Assembly: GCF_900114655.1 (NCBI RefSeq)
Contig: NZ_FOTT01000002.1
Span: 1-64,000, forward strand
Reading direction: 5' to 3'
DNA length: 64,000 bases
Source of the DNA: Candidatus Frackibacter sp. WG13
GTDB lineage: Bacteria > Bacillota > Halanaerobiia > Halobacteroidales > Acetohalobiaceae
Both the position numbers and the translations under genes were made by a program. The stretch's first letter is position 1; each line of letters opens with the position of its first letter. Shown here in pieces: positions 1 to 64,000 of the stretch. The notes beneath the pieces were generated by a model. That model searched no databases, was not told the origin of the DNA, and was given only the letters and a program-made list of their open reading frames with translations.

Positions 1-708
1 CCAAAGTTCTTCGGATTCTTTGTAAACACCTGAAAAATAGTACTTATTCTTTAATTTATTTCTATCTCCCAACTCTTCTATACCTTCGTGAACATATACT
101 AACTTAGGTACAGATTTATTTCCGTTTTGTAAGGAAACATGATCTTCATCTGCTTCTATATATAGACACTTTACTTCTCTCTTTTCTTCTACTTCATTTA
201 AAATATCATTTTCTATTCTTTTCAGCTTTCTTATCTTATTCATTACTGTTTGATCACTTATTTTCAAGTTATCAACTGCTTCTTTTCCGCTTTTAGCATA
301 TGAAGTTTTAGCTGCTAAATCTACTAGTTTAGCTTCTAAGGAAGAGTCCATCCTTTGATGAGGGCTTATCCCTAACTTATCATCTACAAGATGACTATAA
401 CCTTTATCTCCTTTAGATTTATAATATGTCCTTTCGTATTTAACTTCACCAAACTTAGTCATTAATGTTTTGGGATTATCATTTTGTTCAACTACCCATT
501 CTTTTTTCCGTTTTGAACTCTCTTTTATTACTTCATCTGCTGTTTCTATGACCCATTTGCAAAGCTTAATGCCTAACTTATCAAGTTCCTCCTTTAGAAT
601 TTCTACCAACTCTGAAATATCCTTATCAGATCTTAATATAATTTCTTTTAAAAATTCTTCTAATTTACCACTGACATTTTCACTAAAATCCTGTATAATA
701 GTATCCAT
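1..708 (-). mobile_element. ISLre2-family (UPF0236) transposase, 5' part only
   Basis: The minus strand is open from an ATG at 708 to the window edge (236 codons), so only the N-terminal half is visible. The segment IEADEDHVSLQ, about 40 residues before the edge, and the helical N-terminal region with a YERTYYKSK stretch are what I recognise from ISLre2-type transposases. A GGGGAG ribosome-binding site sits 8 bases before the ATG. The gene points away from the betaine reductase operon that begins at 837. Whether the element is intact cannot be judged because its 3' end is outside the window. The family call is from memory of the motif, not from a search. Confidence 0.85.
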
Positions 709-709
709 A

Positions 710-775
710 AGAGACTCCCCTTTCTTGATTTGTATTTGTTGTAGTTAACAATATTTTATCAAAAAGGGAGTCTCT
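710..775 (-). repeat. inverted repeat covering the transposase RBS
   Basis: AGAGACTCCC at 710-719 is the exact reverse complement of GGGAGTCTCT at 766-775, and similarity continues a few bases outward. On a minus-strand transcript reaching in from beyond 775 the arms would pair and bury the GGGGAG ribosome-binding site of the transposase. A near-palindrome at 803-820 (ATAGT, then AATTTT, then ACACTAT) may mark the end of the element. If so the insertion stops only a few bases before the grdA ribosome-binding site. Confidence 0.6.
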
Positions 776-836
776 TTTCTATTTTTATTTTAAAATTGTC
801 CTATAGTAATTTTACACTATGATTGGAGGTGGAATT

Positions 837-1304
837 ATGTTAGAAGGGAAGAAAGTCGCAATTATTGGCGATCGTGATGGAATTCCAGCTCCTGCAATTC
901 AAGAATGTATCGAAACAACTGGAGCCGAAGTTGTTTTTGGCTCTACGGAGTGTTTCGTCTGAACTGCAGCGGGAGCTATGGACTTGGAGAACCAAAAGAG
1001 GATTCAAAAACTTGCTGAAGAGCATGGAGAAGAAAATTTAGTAGTAATCTTAGGTGGCGCAGAGGCAGAAGCTTCTGGTTTAGCTGCTGAGACTGTTACT
1101 AATGGAGATCCTACTTTTGCCGGTCCATTAGCAGGGGTCCAGTTAGGACTCAGGGTTTATCACATTTTAGAGCCAGAAATCAAGTCTGAAGTTGATGAAG
1201 ATGTTTATGAAGAACAGATTAGCATGATGGAAATGGTTCTAGAAGTAGATGAGATTGTCGATGAAGTTAAGTTATATCGTGATAAATATTGTAATTTTGA
1301 TTAG
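837..1304 (+). CDS. grdA: glycine/sarcosine/betaine reductase selenoprotein A
   Basis: GrdA is the small selenoprotein that carries the carboxymethyl group from the substrate-specific protein B to protein C as a Se-carboxymethyl selenoether. The gene reads 155 codons only if the in-frame TGA at 960-962 is decoded as selenocysteine (residue 42), in the invariant context [15 protein letters not shown]. The start ATG at 837 has the ribosome-binding site TTGGAGGTGG. A short TTGG/CCAA stem (984-995) lies about 22 bases after the UGA, where a bacterial SECIS hairpin is expected. A standard caller would give only the 978-1304 fragment. It is the first gene of the reductase cluster; grdI and grdH follow. 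Confidence 0.96.
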
Positions 1305-1327
1305 AATGGAGTCATGTAGACAATAAA

Positions 1328-1343
1328 TTGCCCTTAAGGGCAA
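1328..1343. repeat. perfect 16-bp palindrome between grdA and grdI
   Basis: TTGCCCTTAAGGGCAA is fully self-complementary. No T-run follows, so it is not a typical terminator. It could attenuate transcription or protect the grdA message, which is often needed in excess over the other subunits. The function is inferred only. Confidence 0.45.
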
Positions 1344-1514
1344 TAGTTGCCATAATCGCAAATGTTGCCCACAGGGGCTAATTAAGAGTTTTAAATTTAT
1401 ATTTTTGACTAGTAAGTGCAAAAAATCACATTCACAAAGTTTGATTTTATAGAAGATAAGGTAATGATACTAATAAGAGAAAGATGGACACAAAGAGAAA
1501 GGGGTGGAGTGCTA

Positions 1515-2840
1515 ATGCGTTTAGAGATTGGAAATTTTCCCGTTGAAGATATAGTCTTCGGCGAAGAAACTAGTTATAACGATGGTTTACTTACTATTAA
1601 TAAAGAAGAAGCCCTAGAAGTTGTAAAAGAAGATGAGCATATTACAGAAGCTGATTTAGTAATTGCTCGACCAGGTGAAGAGAAACGAATTGTTCCAGTT
1701 AAAGAAGCAATCGAACCTAGATATCGCCTTAATGGAGATGCTACTTTTCCTGGAGTAACAGGTAAGGTAGAGAGTGTTGGCGAAGGTAGAACAGTAGCCT
1801 TAAAAGGATGTAGTGTATTAGCTGTTGGTAAACACTGGGGTAGTTTTGGTGATGGATTAATCGATATGAGTGGTGAAGGCGCTAAGTATACTTACTTTTC
1901 TAAGTTAGTAAATGTCTGTTTAGTAGCAGATACAGATGAAGAGTTTGAAAGAGAAGAGCAACAGAAGAAGAATCATGCTATTAGATGGGCTGCCCATAGG
2001 TTAGCTGAATATTTAGGTGAAACAGTGAAAGATTTAGAGCTTAAGGAGGAAGAAGTCCTTGAATTAGAGCCGATTACTAAACGTTCGCAAGATGTAAATG
2101 ACTTACCATCAGTTGTATATGTTATGCAGCCGCAATCCCAAATGGAAGAATTAGGATATAATGATTTAGTATATGGTTGGGATGCAAATAGAATGCTGCC
2201 AACTCTTATGCATCCTAACGAAGTATTAGATGGAGCAATAATTTCGGGTAGCTTTATGCCTTGCTCTTCTAAATGGTCGACGTATGACTTTCAGAATTGC
2301 CCTACGATTAAGAGGTTATATGCAGAACACGGCAAGACAATTAATTTCTTAGGTGTAATCATGTCCAATCTAAATGTAGCAATGGATCAGAAAGAGAGAG
2401 CAGCTATGTTTGTACAGCAGATAGCAAAATCATTAGGTGCAGATGCTGCTATTTTAGCTGAAGAAGGTTATGGTAATCCAGATGCTGACTTTATTGCTTG
2501 CTTTGCTGCCTTAGAAGATGCTGGTGTAAAGACAGTAGGGATGACTAACGAATGTACCGGTCGAGATGGACAGTCACAACCGTTAGTAACCTTAGATGAA
2601 CGCGCTGATGCAATTGTTTCCTGTGGAAATGTGTCAACATTAATTAAATTGCCACCAATGGAAACCGTAATTGGTGAATTAGAGGCTTTGGCCCGTGATG
2701 GTTTATCAGGTGGTTGGGCTGATGATGAAAAATTAGGTCCTTCTGTAAAAGAGGATGGTTCAATTATTATGGAGAATAATTCAATGTTCTGTGGAGATCA
2801 AGTGCTTGGCTGGTCGCCTAAGACAATGAAGGAGTTTTAA
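1515..2840 (+). CDS. grdI: betaine reductase protein B, proprotein subunit (GrdI/GrdE family)
   Basis: This is the substrate-specific protein B subunit that is cleaved at a cysteine to generate a pyruvoyl cofactor binding the amine substrate. I chose ATG 1515 (441 aa) because GGGGTGGAG lies just upstream and the N-terminus MRLEIGNFPVEDI resembles the family start; an in-frame ATG at 1416 would add 33 unlikely residues. Cys250, in ISGSFMPCSSKW followed by a QNCPTIKRLY stretch, sits where the processed cysteine of GrdE (about residue 242) is known, so it is the probable pyruvoyl site. It lies 29 bases before grdH. The betaine rather than glycine or sarcosine assignment is inferred from the adjacent BCCT carrier. 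Confidence 0.85.
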   Translation: MRLEIGNFPVEDIVFGEETSYNDGLLTINKEEALEVVKEDEHITEADLVIARPGEEKRIVPVKEAIEPRYRLNGDATFPGVTGKVESVGEGRTVALKGCSVLAVGKHWGSFGDGLIDMSGEGAKYTYFSKLVNVCLVADTDEEFEREEQQKKNHAIRWAAHRLAEYLGETVKDLELKEEEVLELEPITKRSQDVNDLPSVVYVMQPQSQMEELGYNDLVYGWDANRMLPTLMHPNEVLDGAIISGSFMPCSSKWSTYDFQNCPTIKRLYAEHGKTINFLGVIMSNLNVAMDQKERAAMFVQQIAKSLGADAAILAEEGYGNPDADFIACFAALEDAGVKTVGMTNECTGRDGQSQPLVTLDERADAIVSCGNVSTLIKLPPMETVIGELEALARDGLSGGWADDEKLGPSVKEDGSIIMENNSMFCGDQVLGWSPKTMKEF

Positions 2841-2869
2841 TTTAAATACTTAAGGAGGTGTACTAACTT

Positions 2870-4183
2870 ATGAAGAAAGCAATTATATATATAAATCAAT
2901 TTTTTGCAGGAATTGGTGGTGAGGAAGAAGCTGACCATCAACCTGAAATTAGAGAAGGTTTAGTTGGACCAGCAATGTTATTAAATCAATTATCAGATGC
3001 AGAAGTAACAGATACAATCATTTGTGGCGATAACTTTATGGGATCAAATGAAGAGGAAGCTGTAGAGAAAATATTAGGATTTTTAGAAGATAAAGAGTTT
3101 GATATCTTCTTTGCCGGACCAGCTTTCCAGGCTGGTAGATACGGAAATGCTTGTGGTGTTATCGGTAAAGCAGTAAAAGAAGCGTTTGATGTACCGGTTA
3201 TTTCTTCAATGAATGAAGAGAATCCAGGTGTCGATATGTTTAAGAAAGATATCTATATCTTCCCTGGTGGAAAGAGTGCAGCTAAGATGAAAGATGATAT
3301 GGCTAAGATGGCTGAACTTGGGAATAAGATATTAAATGGAGAAGGGCCACTTACTGCTGAAGAAGAAGGTTTCTTTACTCGTGGAATTAGACATCAAGTC
3401 TGGTTAGAAGATAGTAAACCAGCAGCTGATCGAGCAATAGAGATGTTACTTAAGAAAGTGAATGGTGAAGAGTTTAAATCTGAGCTACCTATACCTAAGA
3501 TTGATAGAGTACCAATTGCTGAGCCAATTAAAGACTTAAGCGAGGCTACTATAGCTCTTGCTACTTCTGGTGGTATTGTACCGGTAGATAATCCAGATAA
3601 GATTCAGTCGGCATCTGCTACTAGATGGGGCAGATATAGTGTAGAAGGCTTGGATAATCTACCTAATAGAGAAGCTGGAGAGTTTAAGACTATTCATGCC
3701 GGTTATGATCCAGCGGCAGCTGATGCTAATCCTGATCGTGTTGTACCATTAGATGCTCTTAGAGCATATGAAGAGGAAGGACGAATTGGTAAAGTACACG
3801 AGTATTTCTATACAACAGTTGGAACAGGAACTACTGAAGCAGAAGCGGCTAGAATGGGTCAAGAAATGGTAGAGTATATGAAAGATGAAGGCGTAGATGC
3901 TGTAATTTTAACATCTACTTGAGGTACTTGTACTCGTTGCGGTGCAACGATCGTAAAAGAAATTGAAAGAGCCGGTATTCCGGTTGTACAGATGGCTAAC
4001 TTAATACCAGTAGCGGAGACTGTTGGTGCTAATCGTATGGTTCCGACTATCTCTATTCCGTATCCTCTTGGAGACCCAGAAAGCTCTGAAGATGAACAAT
4101 GGAAACTTCGTTATCATCGAGTTGGAGTTGCTTTAGAAGCACTTGAAACTGCTATTGATGAACAGACAGTATTTGAAGTTTAA
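2870..4183 (+). CDS. grdH: betaine reductase protein B, selenocysteine subunit (GrdH/GrdB family)
   Basis: This is the catalytic subunit of protein B. It transfers the carboxymethyl group of the substrate to the GrdA selenol and releases the amine, here presumably trimethylamine. It is read as one 437-aa protein across the in-frame TGA at 3920-3922, which encodes Sec351 in the family motif ILTST-U-GTCTRC. Without recoding it splits into a 350-aa piece and a C-terminal piece from 3992. Length and Sec position match GrdB/GrdF/GrdH. The start ATG at 2870 has AAGGAGGTG upstream. It follows grdI and precedes a BCCT transporter, as in other betaine reductase clusters. Confidence 0.93.
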
Positions 4184-4249
4184 ATAATTAAGAATTCTGC
4201 CTCTCTTTGTTAATACTTAGGGGGGTAGAATTCTAAAAAAGGAGAGGAT

Positions 4250-5743
4250 ATGATGGAAGTAAAAAGGAAGAGTAAGAATCAGGTCTTTTATACTGCCTTA
4301 ATAGTAGTCTTTGCCATTGTTGCTTGGGGCTTATTTATGCCAAAAAACTTTGAAAGTACTGCTAATAGTATATTTGATTTTTTAGTCGGTAATTTTGGCT
4401 GGTTCTACCTATTGTCAATGTCTTCTTTTGTAATCTTTTCAGTTTGGATTGCTTTCAGTAAATATGGTAAGATAAGGTTGGGGAAAGATGGTGAGGAGCC
4501 AGAATATAGCACGATCTCTTGGTTTGCTATGCTCTTTAGTGCTGGTATGGGAGTTGGGTTAGTATTCTGGGGAGTAGCTGAGCCTTTAAATCACTTTGTA
4601 AATCCCTTAGGTTTAGAAGGAGGCACATCAGCTGCTGCTGACTTTGCAATTAAGAAATCTTTCTTTCATTGGGGGTTACACCCATGGGCTAACTATGCAG
4701 TCTTTGCGTTAGCTTTAGCATATATGCAGTTTAGAAGAGATAAACCTGCTCTTGTTAGTAGTATCTTCATTCCGTTAATAGGTGAAGAAAGAGCCGCAGG
4801 AACGATAGGGAAACTTGTTGATATTCTTGCTATATTTGCAACGGTTGCTGGAGTTGCAACTTCCTTAGGAATGGCTACCTTACAGATGACTAGTGGGTTC
4901 AATTACTTATTTGGTGTGCCCGAGACTGACTTAGTAAGAATAATTATTATTGGGATTGTTACCGTCTTATTTATGCTTTCGGCAGTAACTGGATTAGATA
5001 AAGGGATTAAGATATTATCTAATGCTAACATTACCTTGGCGGGTATTTTAATGGTATTAGGATTAATTCTTGGCCCTACAGTATTGATCATTAATAACTT
5101 AACTAATGGAGTTGGGATGTACTTAAGCTCATTAGTAAGAGATAGCTTTAAGATTTCAAGTGATCCTTGGTATGGCTGGTGGACTATCTTCTATTGGGCT
5201 TGGTGGATTGCTTGGGCTCCATTTGTTGGAACTTTTATTGCCCGAATTTCGCGAGGTAGGACGATTAAAGAGTTTATTGGTGGAGTGCTTTTAGCACCTA
5301 CTCTTGCTTCATTTATCTGGTTTGCTATCTTCGGGACATTAGGTATTAATACTGGTATGGATGTAGCATCTGAAGCTATCAAATCTACTTCAACCGCTTT
5401 CTTTGTGGTACTTGAAAACTATCCGATTGGAAATATCATATCATTCATTGCTGTAATCCTATTGTCAACATTCTTCGTGACATCAGCAGATTCAGCCACA
5501 TTCGTTTTAGGGATGATGTCTTCTAACGGAGACTTAAATCCAACTACTAAACGAAAAGTAACGTGGGGCTTTATTCAATCTGGACTAGCTGTAACTTTAA
5601 TGTTAGCTGGTGGTTTAGAAATGTTGCAGACTGCTTCGATTGCAGCGGCTTTTCCATTTGCTTTCGTAATGTTATTTGGGATGGTGTCATTAGTTAAAGC
5701 ATTGAGACAGGATGTTAGGAAAGATAGTATAGGAAAGGCTTAG
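4250..5743 (+). CDS. BCCT-family betaine transporter
   Basis: This is a 497-aa membrane protein with about twelve hydrophobic helices. It has the BCCT signatures GMGVGLVFWGVAEP (near residue 99) and a tryptophan-rich block FYWAWWIAWAPFVG followed by ARISRGRT. BCCT carriers import quaternary amines such as glycine betaine, choline or carnitine, usually with sodium. Its position between grdH and the thioredoxin reductase gene says it feeds betaine to the reductase rather than serving only osmoprotection. The ribosome-binding site GGAGAGG precedes tandem ATGs at 4250 and 4253; either may be used. A close paralogue is at 14533. Confidence 0.93.
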   Translation: MMEVKRKSKNQVFYTALIVVFAIVAWGLFMPKNFESTANSIFDFLVGNFGWFYLLSMSSFVIFSVWIAFSKYGKIRLGKDGEEPEYSTISWFAMLFSAGMGVGLVFWGVAEPLNHFVNPLGLEGGTSAAADFAIKKSFFHWGLHPWANYAVFALALAYMQFRRDKPALVSSIFIPLIGEERAAGTIGKLVDILAIFATVAGVATSLGMATLQMTSGFNYLFGVPETDLVRIIIIGIVTVLFMLSAVTGLDKGIKILSNANITLAGILMVLGLILGPTVLIINNLTNGVGMYLSSLVRDSFKISSDPWYGWWTIFYWAWWIAWAPFVGTFIARISRGRTIKEFIGGVLLAPTLASFIWFAIFGTLGINTGMDVASEAIKSTSTAFFVVLENYPIGNIISFIAVILLSTFFVTSADSATFVLGMMSSNGDLNPTTKRKVTWGFIQSGLAVTLMLAGGLEMLQTASIAAAFPFAFVMLFGMVSLVKALRQDVRKDSIGKA

Positions 5744-5770
5744 ATGAGATGGAAATAAAATAGAACGCAA

Positions 5771-5825
5771 GTAGGGGACGAGGCTTCGTCTCCTACTGAA
5801 TGGGCTAGTGGTAATCATGATTACC
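5771..5825. repeat. two intergenic hairpins before trxB
   Basis: 5771-5796 forms an 11-bp stem with one G-U pair around a GGCT loop. 5810-5825, GGTAATCATGATTACC, is a perfect palindrome. Neither has a T-run. They separate the transporter from the thioredoxin part of the cluster and may tune read-through. Confidence 0.45.
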
Positions 5826-5864
5826 AAAACTCTTATTTAACCGATCATAAAAGGAGGGTGCTAA

Positions 5865-7064
5865 ATGAGCAAAAAGTATGATGTTATTATTGTTGGCGGT
5901 GGGCCGGCTGGTTTGTCGGCGGCTGTTTATGCTTCTCGTTCTAAGTTAGATACTTTGCTATTAGAACAGAATCGTAAAGTTGGAGGTCAACCAACAACTT
6001 ATGAAGAGATGGAGAACTATCCTGGAGTTCTTGATACTACTGCACCAGAATTAGTAAAGAATTTTAGAGAGCATGCAGAAAAGTTTGGAACTGAAATTGA
6101 ACGTGGAGAAGTAAAAGATGTTAGCCTTGATGGAAGAATTAAGAGTGTAACAACTAAAGATGGCAAGGAGTATAGGGCTAAAAGCGTAATAATTGCTACT
6201 GGTGCTGAGCCAAGGAAGTTAGGTGTCAAAGGGGAAGCAGAGTTTAAAGGTAAAGGAGTTTCTTATTGTGCAACTTGTGATGCAGATTTCTTCGTTGACT
6301 TAGAAGTTGTAGTTGTTGGTAATGGGAACTCAGCTATTGAAGAAGCGATTTATTTGACTAAGTTTGCAAGTAAAGTAACTGTGATTGTTATTCATGAAGA
6401 AGGAGTTATGGATGCTGAGAAGATTTTGCAGGAAAGAGCTTATAGTAATGATAAGATCGAATTTGTTTGGAATTCAACTTTGGAAGAAGTTAAAGGTGAA
6501 GGATTAGTAGATACAGCAGTTCTTAAGAATATCAAGACTGGTGAAACCACTGACCTATCATGTGATGGAATCTTTATCTTCATTGGTAGAGTCCCTCGAA
6601 TTGATTTTGTAGAAGAAGAGTTAGAACTAAATGAAAATGGATATATAGAAGTTAATAGTGAAAGGTTAGATACTAATATTTCAGGAGTTTATGCAGCAGG
6701 GGATGTTAGAGATAAATATTTACGGCAGGTTATAACTGCTGCTAGTGATGGAGCTGCAGCAGCTATGGCAGCGGGAGGTTATATTGAAGAAGAGGACTAC
6801 TGGCAAGAGAACGTATTAGAAACAGAAGAGACAGTCTTAGTAGCATTTTGGAGTCCGACGAATGAAGAGAGCTTAGAAGTAATTAATAGATTGGAGAAGA
6901 TAGGCTTAGATGCTAAGTTAGTGAAGATTGACACTTATAAGAATACATTAGTTTCCGAGCGTTATGACGTGAATGAAATTCCTACAGTTCTTAAGATTGA
7001 AGATGGTGAGGTTGTAGATAGAACTGTTAATCCTAAGTTAGAAGAGATTAATGAATTTATTTAA
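5865..7064 (+). CDS. trxB: thioredoxin reductase with C-terminal thioredoxin-like domain
   Basis: It supplies electrons from NAD(P)H to thioredoxin, the reductant of the Grd system. Residues 1-312 are a normal FAD/NAD(P)H disulfide reductase: FAD-binding GGGPAGL near residue 11, redox pair C135-A-T-C138, nucleotide-binding VGNGNSAIEEA, and GVYAAGD. The protein is 399 aa, about 85 longer than usual. Residues 317-399 look like a thioredoxin fold (VLVAFWSPTNEES, then EIPTV with a likely cis-proline), but the WCxxC active site is replaced by WSPTNE. The added domain therefore cannot do disulfide exchange and may dock the partner. The ribosome-binding site is AAAGGAGG; the gene lies in the grd cluster just before trxA. 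Confidence 0.93.
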   Translation: MSKKYDVIIVGGGPAGLSAAVYASRSKLDTLLLEQNRKVGGQPTTYEEMENYPGVLDTTAPELVKNFREHAEKFGTEIERGEVKDVSLDGRIKSVTTKDGKEYRAKSVIIATGAEPRKLGVKGEAEFKGKGVSYCATCDADFFVDLEVVVVGNGNSAIEEAIYLTKFASKVTVIVIHEEGVMDAEKILQERAYSNDKIEFVWNSTLEEVKGEGLVDTAVLKNIKTGETTDLSCDGIFIFIGRVPRIDFVEEELELNENGYIEVNSERLDTNISGVYAAGDVRDKYLRQVITAASDGAAAAMAAGGYIEEEDYWQENVLETEETVLVAFWSPTNEESLEVINRLEKIGLDAKLVKIDTYKNTLVSERYDVNEIPTVLKIEDGEVVDRTVNPKLEEINEFI

Positions 7065-7121
7065 TTTATAAAATTAAATGTAATAATAATCTATTTTAAT
7101 AATCTAAAGGAGGCTAAAATT

Positions 7122-7439
7122 ATGTTAGAAGTAAATAAAGAAAACTATGAAGAAGAAGTATTAAATGCTGAAGGTGTTGTTATGGTTGACTTTTGGGGAG
7201 AAGGCTGTGAACGTTGTTTAGAACTAATGCCTGATGTAGAAGCTTTTGCTGAGGAGTATGGTGATAAGATTAAGTTTGCTAAATTAAATATTAAAGGGAA
7301 CCGACGATTAGCTATGAGTCAGCAGGTTATGGGATTACCATCGATGGTATTCTATGTTGATGGAGAAAAGAAATCACATTTAAGTGGAGATGAGTTGACA
7401 GCGGAAGAGATTGAAGAAGAGATTAAAAAATATCTTTAA
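7122..7439 (+). CDS. trxA: thioredoxin of the reductase system (CERC active site)
   Basis: This is a 105-aa single-domain thioredoxin. The active site reads FWGEGCERC in place of WCGPC, with the cis-proline loop GLPSM. Atypical GCxxC thioredoxins are known partners of amino-acid reductases, passing electrons to the selenoprotein GrdA after each turnover. It starts 57 bases after trxB and is followed at once by grdC, so it is most likely one transcript with them. The ribosome-binding site is AAAGGAGG. Confidence 0.92.
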   Translation: MLEVNKENYEEEVLNAEGVVMVDFWGEGCERCLELMPDVEAFAEEYGDKIKFAKLNIKGNRRLAMSQQVMGLPSMVFYVDGEKKSHLSGDELTAEEIEEEIKKYL

Positions 7440-7474
7440 AAAGAAGGTTTCTAATTAAAACGGAGGTGTAAAAA

Positions 7475-9016
7475 TTGACTTCACCAGTTATTAAAGGTAC
7501 TAGCTATGTTTTAGTTCATGCGACTAATAACCTATTACATCATGGTTCTACACAGGTTATGGAACGAGATAAAGATGCTAATAGTGAATATTTAAAGGAG
7601 TTACCTGATTTTTTAAGGAGTTATGAAGATGTAGTAGCTTATGGTCCAAACCAAGCTTATATTGGTAATATTTCTGTAGAAGAGTTAGAGGAAATGGACC
7701 AACCTTGGTATGAAAATTCTATTGCTGAGGCAGAACGTCTTAGTGACTGGGGAGAGATCATGCCTGAGGATGAGTTTTATGGTATGTTAAAGATAGTTGA
7801 TGCTTTTGATTTAGTAAAATTAAGTGATGAATTTGCTAATAAAGTAAAAGAAAAGTTAGCGGGACATTCATTGTTGACAAAAGACCATATAGAAAAGATT
7901 ATAGGTGTAGAAAGTGAAGTTATCAAAGAGACAGTAGATGAAGATACAGCTGAAGCACTCTTTTTAGATGATGAATTAGTAGGCTGTGTTAAGCAAGCTC
8001 ATGACACAGATATTAATCTATCAGCTCATGTTATGTTAGAAAATTTAGTAGTTAAAGCATCTGGTGTACTTTCATTACTTCATTTAGGAAAACAAGATGG
8101 AGTTAACTTAGAAGAAGTAGATTATGTAATTGAAGTTTCAGAAGAAGCTTGTGGTGACATTAATCAGCGTGGTGGAGGTAACTTTGCCAAAGCTATTGCG
8201 GAAATAGCTGGTTGTGAGCAGGCTACTGGTTCTGATACTCGTAGTTTCTGTGCTGGCCCGACTCATGGTTTAATTAATGCTGCTGGCTTAGTGAAGTCAG
8301 GTATCTATGACAATGTAGTAGTAGTTGCAGGTGGTTCTACAGCTAAGTTAGGTATGAATGGGAAAGATCATGTAAATAAAGAGATGCCGGTATTAGAGGA
8401 TTGTTTAGGTGGTTTTGCAGTCTTGATTAGTAAAGATGACGGGGTGAATCCAGTTATTCGTACAGATGCTATTGGTAGACATAAGGTAGCAACTGGTTCA
8501 TCACCACAGGCGGTAATTAGTTCTTTAGTTACTGAACCTTTAGATGATATTGGTCTGCAGATTACTGATATTGATAAATATTCAGTAGAAATGCAGAATC
8601 CAGAGATTACTAAGCCGGCAGGTGCTGGAGATGTACCGGCTTCTAATTATAAGATGATTGCAGCCTTAGGTGTTAAGCGAGGCGACTTAGAGCGTAGTGA
8701 TCTTATGAATTTTGTTGAAGAACATGGTATGCCTGGATTTGCACCAACCCAGGGGCATATTCCATCTGGCGTACCTTTCATTGGTCATGCTCGTCAAATG
8801 ATGAATGCTGGTGAAATCGAAAAGGCTATGATTATTGGAAAAGGTAGTCTATTTTTAGGAAGAATGACTAATTTATTTGATGGTGTTTCTTTCATTATTG
8901 AACAGAATAAAGGAGCTAGTGAAGAGACAACGGCTGTCGGTGAAGATGAGATTAAGGGTGTAGTTGCTGAGGCTATGCGTAGCTTATCGCAAGCATTATT
9001 AGCTGAAGAAGAATAA
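7475..9016 (+). CDS. grdC: betaine/glycine reductase complex protein C, beta subunit
   Basis: GrdC with GrdD turns the Se-carboxymethyl group on GrdA into an acetyl thioester and releases acetyl phosphate, the energy-yielding step shared by all Grd substrates. The 513-aa protein shows a ketoacyl-synthase-III-like core with cysteines in EEACGDINQRGGGNF and SFCAGPTHGL. The start is TTG at 7475; CGGAGGTG lies seven bases before it and no in-frame ATG is near. It follows trxA by 35 bases and precedes grdD by 29. Confidence 0.93.
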   Translation: MTSPVIKGTSYVLVHATNNLLHHGSTQVMERDKDANSEYLKELPDFLRSYEDVVAYGPNQAYIGNISVEELEEMDQPWYENSIAEAERLSDWGEIMPEDEFYGMLKIVDAFDLVKLSDEFANKVKEKLAGHSLLTKDHIEKIIGVESEVIKETVDEDTAEALFLDDELVGCVKQAHDTDINLSAHVMLENLVVKASGVLSLLHLGKQDGVNLEEVDYVIEVSEEACGDINQRGGGNFAKAIAEIAGCEQATGSDTRSFCAGPTHGLINAAGLVKSGIYDNVVVVAGGSTAKLGMNGKDHVNKEMPVLEDCLGGFAVLISKDDGVNPVIRTDAIGRHKVATGSSPQAVISSLVTEPLDDIGLQITDIDKYSVEMQNPEITKPAGAGDVPASNYKMIAALGVKRGDLERSDLMNFVEEHGMPGFAPTQGHIPSGVPFIGHARQMMNAGEIEKAMIIGKGSLFLGRMTNLFDGVSFIIEQNKGASEETTAVGEDEIKGVVAEAMRSLSQALLAEEE

Positions 9017-9045
9017 GAAATGGCACATTATTAGGAGGTGAACAG

Positions 9046-10206
9046 ATGACTACTGAAATTGCAAAGAAAAAAGTAGCTAAAGTATTTGACCAGATTGCCG
9101 ATGCTCTTGAATCAGGGGTATACGGTGAAAAGACTAAGATAGGAATTACTACTTTAGGAAGTGAACATGGTGTAGAAGAAGTAATAAAAGGGGCAGAATT
9201 AGCAGCAAAACAGTCTGCAGACATTGAAGTAGTACTAATTGGTCCTAAAGTTGATACTGACCTCTCTCTTATTGCTGAAACAGACTGTGCTGAAACAGCT
9301 CATCAAAAGATGGAAGAATTACTACAAGTAGGAGATATTGATGCCTGTGTTACTAACCATTTTAATTTTCCAATTGGCGTTTCTACTGTAGGAAAAGTTA
9401 TTACTCCAGGCAAAGGGGAAGAGTTAATTATAGCTACTTCTACTGGAACTTCAGCAACTGACCGGATTAGTGCTATGATAAAAAATGCTCTTTATGGTAT
9501 TATTGCTGCTAAGGCTACTGGAGTTGAAGAGCCCACAATTGGAATATTAAATGTTGATGGTGCTCGACAAGTGGAGAAGGCTTTAAAAGAGTTAGATGAA
9601 AATGGTTATAAGATTAATTTTGCGGAATCGATTCGGTCAGATGGTGGTTGTGTCATGCGCGGGAATGATCTTTTAGTAGGCGCTGCTGATGTAATGGTAA
9701 CTGACACTTTAACAGGAAACTTATTAATGAAATTGTTTTCTGCTTTTAATACTGGTGGAAGTTATGAAGCATTAGGTTATGGCTATGGTCCTGGAATTGG
9801 CGAAGATTATGACCAAATTATTAATATTATTTCTCGTGCTTCTGGAGCTCCTGTAATTGCGGGGGCTATAAGATATGCTGCTGATGCAGCCCAAGGAAAG
9901 ATTATTAAGGTTACTACAGAGGAATTTAAAGCAGCAAGAGATGCTGGATTGGATGAAATAATAGCTAATATTGAAAGTAGTGATGTTGAAAAAACAGATA
10001 AAGAAGTCTCTCCACCGCCTGAAAAGACAGTAACAGAAGAAATATCAGGACTTGATATTTTGACATTGGATGATGCGATGCATACTTTATGGAAAGAAGG
10101 AATATATGCTGAAACAGGAATGGGTTGTACAGGGCCTGTTATCTTAATTGCTTCCGAAGATGAAGAAGAAGCAATTAGAATATTAGAAAAAAATAAATTT
10201 ATCTAA
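9046..10206 (+). CDS. grdD: betaine/glycine reductase complex protein C, alpha subunit
   Basis: The 386-aa partner of GrdC belongs to the PlsX/phosphate-acetyltransferase-like fold. Cys361, in ETGMGCTGPVIL near the C-terminus, corresponds to the cysteine (about 359) known to carry the acetyl group in GrdD of clostridia. The ribosome-binding site AGGAGGTG precedes ATG 9046. This is the last gene of the reductase cluster; a strong palindromic terminator follows, shared with the convergent tetR gene. Confidence 0.93.
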   Translation: MTTEIAKKKVAKVFDQIADALESGVYGEKTKIGITTLGSEHGVEEVIKGAELAAKQSADIEVVLIGPKVDTDLSLIAETDCAETAHQKMEELLQVGDIDACVTNHFNFPIGVSTVGKVITPGKGEELIIATSTGTSATDRISAMIKNALYGIIAAKATGVEEPTIGILNVDGARQVEKALKELDENGYKINFAESIRSDGGCVMRGNDLLVGAADVMVTDTLTGNLLMKLFSAFNTGGSYEALGYGYGPGIGEDYDQIINIISRASGAPVIAGAIRYAADAAQGKIIKVTTEEFKAARDAGLDEIIANIESSDVEKTDKEVSPPPEKTVTEEISGLDILTLDDAMHTLWKEGIYAETGMGCTGPVILIASEDEEEAIRILEKNKFI

Positions 10207-10280
10207 TAATGAATAATCAATAGAATGTTACAATTAATTACGTAATAATTTTAATCAATTAGTTATTAACTTCCCCTATA

Positions 10281-10316
10281 AGAAAGCGGTATCTCATTAA
10301 TGAGATACCGCTTTCT
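10281..10316. terminator. bidirectional terminator grdD / tetR
   Basis: The 36 bases form a perfect palindrome (AGAAAGCGGTATCTCATT and its complement). It lies between two convergent genes, two bases from the tetR stop codon, so it can end both transcripts. Confidence 0.85.
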
Positions 10317-10318
10317 GC

Positions 10319-10987
10319 TTAATTAACTTTAGCTCTTTCATTTACGACCATGCGAATATGTTTCATAGTTCTTTCTACTGCTTTTTCAGTTGAATAATCA
10401 ATTCTATTATTAATCATCAAAGAAAGCATGCCTTGATAAATTAGTCTAATTAACTCATTAATTTCTTCTGCTTGTTCTTTTGTAAAATATCCAGTTTTAA
10501 CACATGGCTCAATTAGAATTTCACATCTTTTAGAAAAATCAGATTCCATTAACATTGGAACTAAGTCTTGGGGAGGATCTCCTAAATCATCAGGGAATAG
10601 TGAATAATAATCTTTAATTAAATTTTCTGGTTTATCCCCAATATCAGCTGTAAAGATTGCATAATAAAGTTGTGGGTCATCAAAACAATATTCACAGAAG
10701 CATTGCCATACTGCTAAAAATTTCTCTAACGGACTATCGGCTTCTGCTATATATTCTGGTATTGCTTGGACATAATCACTAATGAATTTCATAGCAGCAA
10801 AAGAGATTAACTCGTTACAATTATCAAAATAGTTATAGATAGTAGCACTATTATAACCAGTAATTTTTGCAACTTCTCTGATTGTAACTCCTTCAATACC
10901 TTTTTGTTCAATAATTTGAGCAGTAGCATCAATAAAGAGCCTTAAGGTTCGCATCTTTTTAATATCTTCTTTGTTTACCTTAACCAT
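10319..10987 (-). CDS. TetR/AcrR-family transcriptional regulator
   Basis: This is a 222-aa protein with a TetR-type N-terminal helix-turn-helix (KGIEGVTIREVAKITGYNSA, then IYNYFDN) and a helical, ligand-binding C-terminal half. ATG 10987 is chosen over the in-frame GTG at 10996 because AAGGAG lies nine to ten bases before it and abuts the GTG. It is transcribed away from the methyltransferase gene at 11354, so the shared upstream region could hold its operators. The effector is unknown; betaine or a methylamine is only a guess from context. Confidence 0.85.
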   Translation of the reverse strand: MVKVNKEDIKKMRTLRLFIDATAQIIEQKGIEGVTIREVAKITGYNSATIYNYFDNCNELISFAAMKFISDYVQAIPEYIAEADSPLEKFLAVWQCFCEYCFDDPQLYYAIFTADIGDKPENLIKDYYSLFPDDLGDPPQDLVPMLMESDFSKRCEILIEPCVKTGYFTKEQAEEINELIRLIYQGMLSLMINNRIDYSTEKAVERTMKHIRMVVNERAKVN

Positions 10988-11353
10988 TTTAAGCACTCTC
11001 CTTCATGTTATTTTATATCAAACTTCTCTTTGAAGTCAAGGCTTTCAGTTAGTTTTATTTATTTTATAACTTAATACAAACTAATTGTCTAAAATACCAT
11101 TTATGCTATTAAATTAACATTTTTTTAAATTTTTACGATAAAAATGCAGGAGTTTTATATAATCATGTTTAATTAATAAACACGGTTATAAAATTATCAT
11201 GAATAAAGGGCTGCTTATTTTAGGAATACTTTTTAAAGGATCTTTTAATGTAAAGATTCTTAATATTTTGAACTGGTTATATGAGGAGGTGGTGGAATCT
11301 CATTACAAGTTATTAATTGGTAAAACTTTAAAAATATAAAGGAGGATTAATAC
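10988..11353. promoter_or_regulatory. divergent intergenic region tetR / mttB
   Basis: No gene is visible in these 366 bases. ACTTC-N5-GAAGT (11022-11036) in the tetR leader and a near-palindrome TGTTTAATTAATAAACA (11166-11182) are candidate operator sites. An A/T-rich stretch surrounds the second. I could not fix a confident -35/-10 pair. A TetR operator is expected here from the gene arrangement but is not demonstrated. Confidence 0.4.
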
Positions 11354-12769
11354 ATGATAAATCGCAAATTTTTAGCTCAAGATATTTTGTCGGATGAGGA
11401 CTTAAATAAGATTCATGAGGCAACTATGAATTTATTAGAAAAGACAGGGATAGAGGTTTTACATGAAGAAGCACGGGAAGTTTTTGCTGAGAATGGGGCG
11501 AGAGTAGAAGATACTCGGGTCTATTTATCTCGTGACATTGTAGAAGAATTTCTTGAAAAAGCTCCTTCTTCTTTTACTTTACATGCTAGAAATCCTGAGA
11601 ATAATGTGACAATTGGTGAGAATAATTCAGTAGTAGTTCCTGGCTATGGAGCACCATTCGTAACTGATATCGATAGTGGCAGAAGAGATTCTAGTTTTGA
11701 AGACTATGTTAACTTTACTAAATTAGCTTCAAATAGTGAGAATATCGATATAGTTGGTGGAGTCTTAGTAGAGCCTAATGATGTATCCGATGAGTTGCGA
11801 CATGCTAAAATGCTTTATACTGGTGCAAAGTATTCAGATAAATGTTTAATGGGAAGTGCATTAGGTAAGAAGAAAGCACGAGACTGTTTTAAAATGGCAA
11901 GTATGCTTTTTGGAGAAGATGAGATTATTGATGATAAAGCGCTAGTAATTACTTTAATTAACACTACAAGTCCACTAAAGTATGACTATCGAATGTTAGA
12001 TTCTTTAATGGAACATGCCAAATATAATCAGGCGGTTGTTGTTGCTGCTTTGATAATGGCTGGTTCTACAGGTCCAATGACTTTAGCTGGAACTTTAACT
12101 TTACAGAATGCAGAAGTCTTGGCTGGAGTTATCCTTACTCAGATGGTAAATCCAGGAGCACCAGTAGTCTATGGAACAGCTTCTACGGTAATGGATATGA
12201 AGACTGCTAATTTAGCAGTAGGTAGTCCTCAATATGCAAAGATTATAGGCTCTATTGCTCAGTTAGCACGTTATTATGATATCCCTTCGCGAGCTGGAGG
12301 TTCAATTACGGATTCGCTTATAGCTGATGCTCAAGCCGGTTATGAGTCTATGTTAACTTTCATGTCTTCGGTTAATCATGGTATTAACTTTATCCTTCAT
12401 TCAGCAGGCTTATTAGAAAATTACATGACTATGTCATATGAGAAATTCATTATTGATGATGAGATTCTTAGTATGGTAACTGATTATCAAGCAGGTATTG
12501 AAGTGAATGAGGAGACAATAGCTAAGGAAGTAATTGAAAATGTAGGGCATGGTGGTCATTATTTAGCAGATCCTCATACTATGAGTCATATGCGTGATTT
12601 TAGAGATCCAATCCTTAGTACTAGAGAAGCTTATACTTCTGAAGAGAATCTCGTGCCAGCAGTTAAACGAGCTAATGATAAGTGGAAGAATATTTTGAAT
12701 GACTTTGAAGCACCGGAATTAGATTCAGAGATTGAGGAGAAGTTACTTAATTATATGGAAGAGTTATAA
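11354..12769 (+). CDS. mtgB: MttB-superfamily methyltransferase, probable glycine betaine:corrinoid type
   Basis: A 471-aa member of the trimethylamine methyltransferase superfamily (GGSITDSLIADAQAGYES and neighbouring blocks). The frame is open throughout, with no in-frame amber codon, so it is a non-pyrrolysine member. Characterised non-Pyl relatives (MtgB of Desulfitobacterium) demethylate glycine betaine to dimethylglycine, loading the methyl group on a corrinoid protein. The corrinoid protein and methyl-THF transferase genes follow directly and a BCCT carrier closes the set, which supports betaine as substrate. Other quaternary amines such as proline betaine or carnitine remain possible. 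The ribosome-binding site is AAGGAGG. Confidence 0.85.
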   Translation: MINRKFLAQDILSDEDLNKIHEATMNLLEKTGIEVLHEEAREVFAENGARVEDTRVYLSRDIVEEFLEKAPSSFTLHARNPENNVTIGENNSVVVPGYGAPFVTDIDSGRRDSSFEDYVNFTKLASNSENIDIVGGVLVEPNDVSDELRHAKMLYTGAKYSDKCLMGSALGKKKARDCFKMASMLFGEDEIIDDKALVITLINTTSPLKYDYRMLDSLMEHAKYNQAVVVAALIMAGSTGPMTLAGTLTLQNAEVLAGVILTQMVNPGAPVVYGTASTVMDMKTANLAVGSPQYAKIIGSIAQLARYYDIPSRAGGSITDSLIADAQAGYESMLTFMSSVNHGINFILHSAGLLENYMTMSYEKFIIDDEILSMVTDYQAGIEVNEETIAKEVIENVGHGGHYLADPHTMSHMRDFRDPILSTREAYTSEENLVPAVKRANDKWKNILNDFEAPELDSEIEEKLLNYMEEL

Positions 12770-12876
12770 TTTAAGAGGTTAAGGTTGAGGTTAAGGCTAA
12801 GGAAAACAACTAACGTAGTGACCTTTCGTAAGGATATGATTAATAATATTTTTATAAAAATCAGGAGGTAATATAG

Positions 12877-13512
12877 ATGAGTAAATTTGAAGAGATAGCT
12901 GAAGCGGTAATTAGTGGTGAGGTTGAAAAAGTAGGAGAATTAGCACAGGATTTAGTAGATGAAGGTGTAAAACCAAGTGAGATTATTAAGGAAGGTTTAG
13001 TAGCAGGGATGGATGTTGTTGGTGCTAGATTTAAAGCTAATGAAATGTTTGTACCAGAAGTATTGATTTCTGCTAAGTCTATGCATGCTGGAATGGATGT
13101 AGTAAAGCCACTTTTAGCTGAAGGAGAGTCTTCATCAGCAGGAACGGTAGTGATAGGGACGGTAGAAGGTGACTTACATGATATCGGTAAGAATTTAGTA
13201 GCTATGATGTTAGAAGGGGCTGGTTTTGAGGTAGTAGATTTAGGAGTAGATTTATCAGCAGAAGAATTTGTAGATGCTGTTAAAGAACATAATCCAGAAG
13301 TGTTAGGACTATCGGCTCTATTGACTACTACTATGCCAGCTATGCAGAATACAATTGAAGCATTAGAAGAAGCAGGTGTGAGAGACCAAGTTAAAATCAT
13401 GGTAGGAGGAGCTCCGGTGACCGAAGATTTTGCAAATGAAATTGGCGCTTATGCATATGCGTCAGATGGTAGTGCATCTACTGAATTAGCTCGTGAGTTT
13501 GTAGGAGCGTAG
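12877..13512 (+). CDS. mtgC: methyltransferase corrinoid protein (MtgC/MttC type)
   Basis: A 211-aa two-domain corrinoid protein: a helical cap of about 85 residues, then a B12-binding Rossmann domain with the base-off motif DLHDIG, the GLSALLTTT strand and a VGGAP turn. It accepts the methyl group from the MttB-type protein and gives it to the transferase encoded next. The ribosome-binding site is AGGAGG. The 107-base gap before it contains a TTAAGG-rich stretch (12772-12803) of no clear role. Confidence 0.92.
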   Translation: MSKFEEIAEAVISGEVEKVGELAQDLVDEGVKPSEIIKEGLVAGMDVVGARFKANEMFVPEVLISAKSMHAGMDVVKPLLAEGESSSAGTVVIGTVEGDLHDIGKNLVAMMLEGAGFEVVDLGVDLSAEEFVDAVKEHNPEVLGLSALLTTTMPAMQNTIEALEEAGVRDQVKIMVGGAPVTEDFANEIGAYAYASDGSASTELAREFVGA

Positions 13513-13613
13513 GATTAAGGTTAAGGTTTGTAATGGTTTTAATTGATAATTGTCAATCGTCAATTGAATTTTAAACTGATAGTGACAACTAATAAAGAGG
13601 GAGTGACGATAAG

Positions 13614-14411
13614 ATGATCGTAATTGGTGAATTAATTAATACTAGTCGTGAGGAAGTAGAACCAGCAGTTAAAGAAAGAGATGTCGAGTTTATTCAGAAC
13701 TTAGCTAAAGAACAGGAGGAAGCAGGAGCTGACTTTATTGATGTTAATTGTGGGACTTTAATTAAAGAGGAGCCAGAAGCATTAGAATGGTTGGTTAATA
13801 CAGTACAAGAAGTTGTTGATGTACCATTGTGTATAGATAGTCCGAATCCGGAGGCCCTGGAAAGAGGCTTAGCAGCTCATGAAGGTAAAGCCTTGGTTAA
13901 TTCAATTACTGCCGAAGGAGATAGATATGATGAGATTTTACCAATGCTTAAAGAACATGATGCGGCAGTAGTTGCTTTGGCTATGGATGATAGCGGTATG
14001 CCAAATAATGCTGATGATAGAGTTAGAGTAGCATCTAAATTAATTGATGATTTAACAGCCGATGGGATTGCTTTAGATGATATTTATGTTGACCCTATTA
14101 TACAGCCTATAGGAACTGATGGTGAGATGGGACTACACATTTTGAATGCTATTGAAGAGATTGCTACTAAATACGAAGGTGTTCATATTACTTGTGGTTT
14201 AAGTAATATATCCCATGGATTACCTAAGCGTCAGCTATTGAATCAGGCTTACGTAGTTTTGGCTATGAGTCGTGGTTTAGATAGTGCAATTATGGATCCG
14301 TTAGATGATAAGATTATGTCTTTAGCTATAGCATCTGATACCTTATTAGGCAATGATCAATATTGTGCTAACTATATTAAAGCAGCGAAGAGTGAGCGAT
14401 TAACTATTTAG
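13614..14411 (+). CDS. mtgA: methyltetrahydrofolate:corrinoid methyltransferase (MtgA/AcsE family)
   Basis: A 265-aa pterin-binding TIM-barrel protein of the DHPS/methyltransferase type, starting MIVIGELINTSR with DFIDVNCG and IDSPNPEAL blocks typical of the family. It moves methyl groups between the corrinoid protein and tetrahydrofolate, so betaine methyls enter the C1 pool for oxidation or acetogenesis. It closes the three-gene methyltransferase set; a terminator hairpin follows. The direction toward methyl-THF is inferred from the neighbouring MttB-type gene. Confidence 0.9.
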   Translation: MIVIGELINTSREEVEPAVKERDVEFIQNLAKEQEEAGADFIDVNCGTLIKEEPEALEWLVNTVQEVVDVPLCIDSPNPEALERGLAAHEGKALVNSITAEGDRYDEILPMLKEHDAAVVALAMDDSGMPNNADDRVRVASKLIDDLTADGIALDDIYVDPIIQPIGTDGEMGLHILNAIEEIATKYEGVHITCGLSNISHGLPKRQLLNQAYVVLAMSRGLDSAIMDPLDDKIMSLAIASDTLLGNDQYCANYIKAAKSERLTI

Positions 14412-14421
14412 ATTAGATTTG

Positions 14422-14460
14422 AATTCTGGGGCATTCCCCCCTTAAGCCCCAGAATTTCAT
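14422..14460 (+). terminator. terminator after the methyltransferase genes
   Basis: AATTCTGGGGC (14422-14432) pairs with GCCCCAGAATT (14446-14456), giving an 11-bp stem followed by a short T-containing tail. It separates mtgA from the second betaine transporter. Confidence 0.65.
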
Positions 14461-14532
14461 TAAATTATTATATAGTAGATGGCTACCATAATAAATCTGA
14501 AAATTTTAAAAATTATAAGGAGTGATATGCTA

Positions 14533-16077
14533 ATGGCTAAAGTGAAGAAGAAGGAGACAGATCCAATTGTATTTTGGGTTTCAGTTGCAATCTCTGCTGC
14601 ATTAGTCATATGGGGAATTCTTGCTACTGAAAGTTTTGGTAAGGCAGTAGATGCAGTATTTAATTTTTTAGTAGGTAAATTTGGTTGGTCTTATTTAGCT
14701 TTCGTTTCAATAGTATTAGGGTTAACTTTGGTAGTTGGACTTAGTAAGTTTGGTGAAATTAAGTTAGGTAAACCAGATGAAGAACCAGAATTTAGCACAG
14801 GGTCTTGGTTTGCAATGTTATTTAGTGCTGGAATGGGAATAGGCTTAGTATTCTGGGGGGTTGCTGAACCAATTACACATTATGCTAGTCCACCTTTTGG
14901 TGAAGGCGAAACGGTTAAATCAGCATTATTAGCTATTCGTTATGCTTTCTTCCATTGGGGTTTGCACCCCTGGGCTTTATTCTCACTATTTGGAATGATA
15001 ATTGGTTATTTTGGTTTTAGAAGAGGCTTACCACAGTTACCTAGTTGTACTCTTTATCCGTTGATAGGGGAAAAAGGAGTAAAAGGTCCGATAGGTAAGG
15101 CATTTGATATTTTAGCTATCTTTGCTACTCTTTTTGGGATAGCAACTTCTCTAGGCTTAGGGGCACAACAGATTAATAGTGGTTTAAACTTCTTATTCAA
15201 TATTCCGAATAATAACTTTGTAGCTATAATTATCATTGCGGTTATAACTATAATCTTTATTATAGCTACGGTGACGGGGCTAGAAAAGGGAATTAAGTTT
15301 GTAGGTAATATGAATGTCAATTTAAGTTTAGTTTTATTAGCAGTTATGATTATTATTGGTCCAACAGTCTTTATCTTCAAATATCTCACAGAGGGTTTGG
15401 GGCTATATTTACAGAATATTTTTGAAATGAGTTTCTTTACTAGTTCAGTAGGAGATAGTCAATGGCCAGGCTGGTGGACTATCTTTTATTGGGCTTGGTG
15501 GATCTCATGGACTCCGTTTGTAGGTGGATTTATTGCGCGTATTTCGCGAGGACGTACTATCCGTGAGTTTGTTGTGGCTACATTATTTGGACCTACTATT
15601 CTAAGCTTTATTTGGATAGCAACTATGGGTGGTTCTGCTATTTGGCTAGAACGATTTGGAGCAGGTGGAATTGTAGAACCGGTACAGGCTGATATAGCTT
15701 CGGCTTTCTTCGTTACCTTAGGTAAGTTTCCACTTGGAGGAATTACAAGTATTATAGCAACTATTCTAATTGGAACTTACTTTATTACTTCAGCTAATTC
15801 GGCTACTTTTGTAATGGGGATGTTAACTTCTTATGGAGATTTAGAGCCTTCAAGAAATGTTAAGATTACTTGGGGAGTCTTTGAAGGCTTAATTGCAGCT
15901 ATATTATTATTAGCCGGTGGACTTTCAGCTTTACAGACAGCAGCAATTGCTTCGGCTTTTCCATTTATGATCTTTATGTGCTTCTCTATTTGGGCTTTTC
16001 TTAAGGTGTTACAAGAAGACCATAGAGCACTAGAAAATGGAGAGTTTATAGGAACTATAGATTTTAAATTTGAATAA
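14533..16077 (+). CDS. BCCT-family betaine transporter, second copy
   Basis: A roughly 514-aa, twelve-helix carrier with GMGIGLVFWGVAEP and FYWAWWISWTPFVG followed by ARISRGRT. It is clearly paralogous to the carrier at 4250. Start ATG 14533 lies ten bases after AAGGAG; ATG 14527 is also possible, while the ATG at 14479 lacks a ribosome-binding site. It is placed after the methyltransferase set and so probably feeds the demethylation route, but has its own terminator upstream and may be transcribed separately. Confidence 0.92.
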   Translation: MAKVKKKETDPIVFWVSVAISAALVIWGILATESFGKAVDAVFNFLVGKFGWSYLAFVSIVLGLTLVVGLSKFGEIKLGKPDEEPEFSTGSWFAMLFSAGMGIGLVFWGVAEPITHYASPPFGEGETVKSALLAIRYAFFHWGLHPWALFSLFGMIIGYFGFRRGLPQLPSCTLYPLIGEKGVKGPIGKAFDILAIFATLFGIATSLGLGAQQINSGLNFLFNIPNNNFVAIIIIAVITIIFIIATVTGLEKGIKFVGNMNVNLSLVLLAVMIIIGPTVFIFKYLTEGLGLYLQNIFEMSFFTSSVGDSQWPGWWTIFYWAWWISWTPFVGGFIARISRGRTIREFVVATLFGPTILSFIWIATMGGSAIWLERFGAGGIVEPVQADIASAFFVTLGKFPLGGITSIIATILIGTYFITSANSATFVMGMLTSYGDLEPSRNVKITWGVFEGLIAAILLLAGGLSALQTAAIASAFPFMIFMCFSIWAFLKVLQEDHRALENGEFIGTIDFKFE

Positions 16078-16088
16078 ATGATAAAAGC

Positions 16089-16114
16089 TTCTGGTTAATA
16101 GCCAGGAGTTTTTT
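16089..16114 (+). terminator. rho-independent terminator after the second BCCT gene
   Basis: TTCTGGTT pairs with AGCCAGGA (two G-U pairs) around an AAT loop and is followed within one base by six T. The 170 bases from here to the next gene hold an AT dinucleotide run (about 16235-16250) and nothing else I can name. Confidence 0.8.
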
Positions 16115-16285
16115 GTTAAAGTTCATTAATAGTTGATAGTGAAGCCCAGAAAAGTACTTTCGAATTAGAAGCAGAGTTTATCGTAGGCTTGCGTCCCCCC
16201 TAATACATCAAGAATAAAGATGAAGAGGATTTAATATATATATATATAATAAGTAGTTAAATACAAGTAAAAAGGGGGAACAAGG

Positions 16286-16756
16286 TTGAAAAGAAGAATA
16301 ACATTAATAGCTTTAATGTCAGTTTTAATGTTACTATTTGGAGGTCAAGCTCTAGCTGGTGAAATTAAATCTACAGGACATCCTTTGAATGGATGTTCAA
16401 GTTGCCACCTTCCTCATGGTGCTCATGGTGATAAACTTTGGACTTTTACTCCAAACCTACAGACTCAGAAAGGAACTAAACTGATCTCTATTAATGCCCT
16501 TTGTTATAGCTGCCATGATGGAACAATTACTAGTAAAGGGAAAGACTTTTTTGATAATCTAAAGACTACTCATCCTGTTGGCGTGAAAATACCTGACTAC
16601 ATGACAATTCCTGATGATTTTCCTCTCGATCACAAAGAACGAATGACTTGTGGAACCTGTCATAATCCTCATAATTCAGATGCTGAAAGTTACTTAAGAG
16701 TTTCAAATAAAACAGGGAAGTTGTGTGTGTCTTGTCATGTTAATCAAGGGGAATAA
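16286..16756 (+). CDS. small tetrahaem c-type cytochrome (doubled CXXCH family)
   Basis: A 156-aa protein with an N-terminal signal peptide (cleavage likely after GGQALA) and four CXXCH motifs: CSSCH, CYSCH, CGTCH, CVSCH. The paired spacing is that of the doubled-CXXCH family, periplasmic electron carriers or parts of larger respiratory assemblies. The start is TTG at 16286 with AAAGGGGG upstream. It stands alone here, about 13 kb from the main cytochrome locus, but is close in sequence to the tetrahaem protein at 29396, so one probably arose by duplication. A terminator follows. Partner and function are unknown. Confidence 0.9.
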   Translation: MKRRITLIALMSVLMLLFGGQALAGEIKSTGHPLNGCSSCHLPHGAHGDKLWTFTPNLQTQKGTKLISINALCYSCHDGTITSKGKDFFDNLKTTHPVGVKIPDYMTIPDDFPLDHKERMTCGTCHNPHNSDAESYLRVSNKTGKLCVSCHVNQGE

Positions 16757-16787
16757 GAAATTAAATATTAGATTTAAATTATTGTAT

Positions 16788-16821
16788 TCAAGGGGACTAA
16801 AGAGTTCTCTTGAAATTTTTT
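16788..16821 (+). terminator. rho-independent terminator after the tetrahaem gene
   Basis: TCAAGGGGACT pairs with AGTTCTCTTGA (G-U pairs included) around an AAAG loop, followed by a T6 run. Confidence 0.85.
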
Positions 16822-16955
16822 ATTACTTGCTTATCATCTTTTGTTAAAACTTGAAATCACAATATAAATATTGTATGATATTGTTGAAAGATTGTAATTA
16901 TATAAGATTAGAAACTAATGCTCAAATCTTTTAAATTATCAAAGGAGGATAAATT

Positions 16956-17312
16956 ATGACCTTGATTCCCCAGTATAAGGTAAGTAAAGTATGGAGAGCT
17001 TTAAGTAAGCATTGTAAGGAAAAAGGATGTTTAGAAGAATGTAGTGAGCAATGTAACTTTAGAAAAGCTAAAGAATTTTTGCATCAATTTACAGAGAATG
17101 GACGGCAGGTTCATCAAGGTTTATATGATGTTAAATTTCAAAAGGAAACGAGAGAGTTTGATCAGGAAAAAGTAGAAGGATTTTTAAATCAAATAGAAGG
17201 CTTATGTCAGAAATGCGGAGAGGAAGAACATATTGAGCAATGCTTTATTAATCGTTCGCGCCAAGCTTTACAATTGATAATCTATGGGAAGACCCGTCCT
17301 TGTAATGAATAG
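16956..17312 (+). CDS. conserved-looking cysteine-rich small protein, function unknown
   Basis: I do not recognise this 118-aa protein. It has no signal peptide or membrane helix. Nine cysteines lie in two groups, HCKEKGCLEECSEQC near the N-terminus and LCQKC followed by QCF and RPC near the C-terminus, which suggests metal or Fe-S binding. The ribosome-binding site AAAGGAGG seven bases before ATG 16956 supports translation. It lies 36 bases before hflX and may be co-transcribed with it. Confidence 0.7.
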   Translation: MTLIPQYKVSKVWRALSKHCKEKGCLEECSEQCNFRKAKEFLHQFTENGRQVHQGLYDVKFQKETREFDQEKVEGFLNQIEGLCQKCGEEEHIEQCFINRSRQALQLIIYGKTRPCNE

Positions 17313-17348
17313 AAAAAATCAAATAATACTTTATTTGGAAGTTTACTC

Positions 17349-19211
17349 ATGTTACAATTAAAGGAGATAGATTACTACTTGAATAATGAGGTGGTATTGA
17401 TTACTGAATTAAGAGGAAATTTATCCGGATTAAAAGAAAGAACTATTCAAGTTTTAGAAGATTTAAAGAGTAGTATATTTTCTAGTGGAGAGTTAGCTTC
17501 TTTTTCTTTTTTACAACAAATTATTAGTCAAGCTAAAGAAATTAATCGTAAAATAGCTATTTTGGTTAATAGAAGAGGAGAAGTATTACGTATAAAAGTA
17601 GGCGAATTAACAGAAGATTTTTTTCAGAATGTAGAAAGAAGAAAAAGTGATAAACGGCTAAGCGGTCTAAGGTGTATTTATCTTACTTTTAATCAAGAAT
17701 TAGATAGACGAGCGGAAATCTTCTTAAAAGAATATAGATTAGATTTAGTGCTTCATATTTATTTAAATAACTTAAAAGAGAAAAATAAAGCAAAGGCCCA
17801 TTATCCATCTGTAGAAGAAGGAAGTTTGATTTTAGGTAGTAAAGTGCAGGGACCTTTTACGGTTAATCAACTAATTAATATTGATTATATTGATGAGGTA
17901 CAAGCTATTGAGAATCAATTAAAGGCTGAAGAGACAGTTGAGGTTTCAGAGGCAGCAGCTGAAAGAGCATTCTTGGTTGGACTTGATGGATTTAATAATA
18001 ATGTTTCGCAACAGTTAGAACCTTTAAAAGAGCTAAATAATTTAGTAAAGACTGCTGGTATAAAGGTGGTTGGTAAGGAAGTTCAATATCGACAGCAGCC
18101 TGATAGTCGTTATTATATAGGATATGGTAAAGTTCAAGAATTGAAAAGTTTAAAGTATGAGTTAGACTTTAACGTGATTATTTTCAATGATGAATTAAGC
18201 CCTAGTCAACAAAGAAATTTAGAAGAAGAGCTAGATATTAAAGTTATTGATCGAACCCAGGTGATTTTAGATATCTTTGCTCAACATGCTAATACGAAAG
18301 AAGGCAAATTACAAGTTGAATTAGCACAGTTAAATTATTTACTGCCGCGATTAATAGGTAAAGGAGAGCAATTATCTAGATTAGCTGGTGGAATTGGGAC
18401 TAGGGGTCCTGGAGAGAGTAAGTTAGAGATTGATAGGCGTCGCATTAGAAAACGGATTGATAATTTAGAGGCACAGATTGATCAAGTCCAGAAGACACGA
18501 GCAGTTCAGCGGTCTCGTCGTAACCTACCTATGATTTCATTAGTAGGTTATACTAATGCCGGAAAGTCTACATTATTAAATAGTTTAACAGATGTTAATA
18601 CTCTAGCTAAAGATGAACTGTTTGCTACTTTAGATGCTAATACTTGTAAATTGAAACTGCCTATAGGTAGGAAAGTTTTGATCAGTGATACTGTAGGCTT
18701 TATTCGTAAGTTGCCTCACCAGTTAGTTGCTGCTTTTAGAGCTACTTTAGAAGAAATAAAAGAGTCTGATATTTTGCTGCATGTAGTTGATGTAAGTCAA
18801 GTAGATTATGAAGAAAAGATGGAAGCAGTACTAGACGTATTATCAGAGCTAAATGTATTAGATAAGCCAATGATTACTGTTTTAAATAAGATAGACTTAG
18901 TACAGAATAAAGAAAGGCTTAACTTAATTAAACAAGAAATTGATAATAGTTTAACAATATCCGCTGTTAATGAAGGAGGAATAGATAACTTAATAGCTAG
19001 AATTTCTGATTTAATCTTAGGCACAATGGTTGAAGTAGAAATTTTATTGCCTTATTCTGATGCAGGAGCTTTAGATCTTATCTTTCAGAACGGTAAAGTA
19101 GTAGAAGAGAAGTATAAAAATGATGGAATCTTCATCAGAGCCAAGATTAGCCAAGAGGTAGCTAACTTAGTTGATGAAGATTATATAATTTCTAAGGAAA
19201 GATTAATTTAA
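17349..19211 (+). CDS. hflX: ribosome-associated GTPase HflX, long form
   Basis: HflX binds the 50S subunit and splits stalled or stress-inactivated ribosomes using GTP. The G1 loop GYTNAGKST is near residue 400, with DTVGFI (G3) and NKID (G4) after it. A glycine-rich [14 protein letters not shown] segment and a basic coiled-coil stretch come before the GTPase domain, as in the family. At 620 aa it is about 190 residues longer than E. coli HflX; the extra part is N-terminal and resembles the long Firmicute variants. ATG 17349 has a weak GGAAG site; TTG 17379, after AAGGAG, is an alternative start. It ends three bases from the convergent cheR gene. Confidence 0.92.
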
Positions 19212-19214
19212 TCA

Positions 19215-19994
19215 TCATTTGCTGCGTTTATAAAACGATGCAAACTCTTTATCTAAATCATACTTAGAAGGGTTTAATAGATATTCGGTATTCCCCAAAA
19301 AGAGGTAGCCATCCTTATCTAGAGCATTACTCAATTTCTGAGTGATTTCATCTTTAATTTCTTTAGTAAAATAGATAAAGACATTACGACAGAGGATTAA
19401 GTCCCAACCACTGCCATAAGAATCTTTTAAAAGGTTATGTTGCTTAAAGTTGATTCTGCGTTTAATTTTAGGGTCTAGAATATATTTGTCGTCTTTTTTA
19501 GAGAAATATTTATTTACAATCTTACTATCTACTTTCTTTATTGAATTCTCATTGTAAATACCTTTTTTAGCTGTTCTTAATATTTCATTATCTATATCAG
19601 TGGCTTGAATTTCAAAGTTTCTAGGCTTAACATTTAGTTCATTAAGCATAATAGCTAATGTATAAGGTTCTGAACCATCTGAACAAGCTGCACTCCAAAT
19701 TTTAATTTTCTTCTTTTTATTAATTAATTTAGGGAAGACTTCTTCTTGAAGATATTTGAAATTTTTAGGGTTACGAAAGAATTCAGAAGTATTAATAGTA
19801 AAGTGGCTTAGAAAAGCTTTTTTAAATTCTCGATCTGTCTTTAACATTTCTAAACAGTGGTCATAATCTTTAATATTATGTCTATCCATTAGACTATTAA
19901 TTCTTCTTTTAACTCGTTTCATTTTATAACTACTGAGGTCAATATCAATATCCTTAGAAGCTTTATCTCTAAATTGATAAAAATCAAGTGTCAT
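19215..19994 (-). CDS. cheR: CheR-type chemoreceptor glutamate methyltransferase
   Basis: It methylates glutamates of methyl-accepting chemotaxis proteins with S-adenosylmethionine. The 259-aa protein has the helical N-terminal CheR domain and a methyltransferase domain with SACSDGSEPYTLA (SAM-binding), TINTSEFFRN and LILCRNVFIYF blocks. The start is ATG 19994, seven bases after AAGGAG; an upstream in-frame ATG at 20015 has no such site. No other chemotaxis gene is in the window, so it is a stand-alone copy; it could serve a receptor encoded elsewhere. Confidence 0.9.
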   Translation of the reverse strand: MTLDFYQFRDKASKDIDIDLSSYKMKRVKRRINSLMDRHNIKDYDHCLEMLKTDREFKKAFLSHFTINTSEFFRNPKNFKYLQEEVFPKLINKKKKIKIWSAACSDGSEPYTLAIMLNELNVKPRNFEIQATDIDNEILRTAKKGIYNENSIKKVDSKIVNKYFSKKDDKYILDPKIKRRINFKQHNLLKDSYGSGWDLILCRNVFIYFTKEIKDEITQKLSNALDKDGYLFLGNTEYLLNPSKYDLDKEFASFYKRSK

Positions 19995-20245
19995 ATATTT
20001 GCTCCTTTCTAACAAAAGTAAAATGCTGAAATATTAAATAAAAACAGTTAATAACCGTTTTTTTGTTATATTACAATAGTTCCGTTTAGACTATAAAAAT
20101 CCTGCATTAAGTTATAAATTAAGATAAAAAAGATTTTAATTTATTTAAGCAGGGAATGCGAATGTAGATATATAAATAATAAGTGTCGCGTGTAATAAAT
20201 GAAGATTAATCATATTGAAGTTTAATGTGAAGATATATTAAGGAG

Positions 20246-21049
20246 ATGATTATAATTACTTTAAAGGTCTGTTCTTTAGCCAGTGGTAGTTCTGGAAATT
20301 CAATTTATATTGCATCAAATCAAAAACAGGTTTTGGTAGATGCAGGATTAAGCGGCAAGAAAATTTCTGAAAAATTATCGGAAATAAATGTAGTTGGTGA
20401 TGAGATAGATGGAATATTAGTTACTCATGAGCATCAAGACCACATTAAAGGAGTTGGAATTCTTTCTCGGCGTTTTGATGTGCCTATTTATGCGACAGAA
20501 AAGACATGGACAGCAGCTGAAGAAAAGTTGGGAAAGATTAAACGTAAGAATAAATGTATAATTGATAAGGAAGGCATAGAGATAGGTGATTTGAGAATTG
20601 GTTGTTTTAGTACACCTCATGATGCTGTGGACCCAGTAGGTTTTACCTTTTATAGTAATGGGAAGAAAGCAGCAATTGCTACTGATATTGGCTATATGAG
20701 TGAAGAGATCCTTGATAACTTAACCGGAGCAGAATTAGTAGTCTTAGAGTCTAATCATGATTTGGAAATGTTGAAGGCGGGCCCATATCCTTGGCACCTG
20801 AAGAAGCGAATTATGGGAACAGAAGGTCATCTTTCTAATGATGATGCAGCTGCTACAGTAGTTGAACTAGTTAAGAATTCAGTTAAGCGTATATTATTAG
20901 CGCATCTTAGTAAAGATAATAATGTTCCTGAATTAGCACATTTAACGACCAAGAATATGGTAGTTGATGCTGGGATGAAGTTAGGTAAGGATTTTGAATT
21001 AGGTTTTGCTTATAGGGAAGAAGTAAGTCAATTATTCCAAGTAGGCTAA
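20246..21049 (+). CDS. MBL-fold hydrolase, YycJ/WalJ family
   Basis: A metallo-beta-lactamase fold protein of about 264-267 aa with the metal motif HEHQDH and the family start CSLASGSSGNSIYI. WalJ-type proteins are linked to the cell-wall WalRK system and DNA repair in other Firmicutes, and as there, an HtrA protease gene follows. No walRK genes are present here. The only ATG (20246) directly abuts the TAAGGAG ribosome-binding site, too close to be used. Family alignment and spacing point to initiation at ATT 20255, which would give ITLKVCSLASG as the mature start. Confidence 0.88.
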   Translation: MIIITLKVCSLASGSSGNSIYIASNQKQVLVDAGLSGKKISEKLSEINVVGDEIDGILVTHEHQDHIKGVGILSRRFDVPIYATEKTWTAAEEKLGKIKRKNKCIIDKEGIEIGDLRIGCFSTPHDAVDPVGFTFYSNGKKAAIATDIGYMSEEILDNLTGAELVVLESNHDLEMLKAGPYPWHLKKRIMGTEGHLSNDDAAATVVELVKNSVKRILLAHLSKDNNVPELAHLTTKNMVVDAGMKLGKDFELGFAYREEVSQLFQVG

Positions 21050-21082
21050 TTAAAATGATTAGTAGAAGGGTGGAGATATAAG

Positions 21083-22255
21083 GTGAGCCCCTTTTTTAGT
21101 AAAAATAAGAGATATCATGATTCAGGTTGGTTTTCTTACTTTTTAGCGGCTTTAATAGGAGCAATTATTGGTGGATTATTAGTGACTTTCTTAGCACCGG
21201 GATTATTGGCTACTGAAAATAGTCAAAATTTAAGAGCTAAACCGCCAATGGAAGAGGTAAATGAGGGACCTTTTCAGGAAGAAGGAGAATCTAATGGACA
21301 GAGTTCTGTAATTAAAGTTGTAGAAGAAGTAGGGCCAGCTATAGTTAAGATTACTACTGTTAATCGTCAATTAACTTATGACTTCTTTTATGGTAGGCAA
21401 GAAAGAAGGGTAACCGGTGAAGGTTCAGGAGTTATCTTTGATAAAAAAGGATATATATTAACTAATAATCATGTAGTAGAAGGTGCAGATAAGATTAAGG
21501 TAGTCTTAACTAAAGTAAACCAGGAACAACGAGAATTTACTGGTAAAGTAGTGGGAAGGGATCCAATTACTGATTTAGCAGTAGTTAAAATTAAAGGGGA
21601 AGACTTACCGGTAGCGGAATTAGGTAGTTCGGAATCTTTAAAAGTAGGGCAACTAGTTATTGCGATTGGTAATCCATTTGGTTTTTCTAATACAGTAACT
21701 ACCGGTGTAGTTAGTGCAATAGGAAGAAAATTAGAAATTCAAAAAGGAACTGAATTAACAGATATGATTCAGACCGATGCTGCTATTAATCCTGGCAATA
21801 GTGGAGGTGCCTTGTTAGATAGTCAAGGAAGAGTAATTGGAATTAATACAGCCATTATACGAGGCGCCCAAGGATTAGGATTTGCTATTCCTATTAATAC
21901 TGCCCAGGAGATTGCTCAGGAATTAATTAAGAAGGGTAAAGTAGTTAGACCGTGGTTAGGAATCTATGGAGTTGACCTTGATGCTGGATTAGCTAAAGAA
22001 TATGATCTGTCTAGAGATGAAGGAATCTTTATTGCTAAGGTTGTAGATGGTAGCCCAGTAGATAAAGCTGGTCTGCGTAGAGGAGATATAATTGCAGAAA
22101 TTAATGGTGAAGGTATAAAATCTATGACTAATTTGCGTAATAAGTTAAAAGAATTTAAAGTTGGCCAAGAGGTAAAGGTGTCTTATTACCGCGGCAATAA
22201 ATTAAAAGCTACTAAAATAAAATTAGGTTCTAGACCAGGAGTAAATAACAGATAG
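21083..22255 (+). CDS. htrA: HtrA/DegP-type serine protease
   Basis: A membrane-anchored envelope protease of 390 aa: one N-terminal transmembrane helix (about 17-38), a trypsin-like domain, then one PDZ domain (about 290-380). The triad is visible as His130 in TNNHVVEG, Asp164 in ITDLAVV and Ser240 in NPGNSGGALL. It degrades or refolds damaged exported proteins. The start is GTG 21083 after GGGTGGAG. It follows the YycJ-like gene by 33 bases, a pairing common in Firmicutes. A perfect palindromic terminator follows. Confidence 0.95.
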   Translation: MSPFFSKNKRYHDSGWFSYFLAALIGAIIGGLLVTFLAPGLLATENSQNLRAKPPMEEVNEGPFQEEGESNGQSSVIKVVEEVGPAIVKITTVNRQLTYDFFYGRQERRVTGEGSGVIFDKKGYILTNNHVVEGADKIKVVLTKVNQEQREFTGKVVGRDPITDLAVVKIKGEDLPVAELGSSESLKVGQLVIAIGNPFGFSNTVTTGVVSAIGRKLEIQKGTELTDMIQTDAAINPGNSGGALLDSQGRVIGINTAIIRGAQGLGFAIPINTAQEIAQELIKKGKVVRPWLGIYGVDLDAGLAKEYDLSRDEGIFIAKVVDGSPVDKAGLRRGDIIAEINGEGIKSMTNLRNKLKEFKVGQEVKVSYYRGNKLKATKIKLGSRPGVNNR

Positions 22256-22263
22256 TTAAGAAG

Positions 22264-22289
22264 AGGCTAGCTAATTAGCTAGCCTTTAA
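22264..22289 (+). terminator. terminator after htrA
   Basis: AGGCTAGCTAATTAGCTAGCCT (with one shared central segment) is a perfect 22-base palindrome at 22264-22285 followed by TTAATT. Confidence 0.75.
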
Positions 22290-22293
22290 TTAT

Positions 22294-22411
22294 GCACTGC
22301 CCTTCCATTTAAAGGCGCAAGGTTAGGCCAGCACTAGTTTATCGAAAACGTCGCACTGTCCTTTCATTATAAAAGCGTAAGGTCAGGCCAGCACTTGGCC
22401 ATCGAGGCCGG
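22294..22411. repeat. two imperfect tandem copies of a 59-bp unit
   Basis: Units begin at 22294 and 22353 with GCACTG followed by CCTT, CATT, a GCG-AAGGT-AGGCCAGCACT core and ATCGA. Most of each unit is identical, with scattered substitutions. It lies between the htrA terminator and rlmH, is more G+C-rich than its surroundings and has no open frame. The nature is unknown; two copies with no spacers do not make a CRISPR. Confidence 0.7.
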
Positions 22412-22461
22412 CGTGGATTTGATTGTATTAATATTATTGTTAGAATTAGGAGGGAATGAGG

Positions 22462-22941
22462 GTGAAGGTAAATATAATAGCAGTTGGTAAAATAAAGAGT
22501 GATTATATTCAAAGAGGAATTAATGAGTTTAGTAAGAGGTTGAATAGATATACTGGCTTAAATATTATTGAAGTTAGTGATGAACGAATCGGTAGTAATC
22601 TTAGTCAAGCAGAGAAAGAACAGGTTAAGAAGAAAGAAGCTGAACGGATTAAAGATAAGATTAATAATTCTTCCTATACTATAGCACTAGACCCAAATGG
22701 TAAGCATATGACTTCGCCAGGTTTGGCTAAGTCTATTGGCAACCTACAAGTTCAAGGTTATAGTGAGATCGATTTTATAATCGGAGGAGCTTTGGGTTTG
22801 CACGCAGACATTAAGAAAGAGGCTAATTACATATTATCAATTTCTCATATGACATTTACGCATGAGATGAGTAGATTAATTATCCTAGAGCAGATATATC
22901 GTGGATTTAAGATTATGCGCGGGGAAGAATACCATAAATAA
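22462..22941 (+). CDS. rlmH: 23S rRNA (pseudouridine1915-N3)-methyltransferase RlmH
   Basis: A SPOUT-class methyltransferase acting on the assembled 70S ribosome. Starting at GTG 22462 gives 159 aa, the standard RlmH length, and the usual start MKVNIIAVGKIK; the ATG at 22456 lies too near the AGGAGGG site. The C-terminal knot is seen in FIIGGALGLH and SHMTFTHEMSRLIILEQIYRGFKIMRGE (given in pieces: FTHEMSRLI, LEQIYRGFKI). It forms homodimers. Its neighbours show no functional link. Confidence 0.94.
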   Translation: MKVNIIAVGKIKSDYIQRGINEFSKRLNRYTGLNIIEVSDERIGSNLSQAEKEQVKKKEAERIKDKINNSSYTIALDPNGKHMTSPGLAKSIGNLQVQGYSEIDFIIGGALGLHADIKKEANYILSISHMTFTHEMSRLIILEQIYRGFKIMRGEEYHK

Positions 22942-22992
22942 TGTTATTTTAGAGCTATTATTACCATTGTTAAAGAAGAATCACATTCTTAA

Positions 22993-23035
22993 TTGATATA
23001 TATCACAGAGATTTACCTAGTTATTAAGCTATAAT
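22993..23035 (+). promoter_or_regulatory. FNR/HcpR-like operator and -10 element upstream of hcp
   Basis: TTGATATATATCAC (22993-23006) matches the FNR half-sites TTGAT-N4-ATCAA with one mismatch. A TATAAT box lies at 23030-23035. With a start site near 23042 the operator centre is about 42 bases upstream, the position used by class II CRP/FNR-type activators. No good -35 hexamer is present, in keeping with activator dependence. HcpR-type regulation of hcp is established in other anaerobes. Confidence 0.6.
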
Positions 23036-23107
23036 GTAAATAACAGAGTTGAGATAAAGAAAAATAAATAGTTAAGAATTATTAAAAATAATTAGGAGGT
23101 TATAAAG

Positions 23108-24457
23108 ATGTTTAAGAAACTTTTTGGCAATGGTAATGATGAGAAGAAGCAGGAGCAGGTGGATATGAATATGTTCTGTTATCAGTGTGAGCAGACTCCA
23201 TCAAAAGGATGTACTAAGATAGGAGTTTGTGGTAAGAATGAAGATATCGCAAGTTTACAGGACACAGTGATTTTTGGATTAAAAGGAGTTGCAGCTTATG
23301 CTAATCACGCTAGAGAATTAGGCTATACTGATCCAGAAGTTGATGCTATTATTCAAAAGGGACTTTATTCTACATTAACTAATGTTAACTTTAACTTACA
23401 GGAGCATGTTGAATTAGCATTAGAAGTAGGAGAAGCAACAGTTAAAGTTATGGACTTATTAGATAAAGCACATACTGAGAACTTAGGTGTTCCTAATCCA
23501 GTAGAAGTAGAACAGAATAAGATTGAAGGGAAATGTATCGTAGTTACTGGACACAACCTACATGCACTTAAAGAGTTATTAGAGCAAACTGAGGGTAAAG
23601 GAATTAATATCTATACTCATTCTGAAATGTTACCAGCGCATGGATATCCAGAATTAAACAAGTATGATCACTTGAAAGGAAATATCGGTAAGGCATGGTA
23701 TGACCAACGTAAGCTATTTGAAGATTTCCCAGGAGCTATCTTAGCAACTACTAACTGTGTTATGCCGATTAAAGGTAGTTATTCAGATAGATTCTTCTCT
23801 TACGATGTAACTGGTTTAGAAGGAGTAGAAAAGATTGAGAATGATGACTTTACACCATTAATTGAAAAAGCATTAGAGCTACCAGCAGCAGACCAAGATT
23901 CTGACGAAAAACTACTAACAGGTTTCCACCACGAAACTGTATTAGGAATTGCACCAGAGATCGTGGAAGCAGTGAAAGAAGGTAAGATTAGACGATTCTT
24001 TGTAATTGCTGGTTGTGATGCACCGACTAAAGGTAGAGACTACTATCGAGAGTTAGCTACTTCTTTACCAGAGGACTGTGTATTATTAACAACTTCTTGT
24101 GGTAAATTCAGATTTAATGATATAGATTATGGAACTGTGCCAGGTACAGATATTCCACGCTATATTGACTTAGGACAGTGTAATAACTCCGGTTCTGCAG
24201 TAAAGATTGCAGTAGCGTTAGCAGAAGCATTCGATTGTGGAGTTAATGACTTACCACTAAGTATCGTATTATCTTGGTTCGAACAGAAAGCAGTAGCTAT
24301 CTTATTAGGATTATTCAGTCTAGGAGTAAAAGATATTTATGTAGGACCTAGCGCACCAAACTTCTTAACTGGCAATGTAGTTGGAGTTTTACAAGAGAAC
24401 TTTAATTTACAATTGACAGGTGACCCACAAGAAGATCTTAAAGATATGCTAGGCTAA
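23108..24457 (+). CDS. hcp: hybrid cluster protein (hydroxylamine reductase / NO-stress protein)
   Basis: Hcp carries a hybrid Fe-S-O cluster and protects against nitric oxide and hydroxylamine in anaerobes. The N-terminal cluster motif is CYQC-X7-C-X5-C. Further conserved blocks are IAGCDAPTKGR, TTSCGKFRFND and LGQCNNSGSA, which supply cluster ligands. At 449 aa it is about 100 shorter than the D. vulgaris protein, matching the class that lacks part of the helical N-terminal region. About 20 charged residues precede the usual MFCYQC start. ATG 23108 has TTAGGAGG. It sits alone with its own promoter and terminator. Confidence 0.94.
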   Translation: MFKKLFGNGNDEKKQEQVDMNMFCYQCEQTPSKGCTKIGVCGKNEDIASLQDTVIFGLKGVAAYANHARELGYTDPEVDAIIQKGLYSTLTNVNFNLQEHVELALEVGEATVKVMDLLDKAHTENLGVPNPVEVEQNKIEGKCIVVTGHNLHALKELLEQTEGKGINIYTHSEMLPAHGYPELNKYDHLKGNIGKAWYDQRKLFEDFPGAILATTNCVMPIKGSYSDRFFSYDVTGLEGVEKIENDDFTPLIEKALELPAADQDSDEKLLTGFHHETVLGIAPEIVEAVKEGKIRRFFVIAGCDAPTKGRDYYRELATSLPEDCVLLTTSCGKFRFNDIDYGTVPGTDIPRYIDLGQCNNSGSAVKIAVALAEAFDCGVNDLPLSIVLSWFEQKAVAILLGLFSLGVKDIYVGPSAPNFLTGNVVGVLQENFNLQLTGDPQEDLKDMLG

Positions 24458-24505
24458 TTAAGTTAATAGATACCCCTCTATTAATAAACCATCCCCTTAT
24501 TAACC

Positions 24506-24539
24506 AAAACTCCTCTGCTATTATAGCAGGGGAGTTTTG
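24506..24539 (+). terminator. rho-independent terminator after hcp
   Basis: AAAACTCCTCTGCT pairs with AGCAGGGGAGTTTT (one G-U pair) around ATTAT, with the T run built into the stem. Confidence 0.88.
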
Positions 24540-24590
24540 TGTTCTTATATTAGGAAACTATACTTAATTTCAAATTGCGGATAACTTTCT

Positions 24591-24713
24591 AGTCAATATT
24601 CCTCTGTAGCGACTCTTAAAACAGCCTGGAGCCATGGATGGCGGGAAGGCTGTTTTTGAGAGTGAATGGAGCAGGACGCGGAATGAGCGGCAAGCGGAAG
24701 AGGTATATTGACT
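24591..24713. repeat. dispersed structured intergenic element, copy 1
   Basis: The ends AGTCAATATTCCTCT (24591-24605) and AGAGGTATATTGACT (24699-24713) are complementary at 14 of 15 positions. Inside, ACTCTTAAAACAGCC (24612-24626) pairs with GGCTGTTTTTGAGAGT (24648-24663). A second copy at 53275-53398 keeps the same layout, with base changes that preserve pairing (CAGCC/GGCTG here, CAGTTT/AAACTG there). It has no open frame. It could be a structured RNA, a MITE-like repeat or an elaborate terminator for the convergent genes. Confidence 0.75.
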
Positions 24714-24717
24714 TTGT

Positions 24718-25764
24718 TTACAATACTTCAGTAATAAAGGTTGTCTTTTCTTCTCCCAAATCGATAATCTTAGGATTCTCTAATCTTCTATTAACACTAT
24801 TATAATAGACTCGAACAATTGGGCGCGGCCCTTTATTTTTACGAACATTAACAACAACACCTACTTCTTTATTTGACAATCGAACTAAAGAACCTAAAGG
24901 ATAGACAGCTATATTATTAGTAAAGGCTTTAACTACATTTGAATCGAAGATAACGTCTCCAGTTCCATAAAAGTACTCAATAGCCTCATGAGGTGGGTAA
25001 CTGTTATGACGAGTTAAAGTGTCATAAGTTTCACAAAGTGAGATGATGCGAGCTCCTAATGGTATTTCTTCTCCTTGCAACCCTTTTGGGAAACCACTAC
25101 CGTTCCATTTTTCATGATGAAGACGGATTAATCTACATATTTTTCTTGAAACTCCAGCTTCTTTAGCTAAATAATAGCCATATGTAGGGTGCTCCTTCCA
25201 CAGAGCATTATCGGGTTCTTCCGGTGCTTCTGGTTTAATTAAGAAAGGCATTTCCCCTAAACCTAGGTCATGTAACAGCGCTGCGGTGCCTATTCTAAAT
25301 AGGTCTTTATCACTTAAGTTCATTGCTCCGGCCACTAATAACGAAAGCGCACAAGTAATGACAGAGTGTTTAAAGAAGAACTCATTATCTAATATCTTCA
25401 TGCGAATAGAGAACTTTATTACTTCTTCACTTCTTAAGATCTTATCAGTAATTGCTCGTGCCTTTTTAGATACTTCAACCATTTGGTCAGAAGTATTTGC
25501 TTCTGGGTCATCAGGAGCTAGTCGTCTTATCTCTCTTTTAATTAAGTAGTTTAGTTCCTTAATAGTGGTTGTTTCAGGCTCTGTAAGCAATGTATATTGG
25601 CTAGCAATAGCGACTTCTTCTACCCCTAATTTTCTTATAGCGTTTATTCTTTTACTAGTCAATTTAACTCCTGACCTTAGAAGAACCCTGTCGTTTTTCT
25701 TTGCAATGACTGGTTCTACTAGGATCATGCCCGGTGTTAGATTTTCAGTTTTAATCTTTTCCAT
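24718..25764 (-). CDS. HD-GYP-domain protein, partly divergent c-di-GMP phosphodiesterase
   Basis: A 348-aa cytoplasmic protein. The N-terminal 60 residues (LTPGMILVEPV, then RSGVKLTSKRI) are typical of stand-alone HD-GYP proteins. The HD core reads LLHDLGLGEMP and the signature is HHEKWNGSGFP, where family proteins have HDxGK and HHExxDGxGYP. The metal-binding HHE is kept, but the HD-downstream Lys, the Asp of DG and the Tyr of GYP are changed, so activity on c-di-GMP is uncertain. ATG 25764 is preceded by GAGGAGG. Copy 1 of the structured repeat lies just after its stop. Confidence 0.85.
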   Translation of the reverse strand: MEKIKTENLTPGMILVEPVIAKKNDRVLLRSGVKLTSKRINAIRKLGVEEVAIASQYTLLTEPETTTIKELNYLIKREIRRLAPDDPEANTSDQMVEVSKKARAITDKILRSEEVIKFSIRMKILDNEFFFKHSVITCALSLLVAGAMNLSDKDLFRIGTAALLHDLGLGEMPFLIKPEAPEEPDNALWKEHPTYGYYLAKEAGVSRKICRLIRLHHEKWNGSGFPKGLQGEEIPLGARIISLCETYDTLTRHNSYPPHEAIEYFYGTGDVIFDSNVVKAFTNNIAVYPLGSLVRLSNKEVGVVVNVRKNKGPRPIVRVYYNSVNRRLENPKIIDLGEEKTTFITEVL

Positions 25765-26012
25765 AGCCTTTCCTCCTCAACTCTTGATGGTACCTTGAGT
25801 ATAAAATAGCGTTATGTAGATATATTTTGATAAAAATGTATTATTTCCCTGCATAAGATCAAAAAAATAGTAAAAATGTTATTTATCATATCCTAGTTAA
25901 GAATAATAAACAGAAGCAATGCTTTTTATTCAATTTTTCATTATTTAAAGGAAAATTAAGTTTTGAATTGAATATTTGTAATAAGTGGTTAATTTTATAA
26001 GGAGGAAGGACA

Positions 26013-28193
26013 GTGACTCAAAATCAAGATATAATCTTTGCTCTAGATATTGGAACAAGAACGGTAGTTGGTGTCGTTTTTGAAAAAAAAGAAGATAAAT
26101 TAGTAATCTTAGATTCTGAGATAGTAGAGCATAAGAGCCGGTCAATGTTAGATGGACAGATTCATAATGTGGCTGAGGTAACTACACAGGTAAGAAAAAT
26201 GAGAGAAAGCTTAGAAGAAAAATTAGATATTGAATTAGAAAAAGTAGCAATTGCAGCAGCAGGAAGAGCTTTGAAGACAGTAAAGGGTCAGTATGAGATT
26301 AAGTTTGAAAATAATAGAGAAATAACTGATGATGATGTGAAGACTTTAGAATTTACTGCTGTTCAAAAGGCTCAAGAAAAATTAGTTGCTAATACTCAAG
26401 AAGAAGTTCATGGCTATCATTTTGTAGGTTATAGTGTTATCAATAATAAATTAAACGGGATGAAGATTAAAGACTTAACTGGACAACGAGGTTCCAAGAT
26501 AGAGATAGAATTAGTAGCTACTTTTTTACCGCGAGTTGTAGTCGACTCATTATTAATGGTGATTAGGCAAGCGGGATTAGAAGTAGAACACTTAACTTTA
26601 GAGCCGATTGCTGCTTCTAGCCTCTTAATTCCCCAACAGATGCATAATTTTAATTTAGCTTTAGTTGATATTGGAGCTGGTACTTCAGATATTGCAGTTA
26701 CTAGAGAAGGAGCAATAATTGGTTATGCGATGGTGCCGGTTGCTGGGGATGAAATAACAGAAGCTATCTGCGATACATATATGCTAGATTATCATACTGC
26801 AGAAAAAATTAAGAGGAAGTTAGTAGAAGAAGAGAGTGTTGAGGTTAAAGATATTCTAGATCAGAGAGTAGAGATATCATCACAAAAGATTTTGCATAAG
26901 ATTGAAGGTAAGATAGAAGAATTAGCAGAATTGATTGCAGAAGAGATTCTAAATTTAAATGAAGAAGACCCACAAGCAGTTATCTGTTTTGGAGGTGGTA
27001 GCTTAACACCATTATTAAGAGATGAATTGGCTAAAGCATTGGGGATGCCGGTTAATCGAATTGGAATTAAGAGTACTCAAGATACAGACCAGATTGAAGG
27101 TAGAATAGATGGACTATCTATTACTCAAGGTATAACGCCTTTAGGGATTGGGATGAGCAATTATAATAACTCAAATAGAGCTAACTTCTTAGATATCAAG
27201 GTCAATGGTGACTTGATTCATCTCTTTACTTTGTCTGAACCCAAAGTTTCAGATGCTCTATTAGCAGCTGAGATAGACCTTGAAAAGTTAGAACCGACAC
27301 TAGGATTAGCGTTAACAATAGAGGTTAATGATAGAGTAAAAGTTATTCCTGGTCAAGCAGGGAGTTCAGGTAAGATTATGCTTAATGATGAGGAAGTGGA
27401 GTTAGATGATTATATAAAGAATGGGGATGAGATTGAAGTCCAATTTGGTGAAGAGAGTAGACCTGGAGTAGGAGTTATTGCTGATGTAGTGCCTAAATTA
27501 GAAAGCAAAGATATAATTGCTAATGGAGAAAAGGTGAGTTTAGAACCGAAGTATTATTTAGATGGAGAACTAGTAGATTTAGACGAGTCTCTTTATGACC
27601 GAGCACAGATTACTTATCAAGAGGTTAAAACAGTTATGGATGCTATTGAACAAGTTTGGAATATTCCTCAGCAAGAATTAAAGAGTGAGATAATTAATTA
27701 TAAAGTTAATGGTAGGTCGAAGAGTATAAGTTTAAATAATTACAAAATTAAATTAAATGGAGAAGAGACTAATCTTAGCTCGGAGGTTGAGTCAGGGGAT
27801 GAACTATATTTTGAATTCAAACCACAGTTTGAAGTAAAACCTATAACTGTGAAAGATATTTTAGAAGAAGTTGAAATTAAGACTGGAATGGATATTCTGA
27901 TGAATGGTAGAGAATTGAAGGTGCCGATAGATGACTTTAAATTACTTAAAAATGGAGTAGAGGCCGATTTAGATGCGAAAGTAGTCTCTGGAGATGAAAT
28001 TATTTATCAAATAGGAGAAGTAACGATTGAAGAAGTTTTGAATCATATTAATTATACGTTATCTGAAAGAAATAAAGAAAAGATAGTATTAAAAAAGAAC
28101 AAGGTAGAGTCTAGTGTGAAGGAGTTAGTAGAAGATGGAGATAGAATTGATATCTATTTAAGAAACAAATCTACAGATATGCAGGAAAATTAA
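26013..28193 (+). CDS. FtsA-like actin-fold ATPase with long C-terminal extension
   Basis: A 726-aa protein. Residues 1-370 have the FtsA/actin-ATPase fold: phosphate-1 loop FALDIGTRTVVG, the VDIGAGTSDIAV loop near residue 220, and the adenosine loop CFGGGSLTP. Typical FtsA ends at about 420; here another 300 residues contain repeated short beta units resembling ubiquitin-like or SLBB-type repeats (VNGD/LNGEE/MNGRE segments followed by SGDEI). The C-terminal FtsA membrane helix is not obvious. Proteins of this form occur in Firmicutes beside the true FtsA, but their role is not known to me. The start is GTG 26013 with AAGGAGG. Confidence 0.8.
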   Translation: MTQNQDIIFALDIGTRTVVGVVFEKKEDKLVILDSEIVEHKSRSMLDGQIHNVAEVTTQVRKMRESLEEKLDIELEKVAIAAAGRALKTVKGQYEIKFENNREITDDDVKTLEFTAVQKAQEKLVANTQEEVHGYHFVGYSVINNKLNGMKIKDLTGQRGSKIEIELVATFLPRVVVDSLLMVIRQAGLEVEHLTLEPIAASSLLIPQQMHNFNLALVDIGAGTSDIAVTREGAIIGYAMVPVAGDEITEAICDTYMLDYHTAEKIKRKLVEEESVEVKDILDQRVEISSQKILHKIEGKIEELAELIAEEILNLNEEDPQAVICFGGGSLTPLLRDELAKALGMPVNRIGIKSTQDTDQIEGRIDGLSITQGITPLGIGMSNYNNSNRANFLDIKVNGDLIHLFTLSEPKVSDALLAAEIDLEKLEPTLGLALTIEVNDRVKVIPGQAGSSGKIMLNDEEVELDDYIKNGDEIEVQFGEESRPGVGVIADVVPKLESKDIIANGEKVSLEPKYYLDGELVDLDESLYDRAQITYQEVKTVMDAIEQVWNIPQQELKSEIINYKVNGRSKSISLNNYKIKLNGEETNLSSEVESGDELYFEFKPQFEVKPITVKDILEEVEIKTGMDILMNGRELKVPIDDFKLLKNGVEADLDAKVVSGDEIIYQIGEVTIEEVLNHINYTLSERNKEKIVLKKNKVESSVKELVEDGDRIDIYLRNKSTDMQEN

Positions 28194-28372
28194 TACATAA
28201 GTAGAATGTATAGTAATATAATATTAGTGGTGTTACGGGGAAATGGCTATTTTAGACAAAATATACTTAGGTTTTAAAAGGGATTAAAGGAGAAGTATAG
28301 AAATATAAAAATATAGAATTACAGCAAAGTTAAGGATATGTTTGTATATTCTTATAACTACAGAAAGGGGTT

Positions 28373-29368
28373 ATGAAATTTATGGAAGAGTTGAAAAGAA
28401 GCAGCTTACTTAAGGGAGGCATTCTGGGAATTAGCCTTCTTATGATTATATTATTCTCTTCGTCTATAGTTTTAGCTGATGATGAGGCTCCGGTCAAACA
28501 CTTATTTAACCTTAAAAAGACTGAAGATGGAACATTAAATTATCCAGCAGATGTTAAAGTTGCTCCTAATGGTGAAATTTTTGTTCTTGATACTGGGAAT
28601 AATCAAATAGTAGTTTATGACCAAGAAGGTAACTATTTGCGTCAGTTTGGTGATGGTGGAGATGATGAAGGTGAAGTAGAATATCCTCTCTCCTTTGCTA
28701 TTAATAAGAAGAATCAGATCTACATTGCTGATACTGAGAACCATCGGGTTGAGGTTTTAGATAAGAATGGCAACTATCTCTTTGAATTTGGCATAGAAGG
28801 AGAAGAAGGAGATAAAGAAGGACAGTTTAATCGACCTATTGGGATAACGATTGGTAATGATGGTTTAGTATATGTGTCAGACCTTAAAAATCATAGAATC
28901 CAGGTCTTTAATCAAAAAGGTGAGTTCATTACGATTATCGGTGAATTTGGTCGTAGAGATGGACAGTTTAAGTATCCGGTGGGCTTAATAACTGCCCCGG
29001 AGTCTAATGATTTATATGTAGTCGATACTTTAAACTTCAGGATTCAAATCTTTGAGGAGGACGGAAAAAAAGAATGGGAGTTTGATGATACATTCGGTCG
29101 AGTAGGAAATCGAGAAGGAAGCTTTGCCCGACCAAAAGATATAGCTATTGATGAAGAAGAACGTATCTATGTTACTGATAGTTTTCTAGGGTTAGTACAG
29201 GTGCTTGATGATGATGGAGAGTTCTTATTCAAGATTGGTGGCGAAACTAAGAAGCCTTTATTTAAACAGGCGTTAGGAATTTATATTGATGACAAGACTA
29301 ATCGCTTGTATGTAGCTGATCGAGGAAATAATCAGATTCAAGTCTATAAAATTACAGATTTAAAATAA
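28373..29368 (+). CDS. secreted NHL-repeat beta-propeller protein 1
   Basis: A 331-aa protein with a signal or anchor helix (about 14-35, ending SSIVLA), then about six NHL repeats of the pattern YPADVKVAPNGEIFVLDT. Such six-bladed propellers act as binding scaffolds; no catalytic residues are evident. It is followed 27 bases later by a tetrahaem cytochrome gene, and NHL genes at 36910 and 41077 are also next to cytochrome genes. The pairing suggests a role in assembling or anchoring the cytochromes outside the cytoplasmic membrane. The ribosome-binding site is AAAGGGG. Confidence 0.88.
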   Translation: MKFMEELKRSSLLKGGILGISLLMIILFSSSIVLADDEAPVKHLFNLKKTEDGTLNYPADVKVAPNGEIFVLDTGNNQIVVYDQEGNYLRQFGDGGDDEGEVEYPLSFAINKKNQIYIADTENHRVEVLDKNGNYLFEFGIEGEEGDKEGQFNRPIGITIGNDGLVYVSDLKNHRIQVFNQKGEFITIIGEFGRRDGQFKYPVGLITAPESNDLYVVDTLNFRIQIFEEDGKKEWEFDDTFGRVGNREGSFARPKDIAIDEEERIYVTDSFLGLVQVLDDDGEFLFKIGGETKKPLFKQALGIYIDDKTNRLYVADRGNNQIQVYKITDLK

Positions 29369-29395
29369 TTTCTTAGAAAGGAGGGGAATAAGATT

Positions 29396-29863
29396 ATGAA
29401 GAAGTGGATAGTAATTCTTACATTGAGTATGCTTTTGGCAATAATATTAGGGGGACAAGTTTTAGCTGCTCAGCCTAAGTCTATAGGTCATCCATTAAAT
29501 GGTTGTTCAAGTTGCCACGTGCCTCACGGTGCTGGTGGAGATCGTTTATGGCCTTTTGCTCCTGAGCTACAGACACAGAAAGGAACTGAGTTATCATCGA
29601 TTACTGCTCTGTGTTACAGTTGTCATGATGGTACTATTACTAATAAGGGTAAACATTTCTTTGAAAAAGATGGAAGTACACACCCGATTGGAATAAAACC
29701 ATCTGAGAACGTTACTATTCCTGAAGGTTTTTCTCTTGGTGCAGACGGGAAAGTAACTTGTGCAACCTGCCATAATCCGCATAGCTCTAGTACAGAAAGT
29801 TATTTGCGGGTATCTAACAAGAATGGTAAATTATGTTTATCATGTCACCAGAATAAAGGTTAG
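29396..29863 (+). CDS. small tetrahaem c-type cytochrome, paralogue of the one at 16286
   Basis: 155 aa with a signal peptide (ending GGQVLA) and four haem motifs: CSSCH, CYSCH, CATCH, CLSCH. Sequence and spacing follow the protein at 16286 closely (both have HPLNGCSSCH and SYLRVSNK near the ends). It lies in a likely two-gene unit with the NHL protein before it, and a strong terminator follows. It is probably a periplasmic or surface electron carrier. Confidence 0.92.
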   Translation: MKKWIVILTLSMLLAIILGGQVLAAQPKSIGHPLNGCSSCHVPHGAGGDRLWPFAPELQTQKGTELSSITALCYSCHDGTITNKGKHFFEKDGSTHPIGIKPSENVTIPEGFSLGADGKVTCATCHNPHSSSTESYLRVSNKNGKLCLSCHQNKG

Positions 29864-29943
29864 ACAGAAATGGTATAGAAAAAATAGTGATTAAAAGGGA
29901 TTAGTAAGGCGATATATTTTATTTTGATAAGTATAATTATTTT

Positions 29944-29990
29944 GAGGAATAAGTGACTATTTTAACAAAGTAGTCACTCATTCCTCTTCT
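29944..29990 (+). terminator. terminator after the NHL/tetrahaem pair
   Basis: GAGGAATAAGTGACTA (29944-29959) pairs with TAGTCACTCATTCCTC (29971-29986), one mismatch, followed by TTCTTTATTTT. Confidence 0.85.
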
Positions 29991-30133
29991 TTATTTTCAC
30001 AAGACTAATTTTTGTTATTAAAGATACTTATATGGAGTTAAATGAATCTTATAGATAGATTAGCAAATAATTGCAGGAAATATCGAAAAAATGACGAATT
30101 TTATAAGTAAGTGGAAGAAAGGAGGGAGGAAAA

Positions 30134-31882
30134 ATGAATAATAGCAATTTAGCTTTGCATATTGATAATGATTTACAGATTCCAATTGATATTTCTGATT
30201 ATGGGCGCAAATGGTGCTTCATAATACTTACTTTAGGTCTGTTCTTAATTTTAAATGGAACTCAAACTACTGACATTTATTTCTGGTCATTACTTATAGT
30301 ACTAGTAGCTATTCATTTTTTAGCTTATCATTTTATGCAGAGTTCAGCAGAAAATTTATTTTATCATAGTTTGTGGTATTTTTCATTTGTAGTAGATTTA
30401 GCTATTGTAGGACTCTTAATTACATATTCAGGTGGTTTAGAGAGTCTGTTTGTAATTGCTTATGGGATTTTGATGGTAAGTGTTGGGGTTGTTCGTCCTA
30501 GAATGAAAGAAGTAGTGTTGAGTAGTATCTTTTCTCATTTAGGTTATGTAGCTACACTTTTCTTATATTATGGTAGTTTTAATTTTTATACAACAGATAC
30601 TTTTTGGACCCAATGCTTATTGATTGCTGGGATATTCATTAATACTGTTTTGATTACTCGTGTTATTCAACAGCAGCAACACAAATTAATTGAAGCAAAA
30701 GAAGAGGTTGAGGAATTGGCATATGATTTGAAAGAAGCTAATGATGAATTAGAAAGACTTTCGTATACTGATGAAGTAACACAGGTCTATAATCATCGTT
30801 ATTTTTATGAAAGATTAGAAAAAGAAGTCAATCGTTCTGAGCGTTATAATTACCCTCTTTCTTTGTTGATGCTAGATGTAGATAATTTTAAAACTTATAA
30901 TGATACTTTTGGGCACCCTGCTGGTGATAAAGTGTTAAGGCAGATTGGTGAAATTTTAAATAATAATGTTCGTAAACATGATGTAGTAGCAAGATATGGT
31001 GGAGATGAATTTTCTATTATCTTAATTGATACAGGCCAAGAAAAAGCTTTAAGTATTGCTGAGCGAATTAGAGAATCAATTGCACACTACAAATTTGAAG
31101 AGGAACATCAATTGAAGAGAAATCTAACAGTTTCAATTGGAGTTGCGATTTATCCCGAAAATGCTGATTCACTTAATGAACTTGTAGATAAGGCAGATCG
31201 GGCTCTATATGAGGTTAAGAGTCAAGGTAGAAATGATGTTAAGGCCTACTATTCGTTGCTTCAAGATTTAAAAGCAGAGATAGGAAGCAAAGAATCACAA
31301 GCTATGGAAGAGATAGAGTCTTTAATTTCTATTATAAATAATCGCGATTCGTATACTTATGCTCATGCAGAACGGGTAGGAAAGTTGGCAGCTACTTTAG
31401 GAGAGACACTTGGGCTATCAGATCAAGAGATTAAGTCTTTAAAGTATGCAGCATTCTTACATGACTTAGGGAAGATTGAAGTTGATGCTGAAATATTAAA
31501 TAAGTCTGGCGATTTGAATGAAGAAGAGCAAGAAGCGATTCGAGAGATTCCGGTTCATAGTAAGCAGATAATTGAACAAGTAGATTTAAGAGAAGTAATC
31601 TCAACGGTACTATATCATCGCGAGAACTATGATGGGTCAGGTTATCCATATGGACTATCTCAGAATCAAATCCCGCTGTTAGCTAGAATCTTATCATTAG
31701 TAGATAGTTTTGATGCTATGCTTTCAGCTCGTCCTTATCGAGATCCATTAACTTTGGAGGAAGCCCGAGAAGAATTGATGCAAGCTAGTGGAAAACAGTT
31801 TGATCCGGAATTAGTCGATTCGTTTTTAAATTTAGTCTTTAAGGAAGGAGACTTATCTGACTATCGAAATAAGGTAGAGTGA
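30134..31882 (+). CDS. membrane GGDEF/HD-GYP protein, intact diguanylate cyclase motif
   Basis: 582 aa: about six N-terminal transmembrane helices (about 25-180), a short coiled coil, a GGDEF domain and an HD-GYP domain. The cyclase signature RYGGDEFS is intact and an RxxD inhibitory site (RKHD) precedes it, so c-di-GMP synthesis with product feedback is likely. The HD-GYP part keeps HDLGK and GSGYP, but the metal-binding HHE reads HRE (YHRENYDGSGYP), a change expected to weaken hydrolysis. The next gene is a paralogue with the opposite pattern. ATG 30134 is preceded by AAAGGAGGGAGG. It sits inside the cytochrome locus, whose genes carry c-di-GMP riboswitches. Confidence 0.92.
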   Translation: MNNSNLALHIDNDLQIPIDISDYGRKWCFIILTLGLFLILNGTQTTDIYFWSLLIVLVAIHFLAYHFMQSSAENLFYHSLWYFSFVVDLAIVGLLITYSGGLESLFVIAYGILMVSVGVVRPRMKEVVLSSIFSHLGYVATLFLYYGSFNFYTTDTFWTQCLLIAGIFINTVLITRVIQQQQHKLIEAKEEVEELAYDLKEANDELERLSYTDEVTQVYNHRYFYERLEKEVNRSERYNYPLSLLMLDVDNFKTYNDTFGHPAGDKVLRQIGEILNNNVRKHDVVARYGGDEFSIILIDTGQEKALSIAERIRESIAHYKFEEEHQLKRNLTVSIGVAIYPENADSLNELVDKADRALYEVKSQGRNDVKAYYSLLQDLKAEIGSKESQAMEEIESLISIINNRDSYTYAHAERVGKLAATLGETLGLSDQEIKSLKYAAFLHDLGKIEVDAEILNKSGDLNEEEQEAIREIPVHSKQIIEQVDLREVISTVLYHRENYDGSGYPYGLSQNQIPLLARILSLVDSFDAMLSARPYRDPLTLEEAREELMQASGKQFDPELVDSFLNLVFKEGDLSDYRNKVE

Positions 31883-31899
31883 ATAAGGAGGTGATAGCA

Positions 31900-33597
31900 T
31901 TGTTGCGATATTGCAAACAAAGATTACAAGAGATAATTAATCATCAATTTAATATAAGTTATTTACAGTTCAAATCGCTCTTTTTAGTGCTTAATCTTAT
32001 GCTTTTTGTAGCTTTATTAGGGGAAGAGCTGCAGGCGGGAATTGTAAAAGGGTTATTGATAATATTAGGGTTAAATATTATAGTTGGGATTTATTACTAC
32101 TTTAGTCAAGAAGAAGAGAATCAAGTGGCACAGGTGTTAGCAGCAATTTTGGATTTATCTTTTATTTCACTTTTAGTCTATCATTCTGGAGGGTTAGAAA
32201 GTCCGTTTTTGTTAGCATATATTATATTATTAGCACGGATAGGGATTAAGCGTCAAGAACTTTGGCAAGTAATTTTAATTGGATTAACAGGGCATTTGAT
32301 TTATGTTATAACCTTATATTTGCATTATAATAGATTAGAATTTTATTTTACGATGAAGTTTTGGATTGAGTGTCTATTATTTGCCGGAGTACTTTTTGGA
32401 TTAGTTATAGTAGTTAGAATGATAGATAGTCAGCGAAAAAGCTTAGAAAAGAGAAGTCAAAAATTACAGGAACGTTCTATTACCGATGTAGTAACAGGGT
32501 TATATAATTTTAGATATTTTCATCGTCGATTAGAAGAAGAGCTTAATTATGCTCAAGCAGGAAGTTATTCTTTAACTCTAATTATGATTGATCTAGATAA
32601 TTTTAAAGAGTATAATCGTCATGTAGGTGCTGAACAAGGCGACCAAGCTCTATACCAGGTAGGACAAATATTGAAGCAAGTCACTAGAGATAATGATGTT
32701 GTGACTAGATTGAATAGTGATGAATTTGCTGTTATTATGATAGATGCTAGTAAAGAGCTAGCTAAGGAAACTTCAATTAAGATTAAGGATGCAATTCGCG
32801 AATATTCATTTGTTGGTGAGGAGGAGTTAGCTCAAGGGGTCTTAACTGCTTCATTGGGGTTAGCTACTTATTCAGATTATATAGAAACCCCACAAGAGTT
32901 AATTAATAATGCCGATGAAGCTTTATATAAAGTTAAGTTATCTCATAAGAATGGAATCCAAGTCTATAATTCTATGTTTGCTGAGTTGAAGAGAGAGTTA
33001 GAGGGGACTGATAGTAGTTTACTTAATACTTTGCGTACTTTATTAACGGTTGTTAATGCTCGCGATCGCTATACATACGGCCACTCTGAACGGGTAATGA
33101 AGTATGCTATGGCTATCGGTGAAGAGTTAGGGATAAGTACGGAGCTATTACGAATATTAAAGTATGCAGCTTTCTTACATGATGTCGGTAAAATAGAAGT
33201 TAGTCGTGATATATTGAATAAAAAGGGCAAGCTTAATAAGAGTGAATGGGATTTGATTAAGCAGCATACTATCTTTGGTGTCAATATAGTTGAACCTTTA
33301 GATGATTTAGACGAGATTGTGCCAGCAATTATGCATCACCATGAACGATATGATGGAACCGGTTATCCTTATGGACTAGAGGGAAAAGATATTCCTTTAT
33401 TAGCTCGTATTTTAACGGTTGCAGATAGTTTTGATGCGATGACTAGCAATCGACCTTATCGTTCAGCTATGGGACAAGAAGAGGCAGTCAATGAACTAAA
33501 AGCTAATAAAGGAGGGCAGTTTGATCCTAAAATAGTAGACGCGTTTACTCAAGTAGTAGGTCAGGTCTTTAAAAAGAGTGAATTTCATGCTTCGTAA
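31900..33597 (+). CDS. membrane GGDEF/HD-GYP protein, intact phosphodiesterase motif
   Basis: About 565 aa with the same layout as its upstream neighbour (membrane helices, GGDEF, HD-GYP). Here the GGDEF motif is degenerate (RLNSDEFA), so cyclase activity is unlikely, although an RxxD site (RDND) remains and could sense c-di-GMP. The HD-GYP motifs are canonical: HDVGK and HHHERYDGTGYP, consistent with c-di-GMP hydrolysis. The start is TTG 31900 after GGAGGTGAT; a GTG at 31879 overlaps the end of the previous gene and precedes the ribosome-binding site. The two genes are translationally close and surely arose by duplication. Confidence 0.91.
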   Translation: MLRYCKQRLQEIINHQFNISYLQFKSLFLVLNLMLFVALLGEELQAGIVKGLLIILGLNIIVGIYYYFSQEEENQVAQVLAAILDLSFISLLVYHSGGLESPFLLAYIILLARIGIKRQELWQVILIGLTGHLIYVITLYLHYNRLEFYFTMKFWIECLLFAGVLFGLVIVVRMIDSQRKSLEKRSQKLQERSITDVVTGLYNFRYFHRRLEEELNYAQAGSYSLTLIMIDLDNFKEYNRHVGAEQGDQALYQVGQILKQVTRDNDVVTRLNSDEFAVIMIDASKELAKETSIKIKDAIREYSFVGEEELAQGVLTASLGLATYSDYIETPQELINNADEALYKVKLSHKNGIQVYNSMFAELKRELEGTDSSLLNTLRTLLTVVNARDRYTYGHSERVMKYAMAIGEELGISTELLRILKYAAFLHDVGKIEVSRDILNKKGKLNKSEWDLIKQHTIFGVNIVEPLDDLDEIVPAIMHHHERYDGTGYPYGLEGKDIPLLARILTVADSFDAMTSNRPYRSAMGQEEAVNELKANKGGQFDPKIVDAFTQVVGQVFKKSEFHAS

Positions 33598-33703
33598 TTA
33601 AAAGATTCATTTAGATAAATATATAAAGGGAAAAGTGGAAATTTATTGAATATATATAATATGATAGTTACAGAAATTTATTAATTTAAAGAGGGTGATT
33701 AAC

Positions 33704-34414
33704 TTGAAGAAGTTTAAGTTACTATTATTAATGGGACTAGTAGTCGTAGTTGGTTTGGGTCTATTTTCACAATCTGTTATGGCTGGGGTTAATGGTTCTA
33801 AACGGTGTATGAATTGTCATCGAGAAGAGACAGTAAGTTGGAAAGAATCAGCACATGCGAATAAACAGATTAAGTGTTTATCATGTCATAAGCGGAATAT
33901 GTCTTTGCGGAAGTCAAAGGAGAAGCTTTGTGTTCAATGCCATACTGCAGGAGATATTAAACCAGGGGAATCAATTGGAATGCCACAAAAAGAGATGAAT
34001 GCTGGTGTTGGTGGTTTTGGAGTCGAAAAAGCAATGCCGGAGGGTATGTATTCAGTGGGAGTAACCTGTATCGATTGTCATATGCCTGATGGTAAGAGGC
34101 ATACCTTCAAAATTGTAATGCCTAAGCAAGCTAAGGAAGGTAAGACTGATGCTTGTATCTCATGTCATACAATCTTCCAACCAGAAATTATGCAGAACGC
34201 AGTAGATGATTGGCAGAATAATACTATCAATTTGCTTGCGAAAGTTAAAAAGCTTTTAAAGAAGAAAGAAGAATTTAAAGACCATGAGCTATATAAAAAA
34301 GCAGAAATCAATTATCGCTTCGTTAAGAAAGATGGTAGTAAAGGGGCCCATAATCCTGATTATGCGCAGAAGTTATTAAGAATCTCTGTTAGGATGTTAG
34401 AAAGTCTTAGATGA
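33704..34414 (+). CDS. pentahaem cytochrome c with NrfA-like C-terminus
   Basis: 236 aa, signal peptide (ending QSVMAG) and five haem motifs: CMNCH, CLSCH, CVQCH, CIDCH, CISCH. The segment GVTCIDCHMPDGKRHTF and the helical tail FVKKDGSKGAHNPDYAQKLL resemble the last haems and C-terminal helix of cytochrome c nitrite reductase (NrfA). It is half the NrfA length and has no CXXCK catalytic haem, so it is probably an electron-transfer relative rather than a nitrite reductase. The start is TTG 33704, after GAGGGTGAT. The next gene is a longer paralogue. Confidence 0.85.
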   Translation: MKKFKLLLLMGLVVVVGLGLFSQSVMAGVNGSKRCMNCHREETVSWKESAHANKQIKCLSCHKRNMSLRKSKEKLCVQCHTAGDIKPGESIGMPQKEMNAGVGGFGVEKAMPEGMYSVGVTCIDCHMPDGKRHTFKIVMPKQAKEGKTDACISCHTIFQPEIMQNAVDDWQNNTINLLAKVKKLLKKKEEFKDHELYKKAEINYRFVKKDGSKGAHNPDYAQKLLRISVRMLESLR

Positions 34415-34438
34415 TGAGACTATAGAGGAGGGAAGGAA

Positions 34439-35380
34439 ATGTATAGATATCGGTTGGGGAAGGGACTTTTATTAATTACATTAGTTTTGGGTCTAGTCTT
34501 TATAAATACAGGAGTAACCAAAGGAATAGATAAAGCTAAAATTGGTGATGTGAGCAAATGTCTTGAATGTCATGAGGAGGAAGCTGCTGAGTGGGAGAAA
34601 GGGCCTCATGCTAAGTCATTAGACCTCTTAAAAGGAATAGACAAGGTAAAGAAGGAGTGTTTATCCTGTCACTCTACTGATTATCAGTTAAGTAATAAGA
34701 AGAATGAATTAACAGTTAGTAAAGTTAAGTATGGAGTTAATTGCTTAAGCTGTCATAATGATGATCCAGAGATAGGAAAGTCAAGAGATAAGCATCTTGC
34801 TGACTATAAAAAATTGCGTCGTTCTGAAAAAGAGACTTGTGGAGAATGTCATAGTGCCCAACTAGCTAATGGAGTAGCTAAGCCAGGGCAAGAAGTTAAT
34901 CATGCGCAACAGAATTTGTATTATGGTTTTGGTGGAATTAATGTAGAGGATCGCCCAGCTGAGATGGTTAGAGCGGGAGTAACATGTAGTAGCTGTCATA
35001 TGCTCCCAAAAGAGAAAGGGGCAAAGAGAGCCCATACATTTAGATCGATACTTCCGGGAGAAGGAGAACCGAATTCCTGTATTAATAGTGGGTGTCATGC
35101 TAACTTCGGTAGCACTATGTTTGCAGGCATGTTAGAAATGAGAGTAATGGAAGTTGAGGATATGTTAGCAACTGTTAAAGAAAAATTAAAAGCCAAAAGA
35201 GATTATAAGAATACAGAAGCATACAAGGTAGCTAAAACTAATTACCTGATGGTTAAAGAAGATAAAAGTCAAGGACTACATAATCTCTATTATACTCGTA
35301 GTCTCTTATGGGAAGCAGAAGATCAACTAGATAGTATTAAGGTAAAAGAAGCTAAAAAAGAGGCAAGTCAGCAAGAATAA
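34439..35380 (+). CDS. hexahaem cytochrome c, NrfA-related
   Basis: 313 aa with an N-terminal signal or anchor helix and six haem motifs: CLECH, CLSCH, CLSCH, CGECH, CSSCH and an expanded CINSGCH (CX4CH). The end VKEDKSQGLHNLYYTRSLL matches the tail of the protein encoded just before, and both resemble the NrfA C-terminal helix. It also lacks CXXCK. It starts 25 bases after the pentahaem gene (AGGAGGGAAGG ribosome-binding site); together they form a two-gene unit that ends before the riboswitch at 35608. The substrate is unknown. Confidence 0.85.
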   Translation: MYRYRLGKGLLLITLVLGLVFINTGVTKGIDKAKIGDVSKCLECHEEEAAEWEKGPHAKSLDLLKGIDKVKKECLSCHSTDYQLSNKKNELTVSKVKYGVNCLSCHNDDPEIGKSRDKHLADYKKLRRSEKETCGECHSAQLANGVAKPGQEVNHAQQNLYYGFGGINVEDRPAEMVRAGVTCSSCHMLPKEKGAKRAHTFRSILPGEGEPNSCINSGCHANFGSTMFAGMLEMRVMEVEDMLATVKEKLKAKRDYKNTEAYKVAKTNYLMVKEDKSQGLHNLYYTRSLLWEAEDQLDSIKVKEAKKEASQQE

Positions 35381-35607
35381 AAGTTCAATATAATGGGATA
35401 AAATGTAGAAAGAAGAAAGTCATAAAAAATTCACAAATTATGAAGGAGATCGGTTGGGTAGTGTAGAATATACTATATGAGACTAAATTAGTTATTAAAT
35501 GAAGAAAATAACTTATAATTTGTGAGGGATAATACAAAATGTGAAACAAGTAAGAATTATTAAGGTGAAAAAAAGATTAAATATTATAATATTTAATATA
35601 TATTTAC

Positions 35608-35673
35608 GGAAGCGATGATTTATGGTCTGCAAATGGTCACTTAGACTGTAGGGAGCGAGTAGTGAACCCACCC
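35608..35673 (+). ncRNA. c-di-GMP-II riboswitch aptamer (copy A)
   Basis: The 66 bases align with the c-di-GMP-II aptamer I recall from C. acetobutylicum, nearly without gaps: GGAA, AUGAU, AAAUGGUCACUU and AGUAGUGAACC are kept. Pairing is kept by covariation: UCACU/AGUGA here where the reference has GCACU/AGUGC. UAUGGUCU (35621-35628) pairs with AGACUGUA (35643-35650), as CUAUAAUC pairs with GAUUAUAG in copy B. It lies in the 380-base gap before the 12-haem cytochrome gene, followed by a terminator whose 5' arm overlaps the aptamer end. Bases 35381-35607 hold no recognised gene. Confidence 0.9.
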
Positions 35674-35735
35674 AACTTTCTTACTTGTTTTTGTTATTCT
35701 TAAATGAGATTAGATGTTGGGTATTTTATTTTATA
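35670..35735 (+). terminator. riboswitch-controlled terminator (copy A)
   Basis: ACCCAAC (35670-35676) pairs with GTTGGGT (35716-35722), followed by ATTTTATTTTATA. Four bases of the 5' arm belong to the 3' end of the aptamer. Ligand binding would hold these bases and disfavour the terminator, so an ON switch is inferred. Confidence 0.75.
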
Positions 35736-35760
35736 GTTTGCACTTTGGAGGGGAAATAAG

Positions 35761-36846
35761 ATGGCCTTTAAAAGAAAGAAGCTGTTTTTAGCAATGATAA
35801 CATTGTTAATATTATCACTAACATTGTCTATAACTGTACTATCTAAAGAAGCAACTGATAATAAAGGTGTCAAGAATGCTGATGAGAAAGTTAAAAAGGA
35901 GTCTAAGAAGATTGTAGGTTCGACTAAGTGTAAGCTATGTCATATTGGGAGGTACTTTTCATGGACAAAGACCACTCACTATCGTGGCTTTAGAAGTTCT
36001 AATCTGCCTTCGGACTTTAGTGAATGTGAAAGCTGTCATGGCGGTGGCTCTAAGCATGTTGATGCGTTAGGTAATGAGGATATTTTGGTTCCTAATACTT
36101 TTAAGGAAGCTAATCAATCTTGTGGAAAAGAGTGTCACTTTAATGTGCAGAAGTTAAGAAAAGGAATTCAGATCCCGATCGTTAATCCACAGGTTTGGAA
36201 GAATAGTAATCACGGACAGGCAAAGCTAAGTTGTGTTAAGTGTCATAGTCCACATAAGAATAAAGAGGATATTAATTTACAGGATAATGATTTCTGTCTT
36301 AATTGTCATAATGATGAAGGGCCAGGGACAGTTCTTTCTAAGATTGAAGAACATGAATCAGGAGAAGACTGTTTAACCTGCCACAATCCACATGGTGAAT
36401 CGCTAAAGACTAATGAATTTACTAGAGAGTATATCCATTATCCAGTTGCTAAGAATAGATGTTTCGATTGTCATAGTACTCATATGGCATCTGGGGGACA
36501 ATTAACTAAAAATCGTAATAACAAGCTCTGTTATGACTGCCATAATACTAAGAAGTATGTCTATCCAGACACTATCCATGCAGAAGCGGAAGGGATAGAA
36601 GGTGAGGGATTATGTATTAATTGCCATGAGCCACATAGTTCTAATTATAAGCCACTATTGAAACGAGAAGCAACGAAGATGTGTCGCTCATGTCATTATA
36701 ATAAACGGCCACATCACTTTTTGGCTATAGCACAGACGAAAGGTAAGGTAGGGTGTATTGACTGTCATAATCCACATGGTGAAGCTAATAAGGCATTCTT
36801 AAAGATGAAGCCTGATAATATCTGTGCGAACTGTCATGATAAGTAA
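35761..36846 (+). CDS. dodecahaem periplasmic cytochrome, DmsE/MtrA-like
   Basis: 361 aa with a signal helix (about 9-28) and twelve haem motifs by my count: eleven CXXCH and one CX3CH (CGKECH). The first block, STKCKLCHIGRYFSWTKTTH, followed by evenly spaced CXXCH motifs with distal histidines (NPHGE, SPHKN, EPHSS), is the pattern of MtrA/DmsE-type molecular wires that plug an outer-membrane barrel. A barrel gene lies 2 kb downstream in the same direction. ATG 35761 with GGAGGGG. It is the first gene after c-di-GMP riboswitch copy A, so its expression is probably set by c-di-GMP. Confidence 0.88.
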   Translation: MAFKRKKLFLAMITLLILSLTLSITVLSKEATDNKGVKNADEKVKKESKKIVGSTKCKLCHIGRYFSWTKTTHYRGFRSSNLPSDFSECESCHGGGSKHVDALGNEDILVPNTFKEANQSCGKECHFNVQKLRKGIQIPIVNPQVWKNSNHGQAKLSCVKCHSPHKNKEDINLQDNDFCLNCHNDEGPGTVLSKIEEHESGEDCLTCHNPHGESLKTNEFTREYIHYPVAKNRCFDCHSTHMASGGQLTKNRNNKLCYDCHNTKKYVYPDTIHAEAEGIEGEGLCINCHEPHSSNYKPLLKREATKMCRSCHYNKRPHHFLAIAQTKGKVGCIDCHNPHGEANKAFLKMKPDNICANCHDK

Positions 36847-36909
36847 AGAATTAATATAAATTTTAAGATGGCTATAGATAGATAAATTATAAAGATGAGG
36901 GGTTGAATT

Positions 36910-37941
36910 ATGATAAAAGCTATTTTAAATAGAAAAATATTGACCTATGGACTTATATTTAGTTTGGTATTAGTTAGTTTTATGATAGTGTTTAATTTAA
37001 AAGTGTTAGCGGAAGAAACTGACCAAAATTTAGATGAGTATCCGACAAAACATATAGAGAACATTGTCGGCGAGCGTGATGATAGAGGCTTTTTGATGAA
37101 ATTGCTTTTTGGTCCTAAAACTACAGTTAGGCTGGATAAGCCATTTGGAGTTAGTGTAGATGATAAAACAGGAAAGATATATGTTGCTGATACAAATAAT
37201 GCTTTTGTAATGGAATTTGAGTCTAATGGTTCATATTCAAATAGAATTGGAGAACATGAGTTGCAAAGTCCTATAGGTGTAGACGTTAGTGACGATAGAA
37301 TTTTTGTTGCAGATGCTAAAGCAGGAAAAGTTTATATCTTTAATAAAGAAGGTAAATTTATCAAAGACTTTGGAGGTTATACTACAGAAAAGGTCACTTT
37401 TAAGAGACCAACAGGATTAGCAGTTGACAATAAGAGGCAACGTCTTTATGTGGCTGACACTGGTGCTCATAATATAAAGGTTTATGATTTAGATGGAAAT
37501 TATATTGAAACAATAGGTAAAAGGGGAACAGAGGAAGGTGAATTTAATTTTCCTGTTAATATAGAAGTTGATAAGCAAGGTAAATTATATGTGGTTGATA
37601 CAATTAATTATCGGATTCAGATCTTTGATGCTCAAGGGCAATTTATTCGTGAGTTTGGTGAAACAGGAATTACTTTAGGGGACTTACCTCGACCAAAGGG
37701 AGTTGCTGTTGATAAACAAGGAAGAATCTATGTAACTGATGCTTATTTACATTTAGTACAGGTGTTTAGTCCTAAAGGAACTCCTTTGTTCTTCTTTGGG
37801 AGGCCAGGGAAGAGTGATGGTAGGTTTGTATTACCAGCTGCCATAGATATTGGTGAGAATGGCAAGATTTATGTTGTTGATTCAGGGAATCACCGAGTTC
37901 AAGTATTAAAATTGAAGGAAGATAGAGGTAGTAATGAATAG
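36910..37941 (+). CDS. secreted NHL-repeat beta-propeller protein 2
   Basis: 343 aa: an N-terminal helix (about 10-34, ending KVLAEE), a short linker, then about six NHL repeats such as RPTGLAVDNKRQRLYVADTG and FPVNIEVDKQGKLYVVDT. It lies between the dodecahaem and a tetrahaem gene with gaps of 63 and 75 bases, so it is probably in the riboswitch-controlled operon. It is closest in layout to the NHL proteins at 28373 and 41077. NHL proteins beside multihaem cytochromes are also known in Geobacter-type electron-transfer clusters; the precise task is not known. Confidence 0.88.
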   Translation: MIKAILNRKILTYGLIFSLVLVSFMIVFNLKVLAEETDQNLDEYPTKHIENIVGERDDRGFLMKLLFGPKTTVRLDKPFGVSVDDKTGKIYVADTNNAFVMEFESNGSYSNRIGEHELQSPIGVDVSDDRIFVADAKAGKVYIFNKEGKFIKDFGGYTTEKVTFKRPTGLAVDNKRQRLYVADTGAHNIKVYDLDGNYIETIGKRGTEEGEFNFPVNIEVDKQGKLYVVDTINYRIQIFDAQGQFIREFGETGITLGDLPRPKGVAVDKQGRIYVTDAYLHLVQVFSPKGTPLFFFGRPGKSDGRFVLPAAIDIGENGKIYVVDSGNHRVQVLKLKEDRGSNE

Positions 37942-38016
37942 AAATCAAATTGTTACTCAGGATTAACCTGAGTATTATAAACAAATAAAAATTTTATTAA
38001 GAAGGGGGTGAAAATA

Positions 38017-38622
38017 ATGAGAAAAACAAGTGTTATTGTTGTAAGTATATTGGTGGTAGCTTTATTTACAATGCCAGCGTTTGCAGATATTCAAAATTCC
38101 GAGCATGATTTTACTGCTTCTTCTACTGCTACTCGGGAAAACACTGGTGGTTATACTGATTTAAAGGATAATACAACTACTACATGTAGTCCATGTCACG
38201 TGCCACATAATGCTAGTAAGAACACACTTTTATTCCAGACAAGTTATAACGACGCAGAAACTTTAACTGCATATAATACTGGGGATACATTTAGTGCAGA
38301 GACAAAGATGTGTATGAGCTGTCATGATGGTACTATTGCTATTAATACGAGCACTAAGGATTACATGACTGCTGATGGAACTAGTGGAGGAACCAAATTA
38401 GTTGAAAACTTAGGTACTAGTTTAACAAATGATCACCCAGTTGGCTCAAGTGTTACTTTACCTAGTTCTGCTAATACTAACTTTAACTCACCAAGTCTAG
38501 TGGATGCTCAACTAGGAGGTCAAGTTACTTGTGGTTCTTGTCATGACCCACATAATACAACAAATGGTTCATTCTTAGAAACAGCTAAGGACGGTTTGTG
38601 TTTAGATTGTCATAACAAGTAA
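38017..38622 (+). CDS. tetrahaem cytochrome c, doubled-CXXCH type
   Basis: 201 aa with a signal peptide (ending MPAFA) and haem motifs CSPCH, CMSCH, CGSCH, CLDCH. ATG 38017 is used rather than GTG 38008, which overlaps the GAAGGGGG ribosome-binding site. The long Thr/Ser/Asn-rich stretch between haems is typical of exported or surface-exposed proteins. A 17-bp stem hairpin follows the stop codon, which may lower expression of the genes downstream relative to this one. Confidence 0.9.
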   Translation: MRKTSVIVVSILVVALFTMPAFADIQNSEHDFTASSTATRENTGGYTDLKDNTTTTCSPCHVPHNASKNTLLFQTSYNDAETLTAYNTGDTFSAETKMCMSCHDGTIAINTSTKDYMTADGTSGGTKLVENLGTSLTNDHPVGSSVTLPSSANTNFNSPSLVDAQLGGQVTCGSCHDPHNTTNGSFLETAKDGLCLDCHNK

Positions 38623-38627
38623 ATATA

Positions 38628-38664
38628 TTAGATATAAGGGCTTTATTAAAGCCCTTATATCTAA
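38628..38664 (+). terminator. strong hairpin inside the cytochrome operon
   Basis: TTAGATATAAGGGCTTT pairs perfectly with AAAGCCCTTATATCTAA around ATT. No T-run follows, so it may be a partial terminator or an mRNA-stabilising 3' end rather than a full stop. A separate promoter before 38804 was not evident to me. Confidence 0.6.
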
Positions 38665-38803
38665 TACAACCTTAATTATATTATAAATTATTTTTTGAAA
38701 GAATGGTATGATAAATATCAGGATATTAGTTTGAATTATAGAAAGATTATGACTTGGAGTTATAGAGTTCATTAAATGAACTAAAAAGGGAGTAAACTTA
38801 ATT

Positions 38804-40456
38804 ATGATTATAAAGAGAAAACATGCAATTATATTAATATTAATATTAATTACTATGATTAATTTTATTAATTATGTACATGCTAATGGTTTAATTAACC
38901 CTAGTGGCAGATTGAAGTGGGTAAGTGAATATAATAAGAATAATAACGCAGAAGGAACTTTAGAGTTATATGGGGATTATGAATTTTCTTTTACAGGTTC
39001 CTTAGTAACAGCTGGGTTAGGCTCATATAATTTAGATTTTAATTATCGTGATTATTTAAAATCTCTTGCACTTCAACCGACTGTTACTACATATAATCTT
39101 AGTACAAATTTATTTCCACAAAGCCCTTTTTCGGTAGTACTTGGAGTAGGGAAGAGTGATACAGAATATAAAACTGATTCAATGCCTTCTCCAATCGATA
39201 CCACTTCTAAACATTCAGCATTTTCTTTTTTTACTCCATTGCCTTATGGAATGCGTTTTAGTTATAGTCTAAATAACAGTCAGCAGTACGATTATCAGAG
39301 GGAAGAGATAAATAAAGAAGATCAGTATCACAGTTTTAGATTAAGTAAAAATATAGTCTTTGATAAGATTGTTAAAGTTGATTTAAGAACTAATTATAGA
39401 AAAAGCACAGAACAAAATCATATAAAGAATACTAAAAGTAATACTGATACTATGGAATTTCATATTAACAACTCTTTATTAAATACTCCTCTTTCATTGA
39501 CAGATGTGGATATTAATTATAGAGTGGATGATGAAGAAGATAAAGAAGATAGATATTATGAACTAAAAACTATTTGGAAGCCATTAGATTATTTAACAAC
39601 TAGAATTACGCATTCTCAGGATTTAAGTCAAGAGAAAGTCAATGGGAAGTTAAATACGATTAGTTTAATAGAGTCTACCGATATTAATTTTTCGGTACAA
39701 CCATATACCATTTTGAGTTATGATGGAGGTCTGTCATATATAAATAATGAAGATAAAAAAGAAGTTGTAGAGACCTTAAGCGGGAATTTTGGAGTTCAGT
39801 TTTCTTATTGGGATAATGCACCAATTAATTTTAATCTTAGTCATAGTATAGAGAAAAATGAAACAAGTGGAAATTTAAAAGAAGAAGATACTTCAGTTAG
39901 TCTTAATTCTAATATTAAGGTGGGCAACCTTAACGTCAATCCTAGCTATAATTATACTAATATCAATACTAGTGGAGAAGGACAAGATAGTTCTAACCAA
40001 CAGCTTGATTTAGGACTTAACTATGCACGTAATTTAACTAATAAACTATATTTAACAGGTAGTACTACTTTTCGTTCTGATTTAAATAGTTTCAAATACG
40101 ATCCTAATTATGATATTAGACTTCGTTACTTGCCATGGAGTAGTTTAAAATTAATAGTTGGAACGAATGGTTATCAAAAAGAAGCGACAGACAGAGATGA
40201 GGAAGCAATAAATTATAAGCGCTATCATAGTACTATTAGTTATTCTATCAATAGAATGAATTTAGATTTCACTTCAAGTTATAAAGATGATTTAGAAAAT
40301 AATGAGATAAAAAAAGAGTTAAATTTGAATGGGACTTATTATTTCCGTGCAGTTGAGTTAAACTTGAATACAGTTTGGGATGAAACTATTAATAAACAAA
40401 CCAATTCTTCTCAAGAAAATTTTGAAGTAACTACTGCTATTATTCGTCGGTTTTAA
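38804..40456 (+). CDS. predicted outer-membrane beta-barrel (porin of a cytochrome conduit)
   Basis: 550 aa with a signal peptide (about 1-28, ending YVHA). The rest is a succession of alternating polar/hydrophobic strands (LDFNYRDYL, RFSYSLNNS, VDLRTNYR, LNLNGTYYF) and charged turns. It ends in a terminal Phe (AIIRRF), the sorting signal of outer-membrane proteins. No helix beyond the signal and no cysteine motif is seen. It is flanked by tetrahaem genes and lies between the 12-haem and 15-haem genes, so I infer an MtrB-like role: a barrel that holds a cytochrome wire across the outer membrane. I did not recognise it as a named family; MtrB's N-terminal CXXC is absent. Confidence 0.75.
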   Translation: MIIKRKHAIILILILITMINFINYVHANGLINPSGRLKWVSEYNKNNNAEGTLELYGDYEFSFTGSLVTAGLGSYNLDFNYRDYLKSLALQPTVTTYNLSTNLFPQSPFSVVLGVGKSDTEYKTDSMPSPIDTTSKHSAFSFFTPLPYGMRFSYSLNNSQQYDYQREEINKEDQYHSFRLSKNIVFDKIVKVDLRTNYRKSTEQNHIKNTKSNTDTMEFHINNSLLNTPLSLTDVDINYRVDDEEDKEDRYYELKTIWKPLDYLTTRITHSQDLSQEKVNGKLNTISLIESTDINFSVQPYTILSYDGGLSYINNEDKKEVVETLSGNFGVQFSYWDNAPINFNLSHSIEKNETSGNLKEEDTSVSLNSNIKVGNLNVNPSYNYTNINTSGEGQDSSNQQLDLGLNYARNLTNKLYLTGSTTFRSDLNSFKYDPNYDIRLRYLPWSSLKLIVGTNGYQKEATDRDEEAINYKRYHSTISYSINRMNLDFTSSYKDDLENNEIKKELNLNGTYYFRAVELNLNTVWDETINKQTNSSQENFEVTTAIIRRF

Positions 40457-40484
40457 TAGTATATTCATAGAAATTTAATTAGTT

Positions 40485-40503
40485 AAAAAAAAGGGGGGGG
40501 AGG
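40485..40503 (+). promoter_or_regulatory. A8-G8 tract forming the ribosome-binding site
   Basis: Eight A (40485-40492) are followed by eight G (40493-40500) and AGG, with the ATG of the tetrahaem gene at 40507. The G run is the Shine-Dalgarno region itself, so slippage would shift its spacing to the start codon. Confidence 0.7.
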
Positions 40504-40506
40504 AAA

Positions 40507-41064
40507 ATGAGGAATTATTTTAAGGATTTTGGACCATTAATATTAATATTAATATTAATAATTTATGCTCCAGCTTTGAATGCATTAAGCTTGAAGGGGA
40601 CTCCCCATGACCTTTCTGGTAATGGACAGATGAATCGAATGTGTGGGTCATGTCATGTGCCTAGCTCTGGTAATTCAAAAAATAAATTGTTATCTCAAAA
40701 TGCAAATCAAACAGGAACTCAGAGTCAGCAGATGTTAGGTTTATCTTCAACAATTTTTTGCGCTCAATGTCATGATGGAACTATATCCCTTCGGAATATA
40801 GGCGGTGACCAAGGCTCTTTTGGAAATAATGTCAATACAATTGGGAAAAAGGGGCAAGATATTAATACTGGTGGACATCCAGTGAATATTGGTTATCCAC
40901 ATAGTAAGACAGGTTTTAAATCTAGTCCCATTGAAAGATTAAAGCTATATGGACCTAATAATAACCAAGTTAAATGTATTACTTGCCATGACCCACATGA
41001 AGTTGGTGGGGCTAATTCTTTGAGGATAAAAAATAATATTTGTGTAGGGTGTCATGATAAATAA
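40507..41064 (+). CDS. tetrahaem cytochrome c, doubled-CXXCH type
   Basis: 185 aa. The signal peptide contains a repetitive LILILILI core (encoded by ATTAAT-type repeats). Haem motifs are CGSCH, CAQCH, CITCH and CVGCH; the Asn/Gly/Ser-rich linker resembles that of the protein at 38017. It sits between the barrel and the third NHL gene (12-base gap to the latter). The unusual G8 ribosome-binding site suggests expression may vary by slippage. Probable periplasmic or cell-surface carrier. Confidence 0.9.
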   Translation: MRNYFKDFGPLILILILIIYAPALNALSLKGTPHDLSGNGQMNRMCGSCHVPSSGNSKNKLLSQNANQTGTQSQQMLGLSSTIFCAQCHDGTISLRNIGGDQGSFGNNVNTIGKKGQDINTGGHPVNIGYPHSKTGFKSSPIERLKLYGPNNNQVKCITCHDPHEVGGANSLRIKNNICVGCHDK

Positions 41065-41076
41065 TAGGAGGGGGAA

Positions 41077-42162
41077 ATGTTGTACAAAAAATTAAACTAT
41101 TTTAGTGAGAAGAATAAAATTAGCTCGTGCTTCATATTAATGATTATCGTAGCAATTGTTATTATTATTAACTCTACAGTATACTCTGCTGAAAACAAGC
41201 AGAATTTTCAACAATATTGGCCTTCAAAAGAATATGCTAAAATTAAATTTGTAACGAGCATCTCTAATGCTCAACAGTTAACCCCTAAACAAAAAGAAGG
41301 ATTATGGGCAAAATTTATTGGTTTTATTTTTGGAGAAGAGGATAAGCAAGTTAAATTTCAGCGTCCTTTTGGTTTAAGTAGTTTTAATGAACAGTTGTAT
41401 GTAGCAGACCCTGCTGCTCAAGCAGTATATAAGATAGATTTTACTAAAGATAGAATGGAAAAATTCTTGTATGAAAGTAAAGATTCATTTTTTGCAGGAG
41501 GAAAGAAGTATTTCAAAACGCCTATTGATGTAGTAGCTAATGATAAAAAAGTATTTGTTTCTGATTCTACTCAACAGGAAGTTTTGGTCTTTTCACAAGA
41601 TGGTGAATTAATTAAGAGATTAGGAGCGCAAAAGTTAAAGCGCCCAACAGGATTAGGAATTAGTAGAAGGGGAAACAGGTTATATGTAGCAGACACAGTG
41701 ATGAATAAAGTCTATGTTTATAATACTAATAATTATAAACTAATCAAGAGTTTTGGGCAACGTGGTGGAAAGCCGGGAGAACTTAATTTTCCTATTGATA
41801 TTTTTGTTAAAGGTAAAAGAGTTTATATTAGTGATTCAATGAATTTTAGAGTGCAGATTTTTAATTTAGATGGTGACTTTATTTCTGAATTTGGTCATTT
41901 AGGAAATGGGACAGGCGACTTTGCTCGCCCTAAGGGGTTAGCGGTCGATAGTGATGGTCATATTTATGTGGTTGATGCCTTATTTGGAGCAGTGCAAATT
42001 TTTAATCCAAAAGGACAATTATTATTAGTCTTAGGTCAAGAAGGAAATGATTTGGGGCAATTTTGGTTACCGACAGGGATTTATATTGATGGCAAAGATA
42101 AGATTTATGTAGCTGATTCATATAATCATCGAGTGCAGACCTTTAAGTATTTAGGTGAATAA
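41077..42162 (+). CDS. secreted NHL-repeat beta-propeller protein 3
   Basis: 361 aa: N-terminal helix (about 19-38), a linker with KFIGFIFGEEDKQVKF, then about six NHL repeats, e.g. RPTGLGISRRGNRLYVADT, FPIDIFVKGKRVYISDS, LPTGIYIDGKDKIYVADS. The linker resembles that of the protein at 36910 (KLLFGPKTTVRL), so the two are close paralogues. It starts 12 bases after the tetrahaem gene, with GGAGGGGG before ATG 41077; TTG 41080 is an alternative. It is likely co-transcribed with the flanking cytochromes. Confidence 0.88.
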   Translation: MLYKKLNYFSEKNKISSCFILMIIVAIVIIINSTVYSAENKQNFQQYWPSKEYAKIKFVTSISNAQQLTPKQKEGLWAKFIGFIFGEEDKQVKFQRPFGLSSFNEQLYVADPAAQAVYKIDFTKDRMEKFLYESKDSFFAGGKKYFKTPIDVVANDKKVFVSDSTQQEVLVFSQDGELIKRLGAQKLKRPTGLGISRRGNRLYVADTVMNKVYVYNTNNYKLIKSFGQRGGKPGELNFPIDIFVKGKRVYISDSMNFRVQIFNLDGDFISEFGHLGNGTGDFARPKGLAVDSDGHIYVVDALFGAVQIFNPKGQLLLVLGQEGNDLGQFWLPTGIYIDGKDKIYVADSYNHRVQTFKYLGE

Positions 42163-42353
42163 TCATGTACCTTTTTGTTATTTATAGCAAGTATTATATG
42201 TAGGAAGAAGGAAATTATTGATTAATGTAGAATTATGTAAAAACAAGGTTATTAAAGGGTAATATTTTCTTCAATTATTTTGATATAAAGAGATTATTAT
42301 TGAATTAATAATGATTGCGACTTAAGATTTTAAGCGGGAGGAGGGATTTAGAT

Positions 42354-44426
42354 ATGAAACTTGAAAAAAGTTTTATAATCTGTTTTTTAATAGGGTTAGT
42401 TATTGTATTTACTATTCCGGTTATGGCATTAGGAGGAAGTAAAGTAGAGAATACAGTACATAATTTATCTTCTAGTGGTCAAGGGGATATAACGTCTTCC
42501 GAAAATAGAGTATGTGTATTCTGTCACACACCGCATAATTCAAATCCGGCTAAGCCATTGTGGAATCATAGCTTATCAGGTTCTACATATACAGCTTATA
42601 ATAGTACCACTTTAGATACTACTAGTACTTCTATGAAATCTTTAACAGGTACGACGACTAAGCTTTGTTTAAGTTGTCATGATGGTACGATAGCGATTGG
42701 TAACTTAGCAAATATGAATATTGCTATGAGTGATAATAGTGGGACAGAAGGACCAAAACTAAATAATGATAAGCTTATTTCTAGTGCTAATTTAGGAATT
42801 AATTTAGGCAATGATCATCCGGTGCTTTTTAAGCCAGATGGTAGTGACTTAGAAATAAATACAAGCTCTACTCTTTATGATTCCGGAGGTTATTTACAGT
42901 GTACTTCTTGTCATGAGCCGCATGATAATACTTATGGCAACTTTTTAGTGAAAGATAATACCAATGGTGCTTTATGTACTACATGTCATACTAAGAATGG
43001 ATGGTCGTCAGGTAACGCTCACTATGATGTTGGTATGACCTGTCAAGATTGCCATACACCACATAATGCTAATGAGCCAGTAAGATTGAAAGCAGCTTCC
43101 GAAGAAAAGTTATGTTATCAGTGTCATGATGATACCGGTAGTCGTTATGGGGAATGGACTAGTGTTCCTGATATTGGTAGTGTAATAGATAATGCTAGTG
43201 GAGGTTCTGTCCATCCAATTGAAGACGCTAATTTATCTAATAGACATGATGCTTTAGAAAATAATACTGATGGAAAAGTTAGTTCAAGTAATAAGCATTC
43301 TGAGTGTTCAGATTGCCATGATCCGCATCAGGTTACAGCTAGTAATCCTTTAAATGGTGTACCAGGTGTTGATTTAAGTGGAACTGCAGTTAGTTCCATA
43401 TCAAACAGCTATGAATTATGTTATAAATGTCATCAAGGAACTAATGGGTTACAGGATAGTACCAATTCTGTAAAATATGTCTTCGATAATAGAAATTATA
43501 CCCACGGTAATGGAACGAATGTTGAACGCTGCAATAAATGTCATGGTGGTAATAGTGAAGATGTAACTGGAGAAGCAGTTCACGGTTCTAATGCACCGGG
43601 ATTATTAACACAATCCCAGTTTGTTGATGTAGCTAATCCAGGTCAGAATGATCTCTGTGTAAGTTGTCATGAAAATGGTGGTAATGGACCACCGCAAATT
43701 TATTTCGTTGATGCAACAGGTTCACAACATAATACTAAGTGTACAGCTTGTCATGGTGATAGTGTTAACTATGGTAGTGGGATAAATGTAGGAAGTGAAA
43801 CCGGAGTACCGCATGGTTCAAATGTAAGTCCATTATTAAAGAATACACAGCCGGCTTTATGTCTTGACTCTGGGTGCCATAGCAGTACAGACCAAAGTAA
43901 CAGTGTAACTACTAGATACCCTAGTGGATATGATATTCCCAATAGTGGTCACCCGTATAATATTACTAATAATGGTAGTAATAATCCACAGGATGGTTCC
44001 GGTTATGGGAGTGCTTCAAAAAGGCCAATAACTAAGACCTCGGGCTGTCAATCTTGTCATACAGAGCCTGATGTGCCTAGTGATGCACCGCACGCTAGTG
44101 ATAATTATGGTATATTAATGGTGGATATTAATAGTCAAGGGGTCTGTATTGAATGTCATGAACCACCAAGTGATAATGGAGTACACAGAGAACATGCTCA
44201 TGAAAGTGCAGGTGACTGTTATTACTGTCACGTTAAAGGACCACATGATGATACAGGATATGGAGACCCATATAAATTAATTAAAGTAGATGGTACATAT
44301 CTTGATTCATTTAACGATGCTACTATAGGCAGTACGGGTTCAGGAACAGGTGGGAGTAGTGGTTATAGGGAGAATGATTGTTCATCTTCATGGTCTGGTT
44401 CAGGAAACTGTGGTGGAGAACATTAA
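42354..44426 (+). CDS. large multihaem cytochrome c with 15 haem motifs
   Basis: 690 aa from ATG 42354, which follows GGAGGAGGG (the in-frame ATG at 42315 lacks a site). Signal peptide, then 14 CXXCH motifs (CVFCH first, CYYCH last) and one CX4CH (CLDSGCH). The N-terminal third resembles the small tetrahaem proteins of the locus; the later haems are spaced by Gly/Asn/Ser-rich loops with HGSN and HNTKC elements. The end is Gly/Ser-rich and carries two cysteines without a haem motif. Size and low-complexity loops suit an exposed terminal reductase or nanowire-type cytochrome; there is no lipobox. It is followed by a terminator and resB. Confidence 0.9.
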   Translation: MKLEKSFIICFLIGLVIVFTIPVMALGGSKVENTVHNLSSSGQGDITSSENRVCVFCHTPHNSNPAKPLWNHSLSGSTYTAYNSTTLDTTSTSMKSLTGTTTKLCLSCHDGTIAIGNLANMNIAMSDNSGTEGPKLNNDKLISSANLGINLGNDHPVLFKPDGSDLEINTSSTLYDSGGYLQCTSCHEPHDNTYGNFLVKDNTNGALCTTCHTKNGWSSGNAHYDVGMTCQDCHTPHNANEPVRLKAASEEKLCYQCHDDTGSRYGEWTSVPDIGSVIDNASGGSVHPIEDANLSNRHDALENNTDGKVSSSNKHSECSDCHDPHQVTASNPLNGVPGVDLSGTAVSSISNSYELCYKCHQGTNGLQDSTNSVKYVFDNRNYTHGNGTNVERCNKCHGGNSEDVTGEAVHGSNAPGLLTQSQFVDVANPGQNDLCVSCHENGGNGPPQIYFVDATGSQHNTKCTACHGDSVNYGSGINVGSETGVPHGSNVSPLLKNTQPALCLDSGCHSSTDQSNSVTTRYPSGYDIPNSGHPYNITNNGSNNPQDGSGYGSASKRPITKTSGCQSCHTEPDVPSDAPHASDNYGILMVDINSQGVCIECHEPPSDNGVHREHAHESAGDCYYCHVKGPHDDTGYGDPYKLIKVDGTYLDSFNDATIGSTGSGTGGSSGYRENDCSSSWSGSGNCGGEH

Positions 44427-44438
44427 TACAAGTGATTT

Positions 44439-44472
44439 AAGGCTAGAGAATTATTTCTCTGGCCTTTTCTTG
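44439..44472 (+). terminator. terminator after the 15-haem gene
   Basis: AAGGCTAGAGAA pairs with TTCTCTGGCCTT around TTAT, followed by TTCTTGATTTTT. Confidence 0.85.
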
Positions 44473-44604
44473 ATTTTTAAGGTTAATATTAGATGTCATA
44501 TAAAATTCATATAAATTAACTTTCTATTTATTATATAAATTGATATAATTATGTTAGTTATTGAAGGTTTTATTACTTAAAGTTTAATATAAGGTGGTGG
44601 GTAG

Positions 44605-46011
44605 ATGATAAAGCAAATAACTGATAAGGTTTGGAAACTTGCCAAATCAAGAAAACTAGCTATTTGGTTAATAATTATATTAACTTTAGCCTCTACTATT
44701 GGAATATTAGTACCACAGAAAAGATTAGATTCAAAGGAATATCAAGAATGGATGCTTAATAATCCTGGATTAATAAAGATAATTAATACGTTTAAGCTAA
44801 ATCATTTATTCCATTCTCGTTGGTTTATCGGTTTAGGAATTCTCTTTTTAATTAATCTTACTGCTTGTACCATTGAACAGGTAAAATTGGCTATTAGGAG
44901 ATGGAAAAACTTTGAGCAGTTAAATTTTGCAATTAAGGATCTAAATAAAACGAAGGAATATCAAGTTAATAGTAAATTAAGTGATACTAAATTAAAAATG
45001 GAAAATGTATTAAATAAAAAGAGATATAAATTGAATCTTAAAAACGATGGTTTAATTGCTACTAAATATAAATGGGGGTTATGGAGTAGTGTTATCTGTC
45101 ATATTGGCTTAATTATAATTATTATTGCTGCTTTAAGTAGTATGATGTTTAAAATGTATGGATATGATCCGATTGCCGAAGGACAAGTATTTACAGAAAG
45201 ACATGAAGATTATTTTTATATTGAAGAGGCTCCTTTCTTTAATGAAGATCATTTAGGTTTTAAAGCAACAGTGAAAGATCAGAGAATTATATATGATGGT
45301 AATAAGTTTGACAAACTCGAAACTGATTTGGCAATTATCAAGAATGGGCGGATGATAAAAGAGCAGACTGTTCATAAGGGACATCCTTTAATTTATAAAG
45401 GAGTCTATTTTTATTATGATAAGCATGGCTATGTTCCTCTATTTACCTTATTAAATAAAGATAAAGATCCAATTTATCGTTCTTTTACTTTTTTCGATAC
45501 TATAGAAGGTAAGAATGGAGAAGAATTTAATATGGAGTATCAGTTTCCTCAGACTAATCTAAAGATTAAAGCGACCTTTTATCCTGACTTTGCTATTAAA
45601 GATGGTGAATATATTACAAAAACAGAGTTAATAAAGAATCCGGTTGTTGATTTAGAAGTATACAAAAGTGAGAAAAAGATTTATGATGGTTTGTTAAAAC
45701 AAGACAAGCCAATTCAATTAGGAGATAAGACGCTGACTATGGGGGAAGTAAGAGGCTGGACTGGCTTTGTGATCTCACGTGATCCAGGAAACACACCAAT
45801 TTTCATTGGTTTTATAGTTGCTTTAATTGGTATGATTATGATTTATTTGGTGAACCCACGAAGATTGAAAGTAGAGTTTGAAGAAGTAGAAAATGGCACT
45901 AAAATTTATATTTATGGTAAGCAAGATAAATATAAAGCAGATTTTGAATTAAAAATTAAGGGATTAGTTAAAGAATTATACACAGACTGCCACAGACAAG
46001 CCACAGACTAA
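44605..46011 (+). CDS. resB: cytochrome c maturation protein ResB (System II)
   Basis: 468 aa. Three hydrophobic helices near the N-terminus (about 17-35, 70-88, 155-178), a large external domain and a last helix near 395-415 give the ResB/Ccs1 layout. The short motif LIIILTLASTIGILVPQK after helix one is typical. With ResC it forms the haem exporter and ligase that attaches haem to CXXCH cysteines outside the cytoplasmic membrane. Its place after the cytochrome genes fits their heavy haem demand. ATG 44605 after AAGGTGGTGGG; resC follows after 190 bases. Confidence 0.92.
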   Translation: MIKQITDKVWKLAKSRKLAIWLIIILTLASTIGILVPQKRLDSKEYQEWMLNNPGLIKIINTFKLNHLFHSRWFIGLGILFLINLTACTIEQVKLAIRRWKNFEQLNFAIKDLNKTKEYQVNSKLSDTKLKMENVLNKKRYKLNLKNDGLIATKYKWGLWSSVICHIGLIIIIIAALSSMMFKMYGYDPIAEGQVFTERHEDYFYIEEAPFFNEDHLGFKATVKDQRIIYDGNKFDKLETDLAIIKNGRMIKEQTVHKGHPLIYKGVYFYYDKHGYVPLFTLLNKDKDPIYRSFTFFDTIEGKNGEEFNMEYQFPQTNLKIKATFYPDFAIKDGEYITKTELIKNPVVDLEVYKSEKKIYDGLLKQDKPIQLGDKTLTMGEVRGWTGFVISRDPGNTPIFIGFIVALIGMIMIYLVNPRRLKVEFEEVENGTKIYIYGKQDKYKADFELKIKGLVKELYTDCHRQATD

Positions 46012-46201
46012 AGATTAAAGAGGAATAGATTAGATAAAAACAATTATAAAAAATAAATATAATATAAATTTCGTGTTAAAGATTTTATGATCAGTTATAT
46101 ATTAAAGAGTTAGTTTAAAAATAATCAAATGCTTTTATCAAATAATAATTAGAATTGAAAAGTCTTGTGTATAGTCTTGTGTCGAATGAATTTAAATAGA
46201 G

Positions 46202-47044
46202 GTGATTAAAATTTTAAAGCTTGAAATAATCTTATTCTGGATAGCTGTTGGTTTTTATGCCATTAGTACGTTCATGTATGTTACAGCCTTAACATTCAAA
46301 AAAGAAAAGTTCTTTCCCAAAGCTACTCTTTTAGTAAAGATAGGTTTAGTTGTTCATTCTATTGCTTTAATTGCTCGCTGGATTGAAGTAGGCCATGGTC
46401 CTTATATGACTCCTTATGAAGTCTTATCCAGTAATGCTTGGATGTCAACTGTAGCTTTTCTTTTGCTACAATATAGAAATAAAAAATTAAGGGTGCTAGG
46501 AACATTTGTAATGCCGGCTGTCTTTATCATGGTAGGTATTGCTGTAATGTCTTCAGCAGAAGCAGGAAATGTACCAAGTAGCTTTTTACTTTATTGGTTG
46601 ATAGTTCATGTTTTATTTGCTAAGTTAGCATATGGTTCTAGTATGATTTCTGGGGGTTTAGCTGGATTATACTTATACAAAGAGCGAAGTGATAGATTAA
46701 ATAAGAGTAATTATCTATTAGATAAGTTGCCATCGATTGAACAATTAGATGTTCTAAGCTATAAGTTTGGAGCTTTTGCATTTATTATGTTAGGAGTTAT
46801 GATAGCCTCCGGTGCTGTGTGGGCTAATAAAGCTTGGGGGCGTTACTGGGGCTGGGATCCGGTAGAGACATGGGCTTTTATTTCATGGTTGATCTATGCT
46901 TTATACCTCCACTTAAGGGTTATGATAGGTTGGCGTGGTAAGAAGGCAGCTTGGTTAGCGGTATTTTCTTTTCTAATGGTAGTCTTCTCTTATTTTGGGA
47001 TTACATTTATTTACCCTACAGTTCATGAAAACTTAACTGTTTAA
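46202..47044 (+). CDS. resC: cytochrome c maturation protein ResC/CcsA (System II)
   Basis: 280 aa, about eight transmembrane helices, with the haem-handling WWD-type motif WGRYWGWDPVETWAF. It pairs with ResB. The GTG at 46202 lies inside the GAGGTGAT ribosome-binding site, and there is no other ATG, GTG or TTG start nearby in frame. Spacing suggests real initiation at ATT 46211, giving a protein beginning LKLEIILFW. The coordinates given use the GTG. Only one ResBC pair is in the window. Confidence 0.92.
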   Translation: MIKILKLEIILFWIAVGFYAISTFMYVTALTFKKEKFFPKATLLVKIGLVVHSIALIARWIEVGHGPYMTPYEVLSSNAWMSTVAFLLLQYRNKKLRVLGTFVMPAVFIMVGIAVMSSAEAGNVPSSFLLYWLIVHVLFAKLAYGSSMISGGLAGLYLYKERSDRLNKSNYLLDKLPSIEQLDVLSYKFGAFAFIMLGVMIASGAVWANKAWGRYWGWDPVETWAFISWLIYALYLHLRVMIGWRGKKAAWLAVFSFLMVVFSYFGITFIYPTVHENLTV

Positions 47045-47117
47045 ACAAGGAAATAGCAGGAATTATGTAGAAGATATTAATGATGAAATGAAATTTTGTA
47101 ATTATAGGAGAGATAAT

Positions 47118-48554
47118 ATGGTAGAAAAGATACTGTTATTAACACCGCCTTATCATACTGAAATTATAGAGATTACTGGTAAGTGGCCACCCTCAAGTCT
47201 AGCATATTTGGCAGGAGAAATTAGAAAGGCTAATTTTGAAGTAGAAATATATGACATAATGACTAAGGATATAGGATTAGAAGAAATCAAAGGCTATATA
47301 GAAGAGTATTCACCGGATGTAGTAATGATTGGCGCCTTTACTGCTACGATTAATGCAGCGATAGATACTTTAGCTAAGGTAAAGGAAGTAGATAATCAGA
47401 TAGTAACTTGTTTAGGTGGAGTTCATCCTACTTTCTGTTATGATGAAGTCTTAAACGAAAATCAAGAAGCGATTGATTATATAATTAGAGGAGAAGGAGA
47501 AATTACTGCTAGAGAGCTTGTGGTAGCTTTAAGAGATGGTGCAGATACTTCAGAAGTAAATGGACTAGCCTATTATCAAGATGAAGAGATTATAATTACT
47601 CCTAAACGAGAGTTGATTGCTGATTTAGACTCATTAGATCCAGCTTGGGATCTCTTTGATTGGGAAGAGTACTATTATAAAATTACCGAATCTAGATTAG
47701 CGGTTATTAGTTCATCCCGAGGTTGTGATCATACTTGCAGTTTTTGCTCACAGCATAAATTCTGGGAGGAGAAGTATCGGGCACGAAGCCCAGAGAACTT
47801 AGTAGAAGAAATAAAATATTTACAGCAAGAGTTTGGTGTAGAAATGTGTATGTTTGGTGATGAGTATCCTACCAAGGACCGAGAAAGGTGGGAGAGGATA
47901 CTCAATTTATTAATTGAAAAGGACTTAGGCATGTATTTCACTATGGAAACAAGGGTTTCTGATATAATTCGGGATAAAGATATCTTAGATAAATATCGTG
48001 AAGCTGGTTTTGTCCATATTTATGTAGGAATAGAGTCTACTAAAGAAGAATTATTAGAGCAGTTTAATAAAGAGATTACTACTGATGAATCGAAAGAGGC
48101 ATTAAGATTATTAAATGACGTAGGAATTATAACGGAATGTTCATTTATCTTAGGTGATATAAAGGAGACTAAGGAGTCGATTCAACATACAGTAGAGTTA
48201 GCTTTAGAATATAATCCTGATTTAGCTCACTTTTTATTATTAACACCGTGGCCTTATGCTGATATATATGATGAAGTGGCTGATTACGTAGTAGAAGAGG
48301 ACTATTCTAAATATCATTTGGTTCATCCAATTATTGAACCAAATGATATGAGCAGAGATGAACTATTAGAAGAAGTGTATAACTGTTTTAAAACTTTTTA
48401 TATGCAGAAAATGAAGGATTATTTACAGATGGAAGATTCTTTTAAGAAAAAATATATGATGCGCTCGATTAAAATATTATTAGAAGACTCGTTTTTGACG
48501 GAGAAATTAGGAGTGGCTAATATGTCTAAGATGATGAAAATGATGAATTTATAG
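47118..48554 (+). CDS. B12-binding-domain radical SAM protein, function unknown
   Basis: 478 aa from ATG 47118 (after TAGGAGAG; an upstream ATG at 47088 lacks a site). Residues 1-140 form a B12-binding Rossmann domain (KILLLTPPYHTE, GGVHPTF, IRGEGE). The radical SAM core has Cys203, Cys207 and Cys210 in CDHTCSFC, then FGDEYP. The layout matches the BchE/magnesium-protoporphyrin cyclase-like group, which covers many reactions including methylations and tetrapyrrole chemistry. It lies 73 bases after resC and may belong to that unit, so a haem- or lipid-related role is possible but unproved. A terminator follows. Confidence 0.88.
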   Translation: MVEKILLLTPPYHTEIIEITGKWPPSSLAYLAGEIRKANFEVEIYDIMTKDIGLEEIKGYIEEYSPDVVMIGAFTATINAAIDTLAKVKEVDNQIVTCLGGVHPTFCYDEVLNENQEAIDYIIRGEGEITARELVVALRDGADTSEVNGLAYYQDEEIIITPKRELIADLDSLDPAWDLFDWEEYYYKITESRLAVISSSRGCDHTCSFCSQHKFWEEKYRARSPENLVEEIKYLQQEFGVEMCMFGDEYPTKDRERWERILNLLIEKDLGMYFTMETRVSDIIRDKDILDKYREAGFVHIYVGIESTKEELLEQFNKEITTDESKEALRLLNDVGIITECSFILGDIKETKESIQHTVELALEYNPDLAHFLLLTPWPYADIYDEVADYVVEEDYSKYHLVHPIIEPNDMSRDELLEEVYNCFKTFYMQKMKDYLQMEDSFKKKYMMRSIKILLEDSFLTEKLGVANMSKMMKMMNL

Positions 48555-48560
48555 AAGAAG

Positions 48561-48589
48561 CAGGTTAATTAAAATTAGCTTGTTTTTTT
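48561..48589 (+). terminator. terminator after the radical SAM gene
   Basis: CAGGTTAATT pairs with AATTAGCTTG (two G-U pairs), followed by a T7 run. Confidence 0.85.
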
Positions 48590-48646
48590 GTTGTTAAACA
48601 TATTATCTTGGAAATATAAGGAGAAATATAATTTAATTTTAAAGTA

Positions 48647-48710
48647 AAAAGAAACAGCCACCATAAGGCCTCTGGACGCTTAGGCCGCTGGGTTCTAGGC
48701 TGTTTCTTTT
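48647..48710 (-). terminator. complex hairpin terminator after the minus-strand cytochrome
   Basis: AAAAGAAACAGCC (48647-48659) pairs with GGCTGTTTCTTTT (48698-48710), with an inner GGCC/GGCC stem. It starts three bases past the cytochrome stop codon. The loop CTGGACGCTTAGG resembles the loop of the hairpin at 63725. Confidence 0.75.
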
Positions 48711-48712
48711 GG

Positions 48713-49432
48713 TTATTTAATATGACAAGTAGTACAAAGTTGACTATTTGTGTTTGGTTTAATTAAGAATGGTTCATACTGTGGATCATGAACGTTATGG
48801 CAAGAAGTACATTCTAACTTACCATTACTTAGCATATCATCAGCAATTGTACCAGTTATTCCACTGGAAGCAGATGGGTCTCTTAATTCACCGTCAGCTG
48901 TAGCTAATGCGCTATCATAAGTGAATGATACTGGATGGTCATTACTCAAATCTTGACTTAAAAATGCTTCGGTTACTCCTAAATCTTTATTATTATGACA
49001 ACTATTACAACTATCATTAGTTGTGTCAGTACTCATTCTTTTATGTTCACTTGCTTGTGTATAGTCTGCTGGTTTATTTAAAACAGAGTCAACAGCGATT
49101 GTACCATCATGACAACTTAAACAGAGTAAAGATTGAGTGCTAATTGAAGTAGTAGAACTATCTAAGGTATTACTATCATAAACTGTATAGGCATTAGCTG
49201 ATGGTAAAGGACGATTCCACAAGGGACCATCAGAACTACTATTATGTGGAACATGACAATAAGCACAAGGAGATTTATAATCGTTGAATTTTACTCCAGC
49301 GTGTTTATATTGATTCCAACTAGCAGTTAAATCATGTTTAGAATTCTGAATTGTACCAGCTTGAACCGTAAAATTTATTGCTAATAATAATCCTATAACT
49401 ATTACTAGTGTTTTAGGTTCCATTTTAACCAT
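48713..49432 (-). CDS. pentahaem cytochrome c (minus-strand pair, distal)
   Basis: 239 aa from ATG 49432, which follows AAAGGAGGG; the upstream in-frame ATG (49456) overlaps that site. Signal peptide (ending FTVQA), then haem motifs CAYCH, CLSCH, CNSCH, CTSCH and CTTCH. It is strongly similar along its length to the protein at 49595-50320 (shared NRPLPSANAY and LECTSCH segments), so the two are a tandem duplicate. It is probably transcribed from the riboswitch-controlled promoter upstream of that gene, 162 bases away. Confidence 0.91.
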   Translation of the reverse strand: MVKMEPKTLVIVIGLLLAINFTVQAGTIQNSKHDLTASWNQYKHAGVKFNDYKSPCAYCHVPHNSSSDGPLWNRPLPSANAYTVYDSNTLDSSTTSISTQSLLCLSCHDGTIAVDSVLNKPADYTQASEHKRMSTDTTNDSCNSCHNNKDLGVTEAFLSQDLSNDHPVSFTYDSALATADGELRDPSASSGITGTIADDMLSNGKLECTSCHNVHDPQYEPFLIKPNTNSQLCTTCHIK

Positions 49433-49594
49433 ATAATTTCCCTCCTTTCTATTCAAATTAAATAGTTTGACTTGTTAGTAATTAAAGAGTCATATTGTTT
49501 AGTTTAGAGGTGATTAGTGTTAAAACATTAACTATGTATATTTCTATAAAATAAATTAGTTACCTTCGATGTTATAGCAAAAGAGGAAAAAAGA

Positions 49595-50320
49595 TTATTT
49601 GTCATGACAAGTTACACATAAATTCTGCCCTTCTTTAATTAAGAAGTTACCATATTGCGGGTCATGGACATCATGACAAGAAGTACATTCCAATTGACCA
49701 TTGCTTAACATATCATTTGCAATACTTCCACCTAGTCCGCTAGGAGCAGAAGGATCTTTCAAACCACCATCAGCAGTAGCTAAAGTGCTATCATATGTAA
49801 AAGAAACTGGATGGTCATTACTTAGGTCTTGTGAAAGAAAACTACCTAATTTACGACCAATTCCTCCATAATGGCAGTTACCACAGTTTTCAGAAGTTCG
49901 CTGAGCTCGCATGTGGTCTCCATAATTTGATATTTTTTCCCATGGAGAATTAAGTAGTGTGTCAACAGCGATTGTACCATCATGACAACTTAAACAGAGC
50001 AAAGACTTAGTATTAATTGAAGCAGTAGAACTGTCTAAGGTTTCACTATCATATAAGTTATAAGCATTAGCTGATGGTAAAGGGCGATTCCAAAGTGGTC
50101 CTCCATTTTGATTACTATTGTGGGGGATATGACAATAAACACACACTTGCTCATAGTCTTCAATAACAAAAAAGGTTTCTGAATGGGATCCTTTCTTACT
50201 TAAAGCTGATAAGTCATGTCTAGAACCTACAATTGTTCCAGCTTGACTTAAAGAACTAGTAGCAAGCATAAAAACCATTATAGTTAATATTAAGTATATA
50301 CTTTTTTTGATTTTCATCAT
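49595..50320 (-). CDS. pentahaem cytochrome c (minus-strand pair, riboswitch-proximal)
   Basis: 241 aa with a signal peptide (ending SLSQAG) and five haem motifs: CVYCH, CLSCH, CGNCH, CTSCH, CVTCH. The first two haems are separated by the NRPLPSANAY segment also present in its tandem copy. The ribosome-binding site AGGAGGTAAA precedes two ATGs, 50320 and 50317. Upstream on the same strand lie c-di-GMP-II riboswitch copy B and its terminator, so this pair is predicted to answer to c-di-GMP together with the operon at 35761. Likely periplasmic electron carrier. Confidence 0.92.
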   Translation of the reverse strand: MMKIKKSIYLILTIMVFMLATSSLSQAGTIVGSRHDLSALSKKGSHSETFFVIEDYEQVCVYCHIPHNSNQNGGPLWNRPLPSANAYNLYDSETLDSSTASINTKSLLCLSCHDGTIAVDTLLNSPWEKISNYGDHMRAQRTSENCGNCHYGGIGRKLGSFLSQDLSNDHPVSFTYDSTLATADGGLKDPSAPSGLGGSIANDMLSNGQLECTSCHDVHDPQYGNFLIKEGQNLCVTCHDK

Positions 50321-50430
50321 TTTACCTCCTTTCCATATTATGTGTTATGATAGTGATTATATCTATAAGAATAATTATGACCTTATACCTATAACATTAT
50401 TTATAAAATAAGGTTAAAAATTACACATAA

Positions 50431-50479
50431 TAAAATAAAAATACCCAACATTCTTTCAATATTAATGAGAAAGTTGGGT
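50431..50479 (-). terminator. riboswitch-controlled terminator (copy B)
   Basis: On the minus strand ACCCAACTTTC pairs with GAAAG-AAT-GTTGGGT, followed by ATTTTTATTTTA. As in copy A, the 5' arm overlaps the last bases of the aptamer. Confidence 0.78.
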
Positions 50480-50542
50480 GGGTTCACTACTTGCTCCCTA
50501 TAATCAAAGTGACCAAATTGCAGATTATAGTTCATCGCTTCC
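50476..50542 (-). ncRNA. c-di-GMP-II riboswitch aptamer (copy B)
   Basis: Read on the minus strand, the segment GGAAGCGAUGA through AACCCACCC follows copy A almost base for base, and the same c-di-GMP-II reference aptamer. CUAUAAUC/GAUUAUAG replaces UAUGGUCU/AGACUGUA, a compensated change that supports the paired structure; UCACU/AGUGA is kept. It precedes the minus-strand pentahaem pair. Two such switches in front of cytochrome genes, 15 kb apart and in opposite orientation, are unlikely to be chance. Confidence 0.9.
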
Positions 50543-50873
50543 ATGATTCAATATTTATTTTATAAAATAAATCACAAATTTAAAATACTAGTACTTACTT
50601 TGTAGAACTCATATGTAATTAATTCTATATTTTAAATAAAATACCTTCTTTATTATGAACTTTTTATGACTTTTATCATAGCTAAATTAAATATTAGTGC
50701 AAATATAATACATGTTATAATATTTATACTTCTTCTAAAGATAAATATTGTCTTTAGACAAGGGTTTCAATAATTATGCTGGAAATAATAAATATAGTGA
50801 ATAGTTAATATATGATAAAGATAATGTACAGATTAAAATCAAGGATTAATTTACAAATGAAAGGAGTAAGCTA
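50543..50873. promoter_or_regulatory. divergent intergenic region riboswitch B / PocR kinase
   Basis: No gene is seen. CTAAAGAT-N7-GTCTTTAG (50736-50758) and the overlapping TTGTCT-TT-AGACAA (50749-50762) are inverted repeats that could be an operator for the two-component system encoded next. Promoters for both directions must lie here but I could not define them. Confidence 0.4.
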
Positions 50874-52139
50874 ATGCCATCATTCTTAGAAATCGATAAA
50901 GAATTACATTTAACCGATTTAATAGATATTGAAATCTTACAACAGATTCAGGATAGATTTGCTGAGGCTACTGATTTAGCGGCTATTATTATCGATGACC
51001 AAGGTGAACCTGTAACTAAGCCAAGTAAGTTTTCTGACCTATGTAGCTTGATTCGTTCTACAGACAAAGGGAGAAGTGCTTGTTTTAAGTATTCGTTTCC
51101 TATTGATAAGCTAAAGGAAGATAAGAAGCTTTCGGTCTATCACTGTCATATGGGATTTATAGATCTCATAGCTCCTATTGTAGTAGCCGATGAATGTTTT
51201 GGAGCAGTAAAGTGTGGACAGATTCTGCCACAACAACCAGATCAAGAAATGATTAAGAAGGTTGAGACTAAGTTAAGTAAATTAGGTATTGAAGAAGCAG
51301 AAGTTGAAAACTTAATAGAAAAGATGAAGCAGATCCCTAAACCTAAGATTAATGCTGCGGCTGATTTGCTATACCTTTTAGCTAATTACATAGTAGAGAT
51401 GGGAGCTACTACTTTAATTCAAAAGCAGTTACATTTTAAGAATTATCAATTAATGCAAGAGATTAATAGTCGTATGGAAGTAGAGAAGAATTTACAGCAA
51501 GCAGAGTTAAAAGCTTTACAATCACAGATGAATCCTCATTTTTTATTTAATAGTTTAAACATTATTGCTAGACTGGCTTATTTAGAAGGTGCAGATGAGA
51601 CTAAAGATATGGTGCATGCTCTTTCTGATCTTCTTCGTTATAGTCTGCGAAAAGAAGAAATAGTGACTTTAAATGAAGAACTAAGTTATATTCAGGATTA
51701 TATAAAGATTCAAAAGGCTAGGTTTGCAGAAAAGATTGAATTTATAATCGATGTTGATGAGGATCTATTAAAGTATAAGATTCCTTTTATGAGTCTACAG
51801 CCTTTAGTTGAAAATGCAATTATTCATGGTTTAGAGCCTCGAGGAGAGGAAGGAGTAATTAAGATCGTAAGTGATGAAGATGAAGATAGATTAATCATTA
51901 AGATTATTGATAATGGAGTTGGAATTCCAAAAGAGAAAATTAGAGAGATCATTGAAGCACGAGAAAGAAAAGTAACAGAGACACATACCTCAGGAGTAGG
52001 GATCAATAATGTTCATCAACGTTTGCGTCATTATTATGGTTCGAAATATGGAGTAGAGATTGATAGTACGCTTGGTGAAGGTACAGAGGTTAGAATCTAT
52101 TTTCCAAAGTTAGAATTTGGGAGTGATGATGATGTATAA
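50874..52139 (+). CDS. PocR-domain sensor histidine kinase (LytS/YesM type)
   Basis: 421 aa, no transmembrane helix, so a cytoplasmic sensor. Residues about 10-175 form a PocR-type ligand-binding domain (LTDLIDIEILQQIQDRF; cysteines in SACFKY, YHCHMGF and AVKCGQI). After a coiled coil comes a LytS/YesM-type kinase domain with the phospho-acceptor His222 in SQMNPHFLFNSLN and an ATPase domain with DNGVGIP. PocR domains sense small hydrocarbon derivatives in known cases; the ligand here is unknown. Its stop overlaps the response regulator start, so the two act as a pair. Confidence 0.9.
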   Translation: MPSFLEIDKELHLTDLIDIEILQQIQDRFAEATDLAAIIIDDQGEPVTKPSKFSDLCSLIRSTDKGRSACFKYSFPIDKLKEDKKLSVYHCHMGFIDLIAPIVVADECFGAVKCGQILPQQPDQEMIKKVETKLSKLGIEEAEVENLIEKMKQIPKPKINAAADLLYLLANYIVEMGATTLIQKQLHFKNYQLMQEINSRMEVEKNLQQAELKALQSQMNPHFLFNSLNIIARLAYLEGADETKDMVHALSDLLRYSLRKEEIVTLNEELSYIQDYIKIQKARFAEKIEFIIDVDEDLLKYKIPFMSLQPLVENAIIHGLEPRGEEGVIKIVSDEDEDRLIIKIIDNGVGIPKEKIREIIEARERKVTETHTSGVGINNVHQRLRHYYGSKYGVEIDSTLGEGTEVRIYFPKLEFGSDDDV

Positions 52140-53226
52140 GGCATTAGTTGTTGATGATGAACAGTTAGAACGTAGGGTGATGAAGAAGATAATTACTGAT
52201 GAAGTACAGGAAGTAAGATTAGTTGGGGAAGCGGAGAATGGGAATGAAGCACTAATAGTAGCTGAGGCTGAGAGACCAGATATTATACTAATGGATATTA
52301 AGATGCCAAAAGTAGATGGGCTAGAAGCAACCAAAGAGATAGCGAAGTTATACCCTAGTATTAAGATCATAATCATAACTGCTTATAATGAGTTTGACTA
52401 TGCACAGCGAGCCTTGAAATACGGAGCAGTAGACTATCTATTAAAGCCGGTTAAACCAGAAAAGATTATTGAGGTCTTAGATGAATTGATAACTAAGATT
52501 GAAGAAGAAAGGCTTTATAACCAACTGGTAAAACAAGGTCATGATAATCTTGAGGAGAGTGCCCAATTTCATCAAAAAGTCTTTGCTAAGGAAAAGAAGT
52601 TATATGAATTAGTAAAAGAGGGAGAAGTTAAAGAAATCGGTTCTTTTGTTGACCAGCTGTTAGATGAGATTCAGCAGGATGATTATGAATTAGTCAAAGT
52701 TAAAATTAGAATTATTGAGTTTTTAGTTTCGTTATCTAGAACCATAAATCAAGAAGCAGAAATAGAGATCTGTCACTTTTACTTTGAAGAACTAATAAGT
52801 GAATCAGCAGAGATTAATTCTATGAATCAATTCGCTAGTTGGGTAAAAAATAAATTAAAGATAGTAGTCGATAAAGTAACGAAGGCTTATGATGAAATAG
52901 AAGATGATATAATTAAACAAGCTACTAATTATATTAATAGAAATTATGACCAAGACCTAACTTTAGAGAGAGTAGCTAAAGCTGTTCATCTTAACCCTTC
53001 CTATTTAAGTCATACTTTCAAAGAAGAAACCGGGAGCAACTTTACTGACTATTTAACAAAAATTAGATTAAAAAAAGCCCAGGAATTGCTTAAAACTTCT
53101 AAGTCTAAAATTACAGAAATTGCCCATCAAGTAGGTTATCAAAACTCTAACTATTTTAGTCAAGTATTCAAAAAAGAGTTTGGACTAACACCAACTCAAT
53201 ATAGGAAAGAGAAACGTAATTTTTAA
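52132..53226 (+). CDS. YesN/AraC-type response regulator
   Basis: About 364 aa: a receiver domain with phospho-acceptor Asp55 in IILMDIKMP and the Lys of LLKPVKP, a helical linker, and a C-terminal AraC-type double helix-turn-helix (LERVAKAVHLNPSYLSHTFK, then YFSQVFKKEFGLTP). ATG 52132 begins the usual MYKALVVDDE; ATGs at 52126 and 52129 are also in frame. It overlaps the kinase gene by eight bases. The target is unknown; the divergent cytochrome genes are candidates by position only. Confidence 0.91.
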   Translation: MYKALVVDDEQLERRVMKKIITDEVQEVRLVGEAENGNEALIVAEAERPDIILMDIKMPKVDGLEATKEIAKLYPSIKIIIITAYNEFDYAQRALKYGAVDYLLKPVKPEKIIEVLDELITKIEEERLYNQLVKQGHDNLEESAQFHQKVFAKEKKLYELVKEGEVKEIGSFVDQLLDEIQQDDYELVKVKIRIIEFLVSLSRTINQEAEIEICHFYFEELISESAEINSMNQFASWVKNKLKIVVDKVTKAYDEIEDDIIKQATNYINRNYDQDLTLERVAKAVHLNPSYLSHTFKEETGSNFTDYLTKIRLKKAQELLKTSKSKITEIAHQVGYQNSNYFSQVFKKEFGLTPTQYRKEKRNF

Positions 53227-53254
53227 GAGGCCCTTAAAATAGGGTCTCTTTTTT
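53226..53254 (+). terminator. terminator after the response regulator
   Basis: AGAGGCCCT pairs with AGGGTCTCT (one G-U pair) around TAAAAT, ending in a T6 run. Confidence 0.85.
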
Positions 53255-53274
53255 AATTACATACCATTTATTCT

Positions 53275-53398
53275 AGCCAACATATTTCCGAAACGACTCT
53301 TAAAAACAGTTTGGAGCCATGGAGGGCGGAAAACTGTTTTTCGACAGTGAGCGGAGCACGATGCGGAGCGAATGACAAGTGGAGGATATGTGTTGGCT
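53275..53398. repeat. dispersed structured intergenic element, copy 2
   Basis: It aligns end to end with copy 1 at 24591: shared blocks include CGACTCTTAAAA, TGGAGCCATGGA, GGGCGG / GGCGGG, AGTGA and GATGCGGA-like segments. The ends AGCCAACATATTTCC and GGATATGTGTTGGCT are again complementary, though the base sequence differs from copy 1. The inner stem is AAAACAGTTT / AAAACTGTTTT. It lies between a terminator and rfbC, with no open frame. Confidence 0.75.
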
Positions 53399-53466
53399 TA
53401 TCTTTATTCCTCCGAATAGTATATAAACCAAATGAATAGATAAAGTAGTAGGAGGTGGCAAACTCT

Positions 53467-53922
53467 ATGATTCAAGGAGTAAAGACGAAAGAATTAAAAG
53501 TTATTCCTGATGAACGTGGTAGACTAATGGAGATGTTACGGGCAGATGATGATCTATATCAAGGATTTGGGCAGGTTTATATGACGACAGCTTACCCAGG
53601 GGTAGTTAAAGGCTGGCATTATCATAGAAAACAGACTGATAACTTTGTGGTAGTCAAAGGTATGATGAAGGTAGTCTTATATGATAATCGAGAGGATTCA
53701 TCAACCTATGGAGAGGTTAATGAGTTCTTTTTAGGAGAGTATAATCAGAAGTTATTACAGATTCCACCGTATGTCTTTCATGGTTTTAAGTGTATTACTG
53801 AGGAAGAAGCGATAGTAGTGAATATTCCTACTGAGAAGTATAATTATGAAGAACCTGATGAATATCGAGTTGCTCCTCACGATAATGATATCCCTTATGA
53901 TTGGAGGAGAGAAGATGGATAG
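53467..53922 (+). CDS. rfbC: dTDP-4-dehydrorhamnose 3,5-epimerase family protein
   Basis: A cupin-fold sugar-nucleotide epimerase of 151 aa from ATG 53467, ten bases after AGGAGGTG (the GTG at 53455 is inside that site). Active-site histidines are seen in KGWHYHRKQTDNF and PPYVFHGF. It overlaps the dehydratase gene by eight bases. It is shorter than the classic 180-aa RmlC, and no rmlA or rmlD is present, so the final sugar need not be rhamnose; another deoxysugar isomerase of the same fold is possible. Confidence 0.85.
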   Translation: MIQGVKTKELKVIPDERGRLMEMLRADDDLYQGFGQVYMTTAYPGVVKGWHYHRKQTDNFVVVKGMMKVVLYDNREDSSTYGEVNEFFLGEYNQKLLQIPPYVFHGFKCITEEEAIVVNIPTEKYNYEEPDEYRVAPHDNDIPYDWRREDG

Positions 53923-54934
53923 AGGAATGACTCTTTTAGTTACCGGGGGAGCGGGGTTTATTGGGAGTAACTTTGTAAGATATATGTTGGAGCAATATCC
54001 AGACTATCAAATTATAAATTTAGATAAGCTGACTTATGCTGGTAATTTGGAAAACTTAAGAACAATAGATGATAATCCGAATTATAAATTTATCAAAGGA
54101 GATATTATTAATAGAGAGTTAGTTGAATATATTTTTGCTGAATACGAAGTTAATTATGTGATTAATTTTGCAGCCGAGTCACATGTTGACCGTAGTATTG
54201 AAGAACCTGATATATTCATTAAGACTAATATTATGGGTACGCAGGTGCTATTAGATATAGCTAAAAAGTATTGGTTAGATAAGTCTGAAATCCAAAACGA
54301 AAGATTACGTGCAACTAAATTTATACAGATCTCAACTGATGAAGTTTATGGTTCGTTAGGAGAGGAAGGTTACTTTACAGAAGATACACCTTTAGCTCCT
54401 AATAGTCCTTATTCTTCGAGTAAGACCGGAGCTGACTTAGTAGCTAGAGCTTATTATAAGACTTTTGGTTTACCAGTTAATATTACGAGGTGTTCTAACA
54501 ATTATGGCCCATACCAATTTCCCGAAAAGCTAATTCCTTTCTTCTTAACTAATGCTTTATATGATAAGGAACTACCGCTTTATGGTGATGGCAAGAATGT
54601 GCGTGACTGGTTGCATGTAAAAGATCATTGTCGTGCTATAGATTTAGTCTTGCATGAAGCCCCAAGTGGGGAAATATATAATATTGGTGGTAATAACGAG
54701 ATGACTAATCTAGAGATTACAGAAATAATCTTACAAGAATTAGATAAACCGACTTCTTTAATCAAATTTGTTGAAGATAGATTAGGACATGATAGAAGGT
54801 ATGCGATAGATGCCAGTAAAATTAAGAAAGAGCTAGGCTGGGAGCCAGAATATACATTCAATGGAGGAATAGCAGAGACAATAGAGTGGTATTTGAATAA
54901 TCAAGAGTGGTGGCAATCGCTTAAAAATAATTAA
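53915..54934 (+). CDS. rfbB: dTDP-glucose 4,6-dehydratase
   Basis: 339 aa from ATG 53915, after TTGGAGGAGAG. It is a Rossmann-fold extended SDR with NAD-binding GGAGFIGSNF, the SHVDRSI loop, catalytic STDEVYGS and the YSSSK motif. It converts dTDP-glucose to dTDP-4-keto-6-deoxyglucose, the precursor of rhamnose and other deoxysugars for surface glycans. Its eight-base overlap with rfbC implies translational coupling. Confidence 0.94.
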   Translation: MDRGMTLLVTGGAGFIGSNFVRYMLEQYPDYQIINLDKLTYAGNLENLRTIDDNPNYKFIKGDIINRELVEYIFAEYEVNYVINFAAESHVDRSIEEPDIFIKTNIMGTQVLLDIAKKYWLDKSEIQNERLRATKFIQISTDEVYGSLGEEGYFTEDTPLAPNSPYSSSKTGADLVARAYYKTFGLPVNITRCSNNYGPYQFPEKLIPFFLTNALYDKELPLYGDGKNVRDWLHVKDHCRAIDLVLHEAPSGEIYNIGGNNEMTNLEITEIILQELDKPTSLIKFVEDRLGHDRRYAIDASKIKKELGWEPEYTFNGGIAETIEWYLNNQEWWQSLKNN

Positions 54935-55011
54935 TTTGTGATATGTGTCATAGTAATTTAATGCTAAATTAACTATAATTCGTTAAAAGAGCTAGTAAGG
55001 TGGTGTTATTA

Positions 55012-55608
55012 ATGATAGAGAATAAAACAATTAAAGAGTATTTATCAGAATTAGGATCGAAGAACCCTACACCTGGCGGAGGAAGTACTGCAGCTTTAGT
55101 AGGTGTATTTAGTGCTACTTTAGGAGAAATGGTCTGTAATACTACATTGCGGAAGCGAGAGGATAAAGAAGTAGATGTATACTTAGAAGAATTAAAGAAA
55201 CTACAAAATGAATTAAATAACCTAATTGAAGCGGATATGAATGCTTATCAAAAAGTAATAGCGGCTTATAAAGGAGGAAATAAAGAAGAGATTAATAAAT
55301 CCTTAGTACATGCAACTAAGGTTCCTTTAGCGATCATGAATAAGTCAATAGAGGTGCTTAAAGTTTTAAATAACTTAGTGCAATTAATTAATTATACTGC
55401 TTTAGGAGAGATAGGTGTGGCTATTATGTTAGCTGAATCAGTATTAGAATCAGCCGGATTAATAGTTGAAATTAATCTGAGTAAATTTGTTAATGACCAA
55501 TTTTATGAGAAAGGAAAAAAGCAAGTCAAAGAATATTTAATGCTAGGGAAGAGAATAAAGAAAAAAGCTATAGCCAAGTTATACCAATGTCAGCAAGAAG
55601 GGGAATGA
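55012..55608 (+). CDS. fchA: folate cyclodeaminase/cyclohydrolase (FTCD-C / FchA family)
   Basis: 198 aa from ATG 55012, eight bases after AAGGTGG. A helical bundle protein with the conserved start ELGSKNPTPGGGSTAAL and TTLRKRED. Family members act as formiminotetrahydrofolate cyclodeaminase or methenyl-tetrahydrofolate cyclohydrolase. In an organism feeding betaine methyls into folate, the cyclohydrolase role is plausible, but the sequence alone does not decide. It is a single gene with no folate neighbours; the iron operon promoter follows. Confidence 0.85.
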   Translation: MIENKTIKEYLSELGSKNPTPGGGSTAALVGVFSATLGEMVCNTTLRKREDKEVDVYLEELKKLQNELNNLIEADMNAYQKVIAAYKGGNKEEINKSLVHATKVPLAIMNKSIEVLKVLNNLVQLINYTALGEIGVAIMLAESVLESAGLIVEINLSKFVNDQFYEKGKKQVKEYLMLGKRIKKKAIAKLYQCQQEGE

Positions 55609-55641
55609 TAAGTTAAAATTATATTTTTTCATAAAGATGCC

Positions 55642-55670
55642 TTGACAAGGTAAAAAGAATATGCTAACAT
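55642..55670 (+). promoter_or_regulatory. promoter of the iron-uptake operon
   Basis: TTGACA (55642-55647), a 17-base spacer, and TAACAT (55665-55670) preceded by a TGC extended -10 element. The palindromes listed next lie just downstream. Confidence 0.65.
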
Positions 55671-55680
55671 TATAGTGAGA

Positions 55681-55787
55681 TTGATAAACAATATCAATTA
55701 AATATTTTTTATAGTTTCTTGATAATTATTATCAAGATAGGTGTGAAGGAGTTATTTTTTTACATACTAATGATAATGAATTTCATT
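55681..55787 (+). promoter_or_regulatory. three Fur-box-like palindromes
   Basis: TTGATA-N5-TATCAA (55681-55697), a perfect 19-base palindrome CTTGATAATTATTATCAAG (55718-55736), and AATGATAATGAATTTCATT (55769-55787). All match the GATAAT-type Fur box. They sit between the promoter and the FTR1 start, as expected for iron repression. Confidence 0.78.
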
Positions 55788-55818
55788 ACAATGTAGAGTT
55801 TTAAAAGGAGGAATTATA

Positions 55819-57039
55819 TTGCTAAGTAGTAAGAAAAAGCTATTAATAGTGGTTTTGGCTATGCTGATTCTAACTGCTGGTTTTACGTTAACTAGTCATG
55901 CAGCTAATTCTTGGCATAATGTCGTTAATGACATTGAAGTCAAAATTAATGAAGGTTTGAGCCATTATTCTAATGGTGATGTTAAGGCCGCTAAGGAGAG
56001 TGTAACTGATGCTTACTTTGGGCCTTTCGAAGGAGAAGAGATGGAACAGGCAGTACAAAGGAATGTAGGTAGTCAGAATGCATTCAAAGTAGAGTATATG
56101 TTTACACAGATTAAGAAATTGATGGGGAAAGGTGCTCCTAAACAGGAAGTAGAACAGATGGCCACTATGCTTATTAAGGAATTAAAAGCATACGCCACGC
56201 AATTAGATAAAGTAGCACCTCGAGAAGAGACTAGTCCTTTTAGTCAATTTATTTATTCATTCATGATCATAGTTCGAGAAGGATTTGAAGCTATCTTAAT
56301 TATAGGTGCTATAATTGCTTACTTAATTAAATCTGGTAATAAGGACAAAGTTAAGGCGGTATATGGTAGTACTGGATTAGCAGTTGTTGCTAGTATTATA
56401 ACTGCTGTCTTATTACAGTTTGTCTTTAAGATTAGCGGTGTCGGTCAGGAGATATTAGAAGGAGTTACCATGTTATTGGCTATGGTAGTCTTATTCTCAG
56501 TTAGTTTCTGGTTAATCAGTAAAGTAGAGGCGAAAAAGTGGGAAGAGTATATTCAAGGTAAGGTGGAAGACTCCTTAACTACTGGTAACAGTTTTGCTTT
56601 ATGGTCTGCTGTTTTCTTAGCAGTTTATAGAGAGGGAGCAGAAACAGTCCTTTTCTATCAAGCATTAATAGCAGATGCAAATAAAAGCAGTTATGGAATG
56701 ATTGGACTAGGCTTTTTAGTAGGTTGCGTGGCTTTAGTAGCGATCTATCTAATCGTTAGGTATGGTAGTGTTAAGTTACCGTTAAAGCCATTCTTTATTG
56801 GGACAAGTACTCTATTATATTATTTAGCTTTCGTTTTTGCTGGACAAGGGGTTAGAGAATTACAAGAAGCAGGAGTTGTTGGATTAGGCAAAATTGAAGT
56901 GATACCAACTATTAGCTGGTTAGGAATCTATCCAACTTGGCAGACATTGAGTTTACAAGTAGTTTTGGTTTTAGCAGCAGTTATAGGTATAGGTTATCAG
57001 TTCTTAGGTGACAGTGGAGATGCACAAGTTAGTGCATAA
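55819..57039 (+). CDS. FTR1-family iron permease
   Basis: 406 aa: signal helix, a periplasmic helical region (about 30-145), then seven or so membrane helices. The two REXXE iron-translocation motifs are Arg153-EGFE and Arg271-EGAE. The start is TTG 55819 after AAAAGGAGG. With P19 and the following genes it matches the gene order of the Campylobacter p19 iron operon (Cj1658 to Cj1663). Fur-box-like sites lie upstream. It imports iron across the cytoplasmic membrane. Confidence 0.93.
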   Translation: MLSSKKKLLIVVLAMLILTAGFTLTSHAANSWHNVVNDIEVKINEGLSHYSNGDVKAAKESVTDAYFGPFEGEEMEQAVQRNVGSQNAFKVEYMFTQIKKLMGKGAPKQEVEQMATMLIKELKAYATQLDKVAPREETSPFSQFIYSFMIIVREGFEAILIIGAIIAYLIKSGNKDKVKAVYGSTGLAVVASIITAVLLQFVFKISGVGQEILEGVTMLLAMVVLFSVSFWLISKVEAKKWEEYIQGKVEDSLTTGNSFALWSAVFLAVYREGAETVLFYQALIADANKSSYGMIGLGFLVGCVALVAIYLIVRYGSVKLPLKPFFIGTSTLLYYLAFVFAGQGVRELQEAGVVGLGKIEVIPTISWLGIYPTWQTLSLQVVLVLAAVIGIGYQFLGDSGDAQVSA

Positions 57040-57091
57040 CTTAAAATTAAAATAAGAGTAAAAGGATTAAAAATTAGGAGGTATTTAAAAA

Positions 57092-57640
57092 ATGAATTTA
57101 GGAAAGAAGAAAGTATTAATTACAACGATGATGATGGTAGTTTTATTGGCAGGGTTAGCAACAAATGCTTATGCATTTAAGGAGTATCCGATAGGAGAAG
57201 AAAAGATAATTAAACAGATGAAGATTGCAGCGGTATATTTTCAGTCAGTTCCAATGGAGCCGGAATCTAAAGCAGGAATAAGTGAGAATGATTCTGATAT
57301 TCATATAGAAGCAGATATTCATGCTGTAATGAATAATCCTTATGGCTTTGGTTTTGGAGCATGGATTCCAAATTTAACTGTAGATTACAAGTTAGAAAAC
57401 TTAGATACCGGTGAGGTAAAGGAAGGAAGCTTTATGCCGATGGTGGCTAGTGATGGGCCTCATTATGGAGCTAATGTAAAGATGATGGGAATTGGAAACT
57501 ATAAGCTTACATATATTATCCATTCTCCAGCTAAGCAGGATTTCCTACAGCACGTAGATAACGAGACAGGCATTGATAAGCGATTTTGGAAGAAGCCTAT
57601 TAAAGTTAGTTGGGACTTCACTTATACAGGTAATATATAA
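57092..57640 (+). CDS. periplasmic iron-transport protein P19/Tp34 family
   Basis: 182 aa with a signal peptide (ending NAYAF). The family residues are present: Met and Glu in SVPMEPESKAGI, His in DIHIEADIHAVMNN, and the GFGFGAWIPNLTVDYKL block, with a C-terminal HYGANVKM. P19 dimers bind copper and iron and hand iron to the FTR1 permease. AGGAGG precedes ATG 57092; it follows the FTR1 gene by 52 bases. A perfect palindrome follows, before the next operon gene. Confidence 0.93.
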   Translation: MNLGKKKVLITTMMMVVLLAGLATNAYAFKEYPIGEEKIIKQMKIAAVYFQSVPMEPESKAGISENDSDIHIEADIHAVMNNPYGFGFGAWIPNLTVDYKLENLDTGEVKEGSFMPMVASDGPHYGANVKMMGIGNYKLTYIIHSPAKQDFLQHVDNETGIDKRFWKKPIKVSWDFTYTGNI

Positions 57641-57663
57641 AGGATAATACTAACAATTAATCA

Positions 57664-57699
57664 CTCTAGGTTAAAGGAAATATTTCCTTTAACCTAGAG
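57664..57699. repeat. 36-bp perfect palindrome inside the iron operon
   Basis: CTCTAGGTTAAAGGAAAT and its exact complement, located 24 bases after the P19 stop codon. No T-run follows. Probably an attenuator or mRNA 3'-end stabiliser allowing more FTR1/P19 than downstream permeases. Confidence 0.7.
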
Positions 57700-57729
57700 A
57701 TTTAGGCATTTAAGATTGGAGGGAAAGAT

Positions 57730-59016
57730 ATGTTAGAAATATTAGCTCTCACTTTAAAAGATGGATTAGAATTAGTTATTTTAAGTGGGATTTTATTTGG
57801 ATTTATATATAAGACCAAACAGAAGCGGTTAAATCTATTTGGTTACTGGGCTTTAGTAATCGCTTTGCCGTTTAGTGCCTTGTTATCATATTCACTAATT
57901 AATCTTACTATTGAGAAAGAGATTGAAACGTTCTTTGCTTTTAGTGGTTTTATCTTAACTTTATTAATGATAGCTTGGGTTTGGTGGCAGAGTTTCAGTT
58001 ATCAAAAAAGCTCTAATCAGCAGGAAGAGAAGTTAATTAGGAAGAGTTCAGTAGTATCTAAAATCTTAGTAGCAATCTTTGTTTTATATTTAGGAATTAA
58101 GTTTGAGACTAAATTAATCTTATTTCCAAAGCGAATTACAGTCAATACTATGTTAAGTACCGGTTTTAATACAGAGTTATTATTGAAATATTGTGGTGGC
58201 ATTATAGGAATCATATTGGCAGTTAGTTTTGGCTTCGTATTAATTAAAGCCCATAAGAAAATGAATTTAAAACAGAGTAGAAACCTTGTTATTATACTTT
58301 ATTTAGTTAGCTTAATCCGTCTTACTATTTTAGGACTATATGGTTTAATGTTAAAAGGGTTTATTTCTGCAACGCCGGAGTTCATTTCGGCTTTAGCGCC
58401 ATTTTATAATAATGTTAATAGATTCTTCTATATATTCTTAGCAATTATTACAGTAGGGCTGATTATTATTGCATTTAAAAAAGAGGATAGACCTTCAAAA
58501 GGAGGTCTAAATCCAGCCCAATTAAGAAAGATTAAAGCACAGATTCGGAATAAGAACCGTTGGATTAGAACAAGTGTAGGAGTAATGGTCTTCTTTATAG
58601 CATTATTAGCACTAAACTATGTTTATGCAAATCGAACTGTACAACTAACTCCTGCGGTGGCGATCGAGCCAAAGAATGGAGAATTTACAATAGCCAAAGA
58701 AAAGCTAGCTGATGAGAAGTTGCATCGTTATTCATATCAGACTACCCAAGGGACAGTAATCGAATTCTTTTTAATTAAGAAGGCAGAAGATGCCTATGGG
58801 GTAGTCTATGATGCCTGTGAAATCTGCGGTGTTGCCGGTTACTATCAAAAAGATGATCAGGTCATCTGTAAAAATTGTGATGTAGTTATGAATAAGTTAA
58901 CGATTGGTTTTCCAGGAGGGTGCAACCCGATTCCGTTAAAGTATACGACTACTAAAAAGAAGATTAAGATTAAAGTTAGTGATCTAATAGAACGAGAGAA
59001 GTTATTTGCTAATTAA
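57730..59016 (+). CDS. membrane protein with C-terminal DUF2318 Fe-S-like domain (Cj1660-type)
   Basis: 428 aa: about seven or eight membrane helices in the first 280 residues, one more near 285-305, then an external domain of about 120 residues. That domain has cysteine motifs YDACEICGVAGYY, CKNC and GGCNPIP, the DUF2318 pattern thought to bind Fe-S or metal. In Campylobacter and related operons this protein sits beside P19 and is proposed to reduce or relay iron. GGAGGG precedes ATG 57730. Confidence 0.85.
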   Translation: MLEILALTLKDGLELVILSGILFGFIYKTKQKRLNLFGYWALVIALPFSALLSYSLINLTIEKEIETFFAFSGFILTLLMIAWVWWQSFSYQKSSNQQEEKLIRKSSVVSKILVAIFVLYLGIKFETKLILFPKRITVNTMLSTGFNTELLLKYCGGIIGIILAVSFGFVLIKAHKKMNLKQSRNLVIILYLVSLIRLTILGLYGLMLKGFISATPEFISALAPFYNNVNRFFYIFLAIITVGLIIIAFKKEDRPSKGGLNPAQLRKIKAQIRNKNRWIRTSVGVMVFFIALLALNYVYANRTVQLTPAVAIEPKNGEFTIAKEKLADEKLHRYSYQTTQGTVIEFFLIKKAEDAYGVVYDACEICGVAGYYQKDDQVICKNCDVVMNKLTIGFPGGCNPIPLKYTTTKKKIKIKVSDLIEREKLFAN

Positions 59017-59040
59017 AATATCACAACAGGAGGTGTTTAG

Positions 59041-60336
59041 ATGTTCTTAAGAATAATTAGAAGGTCTTTGACTAGAGGCTTAAAGTCAAAACTATTAGCT
59101 ATTGTTGCTATAGCCTTTGGAGCTTCATTGGCTACGGCAATGTTTAGTGTTTCTTTAGATATTGGAGATAAGATAAATAATGAATTAAAATCATATGGTT
59201 CAAATATTGTAGTAGAGCCAGAATCTGAATCTTTACCAGTAAAGGTTAACGGGGTTGATTTCAATCCAATTACACAGAATAAAGATTATATTCCAGAAAA
59301 GCATATTCCTAAGATCAAAATGATCTTTTGGCGACATAATATAGTAAACCTTGCACCTTACTTAGAGGCTAATGCTCAGTTGAGTGAAGACCAAAGAGTA
59401 GCAGTAGTAGGAACTTGGTTTGATCGCAAGATACGAATTCCTACAGGAGAGAAATTTAATTTTGGGGTTAAGCACCTTAAGTCTTGGTGGGAGATACAAG
59501 GTGATTGGATTAAGAATGGAGATAATAAAGCTTTAGCATTAGTAGGAAGGGAAGTAGCTGAAGCATCCAACTTAAAGCCTGGTGATGAACTTAATTTAGA
59601 TTTTAATATTAATGGGCAGACAGTTAATAAGAAGGTAAAAGTAAAAGGTATAATTGATAGTGGAGGAAAAGAAGAAAGCAAGGTCTATCTACCGCTAAAC
59701 CTTTTACAAGAGATAACTGGCTTAAAAGATAAGGTAGCAAAAGTTGAGGTGAGTGCCTTAACAACACCGGTCAATGATCTAGCTAGAAGAGCCCAGGAGA
59801 ATCCCGATGCTTTAAGTGATGAAGAATTTGAGAAATGGTACTGTACTGCTTACGTCAGTTCAATTACTTACCAGATAGAAGAAGTAATTCCAGGTGTAGT
59901 AGCAAAAGAGGTAAGACAGATTGCACAATCTGAGGGAGTTATTTTAAATAAGATTAAATTATTAATGTTCTTAGTAACTTTAGCAGCTTTAATTAGTTCT
60001 GGATTAGGGATTTCAAGCATTATGACTACTAAAGTTTTAGAAAGAAGACAGGAGATTGGTTTATTAAAAGCAATCGGTTCTAGTAATTTAGGTGTGATCG
60101 CATTATTTGTAACAGAAATTAGTTTACTTGGTGTGCTAGGTGGTGTACTAGGTTACGGTTTAGGGATAGGTTTTGCTAGTTTAATTGGGCAACAAGTCTT
60201 TGGAACAGCAATTTCAGTTAAGTTATTAGTAATGCCGATTATTCTAGTTTTATCTATTATTGTAGCCTTATTAGGGAGTATTTCACCACTACGAATTGCT
60301 TTAAAACTAGAACCAGCAGAAGTATTACATGGTTAA
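59041..60336 (+). CDS. FtsX/MacB-type ABC permease of the P19 iron system, subunit 1
   Basis: 431 aa: one N-terminal helix (about 18-40), a large extracytoplasmic MacPB-type domain, then three helices from about 300 (LVTLAALISSGLGISSI, VTEISLLGVLGGVLGYGLG, VMPIILVLSIIVALLGSI). The loop RRQEIGLLKAIG is the usual FtsX contact with the ATPase. It corresponds in order to Cj1661. AGGAGGTG precedes ATG 59041. Confidence 0.87.
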   Translation: MFLRIIRRSLTRGLKSKLLAIVAIAFGASLATAMFSVSLDIGDKINNELKSYGSNIVVEPESESLPVKVNGVDFNPITQNKDYIPEKHIPKIKMIFWRHNIVNLAPYLEANAQLSEDQRVAVVGTWFDRKIRIPTGEKFNFGVKHLKSWWEIQGDWIKNGDNKALALVGREVAEASNLKPGDELNLDFNINGQTVNKKVKVKGIIDSGGKEESKVYLPLNLLQEITGLKDKVAKVEVSALTTPVNDLARRAQENPDALSDEEFEKWYCTAYVSSITYQIEEVIPGVVAKEVRQIAQSEGVILNKIKLLMFLVTLAALISSGLGISSIMTTKVLERRQEIGLLKAIGSSNLGVIALFVTEISLLGVLGGVLGYGLGIGFASLIGQQVFGTAISVKLLVMPIILVLSIIVALLGSISPLRIALKLEPAEVLHG

Positions 60337-60352
60337 AGAGGGGAGGGCGATT

Positions 60353-61510
60353 ATGAAGAAGTTACAGATGTTTTTAAGAATGGTAGGGAAGGCATTTAAA
60401 GAACGAAAATCAAGAGTTGCAATTGCCTTCTTTGCTATTGTAGTAGGAGTAGGTATTATTGCTTCTCTGTTTAGTGTTTATTATGATATAAGCATTAAAA
60501 TGAGTGAAGAGTTAAGGGTTTACGGAGCAAACTTAGTCTTGGCTCCTGATTTACAAGCAGCAAATAAAGAGATGAATATAGAACAGTTAGATAAGATAGT
60601 TAATAAGTTTGACAAAGATAAACTAGTAGGATATAGACCAAATCTATATGGGGTAGCGAAGGCTAAGGCTAAAGGGATTTTAGATGTTAAGAAGCCAGTA
60701 GTCTTAGTTGGTACTTGGTTTGATCAAGTGGACCAGGTTAATCCTTATTGGAAAGTAGAAGGAGAGTTATTAGCAAATAAATCAGTCGATGATGAAGTAG
60801 TAATAGGTAAAGAAGCAGCAAAGAAGTTAGGATATGATGTCGGTGATACGATTACCATTTCTGTTGAAGAGACCGGAAAAGAAGAAAAACTTATAATTAG
60901 TGGAATTATTACAACCGGTAATGAGGCAGATAGTCAAATTTTTGTTAATCTATCATTAGCACAAGAATTATTAGGTAAGCCGGACAAGATTAATATTGCT
61001 TATTTTAGTGTTTTAGGACAAAACTTAAGCTCTAAAGTAAAAAAGATTAACAAAACAGTAAATGGAATTGAATTAGAAACAATTAAAAAGATTGCTAGCT
61101 CAGAAGGTAAGGTTCTAAATAAGATTAAATCATTAATGTACTTAGTAGTTATGATTATACTTTTATCGACGCTATTATGTGTTTCGACAACTATGATGAC
61201 TATAGTTACTGAGCGAAAAGAAGAGATCGGGCTTAAGAAAGCACTAGGTGCAGAGAATAGTAACATAATTACTGAGTTCTTAACTGAAGCTGCGATTTTA
61301 GGAGGTATTGGTGGTTTAGTCGGTTATGGATTAGGATTCTTAGGAGCACAAGCTATTGGACAGAGTGTATTTGACTCATACATATCATTTAGAATTATGA
61401 TTGTGCCAGCGTCCTTCATTCTTGCAGTCTTAGTATCTTGTATTGCTTCTATTATCCCTGTAAGAATGGTAGTTGATATAGACCCAGCGGTTGTGTTAAA
61501 GGGAGAGTAA
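60353..61510 (+). CDS. FtsX/MacB-type ABC permease of the P19 iron system, subunit 2
   Basis: 385 aa from ATG 60353, after GGGGAGGG; an in-frame start at 60329 would overlap the preceding gene. Same layout as subunit 1, with ERKEEIGLKKALGAE as the ATPase contact and three C-terminal helices. The two permeases probably form a heterodimer. It corresponds to Cj1662. Confidence 0.87.
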   Translation: MKKLQMFLRMVGKAFKERKSRVAIAFFAIVVGVGIIASLFSVYYDISIKMSEELRVYGANLVLAPDLQAANKEMNIEQLDKIVNKFDKDKLVGYRPNLYGVAKAKAKGILDVKKPVVLVGTWFDQVDQVNPYWKVEGELLANKSVDDEVVIGKEAAKKLGYDVGDTITISVEETGKEEKLIISGIITTGNEADSQIFVNLSLAQELLGKPDKINIAYFSVLGQNLSSKVKKINKTVNGIELETIKKIASSEGKVLNKIKSLMYLVVMIILLSTLLCVSTTMMTIVTERKEEIGLKKALGAENSNIITEFLTEAAILGGIGGLVGYGLGFLGAQAIGQSVFDSYISFRIMIVPASFILAVLVSCIASIIPVRMVVDIDPAVVLKGE

Positions 61511-61592
61511 AGTACTAGTGGCTAAAAAAATAATTCTCGAGTATAATCAATTGATTATGTAAAACTCTTAAATAATGAGGAGGTAAAAGAAA

Positions 61593-62279
61593 ATGGGATT
61601 AATCACATTAGAAAATGTTTCTAAAATATACGGTGAAGATGTTAAGGCGTTAGACAATATTAGTTTAGATATCAAAGAAGGAGAATGGGTTTCAATCATG
61701 GGACCTTCTGGATCAGGTAAAAGTACAATGCTAAATCTAATTGGATGTATGGACACTCCGAGTAAAGGTGTCGTCAAAATAGACGGAATAGATATTTCTG
61801 AATTAGATAAAAAAGAACTAACAAAGGTTCGAAGAGAGAAGATAGGTCTAGTCTTTCAGCAATTTCATTTAGTGCCTTACTTAACGGCGGTTGAAAATGT
61901 AATGGTAGCTCAATATTATCACAGCATGGCCGAGGAAGAAGAAGCAAGAAAGGCTTTAGAAAGAGTAGGCTTAGGGCATCGTGGTAATCATTTACCTAAA
62001 GAATTATCAGGAGGAGAACAGCAAAGGGTCTGTATTGCTAGAGCATTAATTAATTATCCTAAATTGATTTTAGCCGATGAGCCGACAGGAAACTTAGATA
62101 AAGAGAATGAAAATATAGTCCTAGATCTATTTAATGAACTACATGATCAAGGACATACGATTATGATGGTAACTCATGATCCTAAAGTTGGTCAACTAGC
62201 AGAACGACAGATTAATTTAGATCATGGTAAGTTAAAAGATACGCCACAAATAAGCAAAGAAAGAGGATTAGTAAGTTAA
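61593..62279 (+). CDS. ABC transporter ATPase of the P19 iron system
   Basis: 228 aa, LolD/MacB-type ATPase with Walker A GPSGSGKST, signature LSGGEQQR, Walker B LILADEPTG and the switch His in VTHDP. It drives the two permeases before it and corresponds to Cj1663. AGGAGG precedes ATG 61593; a terminator hairpin follows, closing the six-gene operon. The downstream thioredoxin genes of the Campylobacter operon are absent here. Confidence 0.92.
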   Translation: MGLITLENVSKIYGEDVKALDNISLDIKEGEWVSIMGPSGSGKSTMLNLIGCMDTPSKGVVKIDGIDISELDKKELTKVRREKIGLVFQQFHLVPYLTAVENVMVAQYYHSMAEEEEARKALERVGLGHRGNHLPKELSGGEQQRVCIARALINYPKLILADEPTGNLDKENENIVLDLFNELHDQGHTIMMVTHDPKVGQLAERQINLDHGKLKDTPQISKERGLVS

Positions 62280-62299
62280 AATTATAGATATTTCATATT

Positions 62300-62332
62300 A
62301 GCTCTATGCCTATTGGGTATAGAGCTTCTTTA
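62300..62332 (+). terminator. terminator of the iron operon
   Basis: AGCTCTATGCC pairs with GGGTATAGAGCT across TATT, with TCTTTATAT after. Confidence 0.78.
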
Positions 62333-62447
62333 TATCTAATATAATAGATTTATGCTTTTAGGAAGTTCCAGAATATAAGGTTAGGATTTGCTCCATAATA
62401 TTATTATAATTGAAAGGTGACTTTAACTTAAAGGAGGTGTCAGAAAA

Positions 62448-62609
62448 ATGAGTATAAATGAAAATATTAAATGTACAGTCAGCAACTGCACTTACTGGGA
62501 TAATAAATACTGTACAGCTAGTGCCATAGAAGTTAATGTAGATGGTGGAGGGGCCCAAGCTTCTAATGAAGAAAAGACAAACTGTCATACTTTTGAATCT
62601 CGGTCTTGA
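62448..62609 (+). CDS. DUF1540 small cysteine protein
   Basis: A 53-aa protein. The pattern KCTVSNCTYWDNKYCTASAI, with a last Cys in TNCHTF, is that of DUF1540, a small family common in anaerobic Firmicutes and presumed to bind a metal through its four cysteines. The ribosome-binding site AAAGGAGGTG precedes ATG 62448. It stands between terminators as a single gene. Function unknown. Confidence 0.88.
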   Translation: MSINENIKCTVSNCTYWDNKYCTASAIEVNVDGGGAQASNEEKTNCHTFESRS

Positions 62610-62619
62610 TAGATTCTTT

Positions 62620-62645
62620 AATCCCCTGCGTGCAGGGGATTTTTT
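62620..62645 (+). terminator. terminator after the DUF1540 gene
   Basis: AATCCCCTGC pairs with GCAGGGGATT around GT, followed by TTTT. It ends where the convergent polyprenyl synthase gene ends. Confidence 0.88.
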
Positions 62646-63612
62646 ACTTACTCCTTTTAAAGGAATATCTAGCTAGTTTAATGAGATAACCTTTATATTC
62701 AGAGCTAGGGAGAGGGTCAATTGTTTCAATAGCTTTTTGACTAAATTCTTGTGCTAAAGTTAGTGATGCGTCTAAGGCGCTTGAAGCATTTACTTGCGAA
62801 ATTATATTTTGTACCTGTTGGTCACTAGGCTGGTCATTAAGAATTTCATTAAATTCTGCTTGCTTGGAGGTTGATAATGACTGGAAATAATGGATAAAAG
62901 GTAACGTAATAATTCCTCGCTGTAAATCATTCTGGGTAGTCTTACCTGTAGTTTCTGGTTTGTTTTTATAATCAAGAATATCATCTTGGATTTGAAAACT
63001 AATACCTAGATAATAACCATAAGTGGTCAATCTTTCTATTTTGTCCTCATCTAACCGACCAATTATAGCTCCAATTTTACAACTAGTAGCCAATAAGGAG
63101 CCAGTCTTTTTTTTAATGCAGAGCAAATATTCATCCTTACTTAAATTAGCTTTAAATCTATTTCGCTGTTGCTGCATTTCTCCTTCTACCATCTGTACAA
63201 TTGTTCTAGCTAATATAGAAGTAATATTATTAGGTAGTCCATCCAAATAGCTCAAACTTTTAGCATACAAAAAATCACCAAATAAGATCGCTACATTTAC
63301 GTCCCATTTTTGGTAAATAGTCGATTGGCCGCGGCGTAACTGAGCTTTATCAAGTATATCATCATGGACTAAGGTAGCCATATGAAGAATCTCTAAAGAA
63401 GCAGCGGCTTTAGTTAGCATTTCTTGACTCTCTCTATTCTCTAATTTACCAGATAATAAGGTTAATAATGGGCGTAGTAACTTACCTTTTTGGTGAGTAA
63501 AATAATCCTTAATTTCAGCTAAAAAAGGCTCCGAAGTTTCAAGGAGCTTTTGAAGATATTCATAAACACTTTTTAGTTCTGATTTTAGTTCTTTACTTAA
63601 TTGCTTCATCAT
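62644..63612 (-). CDS. trans-polyprenyl diphosphate synthase
   Basis: 322 aa, all-helical prenyl synthase with both aspartate-rich motifs, LVHDDILDKAQLRRG and QIQDDILDY, and KKTGSLLATSCKIGA between them. It adds isopentenyl units to an allylic diphosphate to give a C30-C50 chain, probably the quinone side chain (heptaprenyl synthase component II type) since the organism appears to respire. No small HepS-like subunit is adjacent. Two ATGs (63612, 63609) start the frame after AAAGGATAA. Confidence 0.9.
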   Translation of the reverse strand: MMKQLSKELKSELKSVYEYLQKLLETSEPFLAEIKDYFTHQKGKLLRPLLTLLSGKLENRESQEMLTKAAASLEILHMATLVHDDILDKAQLRRGQSTIYQKWDVNVAILFGDFLYAKSLSYLDGLPNNITSILARTIVQMVEGEMQQQRNRFKANLSKDEYLLCIKKKTGSLLATSCKIGAIIGRLDEDKIERLTTYGYYLGISFQIQDDILDYKNKPETTGKTTQNDLQRGIITLPFIHYFQSLSTSKQAEFNEILNDQPSDQQVQNIISQVNASSALDASLTLAQEFSQKAIETIDPLPSSEYKGYLIKLARYSFKRSK

Positions 63613-63724
63613 AATTACTTATTATCCTTTCTGATAGGGAATGATATAGGTATATTATTTAAATAAATTTTATAATTAGCTTTTTGAGCATAATTGATTG
63701 ATGTTAGCCATTTAAAATGAAGCA

Positions 63725-63814
63725 GACTGGAATAAAGAAAAGCATGATTAAGGTTGTTTTCTGTTTGACCGTTAGGGAGTTTGGAAACAACCCATGCTTT
63801 TCTTTATGGAAGTC
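63725..63814. repeat. long hairpin in the terminal intergenic region
   Basis: GACTGGAATAAAGAAAAGCATG (63725-63746; split as GACTGGAATAAAG and AAAAGCATG) is complementary to 63793-63814 at most positions. An inner stem GGTTGTTT/AAACAACC lies at 63752-63759 and 63785-63792. The loop contains GACCGTTAGG, similar to GACGCTTAGG in the hairpin at 48647. The rest of 63613-63912 shows no gene. Confidence 0.65.
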
Positions 63815-63912
63815 GTTGCGGAATTTGTAGGCGGTATCAATTAATTATGCTAAAATCGTGAATGTTTGAATAAGATGTACTATTACTATTTATCAGAATA
63901 GGGTTTTTTATT

Positions 63913-63953
63913 AAAAAAATAAAGCCTAAACAAAAGATTGTTAGGCTTTATTT
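63913..63953 (-). terminator. minus-strand terminator at the window edge
   Basis: AAATAAAGCCTAA pairs with TTAGGCTTTATTT and on the minus strand runs into seven T. It overlaps the stop codon of the gene that enters from beyond the window. Confidence 0.8.
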
Positions 63954-64000
63954 AACAGTAATTAATTCTTCAGAAGTATGAGTTAATTTTTGTGGTTTAT
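63948..64000 (-). CDS. C-terminal end of an unidentified minus-strand gene
   Basis: An open frame enters from the right edge and encodes KPQKLTHTSEELITVK before a TAA at 63950-63948. A strong minus-strand terminator starts at the stop codon, which supports a real gene end. Only 16 residues are visible, so nothing can be said of function. Confidence 0.4.
   Translation of the reverse strand, partial: KPQKLTHTSEELITVK

Follow-up and report, generated by a model that had tools for sequence, protein, structure and literature searches.

Outer-membrane conduits for extracellular electron transfer are known mainly in Proteobacteria and Desulfobacterota and in a few other diderm phyla, and electron transfer in Bacillota has been studied in monoderm species. 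The locus considered here (positions 28373–50542 of the window, by which we mean the whole analysed stretch of 64,000 nucleotides from Candidatus Frackibacter sp. WG13) resembles MtrCAB/DmsEF of Shewanella in that an MtrA-related protein stands beside a predicted barrel and a larger cytochrome, all in one direction. It differs in that the barrel lies outside MtrB_PioB, the MtrA-related protein carries 12 rather than 10 haems, a decahaem lipoprotein MtrC/OmcA is lacking, NHL and OmcE-like proteins are inserted, and the host belongs to the Bacillota. The conduit reading offered by the initial annotation is largely supported, and we consider it likely (probability about 0.72) that a diderm member of the Bacillota here encodes a system for extracellular electron transfer. 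Judged by its sequences, this appears to be a real system of the porin-cytochrome/nanowire kind, in a branch of the Bacillota that seems to be without an earlier description of one. With the Omb-Oma-OmcB and Ext conduits of Geobacter, as presented in excerpts of PMC6148476 and PMC4245776, it shares the occurrence of several copies per genome with widely differing parts, but it shows no homology to them as judged by family models only. Bacillota are not among the conduit hosts named in the excerpted text of PMC4245776, and Halanaerobium was dismissed as a host in the Geobacter conduit paper, as the name occurs there only in a reference title.

Counts of ORFs and motifs agree with the nine multihaem genes annotated initially (starting at 29396, 33695, 34439, 35761, 38008, 40507 and 42354 on the forward and at 48713 and 49595 on the reverse strand), with the tenth at 16286, and exactly with the hand count of 64 haem motifs, 61 of them CxxCH and three longer (CINSGCH, CGKECH, CLDSGCH); shuffling the letters of the 12-haem protein gave a mean of 0.1 and a maximum of 2 CxxCH. 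The three NHL propellers and ResBC were recovered as well. NHL1, a secreted six-repeat propeller (28373–29368, +; PF01436, 3e-45), NHL2 (36910–37941, +) and NHL3 (41077–42162, +; PF01436, 5e-28) each have their own separate orthologues across loci: those of NHL1 lie in a relative of the same family (G004) and in G181 of another diderm class, those of NHL2 in a second copy of the locus in the same genome (C10), G004 and G231, and those of NHL3 in C10, G004, G118 and G152. The propellers would probably act in assembly or as a scaffold of the conduit or filament. Haem loading would fall to the cytochrome c maturation proteins ResB (44605–46011, +; PF05140, 1.2e-49) and ResC/CcsB (46202–47044, +; TIGR03144, 204 bits at a cut-off of 188). 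A B12-binding radical SAM protein (47118–48554, +), BchE-like with 437 bits and thus below the TIGR02026 cut-off of 481, is a presumed accessory; a BchE-like gene also adjoins ResB/ResC in the monoderm locus L102. Next to NHL1 lies a compact secreted 4-haem cytochrome (29396–29863, +; four CxxCH) that is distantly OmcE-like (1.5e-20 against the hmm of the OmcE-like set, the match being split in two pieces); its orthologues adjoin NHL1 in G004 and G181, and haem motifs and hmm comparison identify the compact 4-haem cytochrome at 16286–16756 (+) as its paralogue. A 5-haem cytochrome with NapC/NrfA-like parts and an N-terminal signal or anchor (33695–34414, +), a homologue of which opens both the C10 and the G004 cassette, is followed by a 6-haem cytochrome c554/c7-like protein (34439–35380, +; five CxxCH and CINSGCH). 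A 20-bp perfect palindrome (38625–38668, without strand) lies between the 4-haem and barrel genes, and a terminator-like hairpin (44439–44466, +) closes the operon. No foreign base composition was seen, G+C being 33.6% in the cassette and 34.5% outside the locus.

The 12-haem cytochrome (35761–36846, +; 11 CxxCH and CGKECH), initially described as MtrA/DmsE-like, proved to be related to MtrA (PDB 6r2q_A; E 2.4e-15 with the single sequence, 1.1e-21 with a profile). Its best family match is DmsE (TIGR03508; 8e-37); since the 127 bits fall short of the cut-off of 192, the protein is a relative rather than a member of DmsE. All 12 haem positions are in register between the window's class and the other diderm class, and alignment and tree indicate that the 12-haem proteins of the two are orthologous. 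An MtrA-like 8-haem protein (1.3e-28) is encoded on C17, together with a 679-residue protein; this pair was rejected as the genome's MtrAB, as the latter has weak barrel statistics (z 1.9). Cytochrome loci in monoderm Bacillota, among them those of Dethiobacter (PMC10376724) and L098–L106, likewise combine MtrA/DmsE-like cytochromes with NHL proteins, sometimes with ResBC and a BchE-like protein, but they are without the barrel, and in the tree their 17-haem protein forms a clade apart from the 12-haem proteins.

Candidates for quinol oxidation are encoded elsewhere in the genome and also in G004, namely NrfH-like 6-haem proteins and a 7-haem protein with cytochrome b561. We propose that these parts would oxidise quinol at the inner membrane and pass electrons through the periplasmic 5- and 6-haem cytochromes to the 12-haem protein, which, placed inside the 38804 barrel, would form an insulated haem wire across the outer membrane; the 15-haem protein would then accept the electrons outside the cell. 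Sequence fixes no direction of flow, and cytochrome conduits are reversible. Electrons might instead enter the cell for the reduction of CO2 or betaine, their source being Fe(II)/Fe(0), a cathode or a syntrophic partner. This reading, which we regard as rather unlikely, would be in line with the need of the betaine reductase encoded in the window for a reductant and with a cathode study in which halophilic homoacetogens of the order were enriched with H2/CO2, Selenihalanaerobacter being dominant there in the H2:CO2 vials and not on the cathode (PMC6855130). Moreover, the closest described clusters of large cytochromes and beta-propellers have been proposed to serve electron uptake by the partners of methane-oxidising archaea (PMC5539420). 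The candidate quinol-oxidising cytochromes are, however, typical of outward chains, and flow outward to a mineral, metal, electrode or partner appears likelier. The OetABI and beta-propeller cytochrome operons of Desulfobacterota (PMC10553843, PMC5539420), compared here by description, resemble our locus in uniting a conduit with filament cytochromes and in beta-propellers beside large cytochromes, but differ in their 16- and 26-haem cytochromes, a PPIase and OmcS/OmcX-type filaments.

The gene-order comparison proposed with the initial annotation found the same order kept in relatives. The cassette, with the order 12-haem/NHL/4-haem/barrel/NHL/15-haem, occurs three times in the family (in the window, as C10 and in G004) and re-arranged in five of seven genomes of the other Omp85-bearing, and thus diderm, class. 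A Halanaerobiales conduit, as first proposed, is consistent with these data, but neither as a trait of the whole group, in that no more than 2 of the 59 genomes from the window's class carry such cytochromes and the idea of a common trait of the order had to be rejected, nor as one confined to it, given the cassette in the other diderm class of Bacillota. A scan of named genomes added eight distant loci (Bacteroidota, Ignavibacteria and one Geobacteraceae), with no cassette among them. The single Omp85/BamA match in the window's genome (1.2e-54) argues, on this marker, for a diderm envelope of the host; Omp85 was found in all tested carriers of the cassette, whereas three monoderm-type genomes with related cytochromes lack it. 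The barrel follows the same pattern, being present in every locus with a complete neighbourhood of the 12-haem gene (six of six) and in none of eight loci of monoderm-type Bacillota. These distributions bear on another reading, in which the cytochromes have no role beyond the respiration of soluble acceptors (nitrate, selenate, TMAO) in the periplasm and the 38804 product is an unrelated porin that lies in the operon by chance. Many multihaem proteins are indeed periplasmic, and the genome encodes NapA-like and DMSO/selenate-family reductases of periplasmic Mo type that could use some of the cytochromes; yet the cassette contains none of these reductases, the genes for the barrel and the 12-haem protein are linked in the three family cassettes and in another class, the loci lacking the barrel are precisely those of hosts lacking an outer membrane, and the OmcE-like proteins belong to a surface-filament family, which makes a purely periplasmic role improbable.

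The barrel itself (38804–40456, +), predicted from strand alternation and the terminal Phe, would represent a new family, with homologues in C10, G004 and G231. It has a signal peptide, no further hydrophobic helix and the C-terminus ..TTAIIRRF. Its strand alternation reaches z 4.8, compared with 3.4 for the genome's own BamA as a control, and together with its two homologues it takes the top three places among 88 proteins; all six full-length barrels end in Phe. Two barrel subfamilies can be distinguished, whose N-termini align (hhalign P 3.4e-5) and which have the ..IIRRF end in common. The initial annotation of a barrel ending in Phe holds as to the terminal residue and agrees with the barrel-like sequence statistics. 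The product is not in the MtrB_PioB family (PF11854), which had no match above the cut-off in the window's genome, in G004 or in the other diderm genomes; no Pfam or NCBIfam family matched it, and neither MtrB nor any barrel of solved structure was hit in sequence comparisons. An AlphaFold model from one sequence only reached a pLDDT of 29. We infer a transmembrane outer-membrane barrel; that the product is instead secreted as a beta-rich protein of the cell surface or periplasm, such as an S-layer or adhesin-like partner of the cytochromes, would fit the missing family match, the indirect nature of alternation statistics and the over-call of 39 segments when strands are counted from hydrophobicity, but is doubtful in view of the alternation rank above BamA, the invariant terminal Phe and the absence from monoderm-type loci.

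On the outer side, the 15-haem cytochrome (42354–44426, +) combines an OmcE-like domain with four haems (residues 1–214) and an 11-haem array (ten CxxCH and CLDSGCH), a fusion also seen in C10, G004 and G037. The ATG at 42354, with GGAGGAGGG in front, is a likelier start than 42315. In PDB searches its N-terminus matched 7tfs_A (9.5e-26) and residues 175–261 matched 6r2q_A (5.9e-11). It has no match to TIGR03507 (the MtrC/OmcA family) and no lipobox, and of the conduit parts named initially the set of 12-haem protein, barrel and 15-haem protein is retained, the 15-haem protein being an OmcE-like domain extended by 11 haems and not a surface lipoprotein of MtrC type. Further OmcE-like cytochromes with four haems are encoded at 38008–38622 (+; 7tfs_A 7.2e-17 over residues 12–204) and 40507–41064 (+), and with five haems at 48713–49456 (−) and 49595–50320 (−; 7tfs_A 2.1e-24 over residues 10–241), those at 40507 and 48713 being assigned by comparison with the OmcE-like set. 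As a set they match 7tfs, which we take to be the OmcE cytochrome filament of Geobacter, over the full length (7.4e-57), with the four haem motifs and the distal His (the N-terminal HDL His, PH, DHP and the CHxxH His) in register. By homology, the 4–5-haem proteins are thus members of the OmcE filament family, differing from OmcE of Geobacter in that they occur as several paralogues, of which two have a fifth haem and one is fused to an 11-haem array, and in their riboswitch control; they may form extracellular filaments, to which, or to arrays of these proteins, the OmcE-like head of the 15-haem protein would pass electrons. AlphaFold modelling of the 38008 product from five window sequences gave a pLDDT of 33.

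Two components of the functional unit were absent from the initial annotation. Two membrane GGDEF/HD-GYP proteins are encoded within the locus (30134–33597), one (30134–31882, +; PF00990, PF13487) with intact GGDEF, HD and GYP motifs and one (31879–33597, +) with a degenerate GGDEF (NSDEF) and an intact HD-GYP. Furthermore, two c-di-GMP-II riboswitches are predicted. The element at 50467–50551 (−), in the leader of two OmcE-like genes and followed by a terminator, scores 58.8 bits against RF01786, above the gathering threshold of 53.5. The aptamer at 35599–35679 (+), in the leader of the 12-haem gene, is probably but not formally a member, with 48.2 bits falling below that threshold (E 6e-8 in 23 kb); it is full length with a conserved core and a weak P1, and has the same terminator as its counterpart. 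Its terminator-like hairpin (ACCCAAC/GUUGGGU with a U-rich tail; 35670–35722, +), seen in sequence and fold, is of a type common to both elements. RNA folding of the two leaders was no better than that of shuffles (z −0.8 and −0.9), and the assignment draws on the terminator common to both and on the covariance model, not on folding energy. As the terminator arm overlaps the 3' end of the aptamer, c-di-GMP would most simply turn the genes on. Its level, set partly by the two GGDEF/HD-GYP proteins, would in this manner switch two separate operons, that of the 12-haem protein and that of the minus-strand OmcE-like genes, by means of riboswitch-terminators. In the other diderm class a c-di-GMP-I riboswitch lies upstream of the 12-haem gene, and the use of two aptamer classes in two lineages points to convergent c-di-GMP control of surface wiring.

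Related cytochrome-NHL loci thus occur on both the monoderm and the diderm side of one phylum, with the barrel on the diderm side only, a contrast through which the adaptation of electron export to loss or retention of the outer membrane can be studied. As to the joint between cytochrome filaments and the cell envelope, we know of no settled answer, and the 15-haem fusion is a concrete candidate for it. Tentatively, as something possible rather than probable, we envisage a combined conduit and nanowire machine in which the OmcE-like head of the 15-haem protein would cap the filament base and its 11-haem tail would dock to the barrel/12-haem wire, with c-di-GMP inducing the synthesis of both. 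To our knowledge, no coupling of filament and conduit by one protein has previously been recognised in sequence, nor any in diderm Bacillota. If true, filament and conduit would here be joined by a 15-haem socket, on a barrel family unrelated to MtrB.

In its working the locus resembles a porin-cytochrome conduit coupled to a system of cytochrome nanowires, barrel and filament both being predicted. All nine multihaem cytochrome genes of the initial annotation were recovered by ORF and motif counts between 29396 and 50320, as was the tenth at 16286; the haem motifs do total 64, including three CX3CH or CX4CH, and Pfam/NCBIfam identified the three NHL propellers (NHL1, NHL2 and NHL3, genes at 28373, 36910 and 41077), all secreted, together with ResB and ResC. 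The 12-haem protein (35761-36846) had been called MtrA/DmsE-like: its relationship to MtrA stands (6r2q_A; 2.4e-15 as a single sequence, 1.1e-21 as a profile), but the DmsE cut-off was missed (127 vs 192 bits), and its score against the GSU2203 family, 126 bits, lay below the cut-off of 325. 6r2q is the MtrCAB complex; the PDB copy used labels this chain 'cystathionine beta-synthase'. A new point is that, judged by sequence, the products of the OmcE-like genes starting at 38008 and 40507 (plus strand, 4-haem) and at 48713 and 49595 (minus strand, 5-haem) are members of the family of 7tfs, the OmcE filament of Geobacter. Their profile matched 7tfs at 7.4e-57 and individual proteins did so over their whole length (7e-17 and 2e-24), with the N-terminal HDL histidine, CxxCHxPH, CxxCHDG, DHP, CxxCHxxH and the last CxxCHxK in register. 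The 15-haem protein (42354-44426), 3' of whose gene lies the terminator of the 12-haem operon, consists of one complete OmcE-like domain (residues 1-214) plus eleven more haems and is therefore not an MtrC; such fusions also occur on contig C10 of the same genome, which bears a second cassette copy, in G004, a relative from another genus of the family, and in a second diderm class of Bacillota.

The product of 38804-40456 is predicted to fold as a barrel. It carries an N-terminal signal, otherwise lacks a hydrophobic helix and ends in Phe, as first proposed; it had no Pfam match at E up to 10 and no NCBIfam match. In strand alternation the window, C10 and G004 barrels took the three highest ranks among 88 proteins, with z values against shuffles of 4.8 to 6.8 (BamA of this genome, 3.4; NHL proteins, about 1). 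The C10 and G004 homologues share 36% and 33% identity with the window barrel. Barrels split into two subfamilies by class, with alignable N-termini (P 3.4e-5, probability 72%), and a C-terminal ..IIRRF is common to the window barrel and that of G152, from the other class. No barrel matched MtrB_PioB above cut-off in this genome, G004 or the other diderm genomes searched. With two defining parts negative, the MtrB_PioB barrel and MtrC, the locus falls outside the MtrCAB family, with which it nevertheless shares an MtrA-related cytochrome.

Gene order is kept: the C10 and G004 cassettes both read 5-haem, 12-haem, NHL, 4-haem, barrel, NHL, 15-haem, their 12-haem proteins being 51 and 47% identical to ours, and the FtsA-like, NHL1 and 4-haem genes flanking the window copy are found near the G004 cassette. 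Among 398 genomes of the phylum, the nearest 12-haem relatives outside the family fell in one small class (n = 7). Five of the seven genomes of the other diderm class have cassettes of 12-haem (7-haem in one), NHL and 4-haem genes, with a barrel wherever contig extent permits; in one of them the counterpart of the 15-haem protein has 11 haems. All 12 haem sites of the 12-haem protein align in register between both classes. Since NHL1, NHL2 and NHL3 each pair with their own counterpart across classes (support 100/99, 91/94 and 99/96), the cassette was inherited or transferred as a unit.

Barrel and outer membrane co-occur. Halanaerobiales have been described as LPS diderms (PMC5007114). Omp85 was found in this genome, in G004 and in 7/7 genomes of the other class; three other Bacillota that carry related cytochromes lack it. 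The barrel was present in 6/6 complete diderm loci and in none of eight loci of the Omp85-lacking kind, which hold 10-, 12- and 17-haem cytochromes and mostly NHL proteins; these loci are non-independent samples, so we attach no probability to the co-occurrence. The 17-haem proteins form a clade separate from the 12-haem proteins (support 100/100). A BchE-like B12/radical SAM gene adjoins ResBC both in the window (47118-48554) and in a monoderm-type locus (L102 6276-7691), and possibly acts in haem or cytochrome modification. MtrA/DmsE-like cytochromes with NHL proteins (PMC10376724) and cytochromes without porin complexes (PMC7829351) have been reported for monoderm Bacillota. In Geobacter relatives and methane-oxidiser partners, large cytochromes reportedly adjoin beta-propeller proteins (PMC5539420), and a porin conduit has been reported as well (PMC10553843). 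For Halanaerobiales or other diderm Bacillota, our search of open-access papers found no account of such a conduit.

Elsewhere in the genome lie genes for NrfH-like 6-haem proteins and, close to those for complex I, for a 7-haem protein with cytochrome b561. At C17:14761-17596 (L092 11759-14597, minus strand) an 8-haem MtrA-like protein (6r2q_A, 1.3e-28) is encoded beside a secreted protein of 679 residues with a C-terminal GGF, a candidate barrel; the two are possibly a second, different porin-cytochrome pair. G004 also has the 7-haem/b561 and 8-haem pairs, and there (L124 8148-11221) the homologue of the 679-residue protein is divided into two ORFs. The paired-CXXCH family occurs in 2/59 genomes of the class, these two only. 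NapA-like and DMSO/selenate-family Mo enzymes are encoded outside the locus, so the organism may, as a separate matter, respire soluble oxyanions; the DMSO/selenate-family reductase at C28:5495-8572 (1012 bits, cut-off 778) and a TAT-exported, sub-threshold relative at C4:61251-63485 are candidates for selenate or TMAO respiration. The window further encodes the betaine reductase selenoprotein GrdH (2870-4130; in-frame TGA 3920-3922, directly followed by SECIS_4 at 3923-3960, Rfam 58.9 bits), reductase component C genes (7475-10206), a set suggestive of methylamine/betaine use (11354-16077; an MttB-like trimethylamine-type methyltransferase under cut-off, alongside genes resembling those of corrinoid proteins, methyltransferases and transporters) and, close to the conduit, what looks like an iron or metal uptake set (55819-62279; an EfeU/Ftr1-like iron permease under cut-off, an FtrD-like membrane Fe-S protein, two permeases and an ABC ATPase).

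A c-di-GMP-II riboswitch scoring over the curated threshold lies 5' of the two minus-strand OmcE-like genes, and a second element, full length with a conserved core but below threshold (48.2 vs 53.5 bits), lies 5' of the 12-haem gene. Both lead into an identical terminator (ACCCAAC/GUUGGGU plus U tract). As the terminator 5' arm overlaps the aptamer 3' end, an ON switch by c-di-GMP would be the simplest reading, although P1 pairing is poor. The other class has a c-di-GMP-I riboswitch and strong terminator immediately 5' of its 12-haem gene, and the window locus encodes two GGDEF/HD-GYP proteins, one with a degenerate GGDEF. Two more c-di-GMP-I riboswitches lie near cytochrome regions of this genome (L092 9208-9291, minus strand; L006, the C10 locus, 469-545, plus strand). 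Wzy_C (O-antigen ligase-like) and sugar transferase genes are found within and just after the C10 cassette (L006 9774-11609, 17173-17838), with similar genes in G004 (L008 12798-13517, 18700-19803); in these two cassettes, surface polysaccharide may accompany the electron wire.
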